From Bryoerythrophyllum caledonicum (lineage: Eukaryota > Streptophyta > Bryopsida > Pottiales > Pottiaceae), in the NCBI GenBank assembly GCA_963971425.1, contig OZ020514.1, positions 46,281,527 to 46,345,526 on the forward strand: a stretch of DNA of 64,000 bases, read 5' to 3'. Below are positions 1 through 64,000 of the stretch, one piece after another. The notes under the pieces were generated by a model that saw only the letters and a program-made list of their open reading frames with translations, was not told the origin of the DNA and ran no database searches. Made by a program: the position numbers and the translations under genes. The number at the start of each line of letters is the position of its first letter. Within the stretch, counting starts at the first letter, position 1.

Positions 1-61
1 CATTTTATATATATACATATATTTTCAACCTACAACTTTATATACACAGATGTTATATCTA
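1..61. repeat. AT-rich satellite fragment (about 177-bp period)
   Basis: AT-rich sequence with the landmarks 'caacctacaac' and 'acacagatgtta' that recur at 518-640 and 2222-2574. It is the left part of a satellite monomer interrupted by two Helitrons. Confidence 0.7.
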
Positions 62-261
62 TCTACCTATATAATAGGCGACAGTCCGTCTGTCCGCCAC
101 TCCCGGTCACATGACCTTTGGATTTGCCATTTGAAGCAAATGTGCCCTTTGAATTGAATGTGAATTTTGAAAGAATCCTCCATATGTGCCCTTTGGAGGA
201 ATCCTTTATAGTGCCCTTATCCAACAAGAAAGATGTCCAAAGGACACTGGTATGCCACTAA
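62..261 (+). mobile_element. Small non-autonomous Helitron with chimeric ends
   Basis: It starts TCTACCTATATAATAGGCGA after an A and ends with a GTCC/GGAC hairpin followed by CTAA next to a T, the Helitron rule of TC...CTRR between A and T. The 5' end matches the family at 641-2221. The 3' end matches the different family at 262-517. There is no coding capacity. The structure suggests a 5' end that captured a foreign terminator. Confidence 0.7.
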
Positions 262-517
262 TCTATATATATAAAAGAATACATGATGAGAAATGAGCGC
301 GCCGATGAAAATTGAGCTCCATGGACGAAAATATAACTTTTGGATGAATTTATGTGCCCTTTGGAGGAATCCATTGAATGTGCCCTTTGAAGGAATCCTT
401 TGAATGTACCATTTAGAGGAATCCTTTGAATGTGTCCTTTCGTTAGGATTTGGATTTGATCTCAAACAAAAACTATCCAACAAGAAAGGTGTCCAAAGGA
501 CACTGGTATGCCACTAG
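262..517 (+). mobile_element. Small non-autonomous Helitron (family 2)
   Basis: It starts TCTATATATATAAAAGAA directly after the CTAA end of the preceding element. It ends with hairpin GTGTCC-AAA-GGACAC, a 10-nt spacer and CTAG before T. The interior has repeats of 'gtgccctttgAAGGAATCC' type. It is 256 bp and has no protein. The 2575-2865 element shares its 5' end and hairpin design. Confidence 0.8.
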
Positions 518-640
518 TATATATGTAATATTCTATCGATACATTTTATATATATATTTCCAACCTACAACTATACATACACAGATGTTATATATATATT
601 CAACACACAATTATATCTCCATACGATTTATATCTATATA
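518..640. repeat. AT-rich satellite fragment
   Basis: Continuation of the satellite, including 'ctccatacgattta', which recurs at a 177-bp spacing near 2371 and 2548. The short frames in this AT-rich repeat are not credible genes. Confidence 0.75.
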
Positions 641-1235
641 CTAGGGTTGGTACCCGTCGTCCCGACGGGGAGAGCGGAGGGTGGTGTGTTAAATTCACGT
701 TTGTATGTTTTGTATTTTAAAACCTATAAGCTCAAATCGAATCTAAGTCGAATCAAGTACATTCTCCGTTGTCATCAACTGACCGGGGCAATCCCAAGTT
801 AAATAAACATATGTAAATGAAAAAATAAAATTTACCCATTATATATGCATTATGTACTATATATACCTACTATTCACTTTAAATACCCATTATTTATTTC
901 ATATACGTGTTATTGTCTTTAGATAACTATCATTTATTTTATGTACCCGAGGTAGTATGTTGTGTAGTTTCAATATGTTGGAAGTTATGGTTTTACTTTT
1001 CTATTTTTGATACATAATACAATTTTAAAACTCAATAAGCCAAATTTGAATAAAATGGCACTATAAAGGATTCCTCCAAAAGGCACTATAAAGGATTCCT
1101 CCAAAGGGCACATATGGAGGATTCTTTCAAAGTTCACATTCAATTCAAAAGGCACATTTGATTCAATTCGCAATTCCAAAGGTCATGTGACCGGGAGCGG
1201 CGGATGGATAGACTATCGCCTATTATATAGATAGA
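641..1235 (-). mobile_element. Non-autonomous Helitron (family 1), minus strand
   Basis: On the minus strand it begins TCTATCTATATAATAGGCGA (1235 downward) and ends in hairpin CCCGTC-GGGAC-GACGGG followed by TACCAACCCTAG at 641. It is 595 bp with no transposase. It contains the uninterrupted sequence (around 1001-1010) into which another Helitron inserted in the neighbouring copy. Confidence 0.8.
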
Positions 1236-2221
1236 CTAGGGTTGGTACCCGTCGTCCCAACGGGGACAACGGAGGGTGGTGTGTTAAATTTACATTTGTA
1301 TGTTTTGTGATTTAAAACCTATAAGCTCAAATCGAATATAAATCGTATCAAGTACATTCCCCGTTGTCATCAACTGACCGGGGCAATCCCAAATTAAATA
1401 AACATATGTAAATGCAAAAATAAAATTTACCCATTATATATGCATTATGTACTATATATACCTACTATTTTTTTTAAATACCCATTATTTATTTCATATA
1501 TGTGTTATTGTCTTTAGATAACTATCATTTATTTTATATACCCGAGGTAGTATATTGTGTAGTTTCAATGTGCTGGAAATTATGGTTTTAATTTTCTATT
1601 TTCTACTTATATAATAGGCGACAGTGTGTCTGTCCGCCGCTCCCAGTGATGCACTCTTCTTGACTCTTGATTTTGACCTCTTGATGTGAAGGGTTTTCTC
1701 CTCCTATATAAGGTAGTAACCTAATGACTCTTGATTTTGACCTCTTGATGTGAAGGGTTTTCTCCTCCTATATTAGGCAATAACCTAAAGTGGTACTTAT
1801 GTGCACAAAGGGTCGATCAAAATGCAAATTTAAACAAAGGTCCTTTATTTTTGGAGTGGATTTAAACTAGGATAACGTTTATATGCACTCCAAATATAAA
1901 AGTATTTTTCCATTAAGATTTGAGCTTATAGGTTTTAAAATACATAGCAAGACACGCGTAAATTTAACACACCACCCTCCGTTCTACTCGTCGGGAGGAC
2001 GGGTGCCAACCCTAGTTGATACATAATACAATTTTAAAATTCAATAAGCCAAATTTGAATAAAAGGGCACTATAAAGGATTCCTCCAAAGGCCACATATG
2101 GAGGATTCTTTCAAAGTTCACATTCAATTCAAAATGCACATTTGATTCAAATGGCAATTCCAAAGGTCACGTGACCGGGAGCGGCGGACGGACAGACACT
2201 GACGCCTATTATATAGTTATA
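1236..2221 (-). mobile_element. Non-autonomous Helitron (family 1), interrupted
   Basis: Its 3' CTAG at 1236-1239 abuts the TC start of the previous minus-strand copy, so the two lie head to tail. It is closely similar to 641-1235 along its length once the 414-bp insertion 1602-2015 is removed. Its 5' end is slightly decayed (TATA instead of TCTA). Confidence 0.75.
1602..2015 (+). mobile_element. Non-autonomous Helitron nested in another Helitron
   Basis: It starts TCTACTTATATAATAGGCGA and ends with a CCGTC-type hairpin and CCAACCCTAG. Comparison with the uninterrupted copy (ctattt|ttga near 1006/1007) shows a precise insertion without target duplication, the hallmark of Helitrons. The site is T|T rather than the usual A|T. 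The interior has two copies of a segment containing 'gaccTCTTGATGTGAAGGG'. Confidence 0.85.
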
Positions 2222-2574
2222 TACAACATACAACCATACATACATACATTTTATTCATATATACAAGATACAATAATTATATATCAATACATTTTATATA
2301 TGTATATATTTCCGACCTACAACTATACATACACAGATGTTACATATATATACAATACACAATTATATCTCCATACGATTTATATCTATATATACAACAT
2401 ACAACTATACATACATACATTTTATTCATATATACAACATACAAGAATTATATGTGGATACATTTTATATATATATACATATATTTCCAACCTACAACTT
2501 TACATACACAGATGTTATATATATATATTCTACATACAATTATATCTCCATACGATTTATATCAAAAAAAAGAA
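2222..2574. repeat. AT-rich satellite, two adjacent monomers
   Basis: Almost two tandem copies of the 177-bp unit, with landmark 'ccatacgatt' at 2371 and 2548. The sequence is dominated by TATA/CATA steps. Confidence 0.8.
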
Positions 2575-2865
2575 TCTATATCTATAAAAGAATACAGGAT
2601 GAGAAACACGTCGATGGATGCACGCGTCGATGAATAACGCTTTTGGATGGACAGCTAAAAGTTAGCGTTTTGGATAAAAGGACGGGGCGGGATTAGGGTT
2701 TGAAGATGGGGACGGGGACGGGGTCGGGGGACGGGGGACGGAGGACGGGGACAAGGGGACAAGGACGAGGGGGACGAAGGATTGGAGGGAAAGGGCTAGG
2801 GGACGGGGAGGTGGGGACTGAACACAAAAAAATGTTGTGTCCGAAGGACACGGGTAACACTCTAG
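2575..2865 (+). mobile_element. Non-autonomous Helitron (family 2), G-rich
   Basis: It starts TCTATATCTATAAAAGAA and ends with hairpin GTGTCC-GAA-GGACAC, spacer and CTAG before T. The interior has a G-rich run of GGGGACGGGG type (about 2680-2815), absent from the sister copy at 262-517. Confidence 0.8.
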
Positions 2866-2929
2866 TAAAGATAGAGAATGAAAGATTGAATAGAAATAAC
2901 TAGAATCAATTTTTCACTCAGGGATATAG

Positions 2930-3025
2930 GATTTGAAGGTTAAGGATGTAGGATGTAGGATTAGGGTTAGGACAGGGTTTAGGGTTTAGCATTAGGGTTA
3001 GGGTTAGAGTTTAGGGTTTAAGTTT
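2930..3025 (+). repeat. Interstitial telomere-like repeats
   Basis: A degenerate run mixing TTTAGGG and TTAGGG words (for example 'ggtttagggtttag', 'ttagggttagggttag'). It is too degenerate for a functional telomere end and is likely an interstitial remnant. Confidence 0.6.
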
Positions 3026-3630
3026 TGTATTTTTTGTTCTATTCAATGTTTAAAAATTTTAATCCACAAATGGAGATGTATATACCTTGATTATTTAATA
3101 ACAGCTCATCTTCTGGATTTTGATGTATTTAGAAATTGTATTCAAGTTAACAAGACTTACTTCATTCATTTGTTAATTTTCAACTAACATCTTTCATTTG
3201 AAGGTTATTCCAAAGTTTAAACTTTATCATGTTCAAATACACCATATTACATGTAGAATACCGCGCCCGCCACTTTGGAAATTAAATTGTGAAAAGTAAG
3301 TTCATAAATCAAATGTGTAAAATTATATTTGCAAATGAAATGTGTGAAAATAAAATTTGCAAATGAAATGTGTAAATTAAATTTAAAAATCAAATGTATA
3401 AATAAAATTTGCAATTTAAATTTACAATTCAAAAAAGTTCACGTAAAGAAAGTAATGAAAAGTAATGAAAATGAAGTAATGAAGACTCAAATCACACAAG
3501 AAAGTAATGAAAAGTCAAATCAAGAAAAGAACTTCACGGCTTGTAGAGAAGTTCACTCCAGACAAATGATGGAAAAATCATCATTAGAAGTGCCAAATGG
3601 TAACTCAGCCGTCGTGGTTGACCGCTTGGT
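3026..3630. other. AT-rich non-coding stretch
   Basis: No credible gene. Between 3280 and 3440 a degenerate repeat of about 27 bp, built on AAATTTGCAAATGAAATGTG, is visible. From 3445 to 3530 'gaaagtaatgaaaa' recurs. Confidence 0.4.
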
Positions 3631-3903
3631 TCCATCATCATTACTTTTTCCATTACCTCCCTCCCGCCACCACCAACTCCAGCCCTTCCAAGTCCTCCCA
3701 TTCTTGCTTTTCAAACGCTTCTTGTTTTCTTAGCTTCCCCTCTTTGTCTTTCTCCTCCCGCGTGTTGTTTTATCGTGTTGTTTTTTCTTGCGTTGAGTAT
3801 GGACTGTAGTACATTAGGGTGAATTTGAGTGCGAGGTCAATTTGGGAGTAGATGCAGCAGGAGTACGAGGCCATTTGTGAGTAGCAGCAACAGGAGTGTG
3901 AGG
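3631..3903 (+). promoter_or_regulatory. CT-rich stretch, probable upstream region of gene A
   Basis: A pyrimidine-rich tract (3640-3780) typical of plant leaders. The sequence up to 3903 would be contiguous with 24042 if the Ty3/gypsy element were removed, which places it about 0.8 kb before the first coding exon of gene A. No TATA box was recognised with confidence. Confidence 0.3.
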
Positions 3904-6256
3904 TGGGAGCCGCAGAAACGGCTCACGGTGACGAATGGACCACGCATTGTGTCCATTATGGTTAACAAAGTAGTGGAAATGGGTTATCCCATTGGTTAGT
4001 TCATGGTTTTTGATCAAGATGGCTAAATAGCCTTTCCATGCACTAATCCTTTAATTAGGAGCCACATTGTGGCAACCAAGAATTTTATGAAGTTAACCAA
4101 AAAATAAATAGAAAGGAAAAAATGAGAAAAGGTAGAAAAAACAAAAACAATAGAAAAGAAGTAGAAATAAAAGTGGTGGAGAAGAATTTACCTCCTACCG
4201 AGTCATGGACCACAATTGGCCACGATGGGAAAATCACGAAAGAAAAAATTAGGAGAAGAAGAGAAATGATGGTGAGGGGAAGGAAAAAAGAAGGAGGCTT
4301 AAAAAGCCCTTAAAAAAGTAGTTAAAAGGTCCAAAAGGCTTGGGCAAACCCCTCACCAACCACTAAGTAAAATTAGGAATTACCCCAAGCAAGGGAAATT
4401 CAATCTAGGTAGATTAATTAGAATAAGCATCCTTGGAATTAGCTTAATAGCTCACTTATTGGAGATCATGTGCACCCCATGTGGCATGAAATTAAAGTAG
4501 GAGATTTAGATATTCCTTGGTTAGTGGGACACCCACTTTTGTTAATGCAAGGGTGGCACGGAGATAGGTAGTCATAGGTTAATAGTTGTTTTAAGAGGAA
4601 AGTCATTAATGGAAGGTGGAAAAGGCGGCGGGGAACATCCTTGGGAACGCAAGGAGAGCAAAGGCTTGGGGAGGTTATCCCCTGGAGAGGCTCATTTGGT
4701 AGTGTGCAAGGAATGTGGTGAGAAGGGTGAATAGGGAGAGAGACTGAGAAACTTAGAGAGAGCCGGAAGCCCCGGCCACGAACAGGAGAAAAATTAGGTT
4801 AGGAGCAAAGGTCGAATCACGAGCAAGATCACAAGAGTTGGAGCAAGCACGACGAACAAGAGGAGCAAGATCACGACGAGGAGCAAGCACGACGAACAAG
4901 AGGAGCAAGATCACAAGAACTGGAGCAAGCACGACGAACAAGAGGAGCAAAATCACAAGAGCTGGAGCAAGCACAAGAAGGCCGAATCACGAGCAGGATC
5001 ACGAGAGCTGGAGTGAGCATAAGAAGGCCGAATCATGAGCAAGATCACACGAGCTGGAGCAAGCACGACGAACAAGAGGGTGAAGATCACACAAGCTGGA
5101 GCTGAAGTCGAAGAAGGCCAAATCACGAGCAAGATCACAAGAGCTGGAGCAAGCACAATGAACAAGAACGTGAAGATCACGGGAGCTGGAGTAAGCACAA
5201 GAACGCCGAATCACGAGCAAGATCATACGAGCTGGAGCAGGCAGAAGAAGGCCGAATCACGAGCAAGATCACACGAGCTGGAGCAAGCACAAGAAGGCCA
5301 AATCACGAGCAGGATCACAAGAGCTGGAGTGAGCATAAGAAGGCCGAATCACGAGCAAGATCACACGAGCTGGAGCTGAGCACAACGAACAAGAGGGTGA
5401 AGATTACGAGCTAGAGCTGAAGTTCGAAGGCGAAGGACGGAGGGTGAACCGAACTAAATCAAGCAGCCTCTCCTCTCCCTTGGACTAGTGAACAATTCCT
5501 TGTGCATGATAGGTACCATAATTTTCTAAATACAAAAATCACGCGGAAGTGCTGCCAATTTTTTATTAGGATTAGGGTTTGCTATATGTTCAACCCAACA
5601 ATCGGTTTAATCGTCATTAGTAAGTGAACACAACTGGAGGCTCATGCATGGTGTAAGTTTCGAATAGGATTACTTGTGTAAATGTATGTGGTGTACACGT
5701 GAATGTGTGGTGCATGATCTTGAATAAACGCATATGTTAAGTGTACACTACTGGTCGTTGGCTGTGGGTCCAGGATTGAGTCAAACGGTTAATTAAAGGC
5801 TGCCATCGTGTTAAGCAAGAAAAACTAATAAGAATACAAAAAACAAACATAGAAAACGGAGTCATAACCACAAAGATAATGAAGAATTAAACTTTGGGGA
5901 TAATAAGAAGAAGCCTGTCTGCTGGCCACTGCTGTCAGGGTCGCACTTAATTCTGGAATTGATTGTTGAGGTTCTTATCAAGTTCAGAAGGTGGAATTGA
6001 ACCTATTTGAGCTTTAAAACGTTGAAAACCGAGCTTTAAGGTGGAACTTATGCTTGCTTAAAAGTTGGGTTTAATTTAAGGCTGGATCTAGCCATCACAA
6101 CACTAATCATTAACGAACCTTCTTAAGTGACCACACCTTGGGTCACCATGCTTGTATGAATGGTTGAAGTATGTTTGAACAAGGGGCTGCGTCCCACACT
6201 TAGGGTCTTGTGTTCAAGATAAGCCACCCGTTAGGGGGTGGTTTATTTGGCTCACA
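3904..6256 (+). repeat. 5' LTR of the Ty3/gypsy element (2,353 bp)
   Basis: Nearly identical to 13980-14880 and 23206-24041 of the 3' LTR. It starts with a hairpin GAGCCG-CAGAAA-CGGCTC and ends TTTATTTGGCTCACA. A minisatellite lies at 4797-5412. Confidence 0.9.
4797..5412 (+). repeat. LTR minisatellite, short version
   Basis: Tandem units of about 40-46 bp built on 'gagctggagcaagcac' alternating with 'gacgaacaagagggtgaag' or 'aagaaggccgaatcacgag', roughly 14 units. The matching array in the 3' LTR is about ten times longer. Open frames here are a by-product of the repeat. Confidence 0.9.
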
Positions 6257-7941
6257 TTTTGGTGCGTCCGCCGGGAGGAGGTGTGTTTGTGGTTTGATTG
6301 TGTTAATCATTCTATCGTTGGATGTAGGTACAAACGCTAATAGCCTTATGGTGTAGGGAGCGGCATTGGGTAGCTTGAGGTAAGTGCCCAACTTGCTCAT
6401 GTATGGTTGACTGATTGTTGAGTTGTGAATGCCTTGTGAATGTTTGGAAGTATTGAGAATGCATGAGTGCCAAGTTGTGTTCAAAGGTGGGGGTCTAGAA
6501 GGGAGTGTGGTTTCCCGACCTTCCAACCACAAAACACCTTGTGTTGGAAGGATCCCCTTCTAGGCTTGTGGCTTGAGTTGAGCAAAGGGCCTAGGGGTAA
6601 AAGGTTGAGGCCCTCCCACGGAAATCCACAAGGATATCCAGTGAGCTCTTAGGTCGAAGGGGAAGGGTGCATGAGCCGGGGTTTGGGACAATGGCACCCG
6701 TTCCTTCCTCCAGTGCTTGACTAACCACCAAGGTAAGTACAACTTGGTGTGAATTGAATGGTTGAATCAAATGTTGCAAGTCAATGATATGTATGTGTGA
6801 ATGAGCTACCTTGGAGGGGAGTTCGAGTCATGGACGCATCCAAGACGTAGGGGTGCTGATTGGAAGGAGCGCAGCATACGGTATGTGCCCTACATCCTCT
6901 CTTAGGACTGCGAATAGTAAGATAGGGTTAATTGGATGAAGTGACCACTTTAGGGTTAAGAAAAAACCTGATTCCCCACTTGAGCCGTGTGGAACACTTG
7001 CCTTAGAAACGCTAGGGCTGGCCAACCACAAATTGTATAAAAAGAACTCGTGCAAACAAGTGGAGTGGCTGGAGTTGCTAAAAGGTAAGTTCCCCCCCTC
7101 TCAAACATTGCATGTTCTCAATTGGTTGGCCTTAGAATCGTTAGAGTGCGAATAGGTCCACGGTAGTTTCCAACTAATGGTGGTTGGTGGCTGGAGATGC
7201 ATTAAGGTATGTTCCCTTCACGGTGATAACATGGTTCACACACATTATTGTATGTTGTCTGGTGATTTTGTCGTTTTCCTCCTAGTGGGTAATGCCTAGC
7301 TCAAAGAGGTAAAAGGTGGAAGGGAGATACCAAGGATACCAAGGAGCCCCACCTTTTATCAAGTTGAGGCCTAGGTCAGCCCCACAGTAAGGATTTGTAC
7401 CGTGTGGCGCCAATTGGGGAACAACTTTCCAACGGGGTGATGCTCGTGGAGACATTCCTCAATTCGGTTAGCCTTTTGTCGTTTGTCCTTGAAGGGTAGT
7501 CCTTAATGAGATTCTTCGGCGGCTTCATCGAGCTAAAACTCCACAACTAAAAACCCTGGTCTTGGTCTTGAGTCAGTCCATCCTCGTGATAGTATTGGTA
7601 GTAGGAGTGTTGAAAACACCCACTCATCGTTCGAGATAGGCCGTGCTTCGTGTAGATCCACCCACGACCTTTAAACCTTGGGCGGGAAACCTTTTTGAGG
7701 ACATGACTATCATCAACAAACGACAAGACCTTACCTTTGGACCCTAGAGTAGATGTCCCGTGCCACAAGGTCCCAAAGACCTTCCCTCACACCACCGTGG
7801 GAACCGGCGAGTGAACAAAGGAGTAGATCTAGGGAACTCACCGAGGACACGGCGGAAGGATTCTTAGAGGTTTAGCTAGAGGCTCTCCCAGCTCCTCCCC
7901 TTCCCTTTCCCCCATCTTTCGCTTTCCCTTTATTTGACCCG
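6257..7941 (+). other. Retrotransposon leader with weak primer-binding-site candidate
   Basis: Starts directly after the LTR with TTTTGGTGCGTCCGCCGGGA. This resembles the TGGYGC...CCGGG tRNA-complementary sites of plant Ty3/gypsy elements but matches tRNA-Asp only loosely. No coding domain was seen in the remaining 1.6 kb. The CT-rich 7890-7935 stretch precedes gag. Confidence 0.45.
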
Positions 7942-9338
7942 GTGAACACCACCAACACCACTAGTCCACAAGGCACCACCTCAGCCCCTACCATGGCCTC
8001 TAGAGGACCACCCCAGGTTCGGCCTCCCATCAACCCCTTGGTTCAGCCAAGGGGTTTACCAATCGTAGTACCCGAGGGCTTGCAAACGGCGCCTATGCCA
8101 CCCAACTTGCCCACATTTAGAGGAATCAAGGATGAAGACCCCTCCGCACATGTGGAACGGTTTCTAGAGCTCCTCACTACTTGCCTCATCACCAACACCG
8201 GGTATCTCCTAGTGTGGTTCTCGTGTACCTTGAGGATGCCGCTTATGAGTGGTATAGGAACCACCCCCCCGACACCTTTCAGGATTGGGATAGCCTCATG
8301 AGGGCCTTTTTGGAGCACTTTAGACCCGAAGTAGGTCAAAGTAATGCCCTCACAGCCCTAGCCGCGCTACGCCAAGGTCCAGGGGAGGATATCACGACAT
8401 ACATTAGGAGATTCGACCTGGTGGTTATAAGATTCGTGGAAAACCTCCTCACCAATGATACCTTAACCCAATTCTTTATCCAAGGGTTTAACAATGAGGG
8501 AATCGTTAGGAAGATTTTGAAGGTCTGCCCCGCATCCTTAGAAGAGGCCAATGCACAAGCTAGGCTAATAGAGCAGGTTGATCGAGACCAAGAGCGCATG
8601 TGGAGAAAGGAAGATCACCATATTCCTAGTTTCATACCCATCCATGTCGAGGGCAAGGGACTTGTCCTAGAACCTAACCAAGAATCCACAGGTGCACAAG
8701 TTCCTACGTGGAACTACTATGCTCTACCCTTGGACGTTAGGCCACCAACAGTTCTTCCTGAGCTCAGCTATCATGGAGAGCGGGGCATATGGTAGGAGGA
8801 AATGAAGAACAAAATCCTCCAAGGCCAACAAGGCTTCCAGGATCAATTAGCTCAACAAATCAAGGCCATGCAAGACCAAATGGCCTTGTTGATTAAAAAC
8901 CAAGTCCCTAACCCCACACCTCCACCCATAGAGTCCGGTAGACATGCTTCGGGCCTATGGTGTATTCAATGTAGTCAACCAGGCCACACCAGCCTTTTTT
9001 GCACGACTCCAGTGGCAGCACCCCAAGCCACTCAACCTCCGTACGTGCCTCCCCGTAGGAACCAACCGCCAGCGGTAACTAGCTACGTACCGCAAGGCTA
9101 TGCATCTCCAAGCCAAGGTTATGGGGGACCTCCGAGACCACGATATGAAATCCATCACACGTGTGGCAAGAGACACGCACCGGGGCAATGTTGGGTCGAA
9201 AGTGGAGTGGTATGTGGTAACTGTGGGGGTAATCACCCTATCCAAGTATGTCGTAGACCGGACAAGGTAATTATCAAAGCCCTTCCCACTAGGGAACTAC
9301 CCTCAACAAGCCCAAGACCATTTGAGAGGTGCACGTAA
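7942..9338 (+). pseudogene. gag: Gag polyprotein remnant (Ty3/gypsy)
   Basis: The frame starting at 7942 gives the N-terminal 'LPTFRGIKDEDPSAHVERF', then continues in another frame from about 8200 with the retrotransposon gag core (YEWYRNHPPDTFQDW, IRRFDLVVIRF). After an in-frame TAG near 8793 comes a zinc knuckle CX2CX4HX4C (C-IQ-C-SQPG-H-TSLF-C, about 8965) and a second, variant knuckle CX2CX3HX4C (about 9210). Gag packages element RNA into cytoplasmic particles. One frameshift and one nonsense mutation prevent a full product. Confidence 0.85.
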
Positions 9339-10560
9339 CCCCACCTCCGATAATACCCTTAGGCCGCCTAGTCTCTACTACGACTACAACAATAATCGCC
9401 AAAATCAGACTCCTCCAATGGGAGTTAATACCAAGGCCGATTACATCCTTATTAGCCAAGGACAAAACTACGGGGGCCAACAAAACCAAGGACAAAACCC
9501 CGGGGGCAACCAAAACCAAGGCCCACAAGATGTGCACTATGCCACCATGTCAAGTGAAATCGTGTCCACACACATCCCTTCCCTCACTGAGCTCAATGTA
9601 GTTTTCCACGAGGTTAGCACAACCAAGGAAGCAAAAACTTGTGAGTTACCCGCATTGGCAGTCCAGACTCGGTATAACCGGCGGGAGCTTAGGTACTCGA
9701 GTCCCCCTTCTCCCATACCAGAGAAAGGTGAGACCTCAGAGGAGGATTCACCTCACTTCTCTGACCTAAACGATACTACCAAGGAGGCGGTGGAAGGCAC
9801 TAAACGAGCCAACTTAAGGTCCTCCCATGGGACACCTAGGTCTCGAACACCCTTGTCCACCACCCCAGGACCATGGGAGGGTCCCCTAGTCCCTAGTCCC
9901 GAGGTAAACACATTTCCGCGTGTCGAGGAACACGTGGGAGAAGGGCCTTACAATTTATGGGCGGATTTGAGTCGCCTCAAGGCATACATCACCATAGCCC
10001 AACTATTAGAGGTATCACCACTCATGAGGAAGGTCCTTAGGTCGGGCACCCGAGTGAAGCGAAGGCCTAAGGCAAGGGTTAGGTTGGCGGCTCGTGTTAA
10101 ATCCGCACACCCCAATATCGAGGTCAAGGCGGTTCAAATCGAGGTTTCAATTGTGGACAAGGTGGTACCCAATGTACTAGTGGACGGTGGTAGTGGTTTG
10201 AACATTATGCCCCTCTCAACCATGGAGAAGCTAGGCCTGGACATCACGGAACCTTCACCGTACATCATCAACATGACTAATCAAAGCTCGGAGGCCCCGT
10301 TAGGCCAAATTAGTTGTTGTAAAGTGACCACAGGGGGGGGGTAGAGTATTCCCTCACCTTCCAAGTCATTCGAATGCACTCCAACAAGGAGGCATATCCC
10401 TTGCTACTAGGTAGGCCTTGGTTGCGAATTGCCAATGCCACGGTAGAATGGGGAGGACCAAATCCAAACATCACCTATGGTCCACCGGAGAACCCTACTA
10501 CGGTCCATATCCAACCAAGTAGGCTAGGACTATGTCACGGTTGCATGGGCTTGTCAGAGG
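9322..10560 (+). pseudogene. Linker and aspartic protease remnant
   Basis: After a frame change near 9330 a Q/N-rich and P/S/T-rich linker leads to a retropepsin-like segment with LVDGGSGLNIMP (about 10170-10205), where the usual D-S/T-G reads D-G-G. The C-terminal protease motif LLLGRPWL follows at about 10400 in another frame. The break coincides with a run of G residues near 10331-10340, a likely slippage indel. The protease would mature the polyprotein. It is inactive here by frameshift. Confidence 0.75.
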
Positions 10561-11061
10561 ATGAATCACAAGAGGTTCTAACAAAGGAGCCTCCCCAAAA
10601 GGGTGAGGTTTGCGCCCCACGAGGCGGTGGATCGAGCCCAACCCTCGAAGGCCCACGTGATGCCGTTCAAGAGCATGGGACCGGGTCTTTATGAGTGGGT
10701 TCCTAGCGGTGAATTTGTAGAGTGGTTGAAAGAACACCCCACCTCAAGCGCGGATGAAGATATATCCGTGCATTTCATGGATAGTGAGTTGATTGAAGTG
10801 GAAACCAAGATGGATGTGGGCCTGGTTCCCCTTCTAGATGACCTAGAACCGGCAGCAGTGTTTGGCATGGATATCGATGGCACACAAGGGACGGAGTTGG
10901 AGGTTTTAATTGATGAGGGTCCTCTCAATCCATCTCTCCACTTTAGGAGGACATCCACCGGTATCCTAGCTAGTGGTTCGGGGGCAACATACCCCTAAGT
11001 TCCAAATGATTAGTACAAGGGACCTACTTAACAACCACACGTACATCACGATGATTGGAAG
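10561..11061 (+). pseudogene. Protease-RT linker region
   Basis: Acidic open frame 10603-10998 (VHFMDSELIEVETKMD, FGMDIDGTQGTELEVL) between protease and reverse transcriptase. No domain was recognised. Similar linkers occur in plant Ty3/gypsy polyproteins. Confidence 0.5.
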
Positions 11062-11745
11062 TTGATGGCGGTCTCTCATGAGGAGGAAGAAGTCCGTAGT
11101 ATAAAGGTGGGTGTTGGATTGACCGAGGAGGAGATGGTGAAATATAAGTATCTAGTGGTCGAGTTTCAGGACATTTTTGCATGGTCATATAAAGACCTTA
11201 AGGGCATTTCCCCGGCGGTGACACAACATCACATTCCCCTTCTCCCGGGCACTACTCCCATTAGACAAAAAGAGCGGTGTATGAATCCAAACCTACAGCT
11301 CATTGTCAAGGCAGAATTGGAGAAGCTACTCCAAGCGGGGTTCATTAAACCCGTAGAGATATCCGATTGGGTCTCCCCCATGGTGTTGGTTAAAAAGAAA
11401 AATGGAAAGCTACGGGTGTGCATTGACTATAGGAAACTCAACCACCACACCCAAAAAGACCACTTTCCCTTGCCATTTATCAACACCATCTTAGAGGAGG
11501 TAGGTGGTCATGAGCTTTACATGTTTATGGATGGCTACTCGGGCTATAATCAAATCTCCATTGCCCTTGAGGACTATCACAAGACCGCCTTCACTACCCT
11601 GTGGGGCACATTCATTTATTTGGTCATGCCTTTTGGGCTTTGTAATGCCCCTTCCGCGTTCCAGAGGGCCATGACCTATGTCTTTTCAGACCTATTACAC
11701 AAATCAATGACGGTGTTCATTGATGATTTTAGCACCGAGTCCACG
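11062..11745 (+). pseudogene. Reverse transcriptase remnant (Ty3/gypsy)
   Basis: Contains the RT landmarks in order: WVSPMVLVKKKNGKLRVCID (about 11370), FMDGYSGYNQI (first catalytic Asp, about 11525), MPFGLCNAPSAFQRAM (about 11628) and the active-site pair in FIDDF (about 11717). The frame is lost at about 11745 and resumes in another frame for the thumb and connection. It copied element RNA into cDNA. Confidence 0.9.
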
Positions 11746-12540
11746 AAGGACAAGCACCTCGGGTGTGAGGCAGAGTTTCGAGAGGTGTAGGCGCACCGGT
11801 ATCGCTCTAAATCCCGAGGAAATCTTCCTCGCCGTACAGAAGAGAGTCTTGCTAGGATTTGTGGTCTCCAGGGAGGGTAGAGAGCCGGATCTCGACAAGG
11901 TGAAAGTCATCGTGGAGTTAAACCCTCCCACAAATGTCAAAGAGATACAAAAAACCCTAGGACACATAGGGTGGTATCGGGAGGTTATCCATGACTATGC
12001 CACAAAGTCGATGTCTATCACTAGACTCATCCAAAAGAACGTGAGGTTCGAGTGGACCCCAAGTTGCCAAGAAGCCTTTGAGGTTTTGAAGGGGGAATTG
12101 GCCACCTACCCAGTTTTGAGGCCCCCAATTTGGGAGTTGCCTTTCCACATCTTTTGCGATGCCTCGGCGGTGGCTGTAGGGAGCACACTGTGCCAACCGG
12201 TGGGCCTTAATGGCAAGGACCACCCCATTGCCTTCGCAAGTAGGCAATTAAACCCCGCCGAAAAGAACTATACCACCACCGAACGTAAGTGATTGGCAAT
12301 GGTCTTTTCGGTCAAAAAATTCCGCCACTACTTGTTACTCAACCTCGTAGTGTTCTACGTGGATCACATGGCCATCGAGTACCTTGTCAACAAGGCAGAC
12401 TTGAGTGGTCGTTTAGCAAGGTGGGTCTTACTTTTAGAGGAGTTTGACTACACGGTTGAATACCGCCCGGGACGGATGCACCTTCAAGCGGATCACCTCT
12501 CACGCCTCTCAGAGGAAACCAGTGTAGTCCCCATTGATGA
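11746..12540 (+). pseudogene. RT connection and RNase H remnant
   Basis: The second-frame segment holds the RT thumb (GIALNPEEIFLAVQKRVLLG) and RNase H: FCDASAVAVGSTL (about 12155), FASRQLNPAEKNY (about 12233), then after an in-frame TGA at 12290-12292 FYVDHMAIEYL and ADHLSRL. Chromodomain-less Ty3/gypsy lineages have the same order. Confidence 0.85.
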
Positions 12541-13834
12541 GGCCTTGATAGATGAGGACTTGTTTAAAGTATCCTCCATTCCCTCATGGTACAATTTGGT
12601 GGCCGAATTCCTTACCACCCACCTTCTACCGGACTCATTGTCCAAAAACGAGCGTAGGAAGGTTTGCCTCCACAGCCGCCACTTTACCATAGTAGGGGGC
12701 AAATTGAACCGTCGTGGGGTTGACGGCATGCTACGTCGCTGTGTGACGTCCGTGGAAATCCCCACGATCCTCTCAGCCTGCCATGACAGCGCGTGTGGAG
12801 GGCACTTCTCTGGGACCTTGATGGCCCAAAAAGTCCTTCGCGCGGGTTACTATTGGCCCACATTGTTCCAAGACGCCCATGAGTACACCAAGCGATGCGA
12901 CGCTTGTCAACGGTATGCCCGAAATGACCTTCAAATGAGCATGCCACTACGCGTATCTTTGCCCTTGGTCCCATTCGAGAAGTGGGGTATTGACTACGTG
13001 GAGGAGGTGCACCCTAGCTCTTCTAGTGGAATGAAGCACATTGTGGTAGCAACTGAATATCTTACCAAGTGGGCCGAGGCTTGAGCCGTGAAAACCAATG
13101 ATGCTAATCATGCGGCCAAGTTTTTGTTCGAACAAATCATTACCAGGTTTGGTTGTCCCAAAATCCTTATTAGTGATAGGGGGAAATATTTTTTGAACGA
13201 GATGATCGAAGCCATGACCACCCGGTTCAAGATCAACCATCGTAAGACCACCGCTTACCACCCTCAAACCAATGGTCACACCGAACGGTTCAACCAAACC
13301 CTCGTGAATATTTTGAGGAAGATGGTCACCGATTCCAAGAGGGATTGGGACACGAAGATCCCCGCCGCATTATGGGCTTACCAAACCACCTTCAAGGTAA
13401 TCACCCATGCTACTCCCTTCTCGTTGGTGTATGGCATTGAAGCCATTTTGCCAATATAGTTCGAGATTCCTTCTCTGTGAGTGGCCGTGACCGAACGATG
13501 GTCCATGGCCACGTCCTTAGCCGATCAGTTAGAACGATTGGAGGAGCTCGATGAGATGCGCCGAAGGAGCGCCCATAATATGGAAGCCATCCAACGTCGA
13601 AGGAAGATCGCCTTCCACAAACGAAACAAGGCCCGGTCATTACAACCGGGCATGCTAGTCCTCCTCCAAGATGCGAGGAGACTGGATTTCCCTGGCAAGT
13701 TCGATGCCTTGTGGTTGGGACCAAATCTCGTGAAAGAGGTCTTCCCCAACAACTCTGTTCAACTCCAAACCCTTAACGGCGAGGATTTCCCCACGCGAAC
13801 GTCGAGCAACCGGTGCAAAGAGTACAAGGTGTGA
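12541..13834 (+). pseudogene. Integrase remnant (Ty3/gypsy)
   Basis: HHCC zinc-binding module with ACHDSACGGHF and CDACQRY (about 12775-12915). The catalytic core has Asp in WGIDYVEE (about 12985), Asp in ISDRGKYF (about 13170) and Glu in NGHTERFN (about 13270). A C-terminal GPY/F-like module, LQPGMLVLLQD...WLGPN, lies at about 13640-13730. In-frame stops at 13082 (TGA), 13457 (TAG) and 13478 (TGA) break the frame. No chromodomain or extra ORF is visible before the LTR. Confidence 0.85.
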
Positions 13835-13979
13835 TTTCTTCACAACCTTCACGATAAGACCTCCAAATTTTGGTGGCAACCATGGATCCTTTGAACACGA
13901 AGAGATAGGACTTGACCGTGTGCCCATGAGCAAGAGCTGGGTTCTTTGCCTCTTCGAGTTGTCCCAGATGGCCGCCATG
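13835..13979 (+). other. Short 3' untranslated stretch before the 3' LTR
   Basis: No convincing polypurine tract lies immediately before the LTR start at 13980. The region reads gttgtcccagatggccgcc before the TG. Confidence 0.4.
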
Positions 13980-14879
13980 TGTGAGCCGCAGAAACGGCTC
14001 ACGATGACGAATGGACCACGCATTGTGTCCATTATGGTTAACAAAGTAGTGGAAATGGGTTATCCCATTGGTTAGTTCATGGTTTTTGATCAAGATGGCT
14101 AAATAGCCTTTCCATGCACTAATCCTTTAATTAGGAGCCACATTGTGGCAACCAAGAATTTTATGAAGTTAACCAAAAAATAAATAGAAAGGAAAAAATG
14201 AGAAAAGGTAGAAAAAACAAAAACAATAGAAAAGAAGTAGAAATAAAAGTGGTGGAGAAGAATTTACCTCCTACCGAGTCATGGACCACAATTGGCCACG
14301 ATGGGGAAATCACGAAAGAAAAAATTAGGAGAAGAAGAGAAATGATGGTGAGGGGAAGGAAAAAAGAAGGAGGCTTAAAAAGCCCTTAAAAAAGTAGTTA
14401 AAAGGTCCAAAAGGCTTGGGCAAACCCCTCACCAACCACTAAGTAAAATTAGGAATTACCCCAAGCAAGGGGAATTCAATCTAGGTAGATTAATTAGATT
14501 TAGCATCCTTGGAATTAGCTTAATAGCTCACATATTGGAGATCATGCGCACCCCATGTGGCATGAAATTAAAGTAGGAGATTTAGATATTCCTTGGTTAG
14601 TGGGACACCCACTTTTGTTAATGCAAGGGTGGCACGGAGATAGGTAGTCATAGGTTAATAGTTGTTTTAAGAGGAAAGTCATTAATGGAAGGTGGAAAAG
14701 GCGGCGGGGAACATCCTTGGGAACGCAAGGAGAGCAAAGGCTTGGGGGGGTTACCCCCTGAAGAGGCTCATTTGGTAGTGTGCAAGGAATGTGGTGAGAA
14801 GGGTGAACAGGGAGAGAGACTGAGAAACTGAGAGAGAGCCGGAAGCCCCGGCCACGAACAGGAGAAAAAATATGTTAGG

Positions 14880-16229
14880 AGCAAAGGTCGAATCACGAGC
14901 AAGATCACAAGAGCAGGAGCAAGCACGACGAACAAGAGGGTGAAAATCACGAGCAGGAGCAAGCACGACGAACAAGAGGAGCAAGATCACAAGAGCTGGA
15001 GCAAGCACGACGAACAAGAGCGTGAAGATCACGAGCTGAAGTAAACACGACGAACAAGAGGGTGAAGATCACGAGAGCTGGAGCAAGCACAAGAAGGCCG
15101 AACCACGAGCAAGATCACCCAAGCTGGAGAAGGCACGACGAACAAGAGGGTGAAGATCACACGAGCTGGAGCAAAAGTCCAAGAAGGCCGAATCACGAGC
15201 AAGATTACAAGAGCTGGAGCAAGCACGACGAATAAGAAGGTGAAGATCACGAGAGCTGGGGTAAGCACAAGAAGGCCGTATCATGAGCATGATCACACGA
15301 GCAGGAGCAAGCAGAAGAAGGCCGAATCACGAGCAAGATCACACGAGCTGGAGCAAGCACAAGAAGGCCGAATTACGATCAGTTTCATGAGAGCTAGAGT
15401 GAGCACAAGAAGGTTGAATTACGAGCAAGATCACATGAGCTGGAGCAAGCACAAGAAGGACGAATCGTGAGCAAGATCACACGAGCTGGAGCAAGCACAA
15501 GAAGGCTGAATCACGAGCAGCTTCACGAGAGCTGGAGTGAGCACAAGAAGGCCGAATCACGAGCAAGATCACACGAGCTGGAGCAAGCACGGCGAACAAG
15601 AAGGTCAAGATCACGAGAGCTAGAGAAAGCACAAGAAGGCCGTATCACGAGCAAGATCACACGAGCTGAAGCAAGCACAAGAAGGCCGAATCACGAGCAG
15701 TTTCACGAGAGCTGGAGTGAGCACAAGAAGGCCGAATCAGGAGCAAGATCATAAGAGCTGGAGCAAGCACGACGAATAAGAGCCTGAAGATCACGAGCTG
15801 GAGCAAGCACTACGAACAAGAGGAGCAAGATCACAAGAGCTGGAGCACGCACCACGAACAAGTAGGTGAAGATCAGGAGCTGGAGTAAACACAACGAACA
15901 AGAGGGTGAAGATCACGAGAGAAGGAGCAAGCACAAGAAGGCCGAATCACGAGCAAGATCACCCAAGCTGGAGCAAGCACAACGAACAAGAGGGTGAAGA
16001 TCACGAGCTCGAGCCAGCACGACGAACAAGAGGAACAAGATCCCAAGAGCTAGAGCAAGCTAAACGAACAAGAGGGTGAAGATCACGAGCTGGAGTAAAC
16101 ACGACGAACAAGAGGGTGAAGATCACGAGAGGTGGAGTGAGCACAAGAAGGCTGAATCACGAGCAAGATCACAAGAGCTGGAGCATGCACGACGAACAAG
16201 AAGGTGAAGATCACGAGAGCTAGAGTAAG
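14880..16229 (+). repeat. LTR minisatellite, long version, part 1
   Basis: Same 40-46 bp units as in the 5' LTR, continuing until the solo LTR at 16230. Confidence 0.9.
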
Positions 16230-18711
16230 TGTAAGCCCAAAAATAGACCCCCTAAGAGAATCCATTTTAAAACCTACAAGGTCCTATTGTTACACCACTT
16301 AAACCATTCCTTATGCTTAACTCTGGATAAATTTTCATAGGCCGAGTAATTATTTAATTAATTGTTATGTGATAATTATTATTATTATGTTTTGTTATTA
16401 TTTATTGTTATTATTATCATTTTTTTATTTTTTGTTTGTTTTAGTTTATTATTTTATTTTATTTTTTATTTGATATATATTTTTTTTAATTTTTTGTTTA
16501 GGTCGGCTGATCAGGCCTGATCCAGATCCTGTTTTGTAGCAGCAACTTCAGCAGCCCTTATCTTTTGATTCGGGACTCCGAATTCAACAAAATTTCCTCT
16601 CAAAATGATCAGCAACTCAATTCCAACTTGAATAAACCACTTAGAACCAAGATCAGCAGGCCAAGGACATAGAAACGATCATCACAAGCATTTTCCATGC
16701 ACCAACGATCTCAACACGTCATTATGAACCAATAGACGAACTTGTGCATACAAAACAAAATCAATGGGCTGTGAACCGGTTCAGTTCCGGTGGAAGCTAT
16801 GTGGTCCAAGACCTAATTCTGACCAAAATTTACCAGCGCTTCCGCAGGAGATTCAACCACCAGAAATTAAAAACCTAGCATCGCATGAATACACGCGGCC
16901 TAATATTGCCGTCTGGACTAGCATACCAATACACGAGGGAGAAATCAGGATTCCAAGGAAGGGTCACTCCCTGATTCGAGCAGTCGCGTAGCGCACGCAC
17001 CGAATCCTCGCCTCCCACGAAGCAGCCAGCCTCCCACTTCACGCACGAGCTCCCCACAGGTGCCACCCGATCCGCGCACCTCTCGTCCGGATTCAAGAAC
17101 CTGACCTCGTGATTAAAATCACGGCCGCAGTCTCGCAACCAACCGCTCTGCCTGCACGCTCAGCGCCTTCACCAAAAAAAAAAAACACCCCCCACACGCC
17201 GGATTCTCCAGCTCGTGCGAGCTCTCCTCTCGCGCACTCAGGTGCGAACACACAAAAAAAACAAACCAGCTCTCTCGCGCACAGGAGCCCCTCGCGCGCA
17301 CCGATGCGCCTTCCCCGAATTCGGTGCAGACACTCCCCAACACCCACACAACGCACTACTCCTCGCGGCAACTCTTCCCAGCTCTCGGTACACTCGAGCA
17401 CAGACTCCTCGCTCCTCGCTCGCAGGAGCCAGCCTCCAACCCAACGACAAAACTCGCGCACTCAGGCGCGCACTTCAAAAAAAACGGGCTCCTCCCCAAA
17501 AACAGAGTCCTCCTCTCGCGCACCGACGCGACCTCCAGCTCCAGGAGCGCGTGCTCATAGGCACACACTAAAAAAAACCGAAGAGCCTCTCCTCGCGCGC
17601 AGCAGGTGCGCGTGCTCACAAACACAACACAAAAAAAAAAACCCCCCGAGAGCTCCAGCTCTCCGAATCCTCCACTCGATTCCGGCGCACACACACAAAA
17701 AACAGAAGAGCCCACGATCCGTACACTCACAGGCGCGTCCCTCGCGCACTGATCCCCGGTGCTCACGAGGAAAAAAAAAGAAGAAGCAGACCAAAAACAG
17801 AGAGCTCCAGCGCTCTTGCCAACGACTCAGCCTGGCTCGTTTCTCTCTTTTTCCCTTTTTTTCTTTTTCTTTTGGTCTTTCTCGTTTTTCTTCCCCGACA
17901 AGACTGGCTTAGTTTAAATGAGGCAGCCCATGATCTCTCACAGAAGTGCAGAATTGGCTACTTGCAGCCATTTTTGCATGTTTTTAGTTTATTACTAGCA
18001 TTAACTCGCCGCTTTGCTCGTGATAAGCCTCTCTAAAATTAATTCCATGGTAGCAAGAATTGTCATGTGGCATGTGCATGGGGAAGCAAACCCAACCACC
18101 TTCTTTTCTTTTCTTCCTCTCCTTTTTTCTTTTCCTTTTGATCTTTTAAAGACTATTACACTAGATCTACTACTATCTACTGATGATTTGCAATTTACTT
18201 ATAACTTCAAAAACTAACCAAACAGCTGGACTCCCAGCACCCTAATTAGTCTACCTAAATTTTCCTAGCATTTTTGGAGTTCCTTAAGTATTTTTCCCGA
18301 GTGGTCAAACCGTCGATCAACTAGTCAACCCCTAGAATAAAATAGCAATTCAACTCGGAAAATTCTAGAAATTTTTCCACTACTTCTACCTGCTAGGAGA
18401 CACTCTTCCAATTTTTTTCCCATATTTTTTTTACCCATTTCTCAATTTTTGGTCATTTTCCAAGGACTTCCTTCCCATTTTTAATCTTTCTCTTCATTTC
18501 CATTCCACTTCCACTACACTTTTAAGTATATTAGTAGGGAGGAGGAAAAAATAGGGAACTTAGTGTCCCATCATGGCACTAGGCCTATTAACTAGGACTT
18601 TGACTCTAATAGGTGGGTTGACCACCAATTTAGCTAAAATTTGGTTAATACTATGAAGAAAACTCGAAAAAATGAAGAATAAAGAGTGAGGGCCCACTTT
18701 GGCCACTCACA
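16230..18711. mobile_element. Solo LTR or small LTR element inside the minisatellite
   Basis: Begins TGTAAGCCC and ends CACTCACA (TG...CA), flanked on both sides by GTAAG (16225-16229 and 18712-18716), a perfect 5-bp target duplication. It interrupts the minisatellite cleanly. The interior is AT-rich at the ends and has a GC-rich, A-run-punctuated core (16990-17900). No gag-pol motif was found. The open frame 17109-17912 is low-complexity and not credible as a gene. Confidence 0.85.
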
Positions 18712-21700
18712 GTAAGCACAAGAAGGCCATTTCACGAGCAAGATCACACAAGCTGAAGCAAGAACAAGAAGGCCGAATCACGAGTAGTTTTACGAGAGCT
18801 GGAGTGAGCACAAGAAGGCCGAATCACGAGCAAGATCACAAGAGCTAGAGCAAGCACGACGATCAAGAAGGTGAAGATCACGAGCTGGAGCAGGCACGAC
18901 GAACCAAAGGAGCAAGATCACAAGAGCGGGAGCAAGCACGACGAACAAGAGCGTGAAGATCACGAGCAGAAGTAAACACGACGAACAAGAGGTTGAAGAT
19001 CACAAGAGCTCGAGCAAGCACAAGAAGGCCGAATCACGAGCAAGATCACCCAAGCTGGAGCAAGCACGACGAACAAGAGGGTGAAGATCACACGAGCTGG
19101 AGCAAAAGTCCAAGAAGGCCGAATCACAAGCAAGATCACAAGAGCTGGAGCAAGCACGACGAACAAAAAGGTGAAGATCACGAGAGCTAGAGAAAGCACA
19201 AGAAGGCCGTATCACGAGCAAGATCACACGAGCTGAAGCAAGCACAAGAAGGCCGAATCACGAGCTGCTTTACGAGAGCAGGACTGAGCACAAGAAGGCC
19301 GAATCACGAGCAGTTTCACGAGAGCTGGAGAGAGCACAAGATGGCCGAATCACGAGCAAGATGACAAGAGCGGGAGCAAGCACGACGAACAAGAGGGTGA
19401 AGATCACGAGCAGGAGCAAGCACGACGAACAAGAGAAGCAAGATTACAAGAGCTGGAGCAAGCTCGACGAACAAGAGCGTGAAGATCACGAGCTGGAGTA
19501 AATACGACAAACAAGAGGGTGATGATCACGAGCTGGAGTGAGCATAAGAAGGCCGAATCACAAGCAAGATCACAAGAGCAAGAGCAAGCATGACAAAAAA
19601 GAAGGTGAAGATCACGAGAGCTGGAGTAAGCACAAGAAGGCCGTATCACGAGCAAGATCACACGAGCTGAAGCAAGCACAAGAAGGCCGAATCACGAGCA
19701 GTTGCACGAGAGCAGGAATGAACACAAGAAGGCCAAATCACGAGCAAGATCACAAGAGCTCGAAAAAGCACGACGAACAAGAAGGTGAAGATCACGAGAG
19801 CTAGAGTAAGCACAAGAAGGCCGTATCACGAGCAAGATCACACAAGCTGAAGCAAGCACAGGAAGGCCGAATCACGAGCAGTTTCACAAGAGCTGGAATG
19901 AGCACAAGAAGGCCGAATCACGAGCAAGATCACAAGAGCTGGAGCAAGCACGACGAACAAGAGCGTGAAGATCACGAGCTGGAGCAAGCACTAGGAACAA
20001 GAGAAGCAAGATCACAAGAGCTGGAGCACGCACGACGAACAAGAAGGTGAAGATCACGAGCTCGAGTAAACACAACGAACAAGAGGGTGAAGATCACGAG
20101 AGCAGGAGCAAGCACAAGAAGGCCGAATCACGAGCAAGATCACCCAAGCAAGAGCAAGCACAACGAACAAGAGGGTGAAGATCACGAGCTGGAGCCAGCA
20201 CGACGAACAAGAGGAGCAAGATCACAAAAGCTGGAGCAAGCACGACGAACAAGAAAGTAATGATCACGAGAGCTAGAGTAAGCACAAGAAGGCCGTATCA
20301 CGAGCAAGATCACACGAGCTGAAGCAAGCACAACAAGGCCGAATCAGGAGCAGTTTCACGAGAGCGGGAGTGAACACAAGAAGGCCGAATCACAAGCTAG
20401 ATCACAAGAGCTCGAGCAAGCATGACAAACAAGAAGGTGAAGATCACGAGAGCTGGAGTAAGCACAAGAAGGCCGTATCACGAGCAAGATCAGACGAGCA
20501 GAAGCAAGCACAAGAAGGCCGAATCACGAGCAGTTGCACAAGAGCTCGAATGATCACAAGAAGGTCGAATCACGACCAAGATTGCCAGAGCTCGAGCAAG
20601 CACGACGAACAAGAAGGTGAAGATCACGAGAGCTGGAGTAAGCACAAGAAGGCCGTATCAGGAGCAAGATCACACAAGCTGAAGCAAGCACAAGAAGGCC
20701 GAATTACGAGCAGTTTCACGAGAGCTGGAGTGAGCACAAAAAGGCCGAATCACGAGCAAGATCACAAGAGCTGGAGCAAGCACGGCGAACAAGAAGGTCA
20801 AGATCACGAGAGCTCGAGTAAGCACAACAAGGCCCTATCACAAGCAAGATCACACGAGCTGGAGCAAGTAGAAGAAGGCCGAATCACGAGCAAGATCACA
20901 CGAGCTGGAGCAAGCACAAGAAGGCCGAATCACGAGCAGTTTCACGAGAGCTGGAGTGAGCACAAGAAGGCCGAATCACGAGCAAGATCACAAGAGCTGG
21001 AGCAAGCACGACAAACAAGAGCGTGAAGATCACGAGCGGGAGCAAGCATTCTGAACAAGAAGAGCAAGATCACCAGAGCTGGAGCACGCACCACGAACAA
21101 GAAGGTGAAGATCACGAGCTCGAGTAAACACCACGAACAAGAGGGTGAAGATCACGAGAGCAGGAGCAAGCACAAGAAGGCCGAATCACGAGCAAGATCA
21201 CCCAAGCGGGAGCAAGCACAACGAACAAGAGGGTGAAGATCACGAGCTGGAGCCGGCACGACGAACAAGAGGAGCAAGATCACAAGAGCTGGAGCAAGCA
21301 GGACAAACAAGAGGGTGAAGATCACGAGCTGGAGTAAACACGACCAATAAGAGGGTGAAGATCACGAGAGCTAGAGTGAGCACAAGAAGGCCAAATCACG
21401 AGTAAGATCACAAGAGCTGGAGCAAGCATGACAAACAAGAAGGTGAAGATCACGAGAGCTGGAGTAACCACAAGATGGCCGTATCACGAGCAAGATCACA
21501 CGAGCTGAAGCAAGCACAACAAGGCCGAATCACGAGCAAGATCACCCAAGCTGGAGTGAGCACAAGATGGCCGAATCAGGAGCAAGATCACAAGAGCTGG
21601 AGCAAGCACGACGAACAAGAAGGTGAAGATCACGAGAGCTAGAGTAAGCACAAGAAGGCCGTATCACGAGCAAGATCACAAGAGCAGAAGCAAGCATAAG

Positions 21701-23206
21701 AAGGCCGAATCACGAGCAGTTTCAGGAGAGCTGGAGTGAGCACAAGAAGGCCGAATCACGAGCAAAATCACAAGAGCTAAAGCAAGCACAACGAACAAGA
21801 AGGTGAAGATCACGAGAGCTAGAGTAAGCACAAGAAGGTCGTATCACGAGCAAGATCACACGCGCTGAAGCAAGCACAAGAAGGCCGAATCACGAGCAAG
21901 ATGACAAGAGCCGGAGCAAGCACGAAGAACAAGAAGGTGAAGATCACGAGAGCTAGAGTAAGCACAAGAAGGCCGTATCACGAGCAAGATCAAACGAGCG
22001 GGAGCAAGCACAAGAAGGCCGAATCACGAGCAGTTTCACGAGAGCTGGAGTGAGCACAAGAAGGCCGAATCACGAGCAAGATCACAAGAGCTGGAGCAAG
22101 CACGACAAACAAGAGGAGCAAGATCACAAGAGCTGGAGCACGCACGACGAACAAGAAGGTGAAGATCACGAGCTGGAGTAAACACCACGAACAAGAGGGT
22201 GAAGATCACGAGAGCAGGAGCAAGCACAAGAAGGCTAAATCACAAGCAAGATCACCCAAGCAAGAGCAAGCACAACGAACAAGAGGGTGAAGATCACGAG
22301 CTGGAGCCAGCACGACGAACAAGAGGAGCAAGATCACAAGAGCTGGAGCAAGCACGACAAAGAAGAGGGTGAAGATCACGAGCTGGAGTAAACACGACGA
22401 ATAAGAGGGTGAAGATCACAAGAGCTGGAGTGAGCACAAGAAGGCCAAATCACGAGCAAGATCACAAGAGCTGGAGCAAGCATGACAAATAAGAAGGTGA
22501 AGATCACGAGCTGGAGTAAACACGACAAAGAAGAGGGTGAAGATCACGAGAGCTCGAGCAAGCACAAGAAGGCCGAATCACGAGCAAGATCATCCAAGCT
22601 GGAGCAAGCACGACGAATAAGAGGGTAGAGATCACACGAGCTGGAGCAAAAGTCCAAGAAGGCCGAATCACGAGCAAGATCACAAGAGCTGGAGCAAGTA
22701 CGACGAACAAGAGGGTGAAGACCACGAGCTTGAGCAGGCACGACGAACAAGAGGAGCAAGCTTAGAAGAGCTGGAGCAAGCATGACGAAGAAGAGGAGCA
22801 AGATCACAAGAGCTTGAGCAAGCACGACGAACAAGAGGATGAAGATTACGAGCTGGAGCAAGCACGACAAACAAGAGGGTGAAGATCACGAGCTGGAGCA
22901 AGCACGACGAACCAGAGGAGCAAGATCACAAGACCTGGAGCAAGCACGACGAACAAGAGGGTGAACATCAGGAGAGCTGGAGCAAGCACGACAAACAAGA
23001 GGGTGAAGATCACACGAACTGGAACGGAGCACAAGAAGGTCGATTCACGAGCAAGATCGCAGGAGCTGGAGCAAGCACGACAAACAAGAGGGTGAAGATC
23101 ACACGAGCTGGAGTTGAGCATAAGAAGGCCGAATCACGAGCAAGATCACACGAGCTGGAGCTGAGCACAACGAACAAGAGGGTGAAGATCACGAGCTGGA
23201 GCTGAA
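18712..23206 (+). repeat. LTR minisatellite, long version, part 2
   Basis: About 4.5 kb of the same units. Higher-order organisation is visible: blocks of several units recur, for example the run ending 'ggagtaagcacaagaaggcc' at about 20 sites. Confidence 0.9.
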
Positions 23207-24041
23207 GTTCGAAGGCGAAGGACGGAGGGTGAACCGAACTAAATCAAGCAGCCTCTCCTCTCCGTTGGACTAGTGAACAATTCCTTGTGCATGATAGGAA
23301 CCCTTATTTTCTAAATACAAATATCACGCGGAAGTACTGCCAATTTTTTGTTAGGATTAGGGTTTGCTATATGTTCAACCCAACAATCGGTTTAATCGTC
23401 ATTAGTAAGTGAATGCAGCTGGAGGCTTATGCATGGTGTAAGTTTCGAATAGGATTACTTGTGTAAATGTATGTGGTGTACACGTGAATGTGTGGTGCAT
23501 GATCTTGAATAAATGCATATGTTAAGTGTACACTGCTGGTCATTGACTGTGGGTCCAGGATTGAGTCAAACGGTTAATTAAAGGCTGCCATCGCGTTAAG
23601 CAAGAAAAACTAATAAGAATACAAAAATCAAACATAGAAAACGGAGTCATAACCACGAAGATAATGAAGAATTAAACTTTGGGGATAATAAGAAGAAGCC
23701 TGTCTGCTGGCCACTGCTGTCAGGGTCGCACTTAATTCTGGAATTGATTGTTGATGTTCTTATCAAGTTCAGAAGGTGGAATTGAACCTATTCGAGCTTT
23801 AAAACGTTGAAAACGGAGCTTTAAGGTGGAACTTATGCTTGCTTAAAAGTTGGGTTTAATTTAAGGTTGGATCTAGCCATCACAACACTAATCATTAACG
23901 AACCTTCTTAAGTGACCACACCTTGGGTCACCGTGCTTGTATGAATGGTTGAAGTATGTTTGAACAAGGGGCTGCATCCCACACTTAGGGTCTTGTGTTC
24001 AAGATAAGCCACCCGTTAGGGGGTGGTTTATTTGGCTCACA

Positions 24042-24518
24042 CGAGGTGTTAGTGTCGGTTGAAGGCGATTTTGTGAGCGGGATCAAGAGCATCGTCGGAC
24101 GTTCCAGGAGGAGCACGAGCAGCGCCGGTGTTTGAAGGTTCTAAGGGAGCGAGCAAGCGAGTAATTTTTTTGAGCGAGCGACTGCAGCTAATGGGTGCAT
24201 CCAACGGGTGCAACCCTAGTGCTAACCAACGGGTGCCTCGACGCGCTGATTCATATAGAGGAAGGTAATTTCAGCGCTCATTCTTATTCCTCAGCTTTTT
24301 CTTGCATGCTTGAAGGATTTTAGAACCAAAACAGCGTACTAAACCGAGGTTATGATTCTCTCTAGTTCGTTTTTTTTTCACTTCGGAATAGAGTTCCTCA
24401 AATGAATATCAATTTGCTTATACTAGTTACGTATTAATCATGTAACTAATCAATAACGACTACTTGCAACATGTTTTCTTGTGATCTTCAGATTGCGCAC
24501 TGTTTTGGATGCAGCACG
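24042..24518 (+). other. 5' untranslated region and first intron of gene A
   Basis: No protein frame. A 5' splice candidate gaag|GTAATT lies near 24265, and the 3' splice site atcttcag|A at about 24491 precedes the first coding ATG at 24519. Confidence 0.35.
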
Positions 24519-24741
24519 ATGTCCGAAACCACCTCAGAAAATCCCGTCAAGTAAGATTCCATGCTCCGAATGATCTCTTTCGTGATACACACGAACCTAG
24601 ATCAATGAATATCATATGATATTCACTACGCTTATGTTATGTTATGCATTGCAATTCAAGGTGCGGTAGAGAGAAAGGTTTCCAAAGCACTTCCTTTATC
24701 AGTCGATATAGCGATATCTCCTTGAGGTTTAGGGTTTTAGA

Positions 24742-25750
24742 TGATAGGAATATATTCCTATCCTACTCTGCGGTGGGCTTGGGTTGCTTAAGAGTTTGTG
24801 GATTGGTACATCTTCCCATCTATCCTTGTTAGGTCATAGGATCGGTATTAGTTCAGAGGCTATCTATTGATCGGAATATATTCCTATCCCACTCTGCTGT
24901 GGGCTTGGGTTGCTTGAGAGTTTGTGGATCGGTAGATCTTTCCATCTATCCTTGTGGGGTCTTAGGATCCGTATTAGTTCAGAGGCTCTTTGTTGATCGG
25001 AATATATTCCTATCCCACTCTGCTATGGGCTTGGGATGCTTGAGAGTTTGTGGATCACTAGATCTTCCCATCTATCCTTGTGGTGTCATAGGATCGGTAT
25101 TAGTTTAGAGGTTGTTTGTTGATCGGAATATATTCCTATCCCTCTCTGATGTGGGCTTGGGTTGATTGAGAGTTTGTGGATCGGTAGATCTTTCCATCTA
25201 TCCTTGTGGGGTCTTAGGATCCGTATTAGTTCAGAGGCTCTTTGTTGATCGGAATATATTCCTATCCCACTCTGCTATGGGCTTGGGATGCTTGAGAGTT
25301 TGTGGATCACTAGATCTTCCCATCTATCCTTGTGGGGTCATAGGATCGGTATTAGTTCAGAGGTTGTTTGTTGATCGGAATATATTCCTATCCCTCTCTG
25401 ATGTGGGCTTGGGTTGATTGAGAGTTTGTGGATCGGTAGATCTTTCCATCTATCCTTGTGGGGTTATAGGATCGGTATTTGTTCAGAGGCTATTTGTTGA
25501 TCGGAATATATTCCTATCCCACTCTGTTGTAGGCTTGGGTTGCTTGAGAGTTTGTGGATCGGTAGATCTTCCCATCTCTCCTTGTTGGGCCATGGGATCG
25601 GGATTAGTTCAGAGGGAGTTTGTAGATCGGATTATATTCCTATTCCACTGTACGGTGGGCTTGGGTTGCTTGAGTGTTTGTGGATCGGTAGATCTTCCTA
25701 TCCCTTCGCGTGGATACTTTGCAACGTCTGGTTTAGTTTTGATCGGTAGA
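24742..25750 (+). repeat. 126-bp tandem array in intron 1 of gene A
   Basis: About eight units at 126-bp spacing (GATCGGAATATATTCC at 24869, 24995, 25121, 25247, 25373, 25499, with variants at 24742 and 25625). Each unit contains two palindromes: one around GGAATATATTCC and one around GATCGGTAGATCTTTCCATC. Since 126 is a multiple of 3, a 42-residue repeat stays open in some frames, but splice sites place the array in an intron. Confidence 0.9.
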
Positions 25751-27221
25751 TCCCTATCCCATCATGCCGTTTGATCTGACCATTCTGTTTGTATGAGCAG
25801 TGCAAACTTGATTCCGTGGTTGGAGACAAACAAGGACCAACGTCCTCACTGCCTTTGTAATGCGGTGAACTGTGGTGTCAAGGCCGTTGGCTGCACATTC
25901 GATGAACCTAAACCGAGCGCCTTGTTCATTGCAAGTAATGTCACCGAATGGGGTCTTGCTTGGGTTCGGGATGATTCGAAGCGGACAATCCAAATTGCGT
26001 CAGTTATGTTTGTAGCCGATGTCGCCCAGGGACGTGAAGAAACGATAGCGCTTACGATTCAGAACGTGGAGGTGCTAGATGTGGTGGACGTGCCTGGAAT
26101 TGAAGACACTGTTGCTCTTGTTATTAAGGAGTTTGTTGCAAGTACAAAGTGTTCGAGGATCTACGGCCTTTTTGTATCAACAAAGGATATGGTCCCCTGA
26201 CTTTGTGCTTCGGTCAAAGATCACGATTTTTCTATTGCTAGGACAGGACCTGACGTTGATCAAAGTATTGAGAGTTGGGTGGAGCTCCGAGCTTGTCGTG
26301 ATGCCGCCAATAGCGAGTTGGCCAAGCAGGATCCGCCTACACCTTCCAGAAAAAAGAAGAGGCCGTCACAGGCAACAAGACAGACTTCAGGAGCTGGGGA
26401 CACGAAGAAACAACGGAAGAAGTCAGATCCCAAGATTGAAGAATTCTCATTGGCTCAGGCTGTGATGTTATCGAGCAGTTCTGTTTCAAAGTATTCGGCA
26501 CACGACCTGCAGAAAGTGAAGGCTTTGTACGAGAAAGAATTCTCGAGTCTACATATATTTGGTACGTGCCCGGTAAATAGTCTCGACGATGCAAAGACTG
26601 ACCTCGTCGTTGGAATTCAACGTCTGCATAGGGCCACACCCGGGGTGGTGGTGTATCGGAAGCCGAGAAGAAACGTGTTGGCGAGAGTGTTGACCACGAG
26701 TGGACGATGCCATTTCAAGCTTCGCTTCAGCATCTGTAAGTTATGCCGTTTAAGATCAAGCCTGCTAGTAACGATTTTGGTGTGGATCCCGTCGATAGTT
26801 TATTCGAGTATTTTGTGACAAAGCCAACAAGACGGGACATTACAGATGATACGCACTATGTTATCATTGGTGGGCAGCACTGCATCGCTGCGCATAAAGT
26901 CCTTATTGCTGAGAAGTCTCTTAGTGATGATGAACTAGCCGATGCACAAAGCTTCATAATTACCATCGTTTGGGCTGATCCAACCAACTTTGGGAAGTTG
27001 TGCTATTACTCAAGAATCCTTAACCAAGATCTGGCCGGAGTTAGGGCGGAGAACAACTATCTTACTCAACTGGAACTTGCACGGAAGAGTTGGGCCCAGG
27101 CGGGGTGTCCAAAGCCGTCTCCAAAAGGTTTGGCACACTCGCCTCAATTCAATGTAAGTCTAAAACCATTCGATAAATTGCATTTTCTTGTCCACGTTGT
27201 TATGTTGTTTACCACGGAATC

Positions 27222-27482
27222 GATCGGAATATATTCCTATCCCAAGGGTCCTCTAATCACCGCAGTGGTCACAGAGATCGAAATATCTTTCTATCCGTAG
27301 TGTCCTTTGACGTCTGTTATTATTGTTGGATGTTGTCATTCTAAGGATTTTCCCATGCACCTTTTGACCCCGTTGCATTAGCGTATGCTCTAACTTCTCT
27401 CCCTCTAGACTTTGCGTCATTCTTATAGATGGAAAGATCTTCCTATCCTCAGCGTTTCACTAGATGGGAAGATCTCCCTATC
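27222..27482 (+). repeat. Four palindromic motifs in an intron of gene A
   Basis: GATCGGAATATATTCCTATC at 27222, GATCGAAATATCTTTCTATC at 27276, GATGGAAAGATCTTCCTATC at 27428 and GATGGGAAGATCTCCCTATC at 27463. All are 20-bp near-palindromes of the family found in intron 1. Confidence 0.85.
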
Positions 27483-28376
27483 ATACCTTCGTGCTTTCTT
27501 CGATCCGAGTCTCTGATGATGTTCTTTGTGTCGATTTTTTTTGTGCAGGCTTGGCTAGATAAGGTTCCCGCTGTTTTCACGAAGAATGACTTCACAAAAG
27601 ATGATGCCACTGGTCAGCCAAAGCTGCCGCTTCTCTTTCGCGATGAGCAAATTTATCAGAACTGGCTTAGCATCTAGGAGAATTGGAGTAGTGGTCTACT
27701 ACCTGATCCATATGGGGTGCAATGCACTTTTCCTGGCGGTGTGGACGGCGACTCTGCCGACAAGGCCGATGATGCGGATGCTGTGGTGAGAAGAAGAGGG
27801 CAAAGTAGAGACGATACCAAAGTAGGGCCTAGAGAAAGGCCGATCTTGAGCCGCTATATGCCATGTGGGAGACCGATATTGCCAGAGTTGCTAAGCTGGT
27901 CATGGAGAAGAAGTGCTCGATTAAGTCGACCAAGTCCACGAAGAAGGCTCTTGTTCTTAAGGGACTTGAATACTAGTGCAACATCGAGAAGAAGAAGAGA
28001 CTCATCAAAAATGAGTTTATGCACTACTATAAGTCGAAGCCGCTGAAGTCAAAGACTCAGAAGGATGTGTCTTACACGGAGACAGAGTACGGTGATGCGG
28101 TCAATGAATTCAAGGTTTCGGAGTTTGTCGTTGAGTCTTCGTATGACAGGTTGATGAAGGATAAGGGTGGCATTAAATTCTTTGCAAAGCGAGGGAATAA
28201 CTTGGCGCCATCTTCCAAGCCAGAAGACTTTCTAGCCGTTCTGAAGTTGCTCTTTGATCAGCAGAGGCAAATTTCATCGCAAGAGCGTCTGCCCGAGCCA
28301 TCGACTGCCGTTGAGTCGTTTTCCGCCTTTTATAGTTGCAGGGTTGTCTTCATAGACAGACACGGGCCCAAAGACA

Positions 28377-28660
28377 GCGGACGGACGGACAAAAGGACGG
28401 ATGGACAGGACGGACAACACTTTTTGGCGGACAGTTGCGTGTAAAAAAAAATTACAAACCCTAGATCAAATTTTCAACTTACCCCCAAGTAAAACACGTG
28501 TGCACAACACGTCAGACGACTTTCTTCGTCACATCAAGGGGCGGGCGCGTGCCTTCGGACCGCGCGCGCAGCATTTGGGGCCGGGCGCGTACCAATCTCG
28601 ACCGAGCTTTCATATAAGGCCGGGCGCGTTCCAATTAGGGCCGGGCGTGTACGATTATTT
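28377..28660 (+). repeat. Left subterminal repeats of the hAT element
   Basis: A (GGAC)n-like tract at 28377-28432 is followed at 28536-28650 by four or five GC-rich words of the type GGCCGGGCGCGTACC. The same words in inverse orientation lie near the right end (58855-59280). This is consistent with transposase-binding subterminal repeats, although internal copies also exist. Confidence 0.6.
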
Positions 28661-28797
28661 ATTTTAATGTGGTGCTTTCATGAATGGGCACTCTCAACAC
28701 CAAGTACATATTTTAAAACCGCGGTACTATTGTACCATGCTATCACCACACCACTAAAGTCACTTTTAACTTGTAGTATCCTCCTGTCCGTCATCTA

Positions 28798-31700
28798 TTA
28801 ATCATCTGAGCTTGAGGATTCTTCATTGTGTTTTCGCTTCCGTTTTGATCGGCGAACATTTTGGGGAAGAGAAAGCCCGCGAAGCACCACCGTATTGTTG
28901 CCAGGTACCTCATTGCAATCCTCATCGTCTGCATCATCGCCCGATGATGAGAAGTTCTCCGCTGCATTTTCCAAGATTGGTGCCACGTACTCCTCAATCT
29001 CCGAGGCTAAGTTTCGTAGTTGTAGCTCGGCTCCAGTAGTTGATGCGGCGTTCACAAGTCGTTTTACTCGGATATTCTTCCTTAAGTCTGTTACTCCATC
29101 CATGTTTCTGGAGCGGTTGCCTTTGGCCCCAATGACTCTCTCCGAGGTTCCACTTCGCCAAGGTCCCATGAAAAAAGGGAGAGTACCATTGTTCTCGCCC
29201 CTCCGTGTCCCTAAATGGCTGCTCATAGTAGAGGACCCAACCCTCGCGGAAAGAAGTTGTGGGGTTAGTATTGCGCGCTCCACACCACCATTTGGGCTGA
29301 GTGCGCTACGGTGGATGGGTGGCCGAACTATTGTTGAAGAGGTCTTTTTCTTTACGCGTAAAAGAGTTCTTCCGATCGATGCGGTACTTTGAGCACGTGG
29401 CCGCCGAAACAAATCTTGGAGTGACATGTCTTCCTCTGAGTCCGGTTCTATTGCTTGAGGCAAAACCGCATTGCCTTTCACAACTTCAATGGACCCCGTG
29501 GTGGCCATTGGCTCATGGGATTCATTATCGTTTCCACCACTGCGCACTTCGTTTCCATCGTGAGAAAATGTATCGTTTGCTGCAATGCCAATGCCATGAC
29601 CGTCGATATCAGGGCCATCACCATTAGAAGGGCCTGAGGCGCTAGAGCCGTTTTAGTTGGGAGACTGATTCTCCGAGATGTTGTCATCTCCATCAAGATT
29701 GGCCCCCAATGTCGACCAATCTTCCTCTGCCCTAGCTTCTTGGGCACGGTCTTCACCCGATAATTCTACTATAGTATGGACTGCTGCTGCGTCGACATCA
29801 TCAAACACAAAAGGATCCATTGGGTCACCGTGTACGTTGTGAAAATGGTCATGTAGTGCATCTCCGCCGTGCTCGTTGTTTGCAGAGTTGTCCCTAGGTG
29901 GGCTATGATCAGACACAGGGTTGTTGTCACCGGCAAGGTCTTCCCAATCGACGCCCATCCAGTTGTAACCCTCATCATCCAACTCCAAGCCCTCGTCCAT
30001 TGTGTTTGAAGGAAGTCCCCCATCTGAATCAGACTCCTCCGAATGCACATTCTCCTCATACCATCGAATCGGATCAGGTCGAGCACGTTCTCGGAGCAAT
30101 CGACTATTCGTGTAGATGTAAACCAAATGTTCCGCTATCTGCACTCCCAAGCGATTTTGGCTCTTACTATGCACGAACGAATACATGCTCCAATTACGCT
30201 CACATGACGAGGCCGAGCAGGTTTGTACTAGTATACGCTTCGCAATGATAGGCAATGATTGCCCGCCCACGCGGTTCCACCATTGGTGAGGCAAGAGGTT
30301 GTTGTTTTCAATTTCCTCAGCTTCCTCTGGTGAATATAGGCCTCGCAATTCTTCATACTCCGTGATTTCGAGCATTACTGCCGAAAAAGACACTCCGAGT
30401 GGACCACAGAGCGTCATAACAACCTTGTTTAGGGCCCTTTTGGCCTCACCATTGTTTTGAATTTGCAAGTTATTGGCTAGATAAGGATTCAATAAAGCCC
30501 CTGCATAATGGAGATCTGTTGTCATCATCTCCCAACGCCGTAGGAATGATCCTTCAAGGCGAGTTGCAATTCCGTCAAGCATGTTGAATGGCGCATTGTG
30601 CCGCTTGAACACGTGCTCCTTTAGCTTGTTCATGGTCACTCAAGCAATTCCCATTGCCGGAGTGTCACCATCAAAAGTCCGCAATGCCTTTAGTACTGGT
30701 GCCACTACAAATTCAAAGTTAGTGCACCGATGCCAGAAAGTCTCGTCTAGAACGGTGGCTGGCACCTGCGATGCCTTCGTATGGGCACGGTGCCCGTTTT
30801 GCCTATCAAAAAGAGAGGATACGTAGGATATCCATGCTCGATCTATCACAACCATCTCCAGGGATTCTTCACTTCCAACAGACGATGGATCATTATGTAA
30901 TTGCATGCAAACCTTGTTGTTGTTGGCCACATCAGAGACAATTTTGGCGAAAATCGACGAAAAAGGGCCATGGGCACATAGTGGTTCCGGATATAAAATG
31001 CAATTTGTTTCGCCTTCTGGATGAGGTCTGCAAACATGCCTTCCTTCCCCCAGTCCTCGAGGAGGAGGTCCAAAATATGTGCACAACACCCTTGAGTATA
31101 TATGTGCGGGTACTCATCGTTGACCTTCTTCATTGCCCCCAACATGTTTGAAGCATTATCCGTGCACACTTGGACCACATTCAATAGTCCAACCTTACGG
31201 ATAAAACTTTTCAATTGGTCCCCTATATATGCCGTAGATTTCTTCATACCCGTGGTGTCTATAGACCCCAAGAAGATATCACCCATTGGACATACAAGCA
31301 TGATATTCATGAGAGGGCGACGTGTAACATTGTCCCACCCGTCCGAGCATATTGTTGCCCCATACTTGACAATATCTACGCCGGTCTTCTTGTCCAGAAG
31401 GTCTCTCACTTTTTTTTTTAGAGGCTCAATGTATGTCGTCCTCATGGCATTGTACGATGGCGGTGTATAATCGAAACCCGCCTTTGACGTTGCGAGGGTG
31501 GCCTTGATGAAGGCCGGATGTCTAACCACGTTGAATGCAACGTTTGCTTCATAAAAAAAAAGTGCCCATGACTCGTCCAACTCTTTTCGTTTTTCTATTT
31601 GCTAAGCCTCTGGAAAGCTCCATTGTTGTACAGATCTTGGTGTTGATGATGATGCTTGGCTTAGATGATTTGTGGACTGTGTGTTCTCATTTCGAGTTTC

Positions 31701-32021
31701 CAAGAAACTACCTTGTTGGATAGATTGGCTAGAACAAGGTTCAGTGGAACATGTTGCTAGTGTGCTAGGAAGGCCAACGATCTCCGCCTCGGTCATCCTA
31801 GTAGGAATAATATTCCCGCATCTTTTAAAACAGGCCTTAGCAGCTGTTGGGGCCTTAGTGCACGAAGTCTTCGTCCATTGTGGATACCCATAGTGTGACA
31901 TGCACCTCCCACGTTTGTATGCAAACGTATAATTGCACCAAACACATGTCACTTGATCCTTCTTGTTAAATGTGTACCATGGAGCCCACTCCTTCGTTTG
32001 AGCCCTTTGTTGAGACGACAT
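28798..32021 (-). pseudogene. hAT transposase remnant with BED finger
   Basis: Start at MSSQQRAQTKEW (32021). A BED-type finger segment has CVWC and a downstream His (CMSHYG). A Ser/Thr-rich linker follows, then the DUF659/RNase-H-like region with ICSDGWDNVTRRPLMNIM, VQVCTDNASNMLGAM and GCCAHILDLLLEDWGK. The hAT C-terminal dimerisation segment WWNRVGGQSLPIIAKRIL...SASSCERNWS is at about 30140-30280, then a long acidic tail. Breaks: in-frame TAG near 31606, a frameshift near 30870, in-frame TGA at 30640-30642 and TAA at 29653-29655. The family binds element ends and cuts and pastes DNA in the nucleus. Its place near the left terminus fits its being the mobilising enzyme of the giant element. 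Confidence 0.85.
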
Positions 32022-32229
32022 CACAATAAAATTGGCGCGCAATGTTGTGCCAAAGAGAATCCGCCAAAAGTAATAGGAAATTGTGTGTGCATAGAAAATG
32101 TTGACCCGAAGGTCACTCACAAAGTTGTAGATTCATGCAAGGAGCCCAATAAGGAGTTCCAGGACACGAAGACAAGGATGTGAGGTGAGTCAAGCACATC
32201 ACATATAGTTCTTATATAGTGCTGGAGCA

Positions 32230-32395
32230 AGAGCATTTGGAGCCGGGCGCGCACAAGGGTGGCCTGGCGCATTCTCTATGTGGCCGGGCACGCACGCTAT
32301 TGGCCGGGCGCGCACGCTATGGGCCGAACGCGCACGCCGTCGGCCGGGCGCGCACGCTGTGAGTCGGGCGCGCACAATGTTGGGGCATGCGCACT
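32230..32395 (+). repeat. GC-rich minisatellite (GGCCGGGCGCGCACG)
   Basis: Seven or eight units of about 20 bp, each with GGCCGGGCGCGCAC followed by a variable spacer, lying between the transposase start and the 3' end of paralog 1. Confidence 0.8.
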
Positions 32396-32615
32396 AATTC
32401 GACGATATATTGAAACATTGCAACACTTAACATTTTGATATGTAAAACATCTCATAAAAATCCACTCAATATACATGATGCCACTCAATTTACAAGGTTT
32501 TATTCAATTTACAAAATATTGCTCAATATTAAATGGCAGTTACAAAATTGTAGAAAACTCTTGTTCCAAAACAATTCAACATTGCTCTATGTACATTTCT
32601 CGCACTGTTCTAGTT

Positions 32616-33540
32616 CTAGAATCCCTTAAAGCCAGTAAAAAATGAAAGAAGATTGTCTTTCTCCTGAACTCGTGCCTTCAAGTTTTGAATTTCTTCAAGA
32701 CATTTTGCAACTTCATTAGCCTTCTCATCGAGCTCTTCTCCTAGATCCTCAATTATGTTCAAGCTTTCTTTGAGTCGCTTCACAACTCAAAGATAATCGT
32801 CACGACTCACCCAATCACCCTCCGTAGACTTTTTTTATTATCCACGCCCTCCTCAGGTACCGCATCCGTCTTCGTGGCATCTTCGTCTTGTTGTGAAACC
32901 GACGGTTTAGGGTTCGACGCTGATATGATGGACAATTCTTGTTGCCTACGCAGAGATTGATGACATCTACTATCCGAGTCGGATGATGAAGACGCGGACC
33001 ACTCGATTGTTTGATTCGAAGGTTCAACTTCCATGGTTTTCCCGAGACCTTCTCCTGGAAACTTCCACACAAACGGTATTGTTAATCCAATGACTGGTGC
33101 CATCTTGGAGTGTGTTTGGATTTCCATTGTCCTCCAATCAACCGGTACGCCAAGTACCACCTCTGCGTAAACCATCCGTAAAATTGAAATGTTTACCGAA
33201 TTGCGGCTCAATTCGCCTCGTCGTAAATGTGCTGGTACGCTGGGATACAACGCTCCTTGAAGAACTCATTGGTGCAGTACCCCAAGTTGGCCCTGTTTGT
33301 ACGTCGCATTAGAGAATACCGCGAATATGGCCAGAGGTGCCCCAAATGACACCATCCAATGTATTTTGCACATTGTGCAAATGTCCATGGAGTTGGAACT
33401 GACTCCCAACCAGAAAATACCTTCATCTTCTCATCCATCAACACGTGAAGGCGCTTCTTCTGCTTTGAGCGTGCGTGACAAAAATCATGTTGTCGCTTTC
33501 CGTGGGGACTGCTAGTGGTAGATGGTTGTCCAGAATCCAT
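32616..33540 (-). pseudogene. Paralog 1 of a plant-like three-gene family (truncated, coiled coil)
   Basis: Start MDSGQPSTTS at 33540. It has a conserved N-terminal basic segment (KQKKRLHVLMDEKMKVFSGW, VPTPWTFAQCAKYIGW), then GYCTNEFFKERCIPAYQH, then after a frame change near 33210 ISILRMVYAEVVLGVPVDWRTMEI. An acidic Ser-rich stretch follows, and in yet another frame a C-terminal coiled coil (KRLKESLNIIEDLGEELDEK) ends at TAG 32616-32618. Paralogs 2 and 3 share the blocks in the same order. I do not recognise the family. Unlike paralog 3 it ends before any RING domain. The sequence upstream of the start is shared with paralog 2. Confidence 0.6.
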
Positions 33541-33680
33541 GGTGACGAGGTGGAGGAATACGAAGGTGGAAAAATACAAAGGTGTCAATAGACACCGTAA
33601 AATACTTCCCAAAAGTGCCAAGCAAGCAGCCGCCACGTGGCAGTTGCAGGCCAAAGCGCCTAGGAAGTGGGGTTCATAAC
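33541..33680 (-). promoter_or_regulatory. Conserved upstream region of paralog 1 with G-box
   Basis: About 100 bp immediately upstream of the start codon is nearly identical to the region upstream of paralog 2 and contains GCCACGTGGC, a perfect plant G-box palindrome (near 33632-33641), plus 'caggccaaagcgcctagg'. Confidence 0.55.
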
Positions 33681-33714
33681 TTTGAAATCTCATATTTATA
33701 GTAAATTAGTGACC

Positions 33715-33805
33715 TATGGCGGGTGCATACGACCAAGAGGCGCGCGTACGCTGGAGGGCTGCGCGCGAATGCTGGAGGGCTGTGCGCGTACGCGAGAAGG
33801 GTGTG
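33715..33805 (+). repeat. Short GC-rich minisatellite
   Basis: Three or four degenerate units of the GGGCTGCGCGCGAATGC type upstream of paralog 1. Confidence 0.6.
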
Positions 33806-34660
33806 CCTTGAACTTGTGCCTTGAACTCGATATTCAATACTTCTACTTACTTATAACCTAGTGCCTTGAATTTATACTTACTTCTACAATACTTATACTT
33901 TCACATACAATACTTAATACTTATACTTACTTATATAATACTGATACTTACTTAGGCACACAATACTTATGCTTAGTTGATGATTTTTTGGGGAGAGTTA
34001 ATACCTTCAATTAGCATGCTCAATGATTTGTTCCGCAAACTTATACTCATATTAAGATATAATATGGATAATTTGTATGGTAGAATGCCATCTCTTATCA
34101 TTTGGAAGGCCGTTGCAATTAGTTACATATAATTCAACCAAGAATAATAATGTTGCATTAATATTGGGGATTTTGTTACCTCCCAAATCATTTATTATGC
34201 AAGAAAGTAACATGATTTTTATTGTTTAGTCTTATGATTGACATGTTTGAGACAAAAATTTAAGTTTTATTCTTCAACAGATGATATAAACTCCACTACA
34301 AAAAAATTCTCGATGATACTATAGACTATTGTAGTCGGTTATCAATTATTAGACCAAAGTGAATTTAATTTATTGACTGGGGTGCATGAAGTTGTACAAC
34401 CATGGAAGATCATAACACATTCATCAAATATATAATTTAAACGTATACAAGACTGTATAGAACATTCACTTTATTACATTGTACAAATTAAAAAACATGC
34501 TGAACCATACAAACTTGATTAACGTCAAAGATAAACAATATTGTTTTGAACTAAAGCCATTTACAAATGAAGTGCAATTTACAAAATTCACAAGGTCTAT
34601 GATTTCAAAATGTTATAAAATTGCCCGTTTATCATTCATGGCACTACTTCCATTGCTATC
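33806..34660. other. AT-rich non-coding stretch
   Basis: No gene seen. The first 150 bp contain 'acttatacttac' repeats. The part nearest 34666 is probably the 3' flank of paralog 2. Confidence 0.4.
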
Positions 34661-34665
34661 AAATT

Positions 34666-35618
34666 CTACGACTTTAAAGTAAACACCAACTTCGCGTATT
34701 CCTGGATTTGATTGTCCTTTTCTAGGAGTACAGCGCGTAATTTTTGAAGTTCTTCTTTGTTGCGGTTGGCTTCTTCTCCAGATTCTTGTTTTCCTATAAA
34801 CTCTGCTAATATTTAGCAAGAAGTTGAAGATGAGCCTCTCGTCCAATTGGAACATCATCAGAAGAATCTAGGTTTTCATTGATGTTCTCATATGCAACCG
34901 CATCCATCTCAGTTTGATATTCTTCCTTGCCGGAATCTTCTCCAATTGTCGGTGTTTCTTGGAGGGCAGAATCTAGACAATGGCATTTAATAAAGCCCTC
35001 AATCTCCTTGCGAATAGATGGGTCGCATCCAGTGTCCGAGTCGTCACTAGAAGTGTCAGACCACACGACTTCCTCGTTTGGAACTTCAACCTCCTTCGCT
35101 TTTTTTCCTAGAGCTTCGCCCGGAAACTTGAGCTCTATTGGTAGTGACGCCGTGGATACTGGTGTTATCTTGGAGTTTGGTTGTATTTCCATCGTCCTCC
35201 AATCGACTACTACTCCGAGTATAATCTCAGCATACACCATACGTAAAATGGATAGATTCACCTCGTTTCGGTGAACCTTTGTCGTGTTGTAGTTGTGCTG
35301 GTACGCTTGGATGCACCGTTCTTTGAATACTTCATTGGTGCAATAATTTAAATTACCCTTGTCGTATTTCCGAAGTTGCGAATACTGCGAATGCGGCCAC
35401 ATTCGTCCCAAATGACACCAGGCAATGTACTTTGCACACTATGTAAATGTCCATGGGTTTGGTACATCTCCCCAGCCTCGAAATGCCTTCAACTCACCAT
35501 CGATGAATATGTGAATGCGTTTCTTTCGCTTGTGGTTGCGTACTTGTCTCGCATCACGCTCTCGTTTCTTTATTTTCTTCTCGGAAGCCCGAATCTCAAA
35601 AGGCCCACTTGAGTCCAT
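34666..35618 (-). pseudogene. Paralog 2 of the three-gene family
   Basis: Start MDSSGPFEIRASEKK at 35618. Blocks in order: RKKRIHIFIDGELKAFRGW with VPNPWTF; after a stop and frame change near 35440, NYCTNEVFKERCIQAYQHNY; LSILRMVYAEIILGVVVDWR; an acidic region with SDTSSDDSDTGCD; then in another frame a coiled coil (NRNKEELQKLRAVLLEKDNQ) ending at TAG 34666-34668. It is most similar to paralog 1 in blocks, length and upstream sequence. The function is unknown. Confidence 0.6.
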
Positions 35619-35639
35619 GCTTGAAACTAGCGTGAAGGG

Positions 35640-35765
35640 GCATTGGGAGTAAAAGGGTGTCAATAGACACCGGGACCCACTTCCCAATAGTGCTTAGCAA
35701 GCAGCCGCCACGTGGCAGTTGCAGGCCAAAGCGCCTAGGAAGTGGGCCCATAGTGCCACGATTCC
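35640..35765 (-). promoter_or_regulatory. Conserved upstream region of paralog 2 with G-box
   Basis: Matches the upstream region of paralog 1 almost base for base over about 70 bp (around 35680-35750), including the G-box GCCACGTGGC at about 35707-35716. Confidence 0.55.
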
Positions 35766-35774
35766 CAAACTTAT

Positions 35775-36100
35775 AGCAAGGCGCGCATGCCCCCCGTAGG
35801 CCGCGCGCGTACGATATCGGACGGTCTCGCGCGTATCAATCATGGTCTCGGGAAGAGGAACAAAATGGCCGGGCGCGCGCGAATGGGGGCCCGGCGCGTG
35901 CGCTTCAGGGTTGGGCGCGTGCGCTGTGAGGCCGGGTGCGTGCGAATGGGGGCCGGGCGCGTGCCTTTTGAGGCCGGACGCGCATGCTTTGGGGCCGGGC
36001 GCGCGCGAATGGGGGCCTGGCGCGCACGAATAGTGACAATGCGCGCGCGAATGGGGACCGGGCGCGTGCGCTGTGGGGCTGAGCGCACGCGAACATGGAC
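35775..36100 (+). repeat. GC-rich minisatellite (largest block)
   Basis: About fifteen units of about 20 bp with GGCCGGGCGCGYGCG-type cores. The regular spacing leaves overlapping open frames on both strands, which are not genes. Confidence 0.85.
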
Positions 36101-36301
36101 CATGGAAAGTTCTGATGTTGCAAATTGGATTATCTTAAATGTTACAAACTAATTTCAATGTTTCAAAGGAGATGCAAGAAATGGGTCAATGCTTTAAAGA
36201 TGTCCTTATACTTATATTGCACATGCAAATTTCGCAACATACAAAATGGTTACAAATGCTACACTTTCGTCTTGCATTCTATTTGCATATACTCCACTTC
36301 A

Positions 36302-38734
36302 TCACGCATCGGCTCTACTTGGTTCACCACTTCCTGAGGCCCCATCATCCAGCAATTTACGAGCCGCTCGCGTCCTCTGGTGACGCCCATCCGCATTTAC
36401 CAGAGCACGTAACATTTCGGAGTTCCGAAGTGCTTTGAGAGCCTTCATAGTCGCCGGACTATGTTCCTCAAGAAGGAAATCAATAGCTTCCTCCTTCCAA
36501 GTTTCCTTCCATTGCGATTCTTCCCATTGCAACGCATTGCGAAGGTCAAGATTAGTGGCCTCTCCCAATTCTGACACCACACGTCCTTGGTGATTTCACA
36601 GTTTCCCATCTCGATGTCGCCCGAATTGAAATAGCTTCCGCCTAGCATCCCAATATCCGCCCATGACTTGGTAGAAGAAGTTTCGTTTACCAACATGGTC
36701 CGCGGTGGTTCCCGATATGAGCTTGTTGGCCACTCAAACAATTTCTTCGTGGTCATTTTCCCAACCAAATTGCGTGCTTACACTAGACCTATGTAGTTGG
36801 TGGCACTGCGCACGCCAATTCTACACCAAATCTTCTCCCCACTTTTGAGCATAGGCATCCCCAAGCGCATTCTCCGGGTTCAACTCCCAACTAGGTGGCA
36901 TGTAGGCCGTGAGGCCAAACACTTCATACAAGCGTTTATGAAATGGTACTCTACACTTTGCGCAAAACCTACGTGTCAAGATACCACCTAGCAGAGACAT
37001 CGAATGGTATAAACACCGACACGTGCCAAGAGCATATGCACCTTCTGGCCCGAAAGGATTTAAACAAACCGGGCAAGCATCTTCATTTTGCGTGAAGCTT
37101 GCTAGTGTTGGCCATAATTTGCGTGGTGCCACGTTTCCGCTTGGTTGAAGGGCATGAGAAGACTTAGCCTCTGCGTGGTCCCACTCCAACTTTGCCCAGT
37201 CAATAGATTTACCATCTGGCAACAGAGACAATTCAGTTAGAAACAACTCGTCGATGTGAGCCCAAGATGTGAGTCCAAAGTCATGGTGCGTACTATTCGT
37301 CAGATATTCGTTGTTAATCTTCTTGAATTCTATTGCCATTTGCCTCGCACGGTCAACATTCAAGATGCATGCCACCTTCCATTGATAGTACTGCTCGCCC
37401 ACCGATCTAATCCTTTTTTGAAGGATGTCGTTTGCTCTACGAAGCTGAACTAGTTTCGTGCTTGGATTAGCTGGGGAAAATGACAGAGAATCCTCGGTGC
37501 CGATGGAATCTACGAATGGCTGCACTGCTACAGTCGGCGGCGGTAGAAAAACCAACGGACGGCTAGCGAAGCGTTGACGCGGTGGTCTTGTCGAGGTGTC
37601 TAGCAAGCAGCTAGTAATGTTGCCAATAACATTGGCGATCATTGTCTTGTCCACACCTTGAGCAACTTCGCCAATATCAACCTGGCTGGCAACACGTTCT
37701 CGACGCCACTCTTCTATCTCGGCTGCTTGCTTGGTGATAATATCACCCTTTTCACTAGATTGCAGCTTGAGGTTTTCAATCTCTTCTTGGAGACGTTGAA
37801 TCATCTCATCCTTCAAGCTGATAGTGTCCAATAACTCCTGGTGAGCATCGACGGTCGTACTTCCGGACCCTGATGCTACATGCCTGGTGTTGGAAGTGGT
37901 GACTACGACATCCATCATTGGCATTTCATCCACAACATGGATGGGTTCTTCATCTCCAACGCCCTCAAGCCTCACGGCGAGTTCATCATCGCCAACCAGA
38001 TTTATGATTGGTAAATCTACCTGGCCACCTCCTTGAACCAATAGACGTCCTGCTTGATGGAGCTTCACTCGTTGGCGCTTTTTTCGTGACGCACACGCCA
38101 CTAGAGAAGTCGATGAACGCCGACCTACACGTCCATCTGAGTCTGAATCCGGTGATGAATCTGACTCTATTGGAGCTACTTCTTCTCGGCCATCCGTTTT
38201 TTGTGGCCCTAGTGCCGCAAAATGAAACATAGGATGTTGCTCCCTAGGCACATCGGCATGCATCCACACCCTCGGCATTTTTGGAGTTTTCCGCATGGTC
38301 TTCAAATCCACTCGCTTATTGAGAACGACCTCTGCAAATACCATGCGAGCGAGATAGAAGGGACAATCATTGCGGGGCATGAATTCAAGCTCGTATAACT
38401 ATTGGTGAACTTGGAGGGCACGAGCTCGAAACGCCTCATTGATGCAATACTTCAAATTCGCCTTGTTTGCGCGACGATTTATTAAATGGCAATGTGGAGG
38501 AAACATCTTCGACAGATGGCACTACTCGATATAATCCTCGCAAGTGACAGGCAACCATGGCAATGGCTCATCTTGCCAACCCACGAATGCAATCTTTGTT
38601 GGATTGTTGAACACGTGCATCCGCTTCTTCTGGAGCTTCCCGTGCCTCGCCCTATCTCTGTCTTTCTCCCTCTTCCTCTGCGCGGTGGACATTGGTGGCT
38701 GTTGTTGGGCATCCGGCTCACTCTCACTCTCCAT
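36302..38734 (-). pseudogene. Paralog 3: long family member with coiled coil and RING-like finger
   Basis: Start MESESEPDAQ at 38734. N-terminal blocks match paralogs 1 and 2 (KKRMHVFNNPTKIAFVGW; KYCINEAFRARALQVHQ; FYLARMVFAEVVLNKRVDLK). The 38380-36821 frame then adds acidic and Ser-rich linkers, a coiled coil (LKDEMIQRLQEEIENLKLQ) and a C-terminal zinc-finger-like segment CPVCLNPFGPEG...CRCLYH...CAKC (about 37075-36940), spaced like a RING. Downstream frames to 36302 (WADIGMLGGSYFNSGDIEMG; WKEEAIDFLLEEHSP) look like its C-terminal tail after stops and a frameshift near 36570. A ubiquitin-ligase-type role would be an inference from the RING-like cysteines only. Confidence 0.6.
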
Positions 38735-38999
38735 AGCCGAACACTGTAAAAAAATCTACTAAAATGTTCGTTAACTACGCTAAGCTCTATCGAAAAAAAA
38801 ACTAACAAAAAATACCACCTTGGATTTCAAAATAATCCAAGGAAGCGATGTTAATTAATTAGAACGGTGATCGATGCGGTGATGCAATACGTCGTATGGA
38901 TGTGTGCAAATATGGAGCCCCAATCGAAGATCACGCAATCAGCCACCTTAAAAAAAAAGTTGAAGGCCACGATTTCCAATTGAAGTTTGTGAGATGGGC

Positions 39000-39375
39000 T
39001 GGGAGGGCGCGACCATTTATACTAGTGGGCCGGGCGCGCACGCGGCATGGGGAACGCGCGCATGCCGTATGGGGACCGGGCGGGTACGCTGGGGTCTCAC
39101 GCGTACATTTCGGGGTCTCAGGCGTAAGGTTTGGGGCCTCGGGCGTAGGATCCACGGTCGGGCGCGTGGACATTGGGGCCGGGCGCGTGCGGGAACGGGC
39201 TCCATCCGTACGGGAACAAACTCTATTTGTGTGGGAACAGGCTCTTTTCGTGGAGGAACATGCTCTATTCGTGGAGAAACTGGCTCTATTTGGTTACGGG
39301 CCGGGCGCGTTCGCTGGAGGGTCGGGCGCGTGGGGTCTTGGTCAGGCGCATGCAGACGCGCATGCGAGGCTAGGG
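39000..39375 (+). repeat. GC-rich minisatellite upstream of the kinase-like gene
   Basis: Units such as GGGCCGGGCGCGCACGCGG, plus a stretch (39190-39295) where the word changes to 'gggaacaggctctatt'. It lies between the starts of paralog 3 and the kinase-like gene, a possible bidirectional promoter interval. Confidence 0.7.
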
Positions 39376-39563
39376 TTTTCCATTTCACTATAAATGGAAC
39401 AGATTCTAATATCAATCACATAGGCTTCTCTCAAGTGGCTCCTTGTCCTAGTACTATTCGTACTTTGCTAGGAACTAAGAGGGGGGCCACCACACATTGG
39501 CTCCGGGGGAGGTTTTGATTTTTTTTATAAAATTATAATTTGTGTAGGGTTGTGATTATTGCA

Positions 39564-40916
39564 ATGGCCACTGATCGTAATACTGGAAAGCGGCCCGCGA
39601 TGTTGATTTACATGCTCCAGATGCATCTGAGCTTCCACCTACTAGCGTTGCGGAGTCGAGCTGCAATCCTTCCGATGCACCGAAGGCACCGTCGAAGAGG
39701 GCGAAGCAAAAAATGTCTGCGCACGAGAAGGATGCCGGTTATCCACCAAAGGAGTATACCGCATTTCTTCAAGGTGTGGCAATACAATACTACCGTTGAT
39801 GGTGTGAAACTGACGTGGTGCGACTCCGTCAAGTTTATTTGGAGAAGGGAGAGCCAGGAATCATGTGCCTACAGGCCGACCTCCAGTCGAAATTCGAGCG
39901 CGCTCTGGAGAGTTCTGAATCGTTCAAGGATGCATATGGCATGTATCACTATGCCTCATTCATGGAGAGAGTAATCACTCAATGTACGAGTAATGCATCG
40001 CATGTATTCGATTGTGAGGTGAAAAAACCTCGCGGGGGCCAGCATCAGCCACGGGACTTAGAACTCCGCAAGTTCCTCGAAGGTGTGAAGACCACCATCG
40101 GCAGGTTTTCAAGTTCTCGTACGAGAGGTATGCCTTGGAATGAACAAGCGATGAAATCAGCCATGGAGGCGCATATGTTGCATAGCGTGCAATTCCTTCT
40201 AGAAGATATCGGAGTTTATGGACTTTCTAGATATGACGCCGTTGGTGGATATGGAAGGTTCGGAAGGTCTGCATCGTGGGTGTGCGAGCCATTTCGGCAT
40301 ACACGGAGTTTGCCGGGAAAATGCCAACGGCGTCTCATTCAAAGGAGAAATTTAGACAACGGTCTCAGGAGGCCATGATATGTCATGTTGCACACCCAAG
40401 AGTTATAAAGTTTTGGGCGGTGAATACAAAGAATATGGAGGCGTACACATTGTGGTGGAATGGTGGTAGTTGGGCCCATTTTAAAACCGTCGATTCAAAG
40501 GCAAATCCGGCGGCTTCGAGCAACTCAATCCTTTCAGCTCCATATATTTCGGCGGAGGATACAACACAAATTTTAGCCTTCCGAAAGAATAGAGCAAGAC
40601 TTGCATGGGCTTTGATGTGCACCATGGCCCAAGTCCACAAGGCAAATGTCATTCACAATGACATCGCTTCCACAAACGTGCTTCTCCACTTTCCTCCAGA
40701 GAAACAAGGGTCCGTCTTCATAGGCGTTTGTGATTGGAGAATTGCGAGCTGAGTATCACACAAAGAGCCATCAAAATATGGATTCCGGACAGACACGGAG
40801 CTTGACAATCAATGTTGTAGACGACATTGGGTAGCTCCATAGATGTTTTACAAATTCGGCCCACAAGATTCGGAAACGGCATTGGATGTGATGCGGAAAA
40901 AGCTCGTATGTGAGCG
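39564..40916 (+). pseudogene. Protein-kinase-like gene, 5' part (split by a nested insertion)
   Basis: Starts MATDRNTGKRP at 39564. A frameshift near 39598 leads to a long N-terminal region (YPPKEYTAFLQGVAIQYYR; YASFMERVITQCTS). After another frame change near 40280 comes the kinase core: IKFWAVNTKNMEAYTLWW, a catalytic-loop-like HNDIASTNVLLHF (HRD reads HND, Asn retained), CDWRIAS in the DFG position, and HWVAP followed by a stop in the APE position (about 40830). The C-lobe is missing here and reappears at 58378-58686. The atypical loop suggests a degenerate kinase even before decay. In-frame TGA near 39801 and stops near 40750 and 40839. Confidence 0.65.
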
Positions 40917-42530
40917 TTGAGCGGTGAGCGGAGAGCGATGAGTAGAAAAAGAGAGCAGACTTCTAAAGATTTTGCATAGACTTAATGAACAGAAGGGCCC
41001 CTATTACCGTAGTTTACTATTATTAATTTGAAAATATTGTTTATGAACACCACGTTTTGGTAAATAAATAGACATTAGGGTTGACGTCATCATGAACGAA
41101 ATTACAAGAATATGACGTCATCATAAACATTTTGATTTCAATGTGACGTCATCATGAACGAATAGTGGGTATAGGTGACGTCATGAATGATACATACCTC
41201 TAGATCCTAGGGTCCTTTTCATAAACTGTAAAAGAGGCCATCAAAAAGGCGGTTTAGGGTTTCAAGCTAGACTGTCAATTCAAGATTCAAGTCCTGAAGG
41301 AACTCAAAATCTGCTGATAAATTTCCCAATACTGATTAAATCAAACATGTCTCATTGGGGCCGTCAGAATGATTGAACCAGAATTGTCAAATCTATCGCA
41401 ACCAAGAAGTTCATTTTGAATTTCAATATAATCAAAGTACCATAAAATCATTCCGTGATGCGACAAACCACACAATTACAGCCATCAACACGGTTTTGAA
41501 ATTGGAGTTACCGACACTTGTGGCCCGAATGATCATGTCATAAGTGAATAACGATGGAAGTGAGACATGCCGCACACAACCATGTGTGCGAAATGTCCTG
41601 GTACGGGGCCATGCATCAATTCAAACAAATGTAAAAGTGACCTCTACAAAAAAAAATGAGCCCATTGCGCCTTCATTCCACATCTAAATGTTGTTGGAGT
41701 TTGAAGGAGGCACAACCACGGCGTTGGAGAGCGCGGGCTTGGAGGAAATCAAGATTAGAGGTAAGCCTTAGGGTAGGAGCACAGATTTTAAGGTATTCGG
41801 GGGATGGTGGCACCATACATTTTTAGGTGAGATCCGATTTGACCCTCTCGGTTCCGAGAGTGTCACTTGTGACTTAGGAAACGATGCGGGTAGACACATA
41901 GGGCTAGGCGATTCGAGTTCCTTCAAGATCACTTGATGTACCGAAGACTGAGTAGAGATCAGTGTGTGATCTCGTGTGTAGAAGCTTGCTCGCTGTCTTG
42001 ACCATGGTGTGGAGGTCGTCTATGCCAAGGTGTGGTGGTCGTCTTTGCCAAGGTGTGGTGGTCGTCTTTGCCAAGGTGTGTTGGTCGTGATTGACATGTA
42101 GTGCTGGGGTCTGGCCAAGGTGCGCTAGTCGTCCCGGCCATGGCGTGCTGGTGGTCATGGTCATAGACATGGTCAAGGTCGTGGCCATTGTGTGCAGGTT
42201 GTCTAGGCCAAGAATTGGTGGTGGTCATGGCAGTGGTGTGTAGGTGGTCTTTGCCATGTTGTCCTGGTGGTCAAGGACATGGTGTGCTCTATGTGAGAAT
42301 TAGAGTATAGATGGTGGCGGAGTCGAACACCGCCGGGTGTGGAACCCCGACGCCTTGTACTTGAGCCAGGCTATTGTTTAGACTGGTACTAGTCCCGAGA
42401 TTCGGAGATCGGATAGACATGGATTTGGTTTAAGGGACCGGTCTTTGATTGTTTTCGGATTTCTTCCTGCAATCCTTCTTGCAGACCCACTTCCTAGCGT
42501 TTTTGCCCTATTGAAATTAATGACGATCTT
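40917..42530. other. Non-coding stretch with CRE-like and tandem repeats
   Basis: No gene seen. 41082-41195 has four copies of TGACGTCATCATGAACGA-like words, each with the CRE palindrome TGACGTCA. 41848-41866 has one GACCCTCTCGG/CCGAGAG hairpin. 41998-42260 has tandem units of 20-22 bp (TGCCAAGGTGTGGTGGTCGT). Confidence 0.5.
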
Positions 42531-42533
42531 AAA

Positions 42534-43145
42534 ATGATTTCGGTTTTTGATCCAGATGTGACAATGGAGCGTGAAGGACCAGCACAGGATTTCATTCCTG
42601 TTTCGGTGGACAATGTGGTTGTGTATGGGATCTGGTCACGCATCGCACGGAGTTTATGGGATTTGACCCCAACAAGTAGCGACGCTGAGGTGCAGGTAGT
42701 GGTCCGACAGTTCATGACGATGCAGAAGACAAGTCGAAGGTGGTGGAGGATGGTAACTCCAACATTAGAGGCCACTACAGTTCGGGCCACGCTCGCAATG
42801 TCCAAGGTCTATTCAGGTCGAAGTAGGCAGGGTCGCATTCTATGGGTGCCGCATTTCCGAAGGTCGATCCATCGGAACCTACTAACTTTGGCAACCATGT
42901 GGATCATACCAGTGCGCTACTTTGTGCCTCATCTGATGCAGCCACCGCAACATCTATGCGGTGCTCATCTACACGCGTTAATCATGCTACTCCGCAAGTC
43001 TCGGGAGAGGATTGCACGCGATGGGCCAACGGCAATTCTAGATGATGGTCGGAATGTTTGGAGAGCTCTCCCACCGACCGCATTAATGGACAGATTTGAC
43101 CTTGATGGACTCGTAGCGCGTCAGCCTAGGTTCCTCCTTTTATAG
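42534..43145 (+). pseudogene. Unrecognised protein-like fragment
   Basis: Open frame starting MISVFDPDVTMEREG that becomes arginine-rich after about 42700, whereas a shifted frame (VHDDAEDKSKVVEDGNSN, AAFPKVDPSEPTNFGNH) looks more natural there. This suggests a frameshifted, decayed gene. No domain was recognised. It lies in the nested block, downstream of gene B in genomic order but on the opposite strand. Confidence 0.3.
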
Positions 43146-43495
43146 AATTGATGTGAAATATAGTGGTGTGTACAAACTGTGAACAATATTTGTATTAGAA
43201 GCCACCGATTTTGTCGAATGATGAATTGTGAACTCTTGAATATTCGATGCCGTGCATCTTCTTCAAGAACCTCTTTTTCATATCTTCAACTTCAGGATTT
43301 CACAGAAGATCCAACACACCCGCTTGATATACAACATTCTCAGTTCAAAATTCAAAATAAGAAAGTCGAATTTACAACTTCTACCTATACATTTCAACGC
43401 GCCCAAGATTGTCTTGCTCCCCCATGCTAATACAAAGTTCCAGCCATTGCGGCCACACATGTGCCGGCCATGCCCAGCCTTGGCCAGCGTGCATT
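43146..43495. other. Non-coding stretch
   Basis: Nothing recognisable; short frames only. Confidence 0.3.
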
Positions 43496-43945
43496 ACTAT
43501 TAAAAGACGGCATTAAAAAGGCCCAGCCACGTGATGCACCGCTCGACTCCGAGAGGTACGCCACGAGGCTAAGCTGCAAAGGGGCCCAACCACATGTCAT
43601 ACCTCTCGGAATCGAGAGGGACGCCACGAGGTTGGGCCTCATTGCCGCCCAACAAAAAGAGACTCACCGTCTCGGAACGAGAGGGACAGTCACCACAGTT
43701 TGGGCCGCAAAGGGGCTCAGCCATGTGTCGTACCTCTCGGAAACGAGAGGTACGCCACATGGTTAGGCCTCTTTGCTGCCCAACCAATAGTGGCTGACCC
43801 ACTCGTTCCGAGAGGGTCAGTCACCATAGTTTGGGCGGCAGAGGGGCCCAGCCACGTGGCGTACCTCTCATTTCCGAGAGGTACGCCACGTGATTGGGCC
43901 CCTTTGCGGTCGAAGTCGTGGTGACAGATCCTTTTGGAACAAGAT
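43496..43945. repeat. Hairpin array with GAGAGGTACGCCACG arms
   Basis: Five or six inverted-repeat modules with CCTCTCGgnnnCGAGAGG cores embedded in 'ggggcccagccacgtggc' type flanks. The longest (43843-43902) has arms of 27 bp with two mismatches around a 6-nt loop. Confidence 0.85.
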
Positions 43946-43997
43946 GGTCACTCACTATGAGGGGCACAACGCCATGGGTAAAATTAAAGTTGATATG

Positions 43998-44045
43998 ATT
44001 ACATGTTGACATGTTGACATGTTGGCATGTTGACATGTTGACATG
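43998..44045. repeat. Decameric tandem repeat
   Basis: Five copies of a 10-bp unit TGTTGACATG just past the 3' end of gene B. Confidence 0.8.
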
Positions 44046-44149
44046 AAGAAGGCAAACGTTTGCAAATTGGCCAATATGTAATAAAAACTACGGATGGTAA
44101 TCCATCCAGCAAACATCAAACTTCAAACTTCATACACTCAGTTTAAAAG

Positions 44150-47100
44150 CTATAGTTTAGTCCATGAAGATCCATAAGAGGATTCAAGGATATTATCCTC
44201 TATTGCATGCACCTCTAACAACCTAAGAACAGCCGGATCATCCCGCCTCCGTTTTCTCGGTACCATTGTCGAGGGCGTCTTGATAACCGCACGTGCATTG
44301 GCCATGTCCTTAGCATAAATTGGCATTGAAGCAAACGAAGGAGTGCGACTCATAGTATAATTCAATGTTCTGCAGTGTAACAAAAAAACAAGCCAAATGC
44401 ATTGAGAAAAGTCCAACTTGCATATTGCAAAATGTACCGATTTCCACCAATTCTACTTACTGCCTGGTAATTTTAGGACGCTTCGCTAATGGTGCCGGCA
44501 CAAAGTCCAAATCGTCCAAATCCAACTGCGCATCTAGTACTTCCTCAAGTGGTTCTTCGGGATCAAAGTTATCGTTCCCGCCTGATACTTCGTCGTCCTC
44601 AGCTTGCGAAGTAATCATTGGCTGAAGGACAACTTGGAAAACATCGGAATCAGCCTCGAGAGCGACGATGCGTCTTCCGTGATCCTTGCTGACAATTATT
44701 GAAGCGCCTGAAGTAAACATAGAGAACAAATGAGATGACGTTGAGATGTCAAATACAGCGAGTACTAAAAAAATAATGACAATACGAAGAATATTAGATT
44801 CACTCACCAACTCTTGCAGTGACGTCTACAACAATTTTGTCTTCGTCAGAGGTTGACAAAATCAACGAGGAATGAAAGTGTTGTCCACGCTCCTTCGCAC
44901 CCCGCCATACTATGCCGTTGGTTGATGTCAACGTCTCCTTTGTGACGAAATTCCATATCGTATCGCCTTGGAAGATGTCAATGTCCATGTCAATCAACGC
45001 CTTGTTGGTGCGGAATTGAAACTTGGACTTACGCTGGACCAAGAAGAGCTACTCGAAATAGAGTTGTGTAGCCTTTCACTCTGAAAGTGTTCATCCGGTT
45101 CACTTCGAACCACTCTTGGTGGAATTGAAATCCGTATGCCGCAAAGAATGACCGAATGGTCTTCTTCGTCATTCCGTTGTCATCCGCATACACAATAAAC
45201 ATCCTGCCATCGTCATGGAGGAACTTGTTGGCGAAGGAAAAAAGGTTCTTCATCCAAAGAGGGTCGAGGACATTCCAAGTGGGAACATGTTCGGAAACAC
45301 CAGAAACTGGCAAATTGTCGCGTACCTCGACAAGAATAAGATCAACACGCGCATGTTTTTCCACAGTTTTCCCATCGACAACACACTTCTTCTCCTCGTT
45401 GCAGGACATTGCAAACTGGGCGATATCTTGCCAGACACCCTTGCAAATTGGTGAGTTAAGAATTAACTCAACCGGTCCATGCGACATACCTTCGACTGGC
45501 GATGTCGGGATAAGCAGACTGGGCGTGGGGTCAGTCAGTGGTTGGGAATGTGACAGCTGAACCGATTGAGAATGTTGTCCAGTCTGTGAAGTACCATACG
45601 CCGGTGACTGAGGTGGGAAATTTTGTCTTGTTGTCCAGTGAACCACATGAAATTGCGAAGGAGGCTCCTGATCAATGACCTCCATCGTGGTATCACGATC
45701 ATCCTCAGAGTTTCGTTCCACCTGCGCCCTTGCGACTAAGGCCTCCAAATTTGCACGTTCATCTGCTGGTTGCTTAGATGCATCTGCCGAATATCGTCCT
45801 CGACGTCTTCATTATGTTCAGCATCATCTTCAACCACCTCCTCCTTGCCTATTCTTGCATCGGCCTCCTTTGCACCTGTCAGTTCGGCTTTCCGTCTGTC
45901 TCGCCGCTCCTTCGCCTTCTTATTGGCTTGAATGCGCTTGGAATTCGGACTCAGTGGAGGACCATGTCTTTTCTTGATAGTCTTCTGCACTACAGAAGGT
46001 GCAACTTCTTCAACCAAACCAGGCGCCATCAAGGGCCCGCAGGCATCCTTAATTGACTGCTCAGTGTCGTAATAGAAGTTTCTGTTGCACTCCATGTACG
46101 AGCAACACTCAATCAAATGCGGGAGGGGATACACTTTCCTTTGATAGGGCGAATACATGCAAGTCGAAGAAGATGACGCGTAAGCTGATTCCATCCAATC
46201 GGGAAGCTCCACAATAGCCCCCTTCGAAAAGAGCTCGTGCCTAATGTAGCGGTACATGAACCGCTTCGCTATTTCTCGCTTGGGCTTGAAGTCTTCCCAC
46301 TTTGTCAGCCTAGTGAATGGCGTCTTCCCACTAAAGACTCCATTGAACGTGTGACTCCAAAGCCGCGACTTCCAGATCTCCAAATATGTTCTCCACTTCA
46401 GAGGCTTGTCGTCAACCTCCCAATTCACGTCAAGGCCCCCTAACTCAGCGTCCATGTCATTTGCAATTTCCTCCTCAATCTAATTAACAGTCAACGTCAG
46501 AATGGAGGAGAAATATTAAAAACAGAAACTCACAATTATGGGATGAGAGAATCTCACCAATGCGTAGAACACCGCTCGGTTGAGAAACAACTTAAGATCA
46601 GCATCCGAACAAGGGTAGAGAGGAAAATGCTTCTCGTTCCTTTGGAACTCTGACGAATTCCAAATCTTCAACCAATCGATTTTATACTTAGACGGCACAT
46701 GAGTGGTTGCAATAAGCTGAAGCTTCTTAAGACCCATCTCAACTCTTGCCCTAATGCGTCTACTGTAATGAAGGCGGATCTGAAACAACAAACATTAAGG
46801 TGTATCAATTATCAATCGCAATCCCCCACGTAACTGGAAAGGACTCGATGTAGTTCCCCCCATCGCGGCCAAACTTTAGAGAATGACCTTCTAGAAACGA
46901 GAGGATGGCATACTTGGACTTGGGCCGCAAAGCGGCCAAACTCATTGATGTCTGAATCGACAACGACGGGGACAGCATGTGATGCACCCTATTGCGGCCC
47001 AACTCTAGAGCTGGCCACTCTCGGCACGAGAAGGTGACTCCCAAGCAATTTGGCCGCAATAAGTCCGAATACTTCAATTGACTGACTACTCCGAAATTCA

Positions 47101-49918
47101 AAAAATAATCTTCATTCAATCAGTTTCAAGCAAGACTCGAACGAAACTGACGTACAATTGAGTCACAAACAACTATGTTTGCGGCCCAACTTCTAAAGAT
47201 GACCTTCTCGTGCCGAGAGGGTCATTTCTCAGAGTTGAGCCGCAGTGGGGCTCAACCTCATTGTGACTGCCTCGTTGCCGAGAGGGTCACAATGGAATTG
47301 AGCCCCACTGCGTCCCAACTCCGAGAGATGACTTTCTCGGCACGAGAGCGTCATCTCCAGGAGTTGAGCCGCAATAGGACCCAACTCCATGGCGTCTATC
47401 TCAGCAACAAGAAGGGCTCCATGGGGCTCGGCCCTATTGCGGCTCAACTCCTGGAGATGACGCTCTCGTGCCGAGAGGGTCATCTCTCCGAGTTGGGCCG
47501 CAATGGGGCTAAACTCCATTGTGACCCTCTCGGCAACGAGACGGTGACAATGGGGTTGAGCCCCACTGCGGCTCAACTCTGAGAATTGACCCTCTCGGCA
47601 CGAGAGCGTCATCTCTTGAGGTTGGGCCCTATTGCGGCCCAACCCCTAGAGATGACCCTCTCGGCATGAGAGGGTCATCTCTCGGAGTTGAGCCGCAGTA
47701 GGGCTCAACCCCATTGTGACCGTCTCGTTGCCGAGAGGGTCACAATGAAGTTAAGCCCCATTGCGGCCCAACTCCGAGAGATGACCCTCTCGTGCCAAAA
47801 TCGTTGTGCACAGAGGTTGGACCGCAATGGGGCTCAATACCATTGTGACCCTCTCGGCAACGAGACGGTCACAATGGAATTAAGCGCTATTGCGGCCTAA
47901 TCTCAAGGCATGATCCTCTCGGCACGAGAGGGTGGTTTCCTTGAGTTGAGCTGCTTGGAAGCTACAACTGATTTGGTACCATACAAATTCAACCGCGTAA
48001 TCCAGAGCCTGATCTAAGGTGGAATAGATGTGGAAGGCGAGAAAATACATGGTCAAGAAACTCGGGGCCATTTGTTGGGTTTGCGACACTTGCAAGTTTT
48101 CCGAACTTTTGTCTCAGCTTCTCTCTTTTGGCGACCATTGCAACCTCCACATGCTGCCGCAAATTTGCACATGTTTGCTCTTCGGCTGTTGTATGAAATG
48201 TGAACGCAACTCTCTCGTCCCTTGTCGCCTCGTGTGTCTCATTTTGCATTATTAGAAACAAGAAATACATATCATTTCAATCAAGACTTCTGATTCAAAA
48301 CATCAAACAAATGTTATTTGGAATCTTACCTGGAACAATATCTTCACCATTTGGGATGCAGGAATTGGATACCATGATCCAGAGCCCTTTTCGAGGCACT
48401 GCTTGTACTTGGCCTCTGGAATCAAGTCTGCAAAATACTGCAACGGCCTTCGTCCAAGTACGCTTACTCGGTCCAATAAGTGCATTGTATTTGTTTTTAC
48501 ATATGATCTCTCGTTGGCGCTCGAAAGACACACCCTAATCAGCTTAGACAACGTTATAGAGAAAACGGGAAGTCAAGAGAGAATTCATGAAGTACCTATT
48601 AACAGCCTGCATCGCGGCCATGATTTTTGGATAGCCACTTGCAGTGATGTCAAGCACAGTGCATTCAGGTCGACCATGAATCATGTGGAAGTTTGGTCAC
48701 CTGCCTTACTCGTGTTCATAAGTTCCATCCAAGCTTCGTGTCGGTGATTTCCATCGTAAATGAAAAACATCTTGCCAAAGAGCTCCATTAGGTCCGGGTC
48801 TTGTACCAATGTTCTCTCAAACTCTTCGTTGACAATGTTCCACTCTCGCGACCAATTACTCTTTAAGCTACTTGTGACCGCAGCCTCCTCCCCGTTCCGT
48901 CCAGTCGCGGCGACGTAGAACACCGCACTGTCTGGACGAATTCCGTGCTGGAATTCACCCATGAGCCGCAACTTGTCGTTGTCATGAACTACTCGGAGCT
49001 CCTGCATTGGCAACATTCTACACAAAGGAATTTGCAGCCGGGAAAACTTCTCAAAAGGGTTTCGCCGCATCATATGAATGGCGGCGAAAGCATCCGGGTT
49101 GTATGCCAGTCCTATTTGTTTTTCAACTTCTTTGATGTCAATGTCAGGATCGTTTCCGAGTAGACCAACGTCTTCGTCCGGTGATGTTTCCCTCTTCCGA
49201 CCTCTTCCTTTCTTCCGTTCGGTTCCTTCCTCCGATCCTTCAGTTGCTTCCGTTCTGTTCCCCTCGTCGTCAAGATGAATGAGGGCTCCTGCTGCATCCG
49301 CTCTTCTTTCCTGGTTCTCGTCCGCATCATCATCCTCCTCACTGCTCGAAACGTCAACAACGTCGTCCGCATCATCGTCCTCCGAGTCTTCTTCGGCCGC
49401 ATCATCTGGACAATCCTCTTGGTTAGCGGTCATCTTACCTTTCCACGTTCTTTCCAATTCGTCCTTCTCCACGTCTTCATCTTCGGACTCCGTGGCAGCG
49501 GGCAGCTTTTGCGCATCGCCTTTGTCGCTGGCAATATCGACGACATCAACTGACCCCACTGCATCTCCAATCTGACTAGGGTTGTCATCTTTGTCATCGG
49601 CTGGCGGAGTCTGCTCCGCCCTATCGAGTCTCATCTTCTAAGAAAACCCACAACAAGTTAGGACAAAACTCTAAACCTCAAAGAACCCAAAACCCTAACC
49701 GGACCTCAATTTCAGTTCTATGGACGTTAGAATCTTACCTTCAACCTTCTGAATACAATGGCCTCCGCTTTCTCACTGTCAGTCAACCCCTCTCTTTTGC
49801 TACCCTTTCTAGCCATTCTTCCTTTCCTTCCTCTACGCTTCTTTCTAGATACAGTCGAGACTAGAGGTTCCCCAATCAGCGATTCCCTCGCGTGCACCTC
49901 AGCCTCTTCTACATCCAT
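44150..49918 (-). pseudogene. Gene B: ParB/DNA-methyltransferase-like, intron-rich
   Basis: Start ATG 49918-49916 (MDVEEAEVHARE). Exon 1 ends AAG|GTAAGATT at 49739. Exon 2 (from 49637) holds an acidic region and LRVVHDNDKLRLMGEFQHG...MFFIYDGNHRHEAWMELM, like the GxHR...A box of ParB/Srx-like proteins. Further exons lie at about 48680-48600, 48551-48327, 48230-47960, 46785-46550 and 46485-45050. The last of these contains VDLILVEVRDNLP and LHDDGRMFIVYADDNG, in the place of the DPPY region. The next exons give IVVDVTARVG|ASIIVSKDHGRRIVALEADSDVF, matching SAM-binding motif I and the following acidic residue of beta-class amino-methyltransferases (catalytic motif before motif I). The terminal exon ends at 44150. 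Frameshifts near 48700, 48070, 45790 and 45050. The DPPY motif itself is not intact. Confidence 0.55.
46800..47947. repeat. Hairpin array in an intron of gene B
   Basis: At least twelve modules combining a GACCCTCTCGG...GAGAGGGTC hairpin with 'agttgagccgcantggggctcaa' flanks, in both orientations. 47648-47682 has perfect 15-bp arms AGAGATGACCCTCTC around GGCAT. The array lies between coding segments of gene B, hence intronic. Confidence 0.85.
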
Positions 49919-49919
49919 C

Positions 49920-52298
49920 CACTATAAGAAACCCGTGTTTTTTGTTATGTCCTTAATCATGTCAGCGTGTTTTTTTGATGTCTTGGAGCTAGCCAGTAAT
50001 GTCCCCGTGAACGTGAGGATGTCCACGCGTCAATAATGAACAGTGGAGGTGGGAGGGTCCCGAAACGCGCGTGCGAAATAGGAGACGCGATGATGTCTCC
50101 AACAACGCGCCCGTCTCCGAGGACGTCATCGAGGACATCTTGGGTGACGCAAAACTGCCACGCTGGCACCGGACAAGCGTTTCACCTGAGGTAAGAATGT
50201 CGAAGTTACTGTTGTGCAAGGTAGAAAGCAGCCCAACGTTAAAAAAAACAACGAAACGGGCAGCGGTCTGCAAGAGGAGGAAAAAAAAGGCACGAGCCTT
50301 ATAAAACTAGATTTTTTTTTAAAAATAAAATAAATAAAGTATATAAAATTGAAGAATATTCTGATTATATTTATTAACTTTGATCCTTTGAAATTTTTGA
50401 TTTGTCCACTTCGTATCAAAATGGTTTCCAAAATAAAATTTAATTTTAAATATTAAAAATACAAAATATTAATTAATATTGTAATAATATTTTATAAAAA
50501 CTGATTATTCTGTAATTAAAGCGGACATATTAAATTCAATATTGTATATTTAAATATTAAATAATATTTATTAATTAATATAATATTAAAATACCACTTT
50601 TCTTTCAAAACCCGAATTATAAGGAATTTAGGGTGATTTTGTAAAGTCCTTGGTGGCTTACCCATGTGGACATATTATATATTTTGTAGTTTACAGCACT
50701 TCATCTACATGGCAAACACAATTCCATGTCGGACAAGGTGACACGTCATTCTGTGTATAGGTCCACGTCACTTGAGACATCCAATTGAAGATGTCTCGAG
50801 TAACGTCTACATGTCTTTGAGGACATCCCACAGAGACGTCTTTGAAATCATCAACAGTGTTTGGCAAAACATTGACATGTCTTGGAAAACATCGACATGT
50901 CCTGGAAAACATCATCGTGTCTTGCAAAACATAACCATCAAGTAGGATGAATTTCGTCAAGTTCATTGGATGAATAGAGGCGGCGAGGGTTAGCTGCTCC
51001 AGGCATAGTTAGGTCATGAGGCGGCTAGGGTTAGCTGCTGCAGCCATAGTTAGGTCATGAGACCTTTAAGTAGAATTTGAGGTTGCACAAAGCTCACTTT
51101 GGCCTTCATTTCTCCAAGTAGTTAGAGTTTATAATGTAGAGGTTGGAGTTTTAGAGTGTAGACTGAGTTTATAAGTTAGAATGTTAGAGTTTAGAGTGTA
51201 GAGGTTAGAGTTTTGAGTGTAGAGGTAAGAGTTTAGAGTGTAGAGGTTAGAGTTTTGAGTGTAGAGGTTAGAGTTTAGAGTGTAGAGGTTAGAGGTGCAG
51301 TGTTGGACATGCAATGTGCTGTGAGCGACATATAGACGTGACCATGTTGTAGAAGACGTATGCCGCAGCACTTAGGAAACGCAGGGACGTCTTTTGAAAC
51401 ATCCCCGTGTCTATGGAGACATATTTTAAATTGCGTGTATATCATATTACCACATTTGCAAGTAGGCCAGTAAGCATGAATTTGGATGAATGTACATGTT
51501 ACATGTAAGATGAGGTATTCATGTCTTGTACTCATGTCTTGTACAACATACTCATGTCTTGTACAACGTATTCATGTCTTGTACAACATCTCTTGATGTC
51601 CCTCAAAACACCATCACATACAGAGCGTCAACAATACCATGCATCAGGGGATGTCACGTCAGACACGCATAAGTTCTTTGAGACGTCTGCAATGACACCC
51701 TCAGTGCCGACGACCATGGGTCGGCAACGTATTGGAGGACGCGATCATGTCCATCGCCACGTCCTCTAGGGCATGGCGATGTTCAACGAAATCAGCATCA
51801 AAATCCAAGTAGCGTTGGCATAGGCGTCGAGCAGGACATCTCCACGTCAACCCGGGACGTCTTAAAAAACACAGCCATGTTACCAATGACGTCCCCGCAA
51901 ACACGAATCTGAAAAAAAACCATGCAAATCTCTGCTGACGTGGCACGCCACGTCACTCTTTCCCGGGTCCACATCAGAGGCCACGTGGGTCCACCTCACA
52001 TGCCACGTCAAATGCCACGTCACCAATGGAGAGGATGAATTTCCCGACCATGTGGCACTGCCCGTCATCCTACAGCTTAGGTGTCGTCTACGTGGCGCCC
52101 AGTTGGCACCATTTCCAGCCTCCCAAAATCTCCGAAAATCGTTCCTGTCGCAGGGATGTCCTCGCGTTTTTGGTGATGTCCCCACGCGTTACAGCGTGTT
52201 ACACGCGTTGGTACGTCAGAGGGATGTAAATTCGGATGTCTACATGTCTCCTGGGACATGATTCAGGACGTGACAAAAAACACCGGTTTCTTATAGTG
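49920..52298. mobile_element. Non-autonomous CACTA (En/Spm) element
   Basis: Termini CACTATAAGAAACCCGTGTT and, inverted, AACACCGGTTTCTTATAGTG, flanked by ATC on both sides (49917-49919 and 52299-52301), the 3-bp duplication of CACTA elements. Subterminal regions carry many inverted copies of words like ACATGTCTTGGAAAACATC, the usual transposase-binding repeats. The interior has an AT-rich part (50300-50640) and a tandem repeat (51120-51300, unit GTGTAGAGGTTAGAGTTTT). No transposase is present. Confidence 0.9.
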
Positions 52299-52301
52299 AT
52301 C

Positions 52302-53049
52302 GCTCTCTTCTTCCCTCCTTTCCTCCCCATTAGAGCGCACCCTCAGTCGTCAACGCAATCTCTGCCCAACGCACTACTAACAGAAGGCTCGAACATACAA
52401 AATTAAGCGGAAGAAGAGGTCGCCGCCAAAATCTAGACCTCCATATTTGTAGTGGCCACGGATGAATGATTAGAGCATTGAGTTCTCCGCATTTCATCAT
52501 TATTGGTCTACTAAGAAATCGGATGAAAAGTACATCATAGACATGCACGTGTCTAGGTGCCGATCGACTATGACTTTCGAGTACTCTAACTTGTGTGATG
52601 TCAAATTCAGAAATGGCGCACTACTACCCACAATGAGTACTGATGACGTACGGGGCCGTAAGAGTGAGTAGGATGTCTCATTCAAGCACTATCATACTAA
52701 TTGGACTTGGACCAGTCACTACATTCCTCATTATGAACCGCAAGTGGCCGTAATTTGAAATGACACCTTGAGAACAAATGATGGAGAAGTACCACTTCAT
52801 GGAATAGCCCCCACTCATCACTTCAACCAGTCATGGCCGTCAACGTGAGCCATTTCAAGTTTGATGTGGACTCATCATTCATCATGGTCATCGCACATCA
52901 CACATCATGCCAACCTCTTCCTTCGGCTAATTAACTTCATATCTTGGTCATTCCCATGACTGCCCTCATTATTCACCATACTTGCTAATTTACATCATTC
53001 AAGAAGGAAGTTTCTACTGAATATTTCTTCGACTGCCAGCATGTTCGGA
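52302..53049 (+). other. Upstream region of gene B with a decayed coding fragment
   Basis: Without the CACTA element, 52302 onward would lie directly upstream of gene B. On the plus strand, 52474-52671 stays open and looks protein-like (HYWSTKKSDEKYIIDMHV, LLPTMSTDDVRGRKSE), then ends at TAG. No family was recognised. The rest has no clear gene. Confidence 0.3.
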
Positions 53050-53472
53050 TTAGCAACTACTCAGATCATAGATCATTACATGCGTCTCTTCTACTCGATT
53101 CAAATCAATTGAGACTTGCATTTCGTCGTCAACTAGTGCGGATCTCTTTCTCGACGTCTCCGTCTGAACAGGTAGTCTAGCAAACTCGCTAGCCAGGCTC
53201 CTCGTTGTCCCTGCCATCCTTCTCGACCTCGTGCTCCTTCTTGGCTCTTGCGGTCGCGTTGTCTCCCCCTCTCTTTCTTGAAGTGAAGCTGTAGTGGCCC
53301 TCTTCTCAAGTTGGGCTCGCGTCCTCTTGTTTCTGTCAGCCTCTTCTGTCGCCAGCTTGCTAACCTCTCCAACCCTAGTAGCCCCCTGCGCCGTCTCCTG
53401 CTGCATCCGTGACCGTTCTCTTTGTCTTTGTGTCGAGAAAATTGGCTTCACCTTCTTACGCTTATTCTGCAT
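53050..53472 (-). CDS. Hypothetical basic, Q/E/R-rich protein or exon
   Basis: Open frame of 140 residues starting MQNKRKKVKPIFSTQ, rich in Arg, Glu and Gln (RRSTRSRRMAGTTRSLASEF), with a candidate donor ACGCAT|GTAATG within its 3' end near 53083. It could be a separate short gene or a 5' exon of gene B, which is on the same strand. No domain was recognised. Confidence 0.3.
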   Translation of the reverse strand: MQNKRKKVKPIFSTQRQRERSRMQQETAQGATRVGEVSKLATEEADRNKRTRAQLEKRATTASLQEREGETTRPQEPRRSTRSRRMAGTTRSLASEFARLPVQTETSRKRSALVDDEMQVSIDLNRVEETHVMIYDLSSC

Positions 53473-53981
53473 GTGTTCTTACATAACACACATCACCCAC
53501 TCTAAAACATAATTCAAGAATGACACGGCCTTTCGGCGGTTATACCCCATCCGATGTTAGGGTTTCTATTCATTAGAATGGCGCTCTCTTGGGAACACCG
53601 TTCCCACTATGGCGGCCGCCCCCTTCTTCCTGCTCCATTTGATGTAGATTGATCTGTCCACAGTCCAGTAGGGGTCATCCACAAAAATTCTAAAATTCTT
53701 GTTGCCTCTATTTCGTACAAAACACTCTTACCTGTACTAAACAGTTATAACAAGACATGATCCGAAGTACCTGTGATATTAATGACAACCGTCAGACGTC
53801 TTGCATTAGAATGTATGCATTTACCAAAATTGTATTTAAAGTTCTCCCTAATTTTACGCGTGCGCCGTTCTCTACAACCACTTTCTATTAATTTAATCTT
53901 GTCACGACACTGCCATGATCAGTATTTTAGCCAACCATTTTCGCTTCCATCACAAACACGCACCACTCGTCTTCCCTTGTC
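53473..53981. other. Interval upstream of the MULE-like transposase
   Basis: No gene seen. It is probably the promoter interval between the divergent 53050-53472 frame and the transposase start at 53982. Confidence 0.3.
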
Positions 53982-56900
53982 ATGGCTTCTTCTTCTCAAG
54001 CTCCACCGTCTTCACTTTTTTTTCTTCGTGCCAGTGGCGTAGGCGTGCCACTTACTTGTCGTTTAGATTGTGACGGCGTTGCATCGGTGACTTCCTTGTT
54101 ATTGAGTCTCAGATTCTCATTCTTGCAGGACAGCATCTACATTGAGGAAGAAGTCTACGACGAGGTCACCTCGGAGCTCACTCATACTATCGCTATGAAG
54201 CACATTGTGGACGTGGATTCACAAAGAGTGTGGAAACTTACCCCAGGACAGTACCGGGTATATGGACTCTTAGGTTCTACAATCTCTACCCCAACCTATG
54301 TCCATACTGCTCATCGATCCTTGTCATGTAGCATGCACACTCCACTCCCAGCTGGAGTTAGGATCAAGGTAGAACCTGGTACGGAGAGCGTAGTAATCCT
54401 TTCCTCGGATGATGAGTCTTCCTCTGAGACAAGTTGTCAGCCAAAGTTTTCTACCCCATCCTCTTGTCCCCCTCCGATTACCACTCCCATGTCGTGCCCA
54501 CCTAGGACTACCACACCGACGTCGTATCCTCCTACATCTCGTACACCAGTGTCATGCCCTCCTGATCGTTCAATCGGCTCTTCTGTACTAAGTGTACTTT
54601 TGTGCTTGCGACAGCTGCGTCAACGTCCGGGTTGTAAGAATCCATTGAAACTTTTAGATTACGATAGAATGCGCCATGTGAAAGTAGACTATCTTCCTCA
54701 CCAATATAATGGTGATGTTATTTTTGAGCTTCCCCCGGCGCAACCGTCAGCGTCATCTACTCAAGCAAAGTTCATGCATGGAATGGACAAGAGATACGAT
54801 GGACAAGTGTGGACGAAGACTATCACAACAAATATCATCAATGACCACGGACTACATTTCCGGACTTCCAAGAGTGTCGGGCATCTACGATGCAACAATC
54901 GTGATTGTGAATTCCTGCAAAGAGACCATCGAACGGCACCGTTTAATGCTTCAGAATTTGAAGGAGTTACGCCGCATCCATTCACTTCAGGTCAGGTACC
55001 TCTTCTGGGCTCGACATTGGTTTGCAAAATCTGTCGCATGCCTCCTTCATGTCTTGCATCATGCCCTGCTATAGTTTACTATGTTTCGAGCAAGCACAAT
55101 ATCCCACGTGCTTGTATTCATCTAGGGTCACACAACCATCCCGTAAGTGTAGGGGATTATCGGGATGTCAAGGAGCGTATCAACTCCTTAATTAGTGATC
55201 AGATTGAAAGAACCACTCTTGCCACTAAAAGTTCCATAGTTTTAGAGGCGAGTAAGGACCTCGTGGGAGAGTTCTTGTTGCGCGAAGAGGACGATCCCGA
55301 GAAATTACTCAGCTTTGAGGAGTTAGTTCCAATGTTAGATAAGTGCAAGGACATGGGATCTCCAAGTATTCGTAACAAAGTGGTCTCATTTCGATACCTT
55401 AAGAAGTATGGCGTATTAGACAGCATCACGAGGTTACGGGGACTTAGCAATTGGGCATTTGTTCAGAAGAACATGTTTTCAGGTCAAGGTGATGATTCTG
55501 AAAAGGTATTTGTGTTCAAGATGTCAGAAGTTGGACCGGGTTCTGGCGTGGATTTGGTGAAGAGTATGCAAAAAGGCGGTGACCTGGAACACGCCTGGTT
55601 GATGTTTGATCACGTTAAACGTGTCAAGCAGTGGACAACTATGGCATGCCATATGTATGACGCCATTTACTATCGTGTCATGAGCATTGCATGCTGTGAT
55701 ATGCAATCGGAGGATGCGGCAGCGCAGATGGTATTTTGGAAAAATTTGAATGCTGTGATGGCTTGACATGGACTTCCGTCACCTCAATTCAAAGGATTCA
55801 TGGCGGACAGTGCCCAAGCTAATTGGAATGTTGTTCGAATTATTTATGGTAGTGGCAACAAAGACGAAGTGATGGTGGATAGAGAGCGCACGTGCCAATT
55901 CCACATGGCACAATTGATGGTGAAGCATTCTGACAAGTACATCACGGAAGGACCTTTATGAGAGCAACACAAGGCATTGTGCCACCAATACAGGAAGGCA
56001 AACACAATGGAAGAGGCTGATAGATTATACCAATCTATTCGTGCATGGTGGGCTTCGTCGGGAGCAGTCTCGGAAAGCGGGTTTCAACACCTTGATTTAT
56101 GGTTGGCATTTTGGCACTTCCGTTATCGACAGTGGGGTGGATTCATGACTCAGGTATTTATTCATTGTTTATGTACCATTTTGCCTCTTTCATTTATTAT
56201 CCTCCTAGTAAACGTGCTTGTTTGTATACAGAGCATGTCTAAAGATGAACTCGCGGAAATGCCCTCGTGTAACCTTGCTGAATCCATCCACAACAAGTGG
56301 AAGCAAGCTTCAGGCAGTAACGGTGGAGATTTGTACGTCGCAATCGTAGACGATTATGTCCGGGCCTTTCTTCAGGTGGTTAATTATTATCAGTTTCTCA
56401 AAGGTAGTGTTGTAGGGACAGGTCCGAGCAAAGAAGAGTTGAAGCTTCGTGCTGCCGAACGAAGAGCCCAAAAGACGGGTGATCCACGCATTCTAGGCGA
56501 TTCTATGATGGATATGCCGGGGGCAGATGAATTCTGCACGCATGATTCTTATATGCAAGGCGAGGAGGTGTTTGGCACACACAAGCGCAAAGAAAATGTA
56601 CCTCTTGGAGCCGATGGCGAATCACATCGTCCCGATAGGGTAAACTATTTTCATCCTCGGTACTCCTCTAGACGACTTCGGTCATCATCATTTCCTTTGC
56701 CCACTATTGACGAAGGCCATGGTATTTCATATGAGGAGGTTACACCATCACAACCATCGCATCCAATTCCAACTGCTTCTCTAGTGTGTAGGGTTGGAAT
56801 TCGTCCTCTTACGACAGTTCAAGAGTCTCATGCCATTATAACCGAGTGGCATATTGCTCATGCACCGGCGAACTCAGCTAAGAAGTGTTGGGCGCAACGT

Positions 56901-57689
56901 GGGGGAATTAAAAAGAAATGCACGGAGAGGATTGTGAGACGAGGAAAGCCAACTCCTGCACCTACCTACAATGGCAAATTCAAATGTAGAGCAAAGAACA
57001 CCTACGAAGACACTGACTTTTACTTCTGCAACGATGACATCGACCGTTGTGTGAGTGGTCTAAGACGTCCATGGGTCTGCGGAGAAAAGCCTCCTATCCC
57101 AGAAGTTTGGCCTGTTATGATTGGCACGAACCGCACTCATAGTGAGATTGTGGACTTACAACTAGCCGGATTTCAACTCCCTCAGAAGGAACAAATATCC
57201 CCGAGACGCCTGTTCTCAACAGGTAGACCACCATTGAAACAGAATTCTGTTTCTGTCCCCGAGCATCCTGACAAGTATCTTGCGAATAGGAGTGGGAAGA
57301 ATTTGAAGCGTTCTTCCGCTATGCCCAATACGAATCAAAGACCGTCAATGGGATCAACCGAACTCCTCACCGCATCTATTACTTCCGTGCGCATGGTTCT
57401 ACATCTTGGCTTTGGATGCATCATCACACTCATCTGAGGTATCCTCCCTCATGAGACATTATATACACTAACGGTGTGCGCGTTTCCCCATTGTACATGC
57501 CCAGCCTTTACGAAGACCATGAACGAATTTCGTGGACGGAGTCCGTTCACATATTGCAAGCATTCGTACTACATATTCTTGAAGATTTGTAAACTTCAAC
57601 CCAACGTCCACTTCTTCATTCATGCACCCACCTTCAGCTTCAACGAGGTGAAACTTGTTCTTGAAAGTGGCATTCTCGCACATTCTTGA
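53982..57689 (+). pseudogene. MULE-type transposase with zinc finger and SWIM domain
   Basis: Start MASSSQAPPSS at 53982. Introns with donor GTAGGC near 54037 and acceptor TTGCAG at about 54129, and at 56154-56230 (GTATTT...ATACAG). N-terminal Ser/Pro/Thr linker. WRKY/GCM1-like finger with CNNRDC, CPAIVYYVSSKHN and HLGSHNHPVS (about 54890-55140). DDE core: LMFDHVKRVKQWTTM, FKGFMADSAQANWNVVR, the CxxH-type RERTCQFHMAQ and CNLAESIHNKW with the likely Glu. C-terminal SWIM finger CTCPAF...CKHSYYIF (57497-57590). Breaks: TGA at 55764, TGA at 55959, a frameshift near 57310. MULE transposases cut element ends and make 9-bp duplications; the matching ends were not found here. Confidence 0.75.
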
Positions 57690-57727
57690 ATTTAGAATTG
57701 AATACCTACTTTTCTTATTTTTGTAAG

Positions 57728-58190
57728 GCGTACCCTCTCGTTTCCGAGAGGGTACATGATCCTCTTTTTCAAATACATTGTACTCAAACTATTTTAAGGG
57801 CAGAAGATCAAGAATTGTATGTTATACTTTATGATAATCTACTATGTCATTTTCACACTACATGAGACCTATTATTAGAAATGTACTTGCTCATTTTCAT
57901 CCATTGCGTGCTCCAAATTTAATAGTTTTCCATTATTGGAAGATATGTAGCCTCCCGGTTCCGAGAAGGTACATCCGCAACGCGGTTATCAATATTTAAT
58001 GAACAACTATTTTTAGATGTGTACCGTCTCGGAAACAAGAGGGTACATGATCGTATTTGTACCCCAATCAAAACTGCAACTATACTAAATGCGCACCATC
58101 TAGGGTCCGAAAGGGTATTTCATTATGGTTTCCCCACTTTGCAGGATCCTATTTAAGAAATGTACCCTCTCGTTTCTGAGAGGGTACTTG
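57728..58190. repeat. Hairpins with GTACCCTCTCG arms
   Basis: Five copies: 57730-57755 (perfect 11-bp arms GTACCCTCTCG, 4-nt loop), near 57950, 58021, 58102 and 58161-58186. They lie downstream of the transposase and share the core of the arrays at 43.5 and 47 kb. Confidence 0.85.
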
Positions 58191-58199
58191 GTCATTTTT

Positions 58200-58376
58200 A
58201 TTTGGAGATACAACTGGAGAAGGAGAAGAAATAGAAAAAGAAATAAAAATGAAGAAGAGAAGTAGGAAAAAAATGGGAGGAAGATGACGAAGAAGAAGAA
58301 GAAATAAAAATGAAGAAGAGAAGTAGGGAAAAAATGGGAGGAAGAAGAGGAAGAAGAAGAAGAAGAAAAATAAAAG
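58200..58376 (+). repeat. Purine-rich (GAA)n tract
   Basis: Imperfect GAAGAAGAAG repeats with two copies of 'aataaaaatgaagaagagaa'. It lies at the junction between the nested block and the resumed kinase-like sequence. Confidence 0.7.
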
Positions 58377-58377
58377 T

Positions 58378-58686
58378 AGTCATGTATGCCTACAAAAATA
58401 AACATTTAAGGCAAAGAGGGGAGGATGTACTTGAAACTCCAGAAATCCTAGCAAAAATGGTCCACGGTCTTGGGTCCCAAAAACTACCTTTTTTAGAATA
58501 TGACCAAAACATCTTAAATCATTCTTCAAATCAACCGTCAACTATGCAGCTTTTCAAGTGAAGATCGACAAATTACTGGAGCGAGATCCCCTCAAACGTC
58601 CAACACTCTGCAAAGTGGTTGACGAGCTAATGGCTAAACCATTCAACTTTGAAGTTCCGGACGCTTGCTTCTGCTATGAGATATAG
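58378..58686 (+). pseudogene. Protein-kinase-like gene, 3' part
   Basis: VMYAYKNKHLRQRGEDVLETP resembles kinase subdomain IX onward. After a frame change, FFKSTVNYAAFQVKIDKLLE and RDPLKRPTLCKVVDELM match subdomain XI with its conserved Arg-Pro, ending at TAG 58684-58686. Same strand and missing exactly the N-terminal and core parts present at 39564-40916, so I read it as the other half of that gene. Confidence 0.55.
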
Positions 58687-58854
58687 ATATTTTGACTTAG
58701 CGTATTGATAGTGAAGGTTTCAATTGTTGATCATTTTGCAATACGTACTAGCATTGTGATGTAACGGTGCTTTTTGCCCATCTCGTGATAAATAAAAGAT
58801 TAACATTTTTCATACACATTGCGACATGAGGCTCATGCATGTTAAGAAGTGAGA

Positions 58855-59280
58855 GAGCGCGCTACCTTTGAATTCAATACTCGTACGCGCGCGTGACCCC
58901 AAAGACCACGCGCCAGGCCCAGCCCCCTCCACGAACGCGCCCAGTCCTCCCCCTACGAACGCGCGCGACCTTGGCCGGATGGGCCAGCCCCTCCAAGTAT
59001 GCGCCCGGCCCTTTACCGCGCGCGCCCGGCCACTTGCGATAAGCGCGCGGTCCTCCCTGCACGCGCCCAGTCCCTCACAGTACGCGTCCGATTTACCCCT
59101 GTACGCGCCCGGCCCAACACGGTACGCGCCCGGTCCTCCCATGTATGCGCCCGGCCCCTTTAGTGCGCTCCCGGCCCATATCCGCACGGGCCCGACCCCT
59201 TTTGTATGCGCCCGGCCCATCTCCGTACGCGCCTGACCCCTTCACGCGCCCACCCCCTGTCTGCATGCGCTCGACCCTGT
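58855..59280 (-). repeat. Right subterminal GC-rich minisatellite of the hAT element
   Basis: About twenty units of ACGCGCCCGGCCC type, the reverse complement of the left-end word GGCCGGGCGCGTACC. The low-complexity open frames on both strands are repeat artefacts. Confidence 0.85.
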
Positions 59281-59385
59281 TGACGACGTGTCAACCATGT
59301 AGTCGCCTTCCTGGCAGTGTGTAAATTGATTTACCTTGAGTCATGGTCAAACTAGGGTTGACCCTTATCGAACGGATAGCAGCCT

Positions 59386-59473
59386 CTACCGGACGGACAT
59401 CCGGACGGACGGACACTACCGGACGGACGGACACTACCGGACGGACGGACACTACCGGACGGACGGACGGCCG
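59386..59473 (+). repeat. (GGAC)n tandem repeat at the right end of the hAT element
   Basis: Repeats of GGACGGACGGACACTACC, 18-bp periodic, ending 10 bp before the CCCTG terminus. The left end has a similar GGAC tract. Confidence 0.85.
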
Positions 59474-59483
59474 AACAACCCTG

Positions 59484-60881
59484 TATAGGTGCAACACCAT
59501 GGACAAGCTTATTGGGGATGTTGAGAAGTCTACCCGCTTGTCCACATTATTGGAGAAGGGATGGTTGGCGATGGATGCAAACATGGAGTTTGTTTCCTGC
59601 TTCGTTGATCGAGATACTGGCCGTGAATCCGATTTCAACGGTATCTATGAGCGGATTGAGAGAACTTTGCAGGCCATGGAGTACAAGGATGAGCATTAAT
59701 TTTGGAGGGCTCGTAATCCTGGCGTGTTTATCACCGACCGGGATGGTATGGTGGACGTTGCAAATGATACTGCGAAGAAGGGTTCGGCGGTTCACCAGAT
59801 CAAACCATGGAATTTTTCATCGACTTTATATATCACGGAGGGTACTAAGGGCTTCAAGAGACCTCCAACTCCTGAACTGACACTTCTTCTCTACTTCAAT
59901 TTTGTCTATGGGAATGAACAGGGTTGCCAGCCTACGGCATCCTTTTGTCGATTCTTTGGGAACGACATGCCATTCAAGTCTGTAGTATCCGCATCGGATT
60001 TCAAGAATGCGACAACGTAGTGGAATCAGCTCAGGTGGGCAAATTTCAATATCGACGCGGTTGATGATATTATTGGGACACTTGCGGCGCCCAAGAATGT
60101 CATTGTGAACATCGGTGGAGGCCCTGCAATAACCTGGCTTGGTTTGGTAAGTGGATAGGAATATATTTCGATCTCCCCGCGGTATGCTATGATGTGTGTG
60201 ATTCTTGTTGTTGCATTGTGATTGTTGGCATTCTAAGTTTTCATTTGTGTCGCTCGATTTTGCTTGCAGACAAAGGGCGCGCAAGTCATCAAGGTCGTCT
60301 ATTCGAGGGACGAACGTCTGGCTGCCATAAGAATGGCCAAAGGTATCTGGGACTCTCGAAAAGTGGCTGCTGTAATAGTTCTTGAACAAGAGAAACGAAC
60401 CAAGAAGAAGCTGCCTATAATGATAGAGCCCAGGGATAGACAACCCAAAAAGAAGGAGCGGGCCTCAAAGAGAGGGCACGATCATAAGAATTTGGTCTCT
60501 ACCGACGAGCAAGAGGTGATTGTGGCATCCAGGCAAACTCAGAGGGAGGAGGCAAATGAAGACGAGGAGGAAGAGCAGGAGAACGAAGACGAGGAAGAGG
60601 ACATCAACGCGGAGACGCGGATGAAACGTCAGCAAGAGCCATCTGATGAAGAATTGAGCACGGAGGTCGAGCAGGAGGACAAGCGGGAGGACGAGTCGGA
60701 GGACGAGCGGGAGGACGAGCCGGAGGACGAGGAGGAGGAGGTCCAAGTTTGCCAGCCTCGAAAGAGTAAGATCTTAAAGAAGAAAGCCTCGAAGGAGCTG
60801 CTACCCCATCAACATGACGAGTTTCTACCGTCTCAGGCTCCTGTAGGAGAAGGCTCCTCTCCGCACAGTTCTCAAGTATGA
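59484..60881 (+). pseudogene. Gene A, 3' half: methyltransferase-like part
   Basis: Resumes in the frame left at 28338 (YRC NTMDKLIGDVEKSTRL). Then YITEGTKGFKRPPTPELTLL, and VIVNIGGGPAITWLGL|TKGAQVIKVVYSRDERL, spliced across a short intron (60150-60270, GTAAGTGG...TTGCAG). This last segment has the glycine-rich motif I and following strand of SAM-binding folds and corresponds to ARVG|ASIIVSKDHGRRIVALE in gene B, which is split by an intron at nearly the same place. A basic then very acidic tail (NEDEEEDINAETR) follows, with a TGA at 60879. In-frame stops TAA 59697 and TAG 60018. No DPPY motif was recognised, so catalytic activity is doubtful. Confidence 0.55.
60154..60173 (+). repeat. Palindromic motif in a gene A intron
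   Basis: GATAGGAATATATTTCGATC, 4 bp inside the donor site of the 60150-60270 intron. Same family as the intron 1 array. Confidence 0.8.
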
Positions 60882-61199
60882 TGCAGTGGCTAACTTTAAA
60901 CTCAATCACGAGAACAATTAATCTTCTTACGGTTAATAACAATTTTTTAGATGCTCAGTAATCTAATAGGGAATTTTTTTGGTTTACTGCTGTAATTTTT
61001 TTTGTTTATTATTGTAAAGTTTTTTTGTTTTAGAAGTTCCTCAATTAATCTTTGTGGATTGGAGGATCCTTCACTCCTCAGTGAGTACTAGAGGATAGGA
61101 AGATCTTTCGATCCACATTGGTCTTACGCTTTGCCCGTTTTTAGTATGAAAATTTGAGCACCCTAATTCTATCATGTTCTAATTCTCTATCCTAAATCT
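60882..61199 (+). other. Interval between gene A and the HAD gene
   Basis: AT-rich, with one palindrome GATAGGAAGATCTTTCGATC at 61094-61113. No gene. Confidence 0.5.
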
Positions 61200-62091
61200 A
61201 TGCCGTCGGGGTTATGTGTGAAGGGGGATCCCTCCATTGAGAATGCTCTACGGTGGCCTAATATCCAAGACGTGAGTGCATGCACTGGTGAAGACGTGGT
61301 GGTACGTCTTGCTGCTCATACCGGGGCGATGGATGGAGTGGCGTCGTTGTGCGACATCGAGCATGGAGATGTGAGTGGAACGGCCGATGAAGGCATCGAG
61401 GACAACTTTGTTGAGGCCCTTATTGGAATGTTGCCACAGGACATCGAAGCAGTTGTTGCGCCGTTGCCGAAATTGTCTGTTTCGCAATATAAGAAGCCAG
61501 TATTCATATACACGACGGAGTATACCCCAGGAAAATCTGGCTCTAGGACGAGAGTGACATGTCCGATTGTACGTTTATCTCCACCGAAAGTTCCATCGGA
61601 CGATGTTCAACGTTCTATGTTCGGCGCGGTGCCAATGGAGGTAGATGCATCATCTCAGCCTAGTTCCAGCTCTACACTGGGGACTATCTCGGATTGTGAG
61701 CAACACTCGGCTGCAGATACACTTGCCAGACTTCTTGCTATTGATTGCTCCGTGTCTTCTCCAACTCCTCAAGCTCGGACTTCTTCCCGAGATGGCGTGG
61801 AGATTGCGGAAGAATTGTTGGCTGAGATATTTGATGAGGCCAGCAAATCTCTGCAAGCCTTCAGTCCTCCTACAAACATGTTGAAGTCTGCGGTCAATGA
61901 TGCAGATTCAGACTCACTGAAGTTTAGCCAGGATTACAGGGTCGACTCGGAGTTGCTTCATGATGAAGCTGCTGTTGGGGAGAAGAATGCACGCAGTGGT
62001 GCCCATTCTGGTGGTCGACCCTCTATTGAAGGTACATCTCTTGGAGGCCACTCTACCTTCACTACTCTCCTCTTTTTGGGATGTATCGATA

Positions 62092-62271
62092 GATGGGAAT
62101 ATCTTCTCATGTCATCGCCTTCTTGGTGCTCTATATATCTAGATGGAAAGATCTTCTAATGTCCTCTCCTCCTTCATTTGGTGCTTTATAGATCTTGATA
62201 GGAAGATCTTTCGATGTCCTAACCTCCTCCTTTTGGTGCTCTATATTGCTAGATAGGAAGATCTGTAGATG
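62092..62271 (+). repeat. Four palindromes in a HAD-gene intron
   Basis: At 62092, 62152, 62197 and 62252, all variants of GATAGGAAGATCTTTCGATC, separated by 45-60 bp with a shared 'tttggtgctctatat' spacer, so the whole is a degenerate tandem repeat. Confidence 0.85.
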
Positions 62272-63116
62272 TCCTTTGCTCTCTACTAACGCTTGCTCTT
62301 TGGTTCGTTGGAGCTGAAATACCTCCACCCGCTCTGACTGTCGCCCCTCGCTCTGCAAAGGTAATGGATCCGAGGTACACGGTCGTCCTGGACTTGAATG
62401 GATTTCTCGTCCACAGAACTGATAGCGGTCGCTGTTGTATCCCTAGACCCGACTGTATTCCGTTTTTGCACTAGTTGTGGAGTAAGGCTAATGTTGTGGT
62501 ATGGAGTTGCGCCATTCCGAGAAACATTGAATTCATGTTAGACTGTGTTCTGTCTGGTTCTTCTCTCAAACGAGAACAATTGCTGGTTTTGTCACAAAAC
62601 GATGTGACGTTTTCTTCCTTTCCCTGAAGCAAGGGCAAGACAAACAAGAAGTACATGATGAAAGATCTTAGAAAACTTAGAGGTGTTCTTGAGCATGTGG
62701 ACCTTGATCGGGCATTGCTTGTTGACGACAACCCAGAGAAGAACCTCCTCAACGGGCGGTTCAACGCTGTTCATCCTTCAGAGTGGTCTGGTGAATCGCC
62801 GGACCGATTCCTCATGAACACCATGCTTCTGTGGCTGCAGATTATGATTGCTTCTAAGCTCCCTGTTGCTGATTTTGTTCGAGAGAATCCTCTTTCCGGA
62901 TGTGGGGCTAGTACTGGATTTAGGAAGTCTACCATCGCACGTAATATCGTATTAGGGTGTTCTAAACTATGGGATTCCAAGAATGGAAAATTTCACTGAC
63001 TAAGCGCTGCTATCGGTGATTTGTTTATTTGTTAATATGGCTTCAATATATCCTTGTCAATGGTTTACAACTACCACATGTAACACGCTTCATGTCCTCT
63101 CTTTCTGTGATGCCTA

Positions 63117-63136
63117 GATAGGAATATTTTCCCATC
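63117..63136 (+). repeat. Palindromic motif in the second HAD-gene intron
   Basis: GATAGGAATATTTTCCCATC, between the two HAD domains in a probable intron. Confidence 0.75.
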
Positions 63137-63801
63137 TAACTTCCAGCTCTTCTCTTTTGTTATGTTCACAGCCAGTCCGCGACGGCTCAAAAAAAGAAAT
63201 CGTATTATCTGAGAACGGATTGCTTTGTTTTGAGCAATACTATAACTGCACCCCCCGACGCTTCGATCAAAACAACATTATTGTTTGACCTGGTCTCACA
63301 GAGTTCTTCCAAATCCTATTGAGGTCCTTCCATGTTGGTATATGGTCGTCCATGGTCCCCGGACGGCTGAAGAGGGTTCTTCAAGTGCTCCTCCTCGATG
63401 ACATAAGGTCGAAACTTCTATTTGTTTATGGACGAAACAAGTGCTCAAGGCCACAATTTTGTCCTTACTGTTACAAGGTTCTTTGAAGACTTTCAATAGA
63501 CCAAAAGACAAAGAAAATTTGCCTTCCTGACAAAGTGTTGATGGTTGATGATCAACCAATGCGGCATGTCTTTAACAGAGACATGGCTTGCTACTTTCCG
63601 AAGCCTTCGCGTGGTGAAATGGTCTTGCCCAATGCATCCAATGCCATACCAAATATTACTAGAGCATTGATTCCGTTCATCCTTCCGCTGCGATCTTATG
63701 CCTCGGTGAAAAACTATCTACGTCAACATCAGATGGATGGAAAGTACAAACGAAGACTGCTTGAATCATGGCACAGTGACCGAGTACTGCAAACTTTGTA
63801 G

Positions 63802-64000
63802 AACTAAACTGCATTACATGGTTGGTTTTACCATTTTTGTTTTGCCACAGCTTCTCATTCACTTTTGATTTATGAATAAAGTCTTCAATGAGTATTAATG
63901 TCTTTCTTCAATTGCCCTTGAACACCTATTACTTTAATGCTTACTAGTTAATGTGTTTCAAGGATCGGCAGATCTATCAATGTATCTATAGGAAGATCCC
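63802..64000 (+). other. 3' flank of the HAD gene
   Basis: AT-rich 3' flank with AATAAA at 63874-63879 as a polyadenylation signal candidate. A further palindrome-family member starts at 63963 and runs toward the window end. Confidence 0.5.

Follow-up and report, generated by a model that had tools for sequence, protein, structure and literature searches.

The ends of a 31-kb span and its target site

hAT elements are small cut-and-paste transposons. In a 64,000-nucleotide stretch of Bryoerythrophyllum caledonicum contig OZ020514.1 (positions 46,281,527 to 46,345,526; hereafter the window), two hAT ends lie 31,145 bp apart, and a first-pass annotation had read this whole distance as one giant, cargo-carrying hAT inserted into a coding exon. 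Is 31 kb the size of the hAT itself?

The left terminal inverted repeat, CAGGGTTGT (28339..28347, plus strand), opens a family-specific left end, and its counterpart ACAACCCTG is found on the minus strand at 59475..59483, the inverted identity of the termini amounting to 9 bp. GC-rich repeats of about 21 bp with a GGGCGCG core occupy subterminal positions on the left (28537..28660, plus strand) and on the right (58887..59245, minus strand), the right side also having tandem repeats of GGACGGAC (59390..59468, plus strand). By itself, the 9-mer is a weak marker of the ends: it has three exact occurrences in the window (forward at 28339 and 29916, reverse at 59475), it is not enriched there when one mismatch is allowed (19 found, 14.7 expected), and its enrichment is seen genome-wide, with 2561+2583 matches versus 1155+1128 for the reversed pattern. 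The first 46 bases of the left end, at up to three mismatches, have 252 matches in the genome and the right end has 307, with none for either reversed control; together with the uninterrupted relatives described below, these counts rule out a chance pairing of two ends, and the matching termini recognized in the first-pass annotation prove to be those of a large genome-wide family. The 8-bp duplication that it had described is present too, but not in exact form: the left copy, TATAGTTG (28331..28338), is one base off the right copy, TATAGGTG (59484..59491), leaving seven of eight bases identical, and flank agreement at seven or more of eight positions would arise by chance with a probability near 0.0006, taking 27% per base. 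Since relatives of the target read TATAGGTG, it is the left copy that was altered.

This target is a repeat on the plus strand, gene A, whose left part spans 25241..28338 and whose right part starts at 59492 and extends at least to 59897. Joining 27980–28338 to 59492–59696 gives a frame without a stop across the junction, confirming that the reading register is kept on both sides; the window copy has stops at other positions. We fetched 12 of the 151 genome matches of gene A, the window copy included, and in 10 of the 11 non-self loci the joined flanks are spanned without interruption at 89.8–92.9% identity, eight of them with TATAGGTG at the target. The predicted empty site, 28338 joined to 59484, does exist, the two halves of gene A are continuous in its paralogues, and the hAT indeed sits inside a coding stretch. 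The host of the insertion is nevertheless no single-copy gene, as the 151 matches refute this notion and mark gene A as a high-copy repeat. A protein search with the joined exon returned no significant hit among 44 candidates, and Pfam gave nothing above the cut-off in the gene-A stretches scanned.

A nested element within the hAT

Part of the distance between the hAT ends, 17.6 kb (40895..58519), is taken up by an element that belongs to another family, with a left terminal repeat at about 40895–40930 and its right terminal repeat lost; subtracting it leaves 13.5 kb of hAT. It separates the 5' part (39564..40894) from the 3' part (58520..58686) of a kinase-like gene on the plus strand and occupies the place of 87 bp of this gene. 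At six loci (one each on C14, C11, C12 and C6, two on C1), the kinase part and the right part are exactly 87 bp apart; these are the loci common to both lists of matches, which hold at least 33 kinase-part and at least 32 right-part entries with the window excluded, within 40 scored candidates per list. A relative measuring 13,778 bp from end to end is colinear with window positions 28654–40894 and then 58520–59432, has 87 native bases at the position of the window's 17.6 kb, and terminates in the right end of the hAT family. The relative and the exact gap at six loci refute 31 kb as the length of the element.

Freestanding copies delimit the nested element from the other side, with matches starting at window positions 40893–40898 on C1, C7 and C9 and ending at 58518 and 58524 at two places on C1, where both copies run on into a right terminal repeat absent from the window copy. 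Set beside Mutator-like elements, which are marked by a MULE transposase domain and a duplication of 8–11 bp, it has inverted ends, and no duplication was found in the single copy that has both flanks. It carries a multi-exon gene on the minus strand (44140..49920, limits set by eye), which has no family match above the cut-off, and a long gene on the plus strand with two open stretches (53931..57437), which has no family match either, Pfam giving nothing for 53931–55766 and 55962–57437. A ParB-like motif in the multi-exon gene was seen by eye only. A kinship by eye between the nested frame at 48681–49637 and the gene-A exon at 26740–27300 was rejected, as the two gave no alignment. The nested element is itself interrupted by a CACTA-type element of 2.4 kb (49920..52298), whose ends, CACTATAAGAAAC, agree at 24 of 25 bases, which is flanked by the 3-bp duplication ATC, and in which every open frame is shorter than 150 aa. 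Of the first-pass proposal, nested elements within the hAT ends hold up, while 31 kb as the hAT's own size does not.

That the window is a misassembly joining unrelated pieces has a negligible probability: repeats are dense and several related loci have runs of N, which would favour such an error, but the window is free of N, and uninterrupted relatives account for the junctions of both the hAT and the nested element.

Copies of the hAT family and the order of insertions

Gene content is shared among copies of the family. A copy of 8,879 bp with an 8/8 duplication holds the transposase gene, B1, B2 and part of the kinase-like gene, and in another, B3, the kinase part and the right part follow consecutively. 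Against this, among the matches listed, only 21 of the 75 B3 places entered, the window included, lie near a kinase part or a right or left end. The flanks of the 13,778-bp relative agree at only 3/8 positions, so that the copies read include no intact one of 13.8 kb whose duplication is perfect. Across 19 other copies and end pairs, the duplication agrees at 8/8 positions in 13, at 7/8 in three, and at 3/8 or fewer in three, a tally that leaves out L039, where the sole further end is an inverted left end. Two of ten end pairs tested showed only a 2/8 duplication and are perhaps mispaired ends. Many of the measured copies are short derivatives of 257 bp to 4.8 kb, the 257-bp and 479-bp ones having the same ends and perfect duplications. 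Runs of N occur at several of the related loci, and repeats are dense. On the expectation that other copies of the termini enclose only a small element, the result is mixed: many copies are short, but others hold this gene set over 8.9 and 13.8 kb, and three spans reach 17.9–32.2 kb. In the 32.2-kb span, six of seven probes matched neither the 13.8-kb body nor the window, so some large spans may hold other cargo.

These large spans are end pairs of 17,904 bp (C1:39795090-39812993), 28,783 bp (C1:16655526-16684308) and 32,215 bp (C1:6229904-6262118), all with perfect duplications. They bear on whether all or most of the 31 kb arrived as a single giant unit, in which the nested element was already present as hAT cargo. 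Their recurrence fits such a history, as do the ends and duplication that enclose the full 31,145 bp. Sequence identity does not provide a relative date for the two elements, the nearest relatives of the nested element being 94–98% identical and the hAT copies 93–98%, depending on the stretch. Against a single arrival, the matches listed include no second copy with the same insert position, the 33 other kinase-part matches among them end at 40893–40894 with the insert absent, and the insert of the window lacks its right terminal repeat along with 87 bp of the hAT. Taken together, we consider the arrival of one giant unit improbable.

Very probably, the locus instead has a three-layer history, in which 31 kb is a stack produced by successive nested insertions into a hAT of about 13.5–13.8 kb. 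This hAT would have entered the coding stretch of gene A by cut-and-paste transposition, duplicating TATAGGTG; the other-family element, of about 15 kb once the insert it carries is discounted, would then have entered the kinase-like gene, probably after the hAT had arrived at the locus, and the CACTA-type element would have followed into the nested element. A deletion would have removed the right end of the nested element together with 87 bp of the kinase-like gene, and the copy is now decayed.

Genes in the hAT body

The hAT body of this three-layer history would comprise a DUF659-type transposase, B1–B3 and the kinase-like gene, with GC-rich repeats of about 21 bp ahead of genes and at both ends. 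The transposase gene is broken (28798..32132, minus strand), with DUF659 in 30846–31601 (PF04937, E 3.2e-34) and the C-terminal dimerisation region in 29653–30639 (PF05699, E 1.2e-5), both above the cut-off. Three further genes lie on the minus strand: B1 (32807..33540), a short gene paralogous to B2 and to the N-terminal region of B3; B2 (34806..35618), its frame broken like that of B1; and B3 (36305..38734), which has stops in the window copy and whose left limit is borrowed from copy L067. GC-rich repeats stand upstream of the transposase gene (32245..32380), of B1 (33740..33793) and of B2 (35780..36093), and in the interval separating B3 from the divergently oriented kinase-like gene (39005..39330); clusters of at least two cores occur in the window only inside the hAT part, while single cores are found elsewhere too. 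The claim that the hAT carries non-transposase genes is therefore borne out by B1–B3 and the kinase-like gene.

B3, the longest of the three, is akin to RING-finger proteins, a RING finger being present in some of its relatives. No RING-type match was found in the scanned stretches of B1 and B2; Pfam gave no match for the part of B1 that was scanned and none above the cut-off for B2, and NCBIfam returned no family for six proteins tested. A structure model of the B family had a mean pLDDT of 48.1 and was left out of the argument. Constraint across the cargo genes is uneven, with approximate pN/pS values of 0.15–0.38 (against copy L048) and 0.33–0.74 (against L040) for the kinase parts and of 0.41–0.94 for the B parts.

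The weak constraint on the B genes between copies would be expected if B1–B3 and the kinase-like gene were host genes picked up by chance and of no use to the transposon, a reading compatible with the three-layer structure, and gene capture is known for Pack-TYPE elements (PMC8903248). Yet the gene set and its order are repeated in other copies, B3 has 82 matches in the genome (the other 81 at 74–90% identity), of the 18 relatives of B3 in other data, 13 have a length of 661–896 aa, and repeats resembling the GC-rich terminal ones precede the B and kinase-like genes. Chance capture is a serious contender, if the less favoured side of the question; the extra genes may instead serve the transposon, whose transposase may mobilise the whole 13.8 kb.

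Discussion

The window element shares with the hAT superfamily its 8-bp duplication, a transposase with DUF659 and the C-terminal dimerisation region, and short ends, CAGGGTTGT/ACAACCCTG, that fit the plant terminal pattern [T/C]AGNGNNG, but at about 13.8 kb with four extra genes its family exceeds the longest plant consensus, 7,144 bp, in PMC6027215. Close in kind is ToxhAT of fungal wheat pathogens, a hAT-like element of about 14 kb with several non-transposase genes, whose ends have been separated by 20.2 and 25.6 kb through later insertions, as those of the window have been spread; it differs in its host group, its 74-bp ends (9 bp in the window element) and its genes, as far as the excerpts of PMC6737239 name them. 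ToxhAT (PMC6737239, PMC9594970) was the only large gene-carrying hAT noticed in the literature covered, from whose scope preprints and most subscription papers fell out, so the search is no proof of novelty. Pack-hAT and other Pack-TYPE elements likewise have non-transposase coding DNA within hAT ends, but are described in PMC8903248 as non-autonomous, with captured fragments, whereas the window unit has a transposase gene, remains of which also occur in the 8,879-bp copy, and a gene set that recurs in several copies. The 257-bp and 479-bp copies resemble hAT-derived MITEs; the window copy is not a miniature. Starships occur in fungi and are mobilised by a tyrosine recombinase. The likeness to them lies in being giant eukaryotic transposons with cargo genes (PMC12289983).

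The window shows how nested insertions can give a transposon a false giant appearance: a hAT of about 14 kb appears to measure 31 kb owing to the mobile elements that sit inside it. Only tentatively, we suggest a hAT lineage that normally forms a unit of about 14 kb with an accessory gene set (B1–B3 and the kinase-like gene) and shared promoter-like repeats that also mark the ends, these ends being able to mobilise spans with nested elements of up to about 32 kb. A multi-copy family with a body of about 14 kb, recurrent regulatory-looking genes and derivatives down to 257 bp raises the question of whether a hAT can retain accessory genes, and with it the questions of what use a RING-type protein and a kinase would be to a transposon, and of the maximum span that hAT ends may move.

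An hAT transposon in a copy of gene A

The facing ends CAGGGTTGT (28339) and ACAACCCTG (59483) enclose 31,145 bp of the window, flanked by TATAGTTG on the left and TATAGGTG on the right. The 9-mer end, taken alone, proves little: the window contains it exactly three times, and it is not enriched when one mismatch is allowed. In the 437-Mb genome, the first 46 bases of the left end matched 252 times at up to three mismatches and the last 29 bases of the right end 307 times at up to one mismatch; both reversed controls gave 0 matches. Inside the span lies a broken transposase gene with matches to DUF659 and the hAT dimerisation domain. Judged by duplication, ends and transposase, the element is an hAT transposon.

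Its target, gene A (25241-28338 and 59492-59897), had been taken in the first-pass annotation for one sequence interrupted by the insertion, and an empty site was sought among its relatives. Gene A is repetitive, with at least 151 matches to one exon in the genome (best 150 of 1395 candidates scored). Twelve gene-A loci were fetched, one being the window itself, and the 11 others were compared with the joined flanks. Ten of these spanned the junction unbroken, the spanning piece being 89.8-92.9% identical; seven of them showed a split elsewhere, about 0.9 kb away from the insertion site. At the eleventh, L056, the alignment was restricted to query 2-251. The target site read TATAGGTG in eight of the spanning loci, TACAGGTG in one and TATACGTG in one. 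Since relatives span the joined flanks, the two halves were once one sequence, as proposed, and the duplication was TATAGGTG, with a one-base change since then in the left copy. The window's copy of gene A carries stops at places other than the insertion site. Many of the gene-A matches are 80-91% identical, and some relatives have open frames of 460-540 aa.

An array of 126-bp repeats stands immediately upstream of gene A (24742-25702). Further out, large related tandem arrays with units of about 40-46 bp are common to 18711-23202, 14884-16229 and 4808-5417; a decayed retrotransposon-like polyprotein at 8136-13084 has reverse transcriptase-like and integrase-like stretches, recognized by eye; and a plant-like origin, taken over from the first-pass annotation, is suggested also by TAGGGTTT-like repeats at 2957-3020.

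A second element nested in the hAT

The 31 kb had also been described as one hAT body, which did not hold. Another hAT copy, of 13,778 bp, is colinear with window 28654-40894 (92.7% identity), skips 40895-58519 and picks up again at 58520; at the break it has 87 bases, coding for part of the kinase, that are absent from the window. Both borders of the insert also split in genome searches (best 40 candidates scored for each). With query 40700-42000, 33 other hits were confined to the kinase part, ending at 40893-40894, and insert-side hits started at 40893-40898 at three places (C1, C7, C9); with query 57440-58880, the right part appeared in 32 other hits, starting at about 58520, and two C1 insert hits ended at 58518 and 58524. 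At no fewer than six loci common to both lists, one of which was read, kinase part and right part lie exactly 87 bp apart.

Past the point where the window's nested element breaks off, both of these C1 copies run on into the element's left end in inverted form, so the window's nested element has lost its right end. One of the two C1 copies measures roughly 16 kb (about C1:23426000 to 23441970). The window's insert contains a CACTA-type element (49920-52298). Palindromic repeat arrays around CTCTCG...CGAGAG (43576-43907 and 47180-47933) lie beside or within the long minus-strand gene of the nested element, with single palindromes at 41845 and 57735. In two other nested-element copies, L064 and L066, hAT sequence adjoins one end, which hints either at a preference for hAT sequence or at nesting in repeat-rich regions.

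The hAT family in the genome

Thirty left-end loci were fetched, of which 20 had a forward left end, including the window (L009) and L023, which re-reads the end of L024; the short-copy count rests on these 20, the ten others being outside that step. An exact right end followed within about 1.5 kb at five (257 bp in four, 479 bp in one, all with 8/8 agreement of the target duplication) and was not found in that range at the other 15. Longer stretches yielded copies of 3,131 bp (7/8), 2,966 bp (8/8), 8,879 bp (8/8) and 13,778 bp (3/8). No right end was found within 10 kb at L041, L043 and L050 or within 20 kb at L049+L063, and the only second end seen at L039 was an inverted left end.

Pairing the left ends listed with the 67 right ends listed on contigs C1-C3, up to a limit of 45 kb, gave 22 pairs among these matches, window included. 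Duplications were checked for 10 of the 21 non-window pairs: six agreed at 8/8 (32,215, 28,783, 17,904, 4,792, 3,409 and 2,963 bp), two at 7/8 (2,778 and 1,598 bp) and two at 2/8 (17,142 and 4,200 bp). Two left ends stand head to head 172 bp apart, at C1:6262118(-) and C1:6262291(+), the former starting the 32.2-kb span with its perfect duplication.

Extra genes of the hAT

The proposal that the element carries non-transposase genes stood: the related genes B1-B3 and a kinase-like gene lie inside the ends. The stretch 40895-58519 belongs to the inserted element. Where their coding parts align, B1 and B2 are 45-67% identical to each other and 34-46% identical to the N-terminal part of B3. Scoring within a pool of 7,996 candidates gave 18 relatives of B3 (frame 36821-38398), and 13 of these are 661-896 aa long. 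Five of the 18 have a precomputed RING-finger domain; among three rescanned, two reached the cut-off of 27.3 (27.4 and 30.5) and the closest relative, at 16.8, fell below it. The window's own B3 and the scanned stretches of B1 and B2 gave no RING match. The remaining extra gene is kinase-like: its protein-kinase matches fall under one cut-off and just over another in the window, and lie above the Pkinase cut-off (E 1e-7) in the 13,778-bp relative.

B3 has 82 matches in the genome, window included, the others being 74-90% identical. Leaving out seven on small scaffolds, 75 places were entered; at least 21, including the window, have a kinase part, right end or left end at fitting distance and orientation, and 54 have no such partner among the matches listed. 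The 21 of 75 is thus a minimum, and it is no proof that every B3 copy sits in an hAT element.

Approximate pN/pS between copies was 0.15-0.74 for kinase, 0.39-0.95 for transposase and 0.41-0.94 for B parts, against 0.79-2.0 for a non-coding control, a mixed outcome from a crude method applied to pairs of decaying copies. Clusters of GC-rich GGGCGCG cores are confined to the hAT part of the window, single cores occurring also elsewhere. The clusters stand close to either hAT end, on the upstream side of the transposase gene, of B1 and of B2, and in the interval from B3 to the kinase-like gene, and they look like a putative common promoter or transposase-binding design.

Discussion

In the 28.8-kb span, hAT matches cover only about 2 kb of the sampled left 10 kb, and the distance from B3 to the right end is 3.9 kb. 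The 32.2-kb span has 1.5 kb of hAT sequence at its left, and the probe closest to its right end hits the kinase gene; the six other probes had no match in the window or in the 13.8-kb body. Both spans look like hAT bodies enlarged by other DNA, which, like the window's own insert, may or may not have moved with the hAT. The longest plant consensus in one survey is 7,144 bp (PMC6027215). Among the cases described in the literature consulted, the one closest in size and gene content is the fungal ToxhAT, an element of about 14 kb whose ends were placed 20.2 and 25.6 kb apart by later insertions (PMC6737239).
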